Shown piece by piece: positions 1 through 26,686 of a DNA stretch of 26,686 bases; positions within the stretch are counted from its first letter, which is position 1, and every line of letters begins with the position of its first letter. The notes beneath the pieces are model-generated. The model saw only the letters and a list, made by a program, of their open reading frames with translations, was not told where the DNA came from and ran no database searches. The stretch is taken from IMG/VR virus record IMGVR_UViG_3300033155_000378, positions 1 through 26,686 of that record; one strand, 5' to 3'. This stretch comes from a virus. The position numbers were made by a program, and so were the translations under genes.

Positions 1-20
1 TTCCATCATCCGGCCATCTG

Positions 21-94
21 TGATCCCACAAGGATTTGAACCTTGAACCTACAGCTTAGAAGGCTGTTGCTCTATCCAGTTGAGCTATGGGACC
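21..94 (-). tRNA. tRNA-Arg (anticodon UCU)
   Basis: The reverse complement folds as a complete cloverleaf. The acceptor stem pairs GGTCCCA with TGGGATC (one G-T pair), the D stem is GCTC/GAGC, and the anticodon stem is ACAGC/GCTGT around CTTCTAA, giving anticodon TCT. The T arm is CAAGG-TTCAAAT-CCTTG and the discriminator base is A. The 3' CCA is not encoded. It decodes AGA, a codon used very often in the genes of this window, so it probably supplements a host tRNA. It lies 6 nt past the HNH gene on the same strand and is probably cotranscribed with it. Confidence 0.95.
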
Positions 95-100
95 ATAAAG

Positions 101-370
101 TTATGATCTTGAGCCTGAGAATCCTAATTCAAAGGATTCAGCTGGATGTTCTTCTATCCACATGTGACAGTTTCTACAAACTGGTAACCATGTAGATGTT
201 TCCAAGTGGTATACACCACGGCCATGTTTATGATGAACATCTGTAGCATGCAAAGTACAGTTATGTATTTTTGCATGACAGATAGGATTGTCTTGTAAAT
301 ACTGCCTACGCTTTTTAGTATAGGCAGCATTTATTTTAGACATTTTACTTGAGACTTTTTTGATACTCAT
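101..370 (-). CDS. HNH endonuclease
   Basis: Small protein (89 aa) with the zinc-coordinating beta-beta-alpha layout of HNH nucleases. Cysteine pairs are C31/C38 and C65/C68, the core is DVHH (44-47) followed by KHGRG, and the segment STWLPVCRNCHMW (59-71) is typical of phage HNH proteins. The basic N-terminus (residues 1-25) fits DNA contact. Family knowledge: metal-dependent DNA cleavage, either free-standing homing or roles linked to packaging and recombination. It is the last protein gene before the tRNA and its start overlaps the end of the preceding gene by 26 nt, so the two are translationally linked. Whether it is a homing endonuclease or a housekeeping phage nuclease cannot be told from sequence alone. 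Confidence 0.85.
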   Translation of the reverse strand: MSIKKVSSKMSKINAAYTKKRRQYLQDNPICHAKIHNCTLHATDVHHKHGRGVYHLETSTWLPVCRNCHMWIEEHPAESFELGFSGSRS

Positions 371-887
371 TTGGTTTAATTGTAAAAAAGTTTCTTGGTA
401 GTAACCCTAAAGACATAAACTTTAAAACTACATCTTCATATGTTATACCAAGGTCTCTGAATGTAAACGTGTTTTTGTAGTCTTCTAACACTTCATCTGC
501 AGGTATACTTGCAATATATTGTGCTAAAGGGCTGTGTGTAAACGTTTTACTAAGATACGCATTTATTTTCTTATTACAAAGTGTTTGTTTCCAAGCATTG
601 ATTTCTCTTTGCCCACGTTTCCATACTCTAGATATTCTACGTTTTTTATCCCAATGAAGCTTCTTAACTTCTTCAGGTTTATAGACATTTAGACCATGTA
701 ACACACGTTTAAACAAAAAATGTTGATACGGATTTAGTTTACTGTATTCAAAAGAATTGATTACTGACGGTGGGTGTAACTGATATTCAGTTAATAACCC
801 CAAGTATTGATAACGCTCAATACGTTTGCTTAATATTAGTTCTTGTTCATTAAGTTTTAATTTTTGGATTTGTTCATGAGATAGCAT
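345..887 (-). CDS. Unknown protein, charged and mostly helical
   Basis: I do not recognise this 180-aa protein. Its N-terminal third is helical and charged, and a strongly basic patch at about residues 75-100 (KKLHWDKKRRISRVWKRGQR) could bind nucleic acid. No signal peptide or membrane segment is visible. The start at 885-887 is preceded by an A/T-rich leader (minus-strand TAAAATAAACA two bases before ATG) shared almost exactly with the small lipoprotein gene at 3862-4014. A 9-bp hairpin lies about 50 nt upstream. It overlaps the downstream HNH gene by 26 nt. Length and continuous frame support a real gene; function is unknown. Confidence 0.75.
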   Translation of the reverse strand: MLSHEQIQKLKLNEQELILSKRIERYQYLGLLTEYQLHPPSVINSFEYSKLNPYQHFLFKRVLHGLNVYKPEEVKKLHWDKKRRISRVWKRGQREINAWKQTLCNKKINAYLSKTFTHSPLAQYIASIPADEVLEDYKNTFTFRDLGITYEDVVLKFMSLGLLPRNFFTIKPNEYQKSLK

Positions 888-889
888 AC

Positions 890-967
890 TGTTTATTTTA
901 GATATTAGTTATTTAGTAATTGTGTAATAAAAATGAGGGTAGAGAGCTACTTAATTCACTCTCTACC
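890..967 (-). promoter_or_regulatory. Structured 5' leader of the 345-887 gene, with hairpin 938-967
   Basis: On the minus strand, GGTAGAGAG and CTCTCTACC (938-946 with 959-967) form a perfect 9-bp stem with a 12-nt loop, followed by CTCA and a T-run (minus-strand TTTTTATTACA at 923-933). It could be a terminator for the gene at 991-1554 or a leader element for the next gene. The last bases before the start codon (890-900, minus-strand TAAAATAAACA) and the TTTTTATTACA block are both identical to blocks in the leader at 4017-4051. Confidence 0.55.
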
Positions 968-990
968 ACTGCATTCTTCAGAAAAATTTA

Positions 991-1554
991 TTAAAGTTCA
1001 AAGGTTTCTTCTTCTAAAACCTCTTCTTCAACTTTATCTTCTACTACATCACTAACATCTTCATCTTCATTTGTCTCATCAACGTTGATTCCAAAAGCTT
1101 CAGCTGATGTTGCTGTCATTTTAGTAGCTGTGGCTGTACCATTAGCTTCTCTAATATCAGCACCATTAGTATGAGCAATAAGTACATCCTCTGCATCTAC
1201 GTTAGGTACAAAGAATGTTTTCCTATAAATAGGTTGACCATCAACACAGCATATGATACCTGTATCACCTGCGTATTTATAATCTCTGTCTGGATCATTC
1301 TTGCTAAATGGCTCTAATGATTCTCTAATAATGATTTTACCTGATAAAGATTCATTTGCTTTGAATCCCATTTCTTGTAAATCTTCAAGTTTACCGTGGA
1401 TTAGAGTTGATACGTTTGAGCTTTTAACCCAACCATTAACTCCAAAGGTTACTCTTTTTTGGCCAAGTCTTACATAGCCATACTCTGAATTACTACTTGA
1501 TTGGCGGATAACATTTCCCATGTCATCAGCAATGATGTTTACTGAATTTTGCAT
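991..1554 (-). CDS. Acidic-tailed protein, possible phage ssDNA-binding protein
   Basis: 187 aa with a compact N-terminal part rich in beta-forming residues (1-150) and a strongly acidic, flexible C-terminal tail from about residue 155, ending in EEETFEL. This layout, a globular domain plus an acidic tail with a terminal aromatic or hydrophobic residue, is what bacterial SSB and T7 gp2.5-like proteins use to recruit partners. I see no diagnostic OB-fold motif by eye, so the ssDNA-binding role is inference. The pair CC at about residues 101-102 (GIICCVDGQ) is notable. It is a single gene with an A/T-rich leader, upstream of hairpin 938-967. It could also be an unrelated acidic protein. Confidence 0.7.
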   Translation of the reverse strand: MQNSVNIIADDMGNVIRQSSSNSEYGYVRLGQKRVTFGVNGWVKSSNVSTLIHGKLEDLQEMGFKANESLSGKIIIRESLEPFSKNDPDRDYKYAGDTGIICCVDGQPIYRKTFFVPNVDAEDVLIAHTNGADIREANGTATATKMTATSAEAFGINVDETNEDEDVSDVVEDKVEEEVLEEETFEL

Positions 1555-1600
1555 TTTTAATAAAATTTAAATGGATTAATAAAATAATTGTTTGATGATT

Positions 1601-1870
1601 TTAGCAATCATCTGAATGAAAATACGGATCTTCCAATTTTTCATAAGCTTCTAGCTCATCTAACGCTGGTTCATGTTCTTCAATATGTTCTATTGAAATT
1701 TTCTCAACCTTTGTAGATGTATCTGAAAAACTATTGTAAAAAGGATTACCCACTTCTTTTGTATATGCTGAGCTAAGGCCATTAAGATCATTGTACTCTT
1801 CATCTGTTAATGCTAAGTACTGCTCTAAGGAACATTCAATTATTCTGCCGTTGGGTAATTGTATTATCAT
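1601..1870 (-). CDS. Unknown short acidic protein
   Basis: 89 aa beginning MIIQLPNGRIIECSLEQY, a short N-terminal module I recall from other Bacteroidota phages but cannot name functionally. The rest is acidic and probably disordered, ending SDDC. No membrane or zinc motif is seen. The start at 1868-1870 lies 26 nt after a minus-strand TATATTAT box (1897-1904), suggesting its own promoter. The leader also carries the GCGTTAGCTATAT element directly after the stop of the winged-helix gene. Function unknown. Confidence 0.7.
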   Translation of the reverse strand: MIIQLPNGRIIECSLEQYLALTDEEYNDLNGLSSAYTKEVGNPFYNSFSDTSTKVEKISIEHIEEHEPALDELEAYEKLEDPYFHSDDC

Positions 1871-1896
1871 TCTTTACTTTATCAGATGTAAAGATA

Positions 1897-1904
1897 ATAA
1901 TATA
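1897..1904 (-). promoter_or_regulatory. Candidate phage promoter box upstream of 1601-1870
   Basis: Minus-strand sequence GTTATATTATTATC matches the core of the motif found before four rightward genes (GTATATTATTA). The start codon is 26 nt downstream, within the 26-39 nt spacing of most of the rightward copies. The 8-base core alone is common in AT-rich DNA, so the support is position plus the match of flanking bases. Confidence 0.35.
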
Positions 1905-1965
1905 ACTGATCTTGGGTCAGTATAATTAAATGATTTTTGGCTTGACTCAAAAATAATAAGCATTA

Positions 1966-1978
1966 ATATAGCTAACGC
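1966..1978 (-). repeat. GCGTTAGCTATAT intergenic element, copy 1
   Basis: Minus-strand GCGTTAGCTATAT begins one base after the stop codon of the winged-helix gene and is followed by TAATGC and a T-rich tract (TTATTATTTTTGA). The same 13 bases begin immediately after the portal stop codon at 16829 on the plus strand, followed by ACTGC and TTTATTTTTAGA. Both copies precede a TATATTAT box by roughly 60-70 nt. Function unknown. Confidence 0.55.
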
Positions 1979-1979
1979 A

Positions 1980-2231
1980 TTATAGAATTGTTAGCTTTCT
2001 GCCTACTCTTTGTATGTAATTATGTTGTTTTAATTCTTTTAACCATCTTTTTATAGATGATTGACTTGAGTCAGCATCATCAGCTAATGTACTGATTGAT
2101 GGCCAACATAATCTGTTTTTGTTTGCATAGCAACATAAAATACTATACAAACCTTTTGCTTGAATAGATAGATTAGGATCTGTTAAGACTTCATGTTTAA
2201 CAATTCCAAATCTACTGCTCTTCCTGTACAT
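1980..2231 (-). CDS. Winged-helix DNA-binding protein (HTH_36 / replication-initiator N-domain type)
   Basis: 83 aa that is essentially one winged helix-turn-helix. The opening FGIVKHEVLTDPNLSIQAKG, then LYSILCCYANKNRLCWPSIS and SSQSSIKRWLKELKQHNYIQ, follow the pattern of HTH_36 domains in plasmid and phage replication initiators and phage regulators (start 'F..V...vl.D..L...AK.lY..L', recognition helix 'S..TV.R.I..L...G'). There is no C-terminal catalytic domain, so it is either a repressor-like regulator or a detached replication-initiator domain. It overlaps the end of the preceding gene by 20 nt. Its stop is followed at once by the GCGTTAGCTATAT element. Confidence 0.75.
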   Translation of the reverse strand: MYRKSSRFGIVKHEVLTDPNLSIQAKGLYSILCCYANKNRLCWPSISTLADDADSSQSSIKRWLKELKQHNYIQRVGRKLTIL

Positions 2232-2400
2232 GATCTTTTAGTAGTCTAAGTAGTGCAAGATTATTATCTTGTTCTGCTTGCAACTTTAGATCAGTTAAAG
2301 AATACTTACTATTCATATAAGGTCCAAAGTGTTTATGTTCTTCTTGGCCCTTAAAGCGTCTATATTCTGATTTTACTAGTGTTATTGATAATTTAGGCAT
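2212..2400 (-). CDS. Unknown small protein
   Basis: 62 aa, charged, no motif recognised. The middle (EEHKHFGPYMNSKYSLTDLK) is polar and the C-terminal third (residues 38-62) looks helical. It sits one base after the stop of the gene at 2402-2947 and overlaps the winged-helix gene by 20 nt, so all three are read as one unit. The tight packing is the main reason to believe it is real. Confidence 0.6.
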   Translation of the reverse strand: MPKLSITLVKSEYRRFKGQEEHKHFGPYMNSKYSLTDLKLQAEQDNNLALLRLLKDHVQEEQ

Positions 2401-2401
2401 A

Positions 2402-2947
2402 TTAAAAGTTATCTGGGTTATCTATATATACTGTATTGGTCAATGCAAGTTCTGTTTGCTTACCATTTTTAAAATATTTAATAGCATTTTTAGTAATTCT
2501 AGTACAAAACATAGGATTTATCTCAAACGGAACAAGTTTAAGGTTTTTTTCTGTGTCATGATATAATAGTTCTAGCTTAATTCTGCTATAAAAAGGATTA
2601 AATGGTTTATCTGTTGACCAAGAAGTGTCACCAACAACTTTACCATAGACTAAATCATTGTCTGTGGGCAATAATCCCATATCACTAAGAATATCTACTT
2701 CATATTCTGATCTTTTGTGATAATTAGGTGGCTTAACCTTGACATAATCACCAATTTTAAGCGCTTTATACTCACTTTCTAATAACATCAAGTGAATGAT
2801 AGCTTCTACAGAGCTATCTGACAGTTCTTCTGTCAATATTTTATAGACGTGGTTACTGTTCTTACTAAAGTTAAATGCTTTAGGATCTATAATCTTAGAA
2901 AAGATAACACGTATAACGTCTTTTTGTAATGAATAAGTATCTGACAT
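2402..2947 (-). CDS. Unknown protein, soluble
   Basis: 181 aa with no recognised family. Residues 1-60 look helical; residues 62-80 (KIGDYVKVKPPNYHKRSEYE) resemble a small beta-barrel, KOW-like strand-turn-strand ('GD.V.V..P'). The C-terminal half has alternating hydrophobic residues. The barrel resemblance is weak. It heads a three-gene unit with the genes at 2212-2400 and 1980-2231. Its start lies 12 nt downstream of a strong 18-bp hairpin (2960-3020), a likely site for control of translation or RNA stability. Confidence 0.7.
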   Translation of the reverse strand: MSDTYSLQKDVIRVIFSKIIDPKAFNFSKNSNHVYKILTEELSDSSVEAIIHLMLLESEYKALKIGDYVKVKPPNYHKRSEYEVDILSDMGLLPTDNDLVYGKVVGDTSWSTDKPFNPFYSRIKLELLYHDTEKNLKLVPFEINPMFCTRITKNAIKYFKNGKQTELALTNTVYIDNPDNF

Positions 2948-2959
2948 AATTTAATATTT

Positions 2960-3020
2960 TAATCAAGAGCACATACAGAAAACAAGTATGAGAAAACTGT
3001 ATGGCTCCTGATCTTGATTA
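2960..3020 (-). promoter_or_regulatory. Long leader hairpin upstream of the 2402-2947 gene
   Basis: Three stacked helices: 2960-2966 with 3014-3020 (TAATCAA/TTGATTA), 2967-2970 with 3004-3007 (GAGC/GCTC), and 2972-2978 with 2997-3003 (CATACAG/CTGTATG). They are separated by a 6-nt bulge and a single A, with an 18-nt loop. The structure ends 12 nt before the start codon. No T-run follows, so it reads more like a leader element than a terminator. The rest of 2948-3107 shows only AT-rich sequence. Confidence 0.6.
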
Positions 3021-3107
3021 CACAATCAACAATCCACAAGACCTAACTACACTAGTGTTATAAATATATTATAATACTGGTGTTGTTAGTGGTCCATATG
3101 TGGAACT

Positions 3108-3440
3108 TTATTTATTTGCTGCTTTGAACTCAATGCAAACAAATGGGATTAGTATAATCCATTTCTTGTAGCGTCCTTTTGCACCATTAGTACCCATTGC
3201 CAAACCAATAACTGGTGTTTTTTCAAAGGATACAGCTGGTAATAGCTTGGTAGAACGCATCATTGTAACATAAAATAATGCGTTTACCCAAACTATAATC
3301 AACAAAACTACTTCAACTAAAAGTTTCATGCTTCCTAACCAACCATTATAATAATAGTTCATAATGATTAGTGAAGTCATTCCAAAAGGAATAATTACCG
3401 TAAATAGCCATTTAAGCAATGACTTGAAAAATGTTTTCAT
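3108..3440 (-). CDS. Small inner-membrane protein
   Basis: 110 aa with two clear hydrophobic segments at about residues 10-28 (WLFTVIIPFGMTSLIIMNYY) and 39-60 (LLVEVVLLIIVWVNALFYV), and a weaker third near the C-terminus (KWIILIPFVCIEF). Lysines flank the first segment. It is not obviously a holin, since the tail is not strongly charged and no lysis gene is adjacent. It sits 11 nt after the lipoprotein at 3452-3868, so an envelope role in the infected cell, such as superinfection exclusion, is plausible but unproven. Confidence 0.7.
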   Translation of the reverse strand: MKTFFKSLLKWLFTVIIPFGMTSLIIMNYYYNGWLGSMKLLVEVVLLIIVWVNALFYVTMMRSTKLLPAVSFEKTPVIGLAMGTNGAKGRYKKWIILIPFVCIEFKAANK

Positions 3441-3451
3441 AATTGTTTAAT

Positions 3452-3868
3452 TTATAAGATTATTATTGTGTCACCCAATGCTAAACGATCAGCAAGGATT
3501 AACTCTGTTATGTAATAGTCCCCATTCCATGTAGACCAATCTGCATTGGATAGTGGACTGAATGTTCTGATAATGTAATCTGGTTCAGCATTCATAACAC
3601 CATTAGTGCTATCTGTTGCCCACTCTATCCAGCAGCTTTCTGCCCAACAAGTAGGATTAGTGCTTTCCCATTGTGCCTGATAAATAGGCATCTTAAAGCT
3701 ATCCCAACCATATATGTCTTTTTGACCTACGATTGGTGTGTTTAATTGTACAAATACAAATGATGTATCTGATAACGGTTGTACCCCTACAAGTTCACAC
3801 TCAAGAGGCTCCTTCTCACAGCTCATTATAGATACTACGAGAAGGAATATTGATATATACCTTAACAT
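3452..3868 (-). CDS. Predicted lipoprotein, possibly surface-exposed
   Basis: 138 aa with a type II signal peptide: basic N-terminus MLR, hydrophobic stretch ISIFLLVVSI, lipobox IMSC with the lipidated cysteine at residue 17. The mature start CEKEPLECE is acidic right after the cysteine, which resembles the lipoprotein export signal that sends Bacteroidota lipoproteins to the cell surface. The mature part is rich in Trp (WDSFKM, QWEST, CWAESCWIEWATD, DWSTWNGDYY) and contains a close cysteine pair near residue 95. Its start overlaps the end of a tiny upstream lipoprotein by 7 nt. A receptor-masking or superinfection-exclusion role is inference; no family is recognised. Confidence 0.8.
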   Translation of the reverse strand: MLRYISIFLLVVSIMSCEKEPLECELVGVQPLSDTSFVFVQLNTPIVGQKDIYGWDSFKMPIYQAQWESTNPTCWAESCWIEWATDSTNGVMNAEPDYIIRTFSPLSNADWSTWNGDYYITELILADRLALGDTIIIL

Positions 3869-4014
3869 CTGGTATACTTTTGTTTTTTAGCATTCCAACA
3901 TTTCTGTTTCTTCATCTTCATTTTAGATGTTTTACAAGATCTACTGGATGCACATGATTGTACGATTGGACCAGCTATAAATAGCATGATCATAAGATAA
4001 ATGATTCTTTTCAT
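3862..4014 (-). CDS. Very small predicted lipoprotein (50 aa)
   Basis: Read directly from the minus strand: it starts MKRIIYLMIMLFIAGPIVQSC, with a lipobox VQSC at residues 18-21. The 29-residue mature part is basic and has four cysteines in all (21, 27, 39, 50), ending TRC. The TAA at 3862-3864 overlaps the next lipoprotein gene by 7 nt, which suggests coupled translation. Its leader carries the TAAAATAAACA block and the structured element at 4048-4138. The signal peptide and the coupling make chance unlikely. Function unknown; it may pair with the larger lipoprotein, and the mature peptide would be positively charged at the membrane surface. Confidence 0.65.
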   Translation of the reverse strand: MKRIIYLMIMLFIAGPIVQSCASSRSCKTSKMKMKKQKCWNAKKQKYTRC

Positions 4015-4016
4015 AA

Positions 4017-4138
4017 TGTTTATTTTAAATGATTATTTGTTGTAATAAAAAGAGAGTACAGATCCTAGTCTTATTTCTGTATTTCACTGCTTCACTTTTA
4101 TCAGGATGGTAGCTATGTGCACTAGCTAACTCTCTTTT
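4017..4138 (-). promoter_or_regulatory. Structured leader with a three-way-junction fold
   Basis: A perfect 10-bp stem (AAAAGAGAGT 4048-4057 with ACTCTCTTTT 4129-4138) encloses two inner helices, 4062-4066 with 4103-4107 (ATCCT/AGGAT) and 4110-4114 with 4124-4128 (TAGCT/AGCTA). On the minus strand the closing stem runs into a T-run and TATTACA, so it could end transcription from upstream or act as an attenuator. The start codon of the 50-aa lipoprotein lies 33 nt beyond. Blocks at 4017-4027 and 4041-4051 are identical to those in the leader at 890-933. Confidence 0.5.
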
Positions 4139-4535
4139 AATATTGCGGGTACTATGTCTATTATCCTATAGAGGAAGAGACATAACACCATTATTTAGTA
4201 TTGTTGCTTGTATTTAGGGCAATGCCCTTTATGTTAGCTATATTTATATTATAGGTAGTGCTAATTGTTACAGTAGTGGTAAAAGGTGGTATTTTGTGGG
4301 TATAAGACCTCACTTTTATTGTGACACACACAAAAAAATTTAATTTACCAACAGTTTTTTTAAATTATTACTGATTTTTTCTATTTATTAGCACATAACG
4401 TTATATAGCTGGGGAGAAGACTGCAGAAGCCGTAGTTGGCAGAGCAGATAGCAGAGTAATTAGCAGTAACCATGCAGAGTTATTACTCAGTTAAACAAGC
4501 AACAGGGCATTACACCCTGATGCTGTTGTACTACA
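4139..4535. other. Noncoding stretch with several hairpins and no convincing gene
   Basis: About 400 nt with no open frame of note; the longest I read on the minus strand starts at 4473 and encodes only 30 residues. It contains a compound hairpin 4153-4184 (TATGTCT/AGACATA outside TCCT-ATAG-AGGA), AGGGC-AAT-GCCCT at 4216-4228, GTTAGCTATAT at 4233-4243 next to TATATTAT at 4245-4252, GAGTAAT/ATTACTC around 4454-4488, and CAGGG-CATTACA-CCCTG near 4503-4519. The TATAGCTGGGGAG repeat is at 4404-4416. A small RNA, a replication-related site or leftover control DNA are all possible. Confidence 0.5.
4404..4416 (+). repeat. Direct repeat TATAGCTGGGGAG, copy A
   Basis: Thirteen bases identical to 4928-4940. 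Similarity continues weakly on the right side (NAGAYTG, then AGAA and CC with one gap). The two copies lie on either side of the gene at 4536-4865 and are more GC-rich than their surroundings. Confidence 0.6.
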
Positions 4536-4865
4536 CTACGCTGATTCAACCCAACGTAGATTAGTTTCTTCTCCTGTGTTTAAATCTATCACAGGATTAT
4601 CTGATAGTTTAAAGCCCGGCATTTCATCCCCTTGATTAAGCTTATTTTGCAAAGCTTTAATTGTTGGATGATTAGCACGCATCACTTTGTTGGTTTCAGG
4701 GTCTATAAGACTTAAGATACCAAAAGTGACATTACCAGTAGCTCTTGTTGCTACTGACATTCCAGCAAGTTCACTCTTCTTTGAAGTGATGAGCTTGTCT
4801 GTTACAATGATTGTGGCTGTGCCTGTGTTCTCATTGATTCTTAATTTTCTGAAAAATACACTCAT
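4536..4865 (-). CDS. Unknown soluble protein, first gene of the leftward block
   Basis: 109 aa, not recognised with certainty. The N-terminal half (SVFFRKLRINENTGTATIIV) has a beta-strand pattern. The second half contains NHPTIKALQNKLNQGDEMPG and the ending NPVIDLNTGEETNLRWVESA, a conserved-looking strand-turn with a final aromatic. No signal peptide, zinc site or membrane segment is seen. As the first gene reading leftward from the divergent control region it may be made early and in quantity. A small nucleic-acid-binding or accessory replication role would fit, but nothing in the sequence proves it. It is flanked by 13-nt direct repeats. Confidence 0.7.
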   Translation of the reverse strand: MSVFFRKLRINENTGTATIIVTDKLITSKKSELAGMSVATRATGNVTFGILSLIDPETNKVMRANHPTIKALQNKLNQGDEMPGFKLSDNPVIDLNTGEETNLRWVESA

Positions 4866-5105
4866 AATTTTATTATATTTAAGTTATAGGGCTCCCACAT
4901 CCTTGTGGGGGTACCCCGTGTACAGTTTATAGCTGGGGAGCAGATTGGTAGAACCTTTCAAGCACGCAAAACACACAACTTTTTGGGGGGCAGGAAATTT
5001 TTTTTCTAGAGGGCGGGGGCATGTTGTCACTCAAAAATTTTTATAGAATTTAAAAAATCACTATATTATTCTTATAAAAGAGTTACTAACTAAAATACTT
5101 TCAGC
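4866..5105. promoter_or_regulatory. Divergent control region between leftward and rightward blocks
   Basis: Genes point away from this 240-nt region, so it must hold promoters for both directions. On the right, ACTATATTATTCTTATA (5060-5076) resembles the TATATTAT promoter-like motif and lies about 37 nt before the start at 5106. On the left, the leader of the 4536-4865 gene contains alternative hairpins: GCTCCC 4891-4896 with GGGAGC 4936-4941, or CCCACA 4894-4899 with TGTGGG 4904-4909, plus the palindrome GGGGTACCCC 4908-4917. G-runs near 4985 and 5012 stand out from the AT-rich background. Confidence 0.5.
4928..4940 (+). repeat. Direct repeat TATAGCTGGGGAG, copy B
   Basis: Identical to 4404-4416. 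This copy supplies the GGGAG arm that can pair with CTCCC at 4892-4896, so here it is part of the leader fold of the 4536-4865 gene. No such partner was seen near copy A. Confidence 0.6.
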
Positions 5106-5426
5106 ATGGCAGAGAATAATAATGGACAAGAGGAGCAAGATGATATAATGGATAGAATACATCAAGCACAATTAGATCAAATATTATTAGACAAGGCTTA
5201 TGACAATGCGTGGCTGATACTGTCCGGACAAATAACTTTTGATGAGTTACTAGGCCAAAATTTTAGAAATGAAGAATCTATGATAATGGCCTTTGATCCA
5301 GGAGAAGGACCGAAAGAACAAGAGTTAGAGAATATGATAGCACATTACATTGAATTAGAACAGTATGAGAGATGTGCAAAATTAACTGAGATACTAAACA
5401 AAACGTATCCTAAAATTACAATATAA
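5106..5426 (+). CDS. Acidic helical protein with a UVR-like C-terminal motif
   Basis: 106 aa. The N-terminus is acidic and polar (residues 1-20), the middle is helical (DKAYDNAWLILSGQITFDELL), and the C-terminal 30 residues (LENMIAHYIELEQYERCAKL) follow the UVR-motif spacing (two short helices, 'LE..M..y.e.E.YE.CA.L..iL') known from UvrB/UvrC and various phage proteins as a protein-interaction hairpin. Identification is by pattern only. It is the first rightward gene after the divergent region. Its TAA shares its last base with the ATG of the next gene. Confidence 0.7.
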   Translation: MAENNNGQEEQDDIMDRIHQAQLDQILLDKAYDNAWLILSGQITFDELLGQNFRNEESMIMAFDPGEGPKEQELENMIAHYIELEQYERCAKLTEILNKTYPKITI

Positions 5427-5629
5427 TGGCACTAAAGAAATCAAGTAAAAAGAAAAGTACTGTAAATAGTAGTGGTAATTACACTAAACCAACTCTTCGT
5501 AAAAGATTATTTAATCAAATCAAAGCTGGAAGTAAAGGCGGAAGACCGGGACAATGGTCAGCACGTAAAGCTCAAATGTTAGCTAAAAAGTATAAAGCTG
5601 CTGGTGGAGGTTATAAAAGTAAGAAGTAA
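5426..5629 (+). CDS. Small, very basic protein (Gly/Lys-rich)
   Basis: 67 aa, about one third Lys/Arg. It contains LRKRLFNQIKAGSKGGRPGQ followed by WSARKAQMLAKKYKAAGGGY, a module I recall from other phages and some large DNA viruses as a short domain of unknown function. There is no membrane segment. Its charge suggests binding to DNA or RNA, possibly inside the virion. It starts on the last base of the preceding stop and ends the same way into the next gene, so translation of the cluster is probably coupled. Confidence 0.75.
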   Translation: MALKKSSKKKSTVNSSGNYTKPTLRKRLFNQIKAGSKGGRPGQWSARKAQMLAKKYKAAGGGYKSKK

Positions 5630-5841
5630 TGAAGAGAAAGCTACTTACAATATTATTATTACTTGTTATGAGCTGTGGCCCAGCAAAACCATCATGGGAA
5701 TATAAAAAAGCACCTGATACTTTATTTGAAGCGGTTAACGTAAAAGATAATCCAAACGTAACTAAGAATGATAAAACAATAATGGGACTTTTATTTTCAG
5801 GTATGGTTTTATTTGTATTACACACATTTGTAACAAGATAA
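5629..5841 (+). CDS. Small lipoprotein with a C-terminal membrane segment (spanin-like candidate)
   Basis: 70 aa. The start MKRKLLTILLLLVMSC is a signal peptide with lipobox VMSC and lipidated Cys16. After a polar stretch of about 35 residues, residues 51-66 (IMGLLFSGMVLFVLHT) form one hydrophobic segment followed by FVTR. An N-terminal outer-membrane lipid anchor plus a C-terminal transmembrane segment is the architecture of unimolecular spanins (T1 gp11 type), which disrupt the outer membrane at lysis. Known members are longer, so the periplasmic part here is short. The amidase lies 1.65 kb downstream. Alternatives are a small envelope lipoprotein or a virion-entry protein. Confidence 0.7.
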   Translation: MKRKLLTILLLLVMSCGPAKPSWEYKKAPDTLFEAVNVKDNPNVTKNDKTIMGLLFSGMVLFVLHTFVTR

Positions 5842-6107
5842 TGGCAAAGACAAAACAACAAAAGAGTCTAGATAGATGGACTAAACAGAAGTGGAGAACT
5901 CCTTCAGGCAAGAAAAGCTCTGAGACAGGAGAAGTATATGCACCGTCTAAGACTATTTCTAAATTAAAAAGTACTAAGAAAGGTAGAAAGAAGCTAGCTG
6001 CGGCAAATGCAAAGAAGAGAGCAGCAACAAGAAAAGGTAAACAGCACGCCAGTCATGGCTTACATAAGGGTAAGAACAGAACTGGAGCTAAGAAAAAAAA
6101 GAAATAA
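5841..6107 (+). CDS. Small, extremely basic protein (DUF5872-like by memory)
   Basis: 88 aa, roughly 40% Lys/Arg, ending in a run of lysines. The N-terminal WTKQKWRTPSGKKSSETGE with YAPSK, and the later KKRAATRKGKQ, match a pattern I remember from a domain of unknown function shared by phages and giant viruses; the DUF number is from memory and may be wrong. Such proteins are plausible DNA-condensing or virion-internal components. It joins its neighbour with a TAATG overlap at the 5' side and has one base before the next ATG. Confidence 0.75.
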   Translation: MAKTKQQKSLDRWTKQKWRTPSGKKSSETGEVYAPSKTISKLKSTKKGRKKLAAANAKKRAATRKGKQHASHGLHKGKNRTGAKKKKK

Positions 6108-6108
6108 A

Positions 6109-6570
6109 ATGAATAAAAGAGAAAAAGCAAGGATGTGGTTTGCACATAGAGGCATTAATCCAGATAACACATTTACAAACCCAGAGGATAGACAATTTAC
6201 TAAACTTGACTTTCCACCAATTCCAGTAAAGTATGAAAATGCTCCATCTTTACAATGTCAGATAGACATTATTTCATTTTTAGTATATTCTCATGTTACA
6301 GTTATGTTCTGTGATCCGTCTGGTCAAGAATGGGAATATGAAGGTGGAGCTGGTGGATTAGGTGCAGGAGACATTTCTGGTGAAGGTATTTTAACTTATG
6401 GTGATTTAGATACGTTAACAACTGCAACAACCTTTGAAGTATCTTTTATAAGTGCTGATGGTGGAGGTACACAAGTATCTTGGGGATCAAGTGGTAATGC
6501 ATTTGCTGCTGGTGTTGGTGAAGGCTTTGGTGTCTTTGGTGGCAGTGGCGGTTGGAAAAAAGTAGGATAA
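6109..6570 (+). CDS. Gly-rich beta-type protein (VapA-like resemblance, weak)
   Basis: 153 aa from the ATG at 6109, chosen because it is one base after the preceding stop; the frame stays open further upstream but only inside the previous gene. The N-terminus is basic (MNKREKARMWFAHRG). Residues 75 to the end are glycine-rich with alternating beta pattern: GGAGGLGAGDISGEGILTYG, then VSWGSSGNAFAAGVGEGFGV. The order 'Gly-rich strand, YGDL, FEVSFISADGGG, terminal GGW' is reminiscent of VapA/VapB-type beta-barrels, which I offer only as a resemblance. Its placement among small basic proteins hints at a virion or host-interaction role. Confidence 0.65.
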   Translation: MNKREKARMWFAHRGINPDNTFTNPEDRQFTKLDFPPIPVKYENAPSLQCQIDIISFLVYSHVTVMFCDPSGQEWEYEGGAGGLGAGDISGEGILTYGDLDTLTTATTFEVSFISADGGGTQVSWGSSGNAFAAGVGEGFGVFGGSGGWKKVG

Positions 6571-6860
6571 TGGCAAAAAAGAAAGATAGTAGATTAACAA
6601 GAGCTGGTGTAGCAGGCTATAATAAGCCTAAGCGTACACCCAATCACCCAACAAAATCACATATTGTGGTTGCTAAAGACGGTGATAAGATAAAGACTAT
6701 ACGTTTTGGTCAACAGGGTGTTAAGACAGCTGGTAAGCCTAAAGCTGGTGAGTCAGCTAAACAAAAAGCAAGACGTAAGAGTTTCAAAGCAAGACATGCT
6801 AAAAACATTAAAAAAGGTAAAATGTCTGCTGCATATTGGGCAAATAGAGTTAAATGGTAG
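6570..6860 (+). CDS. Small basic protein, conserved-looking
   Basis: 96 aa from the ATG at 6570 that shares a base with the preceding TAA (an upstream TTG at 6552 is possible but less likely). It has SRLTRAGVAGYNKPKRTPNH, HIVVAKDGDKIKTIRFGQQG and a C-terminal SFKARHAKNI with YWANRVKW. I recall near-identical proteins in many marine and Bacteroidota phages without an assigned function. The long stretch GESAKQKARRKSFKARHAKN is highly basic. A nucleic-acid-binding virion protein is a reasonable inference. Confidence 0.8.
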   Translation: MAKKKDSRLTRAGVAGYNKPKRTPNHPTKSHIVVAKDGDKIKTIRFGQQGVKTAGKPKAGESAKQKARRKSFKARHAKNIKKGKMSAAYWANRVKW

Positions 6861-6863
6861 ATT

Positions 6864-7115
6864 ATGACACAAGCACAGCTAATTAAATTAGGATTTCAAA
6901 AAGTTTTTATAGATGAAGATGATGAAAACCACTTTTACTATCACATTGAATTTGGTGAGATAATATTTATTTCAGGAGATAATGAAGAAGCTGAAGAAGA
7001 TGGGGGTTGGTATATTACTACTCCTTGCCAAACACTTAGATTTTATGCGTATAATGAAATCAAAAGCGTAATAAATATATTCAACCGTAATAAAATTTCT
7101 GAAAATAACGTCTAA
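6864..7115 (+). CDS. Unknown small acidic protein
   Basis: 83 aa with a mixed alpha/beta pattern: MTQAQLIKLGFQKVFIDEDD, then HFYYHIEFGEIIFISGDN, an acidic loop, then WYITTPCQTLRFYAYNEIKS. I recall similar short proteins in Bacteroidota phages but no role. It begins 3 nt after the preceding stop and ends the first rightward cluster, as a promoter-like motif follows at 7133. Confidence 0.65.
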   Translation: MTQAQLIKLGFQKVFIDEDDENHFYYHIEFGEIIFISGDNEEAEEDGGWYITTPCQTLRFYAYNEIKSVINIFNRNKISENNV

Positions 7116-7132
7116 ACTTTTTTGATGTAAAC

Positions 7133-7149
7133 TATTTTTGTATATCTTT
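7133..7149 (+). promoter_or_regulatory. Candidate phage promoter motif before 7177
   Basis: TATTTTTGTATATCTTT shares TTTTTGTATAT with the motifs at 16905, 22155 and 23871. TATTTTTG also fits the Bacteroidota -7 box TAnnTTTG, though no TTG element is at the usual distance. The start codon lies 27 nt downstream. Confidence 0.4.
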
Positions 7150-7176
7150 GTCAATATTAACTTAAAATATTGAAAG

Positions 7177-7494
7177 ATGGCAAAAGAAACCAATGTTAAT
7201 CCGCTAAGTGAAAAAGATCCTCAAATGTCTAAAGAGGAAATGGCTAAGCGTAGAGAAGAAATTACTGAATTTTATAAAGATAACATACCTCATCTTGAAG
7301 TACAAGCTGATTATGAAACGTTATTAGCAGCTATTGAAAAAGCTAGAGCTGAAAGAATGCAAGCTCAAATGTTTTTAGCTCAATCTTATGCACAACAAAA
7401 TGCACAGAATGGAGTAGATCCAAACTCTGAGGAAGGTAAAGCTTTCCAAGAAGCAATGGCTAATGCTATGAAAGGAGGAAGTGAGGAGTCATGA
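7177..7494 (+). CDS. Unknown helical protein, first gene of the lysis/DNA block
   Basis: 105 aa, predicted almost fully helical between residues 20 and 75 (MSKEEMAKRREEITEFYKDN, then LLAAIEKARAERMQAQMFLA), with a Gln/Asn-rich C-terminus ending GGSEES. No known domain. It starts the unit after a promoter-like motif, and its TGA overlaps the amidase start by 4 nt (ATGA), which suggests coupled synthesis. It has no membrane segment, so it is not a holin. A structural or chaperone-type accessory is possible; unknown. Confidence 0.7.
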   Translation: MAKETNVNPLSEKDPQMSKEEMAKRREEITEFYKDNIPHLEVQADYETLLAAIEKARAERMQAQMFLAQSYAQQNAQNGVDPNSEEGKAFQEAMANAMKGGSEES

Positions 7495-8411
7495 GACAAT
7501 TAAAATTAGGTAGTAGAGGTAAAGATGTAGAAACTTTACAAGCAAAACTTAAAATTCATGTTGATGGTCACTTTGGACCTATCACTGAAAAAGCTGTAGA
7601 AAGATACCAACTAGCTAAAGATCTTCCATGTACAGGTATTGTAGATAATGATACATGGACATTATTATTAAATGTAGAGTGGTCAGGTATTGATGCAATA
7701 ACTGAAGACACTGATGTAACAGAACAGTATTATAAAACTAACTATAATCAAATAATTCATAGACATTACTTACCAAAAGGAGAGTATATAGAAGGACCTA
7801 TTCAGAATGAATATATATTTCTACATCATACAGCTGGTAATGCAAATCCATATAGATGTATTGATCATTGGGGTAGAGATTCACGTGGGCGTATAGCTAC
7901 TGAATTTGTATTAGGTGGTATTAATCATAGAAATGGTAATGATGAATATGATGGGGTTATGGTTCAAGCTTTTCCAGAAGGTGCACAAGGTTGGCATTTA
8001 GGAAAAACAGGATCAGGTTTTATGAACCGTCATTCTGTAGGACTGGAGATTTGCAGTATGGGTTATTTAGATAGAAATCATTTAACCTATGTAAATTCTA
8101 AATGTCAAAAAGATCAAGTAGTTGAATTATCAGAACCATTTAAGGGTATGTCTTTATGGCACAGATATTCTGATGCACAAATTAAAGAAACTGAAAAGTG
8201 GATTAGATATGTAGGTGAAAGAGATGAGATTGATATTAGATTAGGTCTAAAGCAATTTATAAAAAAACACGGACCAACAAAAGGATTTGGTTTTCAGTCT
8301 GATGCATTCTATGGTAAAGTTAGAGGATTATTAACACATACAAACGTAAGGAAAGATAAGTGGGATTGTTTTCCACAGCCTGAGTTTGTAGATATGATAA
8401 TGAGTTTATAG
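7491..8411 (+). CDS. N-acetylmuramoyl-L-alanine amidase (endolysin) with a peptidoglycan-binding domain
   Basis: 306 aa. Residues 1-60 are a PG_binding_1 domain (LKLGSRGKDVETLQAKL, DGHFGPITEKAVERYQ, GIVDNDTW). Residues about 105-300 are an Amidase_2 (type 2, zinc) domain, cutting the bond between N-acetylmuramic acid and L-alanine. Likely zinc ligands are H112 or H113 in FLHHTAG, H283 in LLTHTNV, and C293 (with D292) in KWDCFPQ; SVGLEI at 182-187 is a family strand. There is no signal peptide, so release needs a holin or the protein acts from the virion. An extended insertion (about 195-260) is unusual but continuous. Confidence 0.92.
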   Translation: MRQLKLGSRGKDVETLQAKLKIHVDGHFGPITEKAVERYQLAKDLPCTGIVDNDTWTLLLNVEWSGIDAITEDTDVTEQYYKTNYNQIIHRHYLPKGEYIEGPIQNEYIFLHHTAGNANPYRCIDHWGRDSRGRIATEFVLGGINHRNGNDEYDGVMVQAFPEGAQGWHLGKTGSGFMNRHSVGLEICSMGYLDRNHLTYVNSKCQKDQVVELSEPFKGMSLWHRYSDAQIKETEKWIRYVGERDEIDIRLGLKQFIKKHGPTKGFGFQSDAFYGKVRGLLTHTNVRKDKWDCFPQPEFVDMIMSL

Positions 8412-8412
8412 T

Positions 8413-8784
8413 ATGGCATTAGTAAATAAAGTAGATTTAAAATTGCAAGTAGATCTTGATGTTTCAATAAAGTATCAAATAGTTACTTATTGTTTTTTTA
8501 ATGAAACATTAATTTCTAATTCTGATTTAAAATTTTTAAGTGAACTAGGAAAAGCAGGAAAGATAGAACTAACAAAATTTTGTACTGATTTAGTTAAACA
8601 AAATATATTTAAGAGTTCTCAGTCTGCAAGAAATGCTATTACAAAAGCAGAAAAAAAAGGTTTACTTACTAAACAGGGCGTAAACAAAAAAACAATTACT
8701 CTTAATAAAGCAATAAATGTACAAACAGATGGACTTGTTTTATTAGATTATAAAGTTTTAGGACGTGAAACCCAAGAGTCATAA
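8413..8784 (+). CDS. Possible winged-helix protein, unknown
   Basis: 123 aa. Residues 45-85 (LGKAGKIELTKFCTDLVKQN, then SSQSARNAITKAEKKGLL) show helix-turn-helix spacing with a following wing-like strand pair (LTKQGVNKKTITLN). It could bind DNA or be a small virion protein with a winged-helix fold; no family is recognised. It starts one base after the amidase stop. The next gene's GTG start overlaps its last 20 nt. Confidence 0.65.
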   Translation: MALVNKVDLKLQVDLDVSIKYQIVTYCFFNETLISNSDLKFLSELGKAGKIELTKFCTDLVKQNIFKSSQSARNAITKAEKKGLLTKQGVNKKTITLNKAINVQTDGLVLLDYKVLGRETQES

Positions 8785-9121
8785 AGAGTTTAAAAAAGGT
8801 ATAGCAGATGAAGTGGGAGTGCACCAATCTGTTGTAGATGATTTTTTATCTTTTTATTATGCAAAGGTAAGAAGTAAACTTTCTAGTTTAGATTTTCCAA
8901 GAGTTTATTTAGAAGGACTTGGAACATTTTATTTAAGAAAAAATAAATTAGAAAAGGCAATAAAAAAGAATAAAAGCATTTTAGGAAATTTAGCTAAAAG
9001 AACTTATGCTGGATTTGCTAAAAGTGAAGATGTTCAAAAAGATATTGAACAAATGGAGCAAGCATTACATCAGATGGAACAAGATATATTAAATAAAAAG
9101 AATTTCAAGAATGAAAGGTAA
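8765..9121 (+). CDS. IHF/HU-like DNA-binding protein
   Basis: 118 aa with a GTG start overlapping the previous gene by 20 nt; the next in-frame ATG lies too far inside the domain. The pattern KEFKKGIADEVGVHQSVVDD, FLSFYYAKVRSKLS, RVYLEGLGTFYLRKNKLEK matches the helix-turn-helix body and the 'V.l.GlGtF' strand of HU/IHF family proteins. The arm region after residue 62 is replaced by a lysine-rich helical tail (70-118). Related IHF-like proteins occur in crAss-like phages near structural genes. Likely role: bending or compacting phage DNA. Confidence 0.75.
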   Translation: MKPKSHKEFKKGIADEVGVHQSVVDDFLSFYYAKVRSKLSSLDFPRVYLEGLGTFYLRKNKLEKAIKKNKSILGNLAKRTYAGFAKSEDVQKDIEQMEQALHQMEQDILNKKNFKNER

Positions 9122-9449
9122 ATGGAAAAAATATTTAGATATATTTAAAAATGCTGATAAGATTGCTGAGGGTATTTCAAATACAGTATTTAGAAAAGAA
9201 CATGTTGAAGCAGTAGCTACGGATAGATTTCAAATTTGCATTCAATGTTCTTTGTTTGATGCTAGTGGAGATAAGTGTGTAGCTCCAGGAACACAACCAT
9301 GTTGTGGAGACTGTGGATGCAGTTTAGCATTTAAAGTAAGATCATTATCATCTGAATGTCCAAAAGGATTTTGGGATGCATTAGTGACAGAAGAAGATGA
9401 AGAAATAATAACAAACCAAATAGATAAAAATGGCAGAGAAACTAACTAA
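9111..9449 (+). CDS. Cysteine-cluster (probable zinc-binding) protein
   Basis: 112 aa with eight cysteines between residues 43 and 83: CIQC (43-46), C56, CCGDCGC (64-70) and C83, set in QICIQCSLFD, KCVAPGTQPCCGDCGCSLAF and RSLSSECPKGFW. The spacing suggests two metal sites. I recall this C-terminal pattern from Bacteroidota phage proteins of unknown function. The N-terminal 30 residues are basic and helical. It overlaps the IHF-like gene by 11 nt and the next gene by 20 nt. An iron-sulphur protein cannot be excluded. Confidence 0.75.
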   Translation: MKGKWKKYLDIFKNADKIAEGISNTVFRKEHVEAVATDRFQICIQCSLFDASGDKCVAPGTQPCCGDCGCSLAFKVRSLSSECPKGFWDALVTEEDEEIITNQIDKNGRETN

Positions 9450-9615
9450 AGCACAAATAGTAGGGGAGCTACTAGCAGAGGAACAAATAACAGCAGAAGA
9501 AGCAATAACATTGCTAGAACCTGCTCAAACAATAATTCATGTCCAAGTACCACAAGAGGAAGTACAGACAGTAATGCCTTTTGGAAATATGTGGACTACT
9601 AATATCACAGACTAA
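9430..9615 (+). CDS. Unknown short acidic protein
   Basis: 61 aa. The helical N-terminal half (LTKAQIVGELLAEEQITAEE) looks like a short helix-turn-helix-type repeat ('A..i...L..eqIt.eEAi.LL'), followed by a beta-like stretch IIHVQVPQEEV. The gene is supported by overlap of 20 nt with the previous gene and a TAATG junction into the nuclease gene. Function unknown. Confidence 0.6.
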   Translation: MAEKLTKAQIVGELLAEEQITAEEAITLLEPAQTIIHVQVPQEEVQTVMPFGNMWTTNITD

Positions 9616-10427
9616 TGGCAATTACATTTAAAGAAGAAGGACATTTGTATGAAAGCATTGATCAAGATAAGATAACTTGGACAAGTGTTACTTCTTTAGT
9701 GGGTAAATTTAAACCCAAATTTGATAGAGAAGGTCAAGCAAAAAAATCTTCTAAGAATAAAAGATCTAAGTGGTATGGTATGACACCAAAAGAAATTATT
9801 GCTGCATGGGATGGTGAAACTGAAAGAGCAATAAAATTAGGTAACTTTTACCATAATCAAAGAGAAGCAGATATGCTTGATTTAAAGACTATAGGTAGAC
9901 ATGGGGTGGAAGTTCCCATCATTAAACCTATTATTGATGATAATGGAACTAAAATTGCACCAAAGCAAAAGCTTGAAGCAGGTGTTTATCCAGAACATTT
10001 AGTGTATTTAAAGTCAGTTGGTATATGTGGTCAAGCAGATCTTGTTGAAGTAGTTAATGGTTATATAAATATCACTGATTACAAAACTAATAAAGAAATA
10101 AAAGAAAAAGGTTTTACTAATTGGGAAGGAATAACTAACAAAATGTTTAGGCCTGTTAATCACTTAGATGATTGTAATTTGAACCATTATAACCTACAAC
10201 TCAGTATTTATGCGTATATTATTAAAAAGCACAACCCTAAATTAAAGATAGGTGATTTAACAATACAGCATGTAAAATTCAAACAAATTGGAGAGGATAA
10301 AAATGGTTATCCAATCAATGAGCATGTTAATGGAGAACCTGTATTAGAAGATATAAAAATTTATAAACTACCATATTTAAAAGATGAAGTAAATTCAATT
10401 ATAATGTGGCTAAAAGAAAACCAATAA
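9615..10427 (+). CDS. PD-(D/E)XK nuclease, RecB/Cas4-like exonuclease type
   Basis: 270 aa with the family motifs in order: KLGNFYHNQREADM (74-87, the 'G..H...E' helix), E127 in YPEHLVY, GQADLVEV with D142, INITDYKTNK with D155 and K157, then the Q motif HYNLQLSIYAYIIKK (191-205). D142, D155 and K157 would form the metal-dependent active site. Related phage proteins trim or process DNA during replication and recombination. No helicase domain is attached. It lies between small unknown genes upstream of packaging and shares one base with both its preceding stop and the next ATG. Confidence 0.88.
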   Translation: MAITFKEEGHLYESIDQDKITWTSVTSLVGKFKPKFDREGQAKKSSKNKRSKWYGMTPKEIIAAWDGETERAIKLGNFYHNQREADMLDLKTIGRHGVEVPIIKPIIDDNGTKIAPKQKLEAGVYPEHLVYLKSVGICGQADLVEVVNGYINITDYKTNKEIKEKGFTNWEGITNKMFRPVNHLDDCNLNHYNLQLSIYAYIIKKHNPKLKIGDLTIQHVKFKQIGEDKNGYPINEHVNGEPVLEDIKIYKLPYLKDEVNSIIMWLKENQ

Positions 10428-10678
10428 TGAAAGAATATATAGCAGCAGTAGAAGTACAATCATTGCAATCTAAAGTACCAACAGATTTTAGATTTGAAGA
10501 AACTAAAATAAGAATTGACTTAGATAAAGTTGTATGGTTTAAAGAATACTTTCATGTAGCAACAGATAAATTTCAAGATACTCATACAGAGGTTTTGTTA
10601 TTTGGACAGAATAAACCAATTATCTTAGTTGTACCATATGAAACATTATGGCAAGATATATTAACATTTAAAAAATAA
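10427..10678 (+). CDS. Unknown protein, paralogue of the next gene
   Basis: 83 aa when started at the ATG that overlaps the nuclease stop (TAATG at 10425-10429); a GTG at 10406 would add seven residues but sits inside the nuclease gene. Residues 27-70 (TKIRIDLDKVVWFKEYFHVA, FQDTHTEVLLFG, PIILVV) align without gaps to residues 47-90 of the protein at 10682-11026. The pattern predicts four or five strands, compatible with a small beta-barrel. No known family. Confidence 0.7.
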   Translation: MKEYIAAVEVQSLQSKVPTDFRFEETKIRIDLDKVVWFKEYFHVATDKFQDTHTEVLLFGQNKPIILVVPYETLWQDILTFKK

Positions 10679-10681
10679 ATA

Positions 10682-11026
10682 ATGGCAAAAATACCTATAT
10701 TAAAAACAAACTATAGAACCTTGACACAAGTTTTTCCAGTAGTTCCATTAGATTCAAATGGTGCTCCTGCTGTAGACAGGAATGGTAACCGTTTAAATAA
10801 AGACATGTCTAATAGAACAGACTTATATATTGATATGAATACTGTAATTGGAGTATCTAAATATTTTGATGATAATTCAGAAAGATTCAGAAATAGCTAT
10901 AGTCAGATTATAATAGTAGGCGTATCTGTACCTGCTATTCCTATTGTAGTAACTCAAAATGTAGGTACTATAAAAGGCTATATGAATGACAGAGAAAATT
11001 GTGGTGAACTCTGTGAAGACAACTAA
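10682..11026 (+). CDS. Unknown protein, paralogue of the preceding gene
   Basis: 114 aa. A 45-residue N-terminal extension precedes the shared region (TDLYIDMNTVIGVSKYF, then RFRNSYSQIIIVG and VPAIPIVV). Its C-terminus has two cysteines (NCGELC). The pair looks like a tandem duplication followed by divergence, perhaps giving hetero-oligomeric virion or packaging accessory parts. It starts 3 nt after the preceding stop and is followed 2 nt later by the gene before the GroES-TerL block. Confidence 0.7.
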   Translation: MAKIPILKTNYRTLTQVFPVVPLDSNGAPAVDRNGNRLNKDMSNRTDLYIDMNTVIGVSKYFDDNSERFRNSYSQIIIVGVSVPAIPIVVTQNVGTIKGYMNDRENCGELCEDN

Positions 11027-11028
11027 TT

Positions 11029-11547
11029 ATGATAGTAAAGTTATTTGATATACAAAACAGTAAGGTGGTTTTAACAGAGCATTGTTTTACATTACCATTT
11101 TTAAAAAGCATTATGACAGAATACCCTGATACTCATATGCAGGTTTATCAGTATTTATTTTATATGTCATGTCCTAATCCTGATTTAAATCCTTTTTTTA
11201 ATTTACCTGAACATGAAAAGGAAGATATAATTATTGAAGAAATAGGTTTAGAAGAATCTCCAGAAGATCCAAAGATTAGATATGCAATGGATATGTGTAA
11301 GAAGTTATATGAAACTCCAACATACAGAGCTTATGTAGGTATTAAATCCATGTTAGATAGATTAGCTAAATACATGGAAGTTACACAGATAGAACATGGA
11401 AGAGATGGAAACATCAACTCTATGGTAAATGCAGCTGCTAAGTTTGAGCAAATAAGGCAGTCATACAAAGGAGCATTTACAGATATGAAAAATGAACAAG
11501 AAAGTTCAGTACGTGGTGGTGCAGGATTAGCTTATGATCAAATGTAA
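11029..11547 (+). CDS. Conserved-type phage protein upstream of terminase, unknown
   Basis: 172 aa, helical and acidic in the middle (EKEDIIIEEIGLEESPED), with recognisable stretches MQVYQYLFYMSCPNPDLNPF, FNLPEHEKED and YETPTYRAYVGIKSMLDRLA. I recall close relatives in crAss-like and other Bacteroidota phages near terminase, without an assigned role. Position next to TerL makes a small terminase or packaging adaptor conceivable, but no helix-turn-helix is evident. The C-terminal SSVRGGAGLAYDQM is Gly-rich and probably flexible. Confidence 0.8.
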   Translation: MIVKLFDIQNSKVVLTEHCFTLPFLKSIMTEYPDTHMQVYQYLFYMSCPNPDLNPFFNLPEHEKEDIIIEEIGLEESPEDPKIRYAMDMCKKLYETPTYRAYVGIKSMLDRLAKYMEVTQIEHGRDGNINSMVNAAAKFEQIRQSYKGAFTDMKNEQESSVRGGAGLAYDQM

Positions 11548-11558
11548 ATTTAATTAAT

Positions 11559-11678
11559 ATGGAATGGATCTTCTGTTATTGGGATGAGCCAGAATTTAAA
11601 AATAAAAAACCAAATAAAAATGAAACAAATAGTAATACCAGTAGGAAAAAGACTACTAATCAAAAGAAAAGCAGCTGA
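11559..11678 (+). CDS. Possible very small protein overlapping the GroES-like start
   Basis: 39 codons read as MEWIFCYWDEPEFKNKKPNK and a Lys/Asn/Ser-rich remainder ending QKKSS. It opens 11 nt after the previous stop, and the true start of the GroES-like gene lies inside it in another frame. The Trp-rich beginning and the basic tail do not look random, and the gap would otherwise be empty. The overlap could couple translation of the co-chaperonin. There is no independent support, so treat it as a candidate. Confidence 0.4.
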   Translation: MEWIFCYWDEPEFKNKKPNKNETNSNTSRKKTTNQKKSS

Positions 11679-11895
11679 AACTAAAACTAAATCAGGAATA
11701 ATTATTCCAGAAGTAGCTCAAAAGAAAGAGTTTAAAGGAACTGTAGTAGGTGTTGGAGCTGAGGTAGAAGAAATTAAAGTAGGAGATGAAGTTCAGTATG
11801 CTGAGCATGCTATGCCTACACCTATGAAACATGAAGGCGTAGAGCATTTACTTCTCCAAGCTGGAGATGTCTTTGCTATTATAAGATATGAGTAG
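11620..11895 (+). CDS. GroES-like co-chaperonin (Cpn10)
   Basis: 91 aa from the ATG at 11620; a start at 11584 would add 12 polar residues not found in Cpn10. The body fits the family: IVIPVGKRLLIKRKAAETKT, the mobile loop SGIIIPEVAQKKEFKG with the hydrophobic III that contacts GroEL, then TVVGVGAEVEEIKVGDEV and the ending FAIIRYE. Family knowledge: it caps GroEL during folding. Phage versions (T4 gp31, RB49 CocO) let host GroEL fold large capsid proteins. The location directly before TerL, in the head operon, fits that role. The roof-loop region appears to be altered (AEHAMPTPMK). Confidence 0.88.
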   Translation: MKQIVIPVGKRLLIKRKAAETKTKSGIIIPEVAQKKEFKGTVVGVGAEVEEIKVGDEVQYAEHAMPTPMKHEGVEHLLLQAGDVFAIIRYE

Positions 11896-14077
11896 GATAA
11901 TCCCAACATATGAAAAGGGAGAATGGGGAACTACTGAATTTGAATCTGATCTTGATTTTAGAGAATATTTAGAAGGTATTTTTAAAGAACCAGGTCAGTA
12001 TGATTTTACAGAAGTTGCTTTAAAATTCAACAAGGAAGCCCGTACATTTAATGAGCAGGGCTTTTATTGTAATGCACCATTTAGATCTAAAGACTTTACT
12101 GCATATTGGGAAGATCAAAAAAACAAATGCAGGCAGGGTGTTATATACAAAGATCAGGGTAAAGAATGGTATTTGACTAGAGACTACTATATGTGGTTAA
12201 ATTTTTTACCAATCTTTGATAAAGAAGAAAAACATTATGGTTTTGCAAAAGTGCGTGATGCACAGTATCATATGGCTTTATATGAAATACTTGCAGAATT
12301 AAATAACCAACACTCAGCTATTCTTAAAAAAAGACAGATTGCTTCTTCATATTTTCATATGGGTAAGATCATAAACCAGTATTGGTTTGAAGAAGGTTCT
12401 ATATGTAAGATAGGTGCATCATTAAAAGATTATATTAATGATAAAGGTTCATGGAAGTTTTTAGAAGAATATAAAACTTTTTTAAATGAACACACTGCTT
12501 GGTATAGACCAAGCAACCCAGAGAAAGTATTACTTTGGCAACAGCAGATTGAAGTAAAAGTAAATAATAGAAAAACTTCAAGAGGTCTTAAGTCTAAAAT
12601 ACAAGGTGCATCTTTTGAAAAGAATGCAACAACAGGTGTTGGTGGTCCATGTACTTACTTTTTTCATGAAGAGGCTGGTATTGCTAAAAATATGATGCAG
12701 ACTTATGAGTACTTGCGTCCAGCAATGTCTTCTGGTATGGTAACTACAGGTATGTTTATAGCTGCAGGATCAGTGGGTGATCTTGAACAATGTAACCCAC
12801 TTAAGGAAATGATTTTAAATCCTGGTGCTAATGATATATATGCCGTAGAAACTAATCTAATGGATGCTGATGGCACTATTGGTATGGCAGGGTTATTTAT
12901 TCCAGAACAGTGGTCTATGCCTCCTTATATTGATGAATATGGTAACTCTCAAATTAAAGAAGCTATAGAAGCAATTAAAATAGAAAGACAAAGATGGAAG
13001 AGTGAATTAAGTGGTGAACAATACCAATTGAGAATATCTCAGAAACCTTTAAATATTGCTGAAGCATTTGCATATAGAAAAGAATCAATATTTCCACAGG
13101 GTATATTAAGTAAACAACTTAAAAAGATTGAAGAAAAAGAATATGCCTATGAATATATTGAATTAGATAGAGATCAATCTGGTATTGTTGCAAAAAGAAC
13201 TAAGAAGTTGCCTATATCTGAATTTCCAGTAAATAAAAAACAAACAGATAAGACAGGATCTATTGTTGTATGGGAAAGACCCGCAAGTAAAAGACCAGAG
13301 TTTGGTGCGTACTATGCTTCTATTGACCCTGTATCAGAAGGTAAAACCACAACATCAGATTCATTGTGTAGTATTTATGTTTATAAAAATGCTATAGAAG
13401 TTACAAGAGAACTACCAGGTGGTGATGTAGAACAGTTTATTGAAAAAGATAAAATAGTAGCAGCATGGTGTGGTAGATTTGATGATATAAATAAAACCCA
13501 TGAAAGATTAGAAATGATCATTGAATGGTATAATGCTTGGACTATTGTTGAGAACAACATATCCTTGTTTATACAACATATGATTGCAAGAAAAAAACAA
13601 AGATACTTAGTACCAAAACAACAGATATTATTTTTAAAAGATCTTGGTTCAAACAGAACTGTATATCAAGAATATGGTTGGAAGAACACAGGTACTTTAT
13701 TTAAAAGCCATTTAATATCTTATGCTATTGAGTTTTTAAGAGAAGTAATTGATGAAGAATTAGATGACAATGGTAATGTAATGAACCAAACTTTAGGTGT
13801 AGAAAGAATACCTGACCCAATGCTTTTAAAAGAAATGCTTGCATATTATCCTGGTCTAAACGTGGATAGACTTGTAACATTTGGAGCATTAATTGCCTTT
13901 GTAAAAATACAGCAATCTAACAGAGGTTACTCAAAAAGACGTGAATCAGAGGATAATTCCTTGGTAAATTCACAAAAAATAAGTAAATTAAAGTATAGTC
14001 CGTTTAGGAATATAGGTAGTAATAAAAAGCAATCTAACCAGAGAATAAGAAGATCAGGCTTTAAAAACATTAAATAG
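11888..14077 (+). CDS. Terminase large subunit (TerL)
   Basis: 729 aa, the DNA-packaging motor and nuclease. The ATPase part has KKRQIASS at 147-154 in the Walker A position, Walker B TYFFHEEAG (256-264), and GMFIAAGSVGD (288-298) as the coupling segment. The nuclease part has D480 in YYASIDPVSEG, E555 in WTIVENN and D660 in NVDRLVTFGALIAF, the RNase H-like triad. The Walker A lacks the usual Gly-Lys-Ser/Thr (see findings). It overlaps the GroES-like gene by 8 nt and abuts the portal gene. The C-terminus is basic and probably binds portal or DNA. Confidence 0.92.
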   Translation: MSRIIPTYEKGEWGTTEFESDLDFREYLEGIFKEPGQYDFTEVALKFNKEARTFNEQGFYCNAPFRSKDFTAYWEDQKNKCRQGVIYKDQGKEWYLTRDYYMWLNFLPIFDKEEKHYGFAKVRDAQYHMALYEILAELNNQHSAILKKRQIASSYFHMGKIINQYWFEEGSICKIGASLKDYINDKGSWKFLEEYKTFLNEHTAWYRPSNPEKVLLWQQQIEVKVNNRKTSRGLKSKIQGASFEKNATTGVGGPCTYFFHEEAGIAKNMMQTYEYLRPAMSSGMVTTGMFIAAGSVGDLEQCNPLKEMILNPGANDIYAVETNLMDADGTIGMAGLFIPEQWSMPPYIDEYGNSQIKEAIEAIKIERQRWKSELSGEQYQLRISQKPLNIAEAFAYRKESIFPQGILSKQLKKIEEKEYAYEYIELDRDQSGIVAKRTKKLPISEFPVNKKQTDKTGSIVVWERPASKRPEFGAYYASIDPVSEGKTTTSDSLCSIYVYKNAIEVTRELPGGDVEQFIEKDKIVAAWCGRFDDINKTHERLEMIIEWYNAWTIVENNISLFIQHMIARKKQRYLVPKQQILFLKDLGSNRTVYQEYGWKNTGTLFKSHLISYAIEFLREVIDEELDDNGNVMNQTLGVERIPDPMLLKEMLAYYPGLNVDRLVTFGALIAFVKIQQSNRGYSKRRESEDNSLVNSQKISKLKYSPFRNIGSNKKQSNQRIRRSGFKNIK

Positions 14078-16828
14078 ATGAAAGTATTAAATGCAATGCA
14101 AATGAAAAACGGGGCAAGAGCTGAAAGTGGCCCTACGTTTTCTAGTTTAACACAGCCTGTTCAGTTTTTACCGTATAAGAAAAAAACAGATGACTGGTCA
14201 GCATGGAATTTAGATTGGTTAGAATTACAAGGTATAGAGTTTTTACGTGTAAACTCTAGAAGGTTACTTAAAAATTATAAACTTGCAAAAGGAGTAATTG
14301 ATAAATCAGATTATATAGTTGAGCCTGACAATGAGTATAAAGATTTAATGGACGTTTTAACTACTGAAAATGATTCAGCATTAGAACTTAAATTTTATCC
14401 TATTGTACCTAATGTTATAAATGTACTTACTGGTGAATTTGCTAAAAGATATTCTAAAGTACAATTTAGAGCTGTTGATGATGCATCTTATAATGAAATG
14501 CTTGAACAAAAAAAGATTCAAATAGAAGAATCTTTATTGGCTGATGCAGAAGCAAACTTGGTACGTAAGATGATAGAAATGGGTATGGACCCAGGATCAG
14601 AAGAAGCACAACAACAACTTAACCCAGAAGCTTTAAAATCATTACCAGAGATAGAAGACTTTTTTAGTAAGTCTTATAGAAGTATGGTAGAAGAGTGGGC
14701 ATCCCACCAACTTGCAGTTGATGAGGAAAGATTTAAAATGCAAGAACTTGAAGAAAGAGGGTTTAGAGATATGCTTATTGCAGATAGAGAATTTTGGCAT
14801 TTCCGTATGCTAGAAGATGACTATGATGTAGAGCTATGGAATCCTGTATTAACTTTTTATCAAAAATCTCCAGACCAAAGATATATTGCTGATTCAAATT
14901 ATTGTGGTAAGATTGATCTAATGACTGTATCTGATGTAGTAGATAGATATGGTTATTTGATGGATGAGAAACAACTAAAGTCTCTACAAAAGATTTATCC
15001 GGCAAGATCAGCACAGTATCAAGTTAATGGATACCAAAATGATGGTGCATATTATGATGCTACAAGATCTCATGAATGGAATACAAACATGCCAGGTTTA
15101 CCATACAGACAGTTCACATCTAATTACTGGAATGATCCAGCAAGAGGTGGAGATATATTAAGTCAAATTCTTGATGAGAATGAAGATGTTTCAATGTGGG
15201 GTGAAGGTAACCTAATGAGAGTATCAACCATTTATTGGAAGACACAGCGTAGAGTAGGTCATTTAACAAAAGTAGAAGATGATGGAGAAATCATACAAGA
15301 GATTGTAGATGAAACATTTAAAATTACTAAGAAAGCAGTATATGACACTTCTATTTTTAAAAGTAAAACAAAAGAGAATCTTTTACAAGGAGAACATATA
15401 GATTGGATCTGGATTAATGAAGTATGGGGTGGGGTTAAAATTGGTCCAAATTTACCAGCAATGTGGCAATCTACTATGGGTGATAACATAAACCCAATAT
15501 ATTTAGGTATTAACAGAAAAAAACCAGGAAGGTTACCGTTCCAATTTAAAGGAGATAATAGTTTATATGGTTGTAAACTACCTGTAGAAGGTAGAGTTTT
15601 TTCTGATAGAAACACAAGATCTACTTCATTAGTTGATTTAATGAAAGCATATCAAGTTGGGTACAATATGGTTAACAACCAAATTGCAGACATTCTGATA
15701 GATGAATTAGGAACAGTAATCATGTTTGATCAAAATGCTTTACCACGTCACTCAATGGGAGAAGACTGGGGTAAAAATAATTATGCTAAAGCATGGGTAG
15801 CAATGAAAGATTTCCAAATGTTACCTTTAGATACTTCAATTACTAATACTGAGAATGCCACCAACTTCAATCACTACCAGACTCTAAACATGGAGCAAAC
15901 TAATAGATTGATGTCAAGAATTCAATTAGCAAATTATTTTAAACAGCAATGTTTTGATGCAATTGGAATAAACCCACAACGTTTGGGTGGGGCTGTATCT
16001 GCACAAACTGCAACTGGTGTAGTACAAGCAATGCAACAATCTTATGCACAAACTGAAATGTACTTTGTTCAGCATTCTGATCATTTAATGCCAAGAGTAC
16101 ATCAAATGAGAACTGACCTAGCTCAATATTATTATAGTTCAAATCCAAGCTTAAGACTACAATACATATCCACAGAGGCTGAGAAGGTCAATTTTGCTAT
16201 TAACGGTACTGAACTATTACTTAGAGATTTTAATGTATTTGCAACTACTAAAACTAATCATAGAGCTATACTAGAAAATCTTAAACAAATGGCTCTTACA
16301 AATAACACAACAGGAGCAAGTATTTATGAATTAGGTAATATTGTTAAAGCTGACTCTATTGCTGAAGTATCTGATATATTGAAAGATTCAGAAATCAGAC
16401 AGCAGAAAATGAGAGAACAAGAAATGCAACAACAACGTCAAATGCAAGAGCAACAACTTCAAGCAAAAGCTCAAGAAGAGCAACAGAAGTTACAAGTTGA
16501 GATGGCAGAAAATCAAAAAGATAGAGAGAATGATGTGTTGTTAGCAGAAATAAGATCAGCTGGTTATGGATCTATGGTAGATATAAATCAAAATCAAGTA
16601 TCTGATTATCAAGATGCTATGAAAGATATTAGAGAAACTACCCAGTATAGAGAACAGATGAACATGAAGCGTGAAGAAAATGCATCCAAGTCTATTATGG
16701 AACAAAGCAGACTTCAGGTAGAAAGAGAAAAAATAGCAGCCTCAAAACAAATAGCAGACACTAAACTTCAAATTGCTAAAGAGAACAAAAATAAGTATGA
16801 TTCTCCAAAAAGTAAAGATGATAAATAA
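14078..16828 (+). CDS. Portal protein
   Basis: 916 aa, very large for a portal. The N-terminal region (residues 35-120, with LKFYPIVPNVINVLTGEFAK) and the central region (NPVLTFYQKSPDQRYI, GYQNDG, and the segment around KAYQVGYNMVNNQIADILID) fit the large portals of crAss-like and other podovirus-type phages by memory. A long insertion rich in Glu/Gln (about 145-235) probably forms the wing. The C-terminal 130 residues are a Gln/Glu/Lys-rich coiled coil (MREQEMQQQRQMQEQQLQAK), likely a barrel that reaches into the capsid. The gene follows TerL with no gap and ends the packaging unit, with the GCGTTAGCTATAT element just after its stop. Confidence 0.85.
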   Translation: MKVLNAMQMKNGARAESGPTFSSLTQPVQFLPYKKKTDDWSAWNLDWLELQGIEFLRVNSRRLLKNYKLAKGVIDKSDYIVEPDNEYKDLMDVLTTENDSALELKFYPIVPNVINVLTGEFAKRYSKVQFRAVDDASYNEMLEQKKIQIEESLLADAEANLVRKMIEMGMDPGSEEAQQQLNPEALKSLPEIEDFFSKSYRSMVEEWASHQLAVDEERFKMQELEERGFRDMLIADREFWHFRMLEDDYDVELWNPVLTFYQKSPDQRYIADSNYCGKIDLMTVSDVVDRYGYLMDEKQLKSLQKIYPARSAQYQVNGYQNDGAYYDATRSHEWNTNMPGLPYRQFTSNYWNDPARGGDILSQILDENEDVSMWGEGNLMRVSTIYWKTQRRVGHLTKVEDDGEIIQEIVDETFKITKKAVYDTSIFKSKTKENLLQGEHIDWIWINEVWGGVKIGPNLPAMWQSTMGDNINPIYLGINRKKPGRLPFQFKGDNSLYGCKLPVEGRVFSDRNTRSTSLVDLMKAYQVGYNMVNNQIADILIDELGTVIMFDQNALPRHSMGEDWGKNNYAKAWVAMKDFQMLPLDTSITNTENATNFNHYQTLNMEQTNRLMSRIQLANYFKQQCFDAIGINPQRLGGAVSAQTATGVVQAMQQSYAQTEMYFVQHSDHLMPRVHQMRTDLAQYYYSSNPSLRLQYISTEAEKVNFAINGTELLLRDFNVFATTKTNHRAILENLKQMALTNNTTGASIYELGNIVKADSIAEVSDILKDSEIRQQKMREQEMQQQRQMQEQQLQAKAQEEQQKLQVEMAENQKDRENDVLLAEIRSAGYGSMVDINQNQVSDYQDAMKDIRETTQYREQMNMKREENASKSIMEQSRLQVEREKIAASKQIADTKLQIAKENKNKYDSPKSKDDK

Positions 16829-16841
16829 GCGTTAGCTATAT
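16829..16841 (+). repeat. GCGTTAGCTATAT intergenic element, copy 2
   Basis: Starts on the base after the portal stop codon. Continues ACTGCAATTTATTTTTAGA, which resembles the sequence after copy 1 on the minus strand at 1966-1978 (TAATGC, TTATTATTTTTGA). A promoter-like TATATTAT follows at 16912. An 11-nt core (GTTAGCTATAT) is also at 4233-4243. Confidence 0.6.
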
Positions 16842-16904
16842 ACTGCAATTTATTTTTAGAATTAGTGAAATTTTTTAAGTTTATGTTGATAATAATATAG
16901 AAAA

Positions 16905-16921
16905 GTTTCTGTATATTATTA
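16905..16921 (+). promoter_or_regulatory. Candidate phage promoter motif before the scaffold gene
   Basis: GTTTCTGTATATTATTA, sharing TNTGTATATTATT with the sites at 22155 and 23871. The start codon at 16958 is 36 nt downstream. The 129-nt space after the portal gene otherwise holds AT-rich sequence and the GCGTTAGCTATAT element. Confidence 0.45.
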
Positions 16922-16957
16922 ATGTAAAGAGTATTAATTATTAAAACCAACATAATT

Positions 16958-18292
16958 ATGGCAACTGAAACACAAACTGTGAATAGTAACGTAGAACAAG
17001 TAGAGGTAAATTTAGATGAAATATTCAACGCTGCACCAAGTGGCGCTGATATGATTCAAGACACCACTGCAAAACCAAAAAGTATTTTTTCTGGTTTAAA
17101 CAAAAAAGCAGACATGTCTTTTGCTGATCCAGATTTAGATGATAAAGATGATCTAAACGCAAAGGTTGAAGCTAAAGAAGAAAATACTGAAAATGAAACA
17201 GAGGTAACAAATACCTCTGAAAATGAAACAGAAGTAAAAGAAACTGAAACTAAAGTAGAAGCAGATGTAGATGATATTTTTGAATCATTAGATCCAAGCT
17301 CTCAAGAAACTGAAGTTGAGGTAGAAGAGAAAAAAGAAAAGAGAGGTAGAAAAACAATTAGTGGTATCTCTGATGTATTTGGTAAACTTATAAAAGATGA
17401 TAAGATTGTACCATTTGATGATGATAAATCATTAGAAGAATATACTGCTAAAGACTGGGAAGAGTTAATTGAAGCTAATCTAGAAGAAAGAGCTAGACAA
17501 GTAAGAAGTGAAACTCCAAAACAATTTTTCCAGAGCTTACCACAAGAATTACAAATTGCTGCAAAATATGTAGCAGATGGTGGTAAAGATTTAAAAGGTT
17601 TGTTTACTACTTTAGGTCAAGTTGAAGAAACTAAAACTATTGATGCAAAATCAGTAGCTGGCCAAGAAAGAATTATTACTGAATATTTAAGTGCAACAGG
17701 ATATGGAACTGCAGAAGATATTCAAGAAGAGATTGAAATTTGGAAAGACTTAGGTAAGCTTGAAACACAAGCTATGAAGTTTAAACCAAAATTAGATAAG
17801 ATGCAAGAAAAAGTTGTTGCACAAAAGCTTAAAGAACAAGAGCTTAAAAAGAAACAACAAGAACAAGCATCACAACAATATATGAAAAATGTCTATGAAA
17901 CATTAAAAGAAGGTAAACTGGGTGACATTAAAGTTGATAGAAAGACTCAAGCTATGTTATATAATGGTTTAGTTCAACCAAACTATCCTTCTGTTAGTGG
18001 AACTAATACAAATCTATTAGGACATTTATTAGAAAAATATCAATTTGTTGAGCCTAACTATGCATTGATTTCAGAAGCTTTGTGGTTATTACAAGACCCA
18101 CAAGGTTACAAAGCAAAGATAATGGATAAGGGAGCTCAAAAGAGTGTTGAAAAAACGGTTAGGAAGCTTAAGAGTGAACAAGCTAATGTTGGTGGATCTT
18201 CATTAGGTGTTACAAAAGCAGAAGAAGAAAGTGCAAGAAAATCTTCTAAGAGAAAGATTCCAAGACCTACAAACATATTTAAACGAATTTAA
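16958..18292 (+). CDS. Probable scaffolding protein
   Basis: 444 aa placed between portal and major capsid genes, where scaffolds usually lie. Residues 1-125 are strongly acidic and probably disordered (EVNLDEIFNAAPSGADMIQD, then runs of Glu, Thr and Asn with the repeat ENETEV). The middle is helical (QELQIAAKYVADGGKDLKGL) and residues about 280-310 form a charged coiled coil (KLKEQELKKKQQEQASQQYM). The basic C-terminus (SSKRKIPRPTNIFKRI) would bind the capsid protein, as in other scaffolds. No protease motif is visible. There is no cysteine. Role is inferred from position and composition. Confidence 0.7.
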   Translation: MATETQTVNSNVEQVEVNLDEIFNAAPSGADMIQDTTAKPKSIFSGLNKKADMSFADPDLDDKDDLNAKVEAKEENTENETEVTNTSENETEVKETETKVEADVDDIFESLDPSSQETEVEVEEKKEKRGRKTISGISDVFGKLIKDDKIVPFDDDKSLEEYTAKDWEELIEANLEERARQVRSETPKQFFQSLPQELQIAAKYVADGGKDLKGLFTTLGQVEETKTIDAKSVAGQERIITEYLSATGYGTAEDIQEEIEIWKDLGKLETQAMKFKPKLDKMQEKVVAQKLKEQELKKKQQEQASQQYMKNVYETLKEGKLGDIKVDRKTQAMLYNGLVQPNYPSVSGTNTNLLGHLLEKYQFVEPNYALISEALWLLQDPQGYKAKIMDKGAQKSVEKTVRKLKSEQANVGGSSLGVTKAEEESARKSSKRKIPRPTNIFKRI

Positions 18293-18349
18293 TTAAGTAA
18301 ATTAAATATATAAACTGAAAATTAATTATTAATCAAAAACAATCAAATT

Positions 18350-19969
18350 ATGGCAACTCCAGTTTTAAATAATGGGATTTTCCTACGTGATACAAGCTAT
18401 AAAGCAAGTTCACATGTTGATTCTTATCACCTTACCCAAATGCTTGGTAACCCTGAGCCTATGGATATGGGACCAATTGATTTATGGGCTATGACCCAGA
18501 AGGTAGAAATGCCTTTATATCAAATGGCTTCTTTTGGTGGAAAGAACACAATCATGGTGGATAACGCTAGAGGTGAGTACAAGTGGCAAACTCCTATTGC
18601 ACAGGATCTTCCTTATATTGTAGCTGATATTGAGCCTGCTAACGCTAGCAAAGGTATTGATGGAACTACTTTTAAGATCAAGATCAACAAAAGAACTTTT
18701 GGACATGGTGACATTATTACTTATGATAAGTATAATGGACTAGAATTGTACATCACTGCGGATGATATTATCCCTGCTGGTGACGGTTTTGTTTACACTG
18801 TTCAATTAGTTAACAACAACAACTCAGCTTCGTTAGATAATAAATATCTAGCTAAGGGTACTAAGTTCTTCAGAAAAGGTTCTGCAAGAGGTGAGTACGG
18901 TGAAAGATTCTCTGATATTGAAACAGGTTCTGGTTTCCGTGAATTCTACAACTATGTAGGAGGAGCTGAAGCTCACGTACACTATTCAATTTCTTCAAGA
19001 GCAGATTTAATGATCAAAGGTGGATTAAACGCTGATGGTACTGTACCTGTTACTGAAATTTGGAGAAACTTTAATACAGATCCAAACAATCCATCAGTAC
19101 CAAGTATTGAAGGACTTGTAGCAAACATGGGTAAAGCGGGTGCTAGAGAAGCATTTGAAAATGGAACTCTAACAAGAACTTTCATTACAAATATGGAAGC
19201 AGCTCACTTATCTAAAATTGCAACGGATATTGAAACTTACCTAATGTGGGGTAAAGGTGGTAGAATTAAGCAAGATGGACCAGATGATATTAGATTATCT
19301 GTAGGTTTATGGGCACAGTTGGATAACTCTTTCAAGAGAGTATACAACAAGTCTTCATTTACACTTGACATGTTTAAATCTGAACTTTACAACTTCTACC
19401 AAGGTAAAGTTGAATTCAAAGGACCAGACCCACAAAGATCACTTGTTGTACAAACAGGTATTGGTGGTATGCAATTAATCAACAAAGCAATTGCTGATGA
19501 AGTGTATGGTTCTGGTTTAGTACAAAATGCATCTGAAATAGGAGCAGTTTCTGGTTCAGGTATGGATTTAGATTATGGTTTTGCTTACACAAGCTTTACT
19601 ATTCCATTCTTAGCTAACGTTAAGTTTGTATTGAATCCAGCATTTGATAACTTAAACACTAATGACATTGAGAATCCGTTAATTGACGGTAGACCTCTAA
19701 GTTCATTTAGCTTTATTATCTTTGATGTAACTGATGAAGGAAATGATAACATTCACTTGTTAAAACTTTCTTGGGATAATCAACTTAAGTGGTTCTACCA
19801 AAATGGTACTATGGACTACATGGGAAGAACTCAAGGGTTTGCATCTACTGGTCAGTTCAATGGGTATAGAGTATATATGACTCAAACCATGCCAGCTGTA
19901 TGGGTTAAAGATCCAACTAAAGTTCTTAAAATTGTAATGAGAAACCCAATCACGGGAGGATCATTCTAA
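18350..19969 (+). CDS. Major capsid protein (HK97 fold expected)
   Basis: 539 aa with no cysteine, ending MRNPITGGSF. Segments such as LWAMTQKVEMPLYQMASFGG, KWQTPIAQDLPYIVADIEPA, REFYNYVGGAEAHVHYSISS (an E-loop to spine type region) and the late strand VKFVLNPAFDN match the capsid protein of crAss-like relatives as I remember it. Position after portal and scaffold, the length, and a strong terminator directly downstream (19981) support a highly expressed capsid gene. Codon usage leans to GGT, AAC and AAG more than in neighbours, as expected for an abundant protein. The fold is inferred from context. Confidence 0.85.
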   Translation: MATPVLNNGIFLRDTSYKASSHVDSYHLTQMLGNPEPMDMGPIDLWAMTQKVEMPLYQMASFGGKNTIMVDNARGEYKWQTPIAQDLPYIVADIEPANASKGIDGTTFKIKINKRTFGHGDIITYDKYNGLELYITADDIIPAGDGFVYTVQLVNNNNSASLDNKYLAKGTKFFRKGSARGEYGERFSDIETGSGFREFYNYVGGAEAHVHYSISSRADLMIKGGLNADGTVPVTEIWRNFNTDPNNPSVPSIEGLVANMGKAGAREAFENGTLTRTFITNMEAAHLSKIATDIETYLMWGKGGRIKQDGPDDIRLSVGLWAQLDNSFKRVYNKSSFTLDMFKSELYNFYQGKVEFKGPDPQRSLVVQTGIGGMQLINKAIADEVYGSGLVQNASEIGAVSGSGMDLDYGFAYTSFTIPFLANVKFVLNPAFDNLNTNDIENPLIDGRPLSSFSFIIFDVTDEGNDNIHLLKLSWDNQLKWFYQNGTMDYMGRTQGFASTGQFNGYRVYMTQTMPAVWVKDPTKVLKIVMRNPITGGSF

Positions 19970-19980
19970 GAATTGTAATT

Positions 19981-20016
19981 AAAGGGGAGGTGGGTTAAAC
20001 CTCCTCCCTTTTTATT
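19981..20016 (+). terminator. Intrinsic terminator after the major capsid gene
   Basis: AAAGGGGAGGT (19981-19991) pairs with ACCTCCTCCCTTT (19999-20011), with two unpaired bases on the 3' side and a 7-nt loop, then TTATTTTTA. The stem is very GC-rich for this genome. It would end or reduce transcription after the capsid gene, though the next gene starts only 25 nt later, so partial read-through is likely. Confidence 0.85.
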
Positions 20017-20041
20017 TTTAACCTTTTAAAATATACTAATC

Positions 20042-20281
20042 ATGGGAGCACCAAAACAATTAACCAAGTTGAAGCAACAGTTTGAGAGCCCAGCTTATGA
20101 AGGTGTATCAAGAGCAGAAACAGGTAATGCAAGATTACTACATGTAAATGAAGTAATTAGCTGGATCCGTGATGTAGCTGACTCAGATTCTTATTTAGAT
20201 AATGCAGCTGCTAAAGCAGCAGGACTTAAAAAAGGAGATATATATCATACTGCAGGACTTTTAAAAGTTGTTATTGACTAA
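20042..20281 (+). CDS. Small phage structural-type protein
   Basis: 79 aa. The C-terminal part (YLDNAAAKAAGLKKGDIYHT, then AGLLKVVID) is a short module I recall at the ends of many phage and some giant-virus structural proteins ('N.aAa.AGL..Gd.YrTgd.LkVV'). The N-terminal half is helical (TKLKQQFESPAYEG). Position directly after the capsid terminator fits a minor head or decoration component. Role unproven. Confidence 0.7.
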   Translation: MGAPKQLTKLKQQFESPAYEGVSRAETGNARLLHVNEVISWIRDVADSDSYLDNAAAKAAGLKKGDIYHTAGLLKVVID

Positions 20282-20295
20282 CAGTCAAAAACTTT

Positions 20296-20315
20296 AGCAA
20301 GGATAAAACCTTGCT
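20296..20315 (+). terminator. Weak hairpin after the small structural gene
   Basis: AGCAAGG-ATAAAA-CCTTGCT, a perfect 7-bp stem 14 nt after the stop at 20281, followed only by TTAGAAAT. The lack of a T-run makes termination uncertain. A palindrome GTGCAAAATTTGCAC follows at 20341-20355, with TTTT after it, and may be part of the same signal or a protein-binding site. Confidence 0.4.
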
Positions 20316-20398
20316 TTAGAAATATTAGTAATAATAAAATGTGCAAAATTTGCACTTTTGACGTGAGTAACAATTATTAATTTTTAAAAAAACCAAAA

Positions 20399-21418
20399 AT
20401 GGAAGATTACACTATTGTTGAAAAGTATCAACAAACAAAAAAGAATAGCACAATTGCTATACGCCCTTATTTTAATCCTTCAAAGGAGAATATGGGATTA
20501 GAAAAATATGGATTGGCAATGCATGATGGAGTATATCATGAAGAGTCACTTGCATGTTTAGAAATGAATGGAGTTAAGAGATATGTTACAGGATTAAATG
20601 AGTTTGCTCCTGAAGTAAAAATGTTACCTCCTAAAGAGAAGAAGGCTAAGATTGCAGAAATCAGAAAGGTTGTTTCTGAATTAGAAGCTGAGTTAGCTGC
20701 TAATGTAGTTGATCCAGAAGATAAAGACTTTTGGAATAAACTAACTGTTATGAAGCCTGATAACTCTAAGTTTTGGGATAGAATAGCTATTAGATGTGGT
20801 AATGATCCTGTGTTTTTAGATGCAGATGTAGACCCATATGATAGAATTAAATTATATGCTATTAAAGCAGGAGGATTTTCTATTGTAGCAAAATCACTTG
20901 CAGAAGCTAGATCATCACAATCTGGCCATAAATTTTATTTAGATACAGTTCAAGAAACATTAACAACTAGAACTGAATTAACTAAATTAAGAAACAGAGC
21001 TATTTCAGCTCTTACTGATATGTTTGATACAAATCAAACAAAACTATTGTATGTATCTAAGGTATGTGATGCTGATAGTGTACAATATACTAAATCAACA
21101 CCTAATGATGTATTATATGAAAATATGGATACATATATAAATGGTAATGGTGCTGAGTCTAATAGAAAGAGAGCAGCTAAACAATTCTTAGATGTATCTA
21201 AATTAGATATGGAAGAATTAAAAATAAGAGCATTAATTAAAGATGGTTTATACTATAGATTTTTAGTTACAAAAGCAGGAGGTTGGATTGAACCAATTGA
21301 TAGTGGTATAAGACTAGGTAAAAGACCTGATGAATGTTTAGAGTTTTTAAAAGATCCTAAGAATGAAGAGACACTTTTATCATTGTTAGATAAAATTGAA
21401 CCATATTGGAACTCTTAA
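20399..21418 (+). CDS. Unknown virion-block protein
   Basis: 339 aa. Not recognised by motif. It has a helical, charged centre (KEKKAKIAEIRKVVSELEAE), a region with KFYLDTVQETLTTRTELTKL, and a C-terminus (ITKAGG-like FLVTKAGGWIEPIDSGIRLG, then CLEFLKDPKNEETLLSLL). Four cysteines. Location between capsid and neck-type genes suggests a head-completion or connector role. Similar-sized genes follow the capsid in crAss-like phages from memory, but I cannot match it to a specific one. It starts after a 117-nt gap containing two palindromes. Confidence 0.75.
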   Translation: MEDYTIVEKYQQTKKNSTIAIRPYFNPSKENMGLEKYGLAMHDGVYHEESLACLEMNGVKRYVTGLNEFAPEVKMLPPKEKKAKIAEIRKVVSELEAELAANVVDPEDKDFWNKLTVMKPDNSKFWDRIAIRCGNDPVFLDADVDPYDRIKLYAIKAGGFSIVAKSLAEARSSQSGHKFYLDTVQETLTTRTELTKLRNRAISALTDMFDTNQTKLLYVSKVCDADSVQYTKSTPNDVLYENMDTYINGNGAESNRKRAAKQFLDVSKLDMEELKIRALIKDGLYYRFLVTKAGGWIEPIDSGIRLGKRPDECLEFLKDPKNEETLLSLLDKIEPYWNS

Positions 21419-21429
21419 AAAATTAGATA

Positions 21430-22137
21430 ATGGAAAACAGTACACTCTTAATTAAAATTAAACAGCGTCTAAATAAACTTGATAGTCAAGACTATGATAA
21501 TATAGAATGTTGGCAATTTATTGAAGCTTTTAATAAAGCACAAATAGAGTGGTGTAGAAGAAATCTACATGGAGGTAATATGTATAAAGAAGGAGATGAG
21601 CTATCTAAAAAGAGAATAGATGATCTTCAACCTTTATTAATAGAACTATCCTTAACTGGAACTGTTAGTGATAATTATTTTGAGGCAACTAATTTTCCAA
21701 TTGATTCTTATTTAGAGTATAAGAGAGTTACCACGGATGCAACAAGTGAATGTTGTCCTGAACCAAGATCAATGACAGTATATTTAGCAGAAGAAGCAAA
21801 TGTTCCACTTTTATTAAGAGATCCACTAAAGAATCCGGATTTTGAATGGGGTGAAACATTTTGCACTATGCTAGATAATAGAATAAGAATATACAGAAAC
21901 ACAGATTTTAATATTGTAAACCCTGTATTAACTTATTATAGAAAGCCTGTGCTTATACAAATACCTGATTGTGTTGATCCATATACAGGTAATGTAAGTG
22001 TAATAAATGTAAACTGTGAATTTAAGGATGATTTAGTAGAAGTTATACTTGATGACACAGCAGCATTAATTGCTGGAGATATTGAAAATTCATATCAACA
22101 ACAAAGAGGAACACAGGCTGCAGAAAGAAATAATTAA
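21430..22137 (+). CDS. Probable neck / head-tail adaptor protein
   Basis: 235 aa. The order of helices and strands, with FIEAFNKAQIEWCRRNLHGG near the N-terminus, SYLEYKRVTTDATSECCPE in the middle, PVLTYYRKPVLIQIPDCVDP and a helical C-terminal CEFKDDLVEVILDDTAALIA, resembles the adaptor (ring) proteins that bind the portal in podovirus-like particles of this group, as I recall them. Seven cysteines, including a CC pair. It lies 11 nt after the preceding gene and ends a unit; a promoter-like motif follows at 22155. The adaptor assignment is inference. Confidence 0.7.
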   Translation: MENSTLLIKIKQRLNKLDSQDYDNIECWQFIEAFNKAQIEWCRRNLHGGNMYKEGDELSKKRIDDLQPLLIELSLTGTVSDNYFEATNFPIDSYLEYKRVTTDATSECCPEPRSMTVYLAEEANVPLLLRDPLKNPDFEWGETFCTMLDNRIRIYRNTDFNIVNPVLTYYRKPVLIQIPDCVDPYTGNVSVINVNCEFKDDLVEVILDDTAALIAGDIENSYQQQRGTQAAERNN

Positions 22138-22154
22138 TATATGATATAATACAA

Positions 22155-22172
22155 TTATTTTGTATATTATTA
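22155..22172 (+). promoter_or_regulatory. Candidate phage promoter motif before 22264
   Basis: TTATTTTGTATATTATTA shares TTTTGTATATTATTA with the other copies. The start codon is farther away (about 92 nt) than at the other sites, and the intervening leader contains two hairpins. Confidence 0.45.
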
Positions 22173-22174
22173 TA

Positions 22175-22249
22175 GTAACACTAAAGTTACGAACAGAGTA
22201 AACTGGTAAAATCTTTATTTATTAACCTGTGAGGGTAATGGTCCTCACA
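22175..22249 (+). promoter_or_regulatory. Structured 5' leader with two hairpins
   Basis: GTAAC (22175-22179) pairs with GTTAC (22186-22190), and TGTGAGG (22228-22234) pairs perfectly with CCTCACA (22243-22249) around an 8-nt loop. The second hairpin ends 14 nt before the start at 22264. If the promoter motif at 22155 is correct, both would lie in the mRNA leader and could stabilise it or control initiation. Confidence 0.45.
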
Positions 22250-22263
22250 CAAATTTATTTATT

Positions 22264-23799
22264 ATGGCTTATTTTAATAATGCATTTAACAAGACGTTTG
22301 TTGTTGCTTCTGCTGATTTAGCAGCTGGAACTTCAACAAGTGCACTTGCCGCAGGAGAAATTGGTTTAGTAGATGGAGCTGACTGGCAAACTGTAGCAGT
22401 TGCTGGTGGTGGTGCCGTACCTGGCATTACTGCTGGAGAACTTGCTTATATAGTTGAAGGTTCATTCTATTCTAAAGACACAATTGGAAACAATCCTGGT
22501 CACGGTGGGTACAAAGAGTCTGTAAAATCTAAGGGTATCAATCCTAGATATATTACAAGACTATGGGCTGCAAACTGTTTAGAAGCTAAACAAGCTACTG
22601 CTAAACTATGTTTAGGATCAGATTGTGCTCCATGTGGTAAAACACAATTTATGAGACTTGATGTTAAGGGATCTCCTGCATTAAGATTTTTAAATCACAA
22701 TGCATATGCAATTGCTGATTCAGCAAATGTATGTTGTGTTGATGGTCAAGAGTATATTGATCCAGCTTTAATCTTAGCTACTATGGCTCAGATGGCTTTA
22801 GCTGATCCACTAATCAAACCTTTTGTAGCAGAAGGTTCAGTTGACGGACTTTTAGAGTCTGGTTTAACTTTATCTGCTGGTAATGGTTATTCAGTTGATA
22901 CTCATGATACAACTGCAGTAGATAAAAATGGTGCTGCTATTTCTGCTTCAAGCCGTCCAGGTTTTAAAGCAGCTAAAATTAAAGTATTAACTGTATCTGG
23001 TGGTGGTGCTAAAGGACCTATTGCAACTTATGATGTTGCGCAGGCTGGTGCTGGTTATCAAGAAGGTGATGTTGTAACTGTTGTTGATGCTGGTGCATCT
23101 GCAGATGCTACATTAACTGTTGGTGCAGCTGGATTAACTGTTGGTAGTGTTACTGTAACTTCAACTACTGGTGGTGTTTCTACTGATGCAGTATACACTG
23201 TAGCACAAATAGTTGATGGTACTTACGTTGCTTCTACAGATCCTAATGGAGCTACTAAAATTTCAGCATGTGTTGATTTTGTAGGTGCTTATGTAGATAC
23301 AGTATTTGGTAACTGTTCATTTGATACTAGAGATCATTTCAATGCAGAGCCTGTTGAAATCATTGCTTCATTGCTTGATGAAACTGGTAATCCATGTAAT
23401 GACTGTGGTGTTGCTTCTAGAACTCCTGGTTCTATGCAACAAACAAAAGGTGAAGAAGTTATCAGAGAATTGATTTTATCTGAAAGATACCGTCAGAGTC
23501 CTTATAACCAAGGAAATGCTGATAGTGCAAGAATCAGAGAAATTGAAATGTCTGATGAGCTTTTAGCAGCTGTAGATAGATCAGCTACTTATAGAGCTTA
23601 TTATGTACAACATTCTGTGCCAAGATTTAATAATCCATCTGGTGTATTTGATAATGACCAGTATGTTTATAAAATCTATGCTAAGTGTAGTGATGCGGCT
23701 GCTCAAACTGCAGTTAAGAAAATCATGGAAGCTTTAGAAGCATGGGCTGGTGATAACGGAAACAAGGTTGTATTCCAAGATAGTAACCTATACTGGTAA
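22264..23799 (+). CDS. Virion structural protein, large, cysteine-rich, with a Gly-rich inserted domain
   Basis: 511 aa. The N-terminal 70 residues and the C-terminal part (TKGEEVIRELILSERYRQSP, YRAYYVQHSVPRFNNPSGVF) look like one conserved unit. Between them, about residues 240-330 are Gly/Ala/Thr/Val-rich with the motif GAGYQEGDVVTVVDAG, a 'GxGYxxGDxxTV' beta module common in marine phage virion proteins. Eleven cysteines, including NVCCVDGQ and CNDCG. It is followed by a strong terminator and preceded by its own promoter-like motif, so it is likely abundant: a tail or neck tube-type protein is the best guess. No assignment is certain. Confidence 0.7.
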   Translation: MAYFNNAFNKTFVVASADLAAGTSTSALAAGEIGLVDGADWQTVAVAGGGAVPGITAGELAYIVEGSFYSKDTIGNNPGHGGYKESVKSKGINPRYITRLWAANCLEAKQATAKLCLGSDCAPCGKTQFMRLDVKGSPALRFLNHNAYAIADSANVCCVDGQEYIDPALILATMAQMALADPLIKPFVAEGSVDGLLESGLTLSAGNGYSVDTHDTTAVDKNGAAISASSRPGFKAAKIKVLTVSGGGAKGPIATYDVAQAGAGYQEGDVVTVVDAGASADATLTVGAAGLTVGSVTVTSTTGGVSTDAVYTVAQIVDGTYVASTDPNGATKISACVDFVGAYVDTVFGNCSFDTRDHFNAEPVEIIASLLDETGNPCNDCGVASRTPGSMQQTKGEEVIRELILSERYRQSPYNQGNADSARIREIEMSDELLAAVDRSATYRAYYVQHSVPRFNNPSGVFDNDQYVYKIYAKCSDAAAQTAVKKIMEALEAWAGDNGNKVVFQDSNLYW

Positions 23800-23824
23800 T
23801 ATATAACAATGTTTAATTTAATTA

Positions 23825-23858
23825 GGGCAGGGGAGAAATCTCCTGCTCTTTTTATTTT
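23825..23858 (+). terminator. Intrinsic terminator after the 22264-23799 gene
   Basis: GGGCAGGGGA (23825-23834) pairs with TCTCCTGCTC (23839-23848) through ten pairs (two G-T) around a GAAA tetraloop, followed by TTTTTATTTT. It is a textbook stem plus T-run and lies just before the promoter-like motif at 23871, marking a transcription boundary. Confidence 0.9.
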
Positions 23859-23870
23859 AAATTGTCTGTA

Positions 23871-23887
23871 ATTTTTTGTATATTATC
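23871..23887 (+). promoter_or_regulatory. Candidate phage promoter motif before 23914
   Basis: ATTTTTTGTATATTATC, in the short space between the terminator at 23825-23858 and the start at 23914 (26 nt downstream). This is the clearest placement of the motif, because the terminator makes a new start of transcription necessary. Confidence 0.55.
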
Positions 23888-23913
23888 TATATAGTGTAAT
23901 AAAGTACTAAGAA

Positions 23914-24489
23914 ATGGCAAGCAAACATATATTAAGTTTAGAAATTCCAGCAGTTTCAAATTGTGATCTTTTGTGTATAAAAGACACAAGTCAATACTCA
24001 AAAGAATTAGCAATAGATTGTGAGGAATTACTAATAACATTACCAGGTTACTCAGTTCCTGTACTTGTAAAAGTTGATAATAAGTTTGATATGTGTTTAA
24101 ATGCATGCACGTTAGCATTACAAAAAGACAACTGTGGAACTAGTCAAGAAAAACTTCCTGATGGTATTTATATTGTAAAATATAGTGTATCACCAAACTC
24201 TAAGGTTTATGTAGAATATAATCATCTAAGAGTAACTAGATTACTAACTACTTATTATGAAGTGTTATGTGATTTAGAAGTACAAGCTTGTCAACCTGAT
24301 TCAGACAAACAAGCATTGTTGGCAGAAATGAGCTATATAAAAGTTTTAATTGATGCTGCAGTTGCTAATGTTGAGTATTGTCAATCTGCTGCACATGGAA
24401 TGCAGTTGTATAATTATGCTAAAACAAGATTAAACAAAATTGCTTGCCCTTCAGGAAACTGTGGTTCAAGCTCACAATATTTAATTTAA
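23914..24489 (+). CDS. Cysteine-rich virion-block protein, unknown
   Basis: 191 aa with eleven cysteines (for example SNCDLLC, MCLNAC, DNCG, LCDLEVQAC, ACPSGNCG). The N-terminal half is beta-rich (HILSLEIPAVSNCDLLCIKD, then KLPDGIYIVKYSVSPNSKVY), while the C-terminal half is helical (LLAEMSYIKVLIDAAVANVE). I recall similar two-part proteins in the tail region of crAss-like phages, without a firm role. It heads the unit started by the 23871 motif. The cysteine density suggests metal sites or disulfides. Confidence 0.75.
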   Translation: MASKHILSLEIPAVSNCDLLCIKDTSQYSKELAIDCEELLITLPGYSVPVLVKVDNKFDMCLNACTLALQKDNCGTSQEKLPDGIYIVKYSVSPNSKVYVEYNHLRVTRLLTTYYEVLCDLEVQACQPDSDKQALLAEMSYIKVLIDAAVANVEYCQSAAHGMQLYNYAKTRLNKIACPSGNCGSSSQYLI

Positions 24490-24502
24490 AACCAATAGTG
24501 TA

Positions 24503-24682
24503 ATGTCAAACTGTCCAAAATGTGGTAAACAATTTACTTGTGGATGTCAGAAGGCTAGATTAGATGATGGAACTGTTGTTTGTAAACAATGTAAAGCATC
24601 AGCAAAAGCAGATGTAAGTACATCACGTGATTTAAATTTAGAGTTAGCTAGACAACAGATACAAGATTTAAAAAATAGATAA
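24503..24682 (+). CDS. Small zinc-ribbon protein (59 aa)
   Basis: Read directly: MSNCPKCGKQFTCGCQKARL, then VVCKQCKASAKADVS, ending QQIQDLKNR. Cysteines at 4, 7, 13, 15, 27 and 30 form CPKC and CKQC knuckles plus a CGC, a classic short zinc ribbon; the last 20 residues are a helix. It starts 13 nt after the preceding stop and ends two bases before the next gene, so it fits the operon exactly. It may bind nucleic acid or be a structural plug in the virion. Confidence 0.75.
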   Translation: MSNCPKCGKQFTCGCQKARLDDGTVVCKQCKASAKADVSTSRDLNLELARQQIQDLKNR

Positions 24683-24684
24683 GC

Positions 24685-25227
24685 ATGGCTACGGCAATAA
24701 GAAAAGGAAGTAATACTGAAAGGCAAAATGAATTAGCTTTATTAAAGAGAATAAAGATAGAACAAAATTTTGCTAATCAAGTTTACGCAAATTTTAGATC
24801 ATTAAAATTTGGAATTGAAGCTTGTTGCTATCAAGACTTTGAACAATCTGTAATGAGAAAAGCATTATGTGATTGGCAAAATGCTGCTAGCAACAAAGTA
24901 GTTGTAGCTACAGAAGAGCCCGGTATATTTGTAGAACCATTAGCAAAGGTTAATGCTAAAGCAAGTATGTCATGTCCAGAAACACCAAGTAATGTGTGTA
25001 CAGTTCTGGATTTAAAAGATATTATTGCAGACAACAATACATATACACAATGTTTTGGAACTGCATCTGCTGTATGGACAATAACTCATAATTTGGGGAA
25101 ATTTCCATCAGTTACAATAGTAGATACAAGTAATATAGTTGTTGTAGGACAAGTAGATTATTTATCTAGTAATATTGTACAAATAACATTTAGCCAACCT
25201 TTAGACGGTTGTGCTTTTTTAAATTAA
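24685..25227 (+). CDS. Tail-type protein with a C-terminal HNLGK phage fibre module
   Basis: 180 aa. The N-terminal 60 residues are helical (NELALLKRIKIEQNFANQVY). The last 50 residues, WTITHNLGKFPSVTIVDTSN and then VQITFSQPLDGCAFLN, are the 'W.I.HNLgk.PSVtvvD..n..v.g.v.y.....v.I.Fs....G.a.LN' module found at the ends of many phage tail and fibre proteins. Seven cysteines, including a CC pair at 48-49. It lies directly upstream of a fibre-like gene, so a tail-tip or fibre-attachment role is likely. Confidence 0.75.
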   Translation: MATAIRKGSNTERQNELALLKRIKIEQNFANQVYANFRSLKFGIEACCYQDFEQSVMRKALCDWQNAASNKVVVATEEPGIFVEPLAKVNAKASMSCPETPSNVCTVLDLKDIIADNNTYTQCFGTASAVWTITHNLGKFPSVTIVDTSNIVVVGQVDYLSSNIVQITFSQPLDGCAFLN

Positions 25228-25271
25228 AAAGAATTAATAAATTATATAGATAACAATTAAAATTAAACAAA

Positions 25272-26686
25272 ATGGCAATACAATTTCTTTCGGGGCTGGA
25301 TGTAGATGGTAACATCACGTTGCAAAACTCCGCACAGTTAAAATCTGCTAGGATAGATAACCGCTCAAGTGATCCAACCGGAAGTACTGGTAGAATCTAT
25401 TATAATACTAGCACAAATAAATTAAGGTTGTATAATGGTTCTTGGGTAGATTTAACTACTGGAGCTGATGATGATACAAAATATGACTTTAATGTACCTA
25501 CAGGAACTACAACACTTAGATTAGCAGGTACAGATGGTACTAATGATGATGTGACTATTGCAGGTAGTGGATTAATTTCTGTTACTAGAGCAAGTGCTAC
25601 ACAATTAACAATTAGTACTACAGCAACATCTAATACAGGTACAGTAACAAATGTAGTTGAAGGTAAGGGTATAAAAATATCTGGAACCTCAACAGTAACA
25701 CCAACTGTAAATGTAGATTATGAAGGTACAGATAACGCAATTTTAGCTGCAACTGCTGCTAGCCCAGTAGGTGCAGATACTATTTGGTTCTCTGATGATA
25801 CTGATAATGAGATTAAAAAAGCTACTATTTCATCATTCCCAGGTTTTGGAAAAGATGGTACAGTAACTTCTGTAGCAACATCTGGAGGTTTAACAGGTGG
25901 TACAATTACATCTTCTGGTACTCTAGAGATTGATTATACGGGTACTGATAACCTTATATTATCTGCTGGCAATGGTACTTCAGTAACATTAGCTGATGCA
26001 GATCAGTTTATTTTTAGTGATGATACAGATGATGGTGCAAAAAGAGCTAATTTATCTCAGTTAGCAACTTACATTAATGCAGGTGCAGGTTCTGTAACTT
26101 CTGTTGGTGTAAGTGGTGGTTCTACTGGAATGTCATTTAGCAACTCTCCAATTACTACAAGTGGTACTATGACAATGAGTGGTACTCTAGATGTAGATAA
26201 TGGAGGTACTGGACTTTCAAGTTATACTACAGGAGATATTTTATATGCTTCTGGTGGATCAACATTAGCTAAATTAGCTATAGGTTCAGCAGGTCAAGTA
26301 TTAAAAGTTAGTGGTGGTATACCATCTTGGCAAGCAGATAGCAACTCAGGTGGTACTGTAACTAGTATTACATTAGCTGCAGACTCAGGAACTGGTTCAG
26401 CAATAACAAGCTCAGGTACATTTACATTTGATGGTGGTACAAATGTTACTACATCTGTAAGTGGTACTACAGTAACAATAAACTCTACAGATCAATATCA
26501 AGGTACTGTAACTTCAATTGCTACTCCAAGTGATGGTGGTTTGACTGGTGGTACTATTACTTCAAGTGGTAGTTTAAGACTTAAAAACTATAGTGCATTA
26601 TCTGCTAATAAAGTAATGCAATGGGATAACACCAATAATCAATTAACAAATGCTCCTATTACTATTAGTGGTAATAATGCTACATT
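25272..26686 (+). CDS. Repetitive tail-fibre-like protein (partial, runs off the right end)
   Basis: At least 471 codons from ATG 25272, preceded by the A-rich leader AATTAAACAA; no stop is reached. The first 60 residues (IDNRSSDPTGSTGRIYYNTS, KLRLYNGSWVDL) are the common fibre start module. After that come recurring segments: GTVTSV-type units near 25638, 25857, 26088, 26352 and 26502, two copies of a DYxGTDN...FSDDTD block, and DNGGTGLSSYTTGDILYASG followed by GSAGQVLKVSGGIPSWQ, which is a familiar phage fibre module. Low complexity in Gly, Thr and Ser, no cysteine. It is a host-recognition or adhesin-type fibre; repeats suggest length or module variation among relatives. Confidence 0.85.
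   Translation, partial: MAIQFLSGLDVDGNITLQNSAQLKSARIDNRSSDPTGSTGRIYYNTSTNKLRLYNGSWVDLTTGADDDTKYDFNVPTGTTTLRLAGTDGTNDDVTIAGSGLISVTRASATQLTISTTATSNTGTVTNVVEGKGIKISGTSTVTPTVNVDYEGTDNAILAATAASPVGADTIWFSDDTDNEIKKATISSFPGFGKDGTVTSVATSGGLTGGTITSSGTLEIDYTGTDNLILSAGNGTSVTLADADQFIFSDDTDDGAKRANLSQLATYINAGAGSVTSVGVSGGSTGMSFSNSPITTSGTMTMSGTLDVDNGGTGLSSYTTGDILYASGGSTLAKLAIGSAGQVLKVSGGIPSWQADSNSGGTVTSITLAADSGTGSAITSSGTFTFDGGTNVTTSVSGTTVTINSTDQYQGTVTSIATPSDGGLTGGTITSSGSLRLKNYSALSANKVMQWDNTNNQLTNAPITISGNNAT

Follow-up and report, generated by a model that had tools for sequence, protein, structure and literature searches.

The control of morphogenesis operons by the Ogr and delta proteins of phages P2 and P4 relies on one phage activator, which acts through one upstream site per promoter on few promoters (PMC3931495). 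The P2 sites are TGT-N12-ACA dyads located at four late operons, and P2 Ogr is a zinc-finger protein (CX2CX22CX4C). In class I activation, the activator bound upstream touches the C-terminal domain of the RNA polymerase alpha subunit and thereby raises transcription. A rule of helical phase governs the class I sites of the E. coli activator CRP: those placed around -61.5, -71.5/-72.5 and -81.5/-82.5 are active, and those at -66.5 and -76.5 have hardly any effect or none (PMC6301791). Bacteroidota promoters are of the -33/-7 type (TTTG / TAnnTTTG), with TAnnTTTG serving as -7 box for the primary sigma factor, and the first T of this box has been mapped at -12 in F. johnsoniae (PMC6847099). In Crassvirales, the virion polymerase has been assigned the early and middle genes, and the host polymerase the late ones (PMC10136315).

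The DNA analysed here, hereafter the window, is a complete IMG/VR record of 26,686 bases. Its portal (14078-16828, + strand) is 22-32% identical to those of the Cellulophaga phages phi17:2 and phi4:1, of a Leptolyngbya phage and of gut crAss-like phages (tblastn, E down to 2e-102). By this relatedness, the window represents 26.7 kb of the genome of an uncultured crAss-like phage of the order Crassvirales. The host is probably a member of the Bacteroidota, with a sigma factor differing from that of E. coli; a scan with the sigma-70 consensus returned matches no more numerous than in shuffles. In agreement with the three-phase expression scheme of Crassvirales, in which they make up middle and late genes, the replication and structural modules lie on opposite strands (PMC10136315).

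A preliminary description of the window reported a 13-mer, GCGTTAGCTATAT, placed after two stop codons on opposite strands, and this is indeed the case. On the + strand it occupies 16829-16841, directly 3' of the portal stop; on the - strand it maps to 1978-1966, one base past the stop of an 83-aa open reading frame (1980-2231) coding for a winged-helix protein. As also described, both copies run on into a TGC and a T-rich tract, and both are followed by a TATATTAT box, 70 nt (16912, +) and 62 nt (1904, -) past the end of the 13-mer. The two sites are delimited here as element A, GTTAGCTATATACTGC (16831-16846, +), 2 nt past the portal stop and upstream of the capsid operon, and element B, GTTAGCTATATTAATGC (1960-1976, -), 3 nt past the stop of the winged-helix gene, with GTTAGCTATAT-N(2-3)-TGC as their shared signal. 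An exact 11-mer occurs three times in the window, against 0.03 occurrences expected from order-3 Markov resamples of the window. Taken within the window alone, a repeat present on both strands is weak evidence and proves little, because 68 different 13-mers are found on both strands of the same sequence; it is conservation in relatives, and not the repeat itself, that decides whether the element is real.

Since the record consists of the window only, further copies were sought in relatives, retrieved by two protein searches of IMG/VR that yielded many contigs with portals 76-100% identical. A complete copy was defined as the 11-mer with at most two substitutions, plus TGC. Element A, with at most two substitutions, was found in 102 of 112 distinct regions downstream of the portal. 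Among the ten other regions, two hold variants of it with indels, several carry genes inserted between the portal and the operon, and two belong to the distant reference phages JY46 and csAssE; behind the portal, the element is absent from phi17:2 as well as from these two phages. Element B stands behind all 38 distinct orthologues of the winged-helix gene, including that of G009, whose protein is only 47% identical. When the cassette patterns were scanned against the whole of IMG/VR (2.9 million contigs), each of the 54 matches to the B pattern lay behind the winged-helix gene, and the expected downstream gene was also seen in 52. The A pattern, consisting of the element plus an AAGTTTA block at fixed distance, gave 26 matches; of the 24 checked, those in newly fetched loci, 23 lie behind the portal, and the remaining one, at a contig end, precedes the gene normally found downstream of the portal. 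The window and five long relatives contain one A and one B apiece. No other complete copy occurs in the window or in four of these relatives, and the fifth, G003, has two extra imperfect matches, both devoid of the downstream blocks. Alignment of relatives and column profiles showed that 14 bp of the post-portal site are nearly without variation, in contrast to the variable sequence separating the blocks. Comparison of these sequences indicates that A and B are deeply conserved among the IMG/VR relatives, which form a large family of uncultured crAss-like phages. The search in relatives that had been proposed as a check of the element found it conserved in a fixed gene context, on the portal side for A and on the winged-helix side for B.

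The third copy of the 11-mer (4233-4243, +), previously proposed as a member of the cassette, does not belong to it, because it lacks the TGC and, in many relatives, sits in a frame that reads LAIFILLV inside a short hydrophobic stretch; this frame has no obvious start codon and is interrupted in the window. We treat this copy, on sequence grounds, as a coincidence inherited by descent. The surrounding region (4140-4320) is itself a very conserved stretch, present in L096, L108, L117 and others, which contains a CCTATAGAGG motif and, over 50 codons, a hydrophobic frame (YYPIEEETKTTLVVLL...KGGILWV). This frame has no obvious start and is broken in the window; a small RNA, a peptide made by frameshifting and a gene in decay are possible readings of the stretch. 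A further sequence, TATAGCTGGGGAG, appears twice on the + strand (4404-4416 and 4928-4940), on either side of a minus-strand gene (4536-4865) that is duplicated in several relatives. In the relative G001 (L165-L170), the cumulative GC skew reaches its minimum near 19 kb, where the two gene arms diverge, close to the stretch holding the third 11-mer copy.

Cassette A shows a defined order of blocks. Specifically, TAGCTATATACTGC is followed by an AAAT block (16868-16871, +), which column profiles show to be common to A and B and which lies about 22 nt, or two helical turns, past the TGC; by TAAGTTTA (16876-16883, +), 28 or 29 nt past the TGC in all 94 distinct A cassettes; and then by TATATTA. 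In the window, the corresponding late-type promoter box TATATTAT (16912-16919, +) starts 65 nt past the TGC, in the long spacing class. Behind it lies an operon whose first gene (16958-18292, +) codes for a 444-aa protein with no family match and which includes the major head protein gene (from 18350). Across the 94 distinct cassettes, TATATTA begins either 52-54 nt (47 cassettes) or 64-65 nt (47 cassettes) past the TGC, and in none of them at 55-63 nt. The two classes switch at least five times on the portal protein tree, a count that intergenic recombination could make too high and that rests on a tree of medium support with several weak forks; the absence of intermediate lengths remains even if recombination lowers this number.

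With a T-rich tract and G in front of it, the TATATTAT box is marked by its distribution as the general late-type promoter of these phages: among 8-mers found before genes it ranks first for strand specificity, occurring in 38 upstream regions, against 11 for the reverse strand. It also precedes other structural genes that lack the element. The late-type promoter, TTTTTTGTATATTAT followed by a TATAGTA-like sequence, is found in the window at 16906-16919, 22160-22171 and 23870-23886, upstream of several structural genes, and is strongly strand-specific across relatives. The TAAGTTTA block was considered as a host -7 box and judged unlikely to be one, as a G at -9 is virtually absent from F. johnsoniae promoters (PMC6847099). 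One relative (L063, around 6190) has kept the TAAGTTTA and TATATTAT blocks but lost element A together with the usual end of the portal, which reflects either a natural deletion or an assembly error. Closer to the genes, AAAACCAAC lies shortly before start codons, both in the window (16942-16951) and in many genes of the relatives, and is enriched upstream of genes; AAACCAAC shows no variation in 15 of 15 aligned A regions. These contexts may have a role like that of the A-rich initiation context of Bacteroidota.

In cassette B, TAGCTATAT-NN(A/C/G)-TGC is followed by a T-rich tract, by AAAT, whose offset is close to that in A, and then by TAnnTTTG. This box, or a close variant of it, starts 63-64 nt past the TGC in 38 of 38 B cassettes, a likeness to Bacteroidota promoters that is restricted to B: the capsid promoter of cassette A has no TAnnTTTG and uses TATATTAT. 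In the window, the host-type -7 box is the close variant TATCTTTA (1889-1896, -; TAnnTTTG in most relatives), 63 nt past the TGC, and the TATATTAT box of this cassette (1897-1904, -), 55 nt past the TGC, is conserved less than the -7 box. The B profile has no strongly conserved -33 column (TTTG); the -33 element is weak in F. johnsoniae too (PMC6847099). The first gene of the block behind B (1601-1870, -) codes for an 89-aa protein with no family match, and in G001 the block continues on the same strand into helicase, DnaB-like helicase and primase genes.

The position of both window copies directly after stop codons would suit a signal acting at the RNA level, such as a site of 3' end formation, processing or antitermination. 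Phage lambda likewise carries a nut site in each of its two early operons. In the relatives, however, the distance from stop to element ranges from 2 to 58 nt, or reaches at least 800 nt in the presence of inserted genes. It is the spacing to the promoter downstream that stays fixed, and a functional tie of the element to stop codons is not borne out. In addition, of seven base pairs in the candidate RNA structure none has both sides changed, so that compensatory change does not support it, and the spacing varies by turns of DNA. We therefore consider an RNA-level role very improbable. Spacing that moves one helical turn at a time means that the helix face matters, which argues for a protein on double-stranded DNA; together, helical phasing, the lack of a supported RNA structure and the lack of a fixed link to stop codons favour a double-stranded DNA operator. 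Of the three functions put forward at the outset (operator, RNA-processing site or initiation element), the operator fits best, and RNA processing is disfavoured. The broader proposal of one functional intergenic cassette, present on both strands and with meaningful order and spacing, is supported by the conservation and the rigid spacing.

Specifically, we give about an even chance to the element being a double-stranded DNA operator for one phage-encoded transcription regulator acting on two promoters. The putative regulator would bind B, before the replication block with its host-type -7 box, and the same protein would bind A, before the capsid operon with its late-type TATATTAT box. Once bound, it would probably activate RNA polymerase from upstream in a class I-like manner; binding by a protein, activation as opposed to repression, the starts of transcription and the identity of the binder are what we infer here. 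With the first T of each box set at -12, a placement that for TATATTAT is an assumption, the site centres would fall near -83 (B and the long class of A) or near -72 to -72.5 (the short class of A), on one helix face. The distances in the cassettes (52-54 or 64-65 nt in A, 63-64 nt in B) keep the site on the same face at whole-turn intervals, and a class I-like activator site is favoured because the inferred centres match the working positions of CRP. The likeness to CRP lies in this helical-phase rule, with inferred positions of -72 and -83; the site sequence is different, and the system belongs to a phage of a probable Bacteroidota host with a different sigma factor, its activator being putative.

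The parallel with Ogr and delta of P2/P4 is one of design, namely one activator (here proposed), one upstream site per promoter and a handful of promoters. The sites themselves differ from those of P2, as the TGT-N12-ACA dyad is not found and TAGCTATAT-N(2-3)-TGC has no clear dyad. The candidate binder is a winged-helix HTH_36 protein and not a zinc-finger protein, and one of the two targets is a replication block. Two points run contrary to the operator reading: the late promoters at 22264 and 23914 lack the element, which is thus not needed for late transcription generally, and the A and B promoter boxes differ, so that a single contact geometry must serve two promoter types.

A near-invariant element of 14-16 bp in a single orientation relative to the genes could also itself serve a phage RNA polymerase as core promoter, for example the virion RNA polymerase by which crAss-like phages read their early and middle genes (PMC10136315), with the downstream boxes as separate tandem promoters. 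A fixed phase is not needed between tandem promoters, but here the spacing to the following box shifts only by 11 bp; moreover, one copy precedes the late capsid genes, thought to be read by the host polymerase (PMC10136315), and a sequence-based search for a phage RNA polymerase gene in the relative examined gave no match. We regard this explanation as unlikely. The geometry also suits looping or phased contacts by a repressor or architectural protein that keeps both operons off, or silent until replication, and a candidate binder is encoded beside site B; with centres near -72 and -83, the sites lie clear of the promoter, which most simple repressor sites overlap, and there is a single site per promoter, which makes such a role rather unlikely.

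Returning to the operator reading, the leading candidate for the binder, from its gene position, is the protein adjoining B (1980-2231, -; 83 aa), which belongs to HTH_36 (Pfam E 8e-14) and resembles the DNA-binding domain of phage replication initiators. An HTH_36 orthologue immediately precedes element B in all 38 cases, and the tie between protein and element is one of adjacency, at B only. Among the organisms itemised in the tblastn search for named phages related by this protein (a few records were not itemised), there was no Cellulophaga or Flavobacterium phage; the occurrence of gene and element together in one lineage is suggestive only.

The same domain raises the idea that the element is an initiator binding site marking two origins, as HTH_36 is an initiator-type DNA-binding domain and its gene is in the replication arm, adjoining site B. 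Arrays of repeats are the usual targets of initiators, whereas each site here has one copy. Furthermore, the GC-skew minimum of G001 near 19 kb is not at A (31 kb) and lies about 3 kb from B (16 kb), and an origin would not be expected to show spacing in phase with a promoter; this explanation appears quite improbable. Within the operator reading, we tentatively propose, as a possibility well short of an even chance, that a stand-alone protein with an initiator DNA-binding domain has turned into a two-target switch, coupling the replication block and the capsid operon via one phased upstream site each.

In the open-licence literature searched, we found no description of the motif, with the three string matches all in unrelated papers, nor of a shared cis element joining replication and structural modules; the word promoter is absent from the Crassvirales review (PMC10136315). 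With a host-type box, the replication block would depart from the polymerase scheme proposed for Crassvirales (PMC10136315). The switch from replication to capsid production in crAss-like phages is poorly known, and our data suggest that one regulator, not described before, switches the two blocks. For a lineage known here from metagenomes only, the gain is a concrete cis element, backed by phylogeny, that links both modules, and with it a spacing rule and a named candidate regulator.
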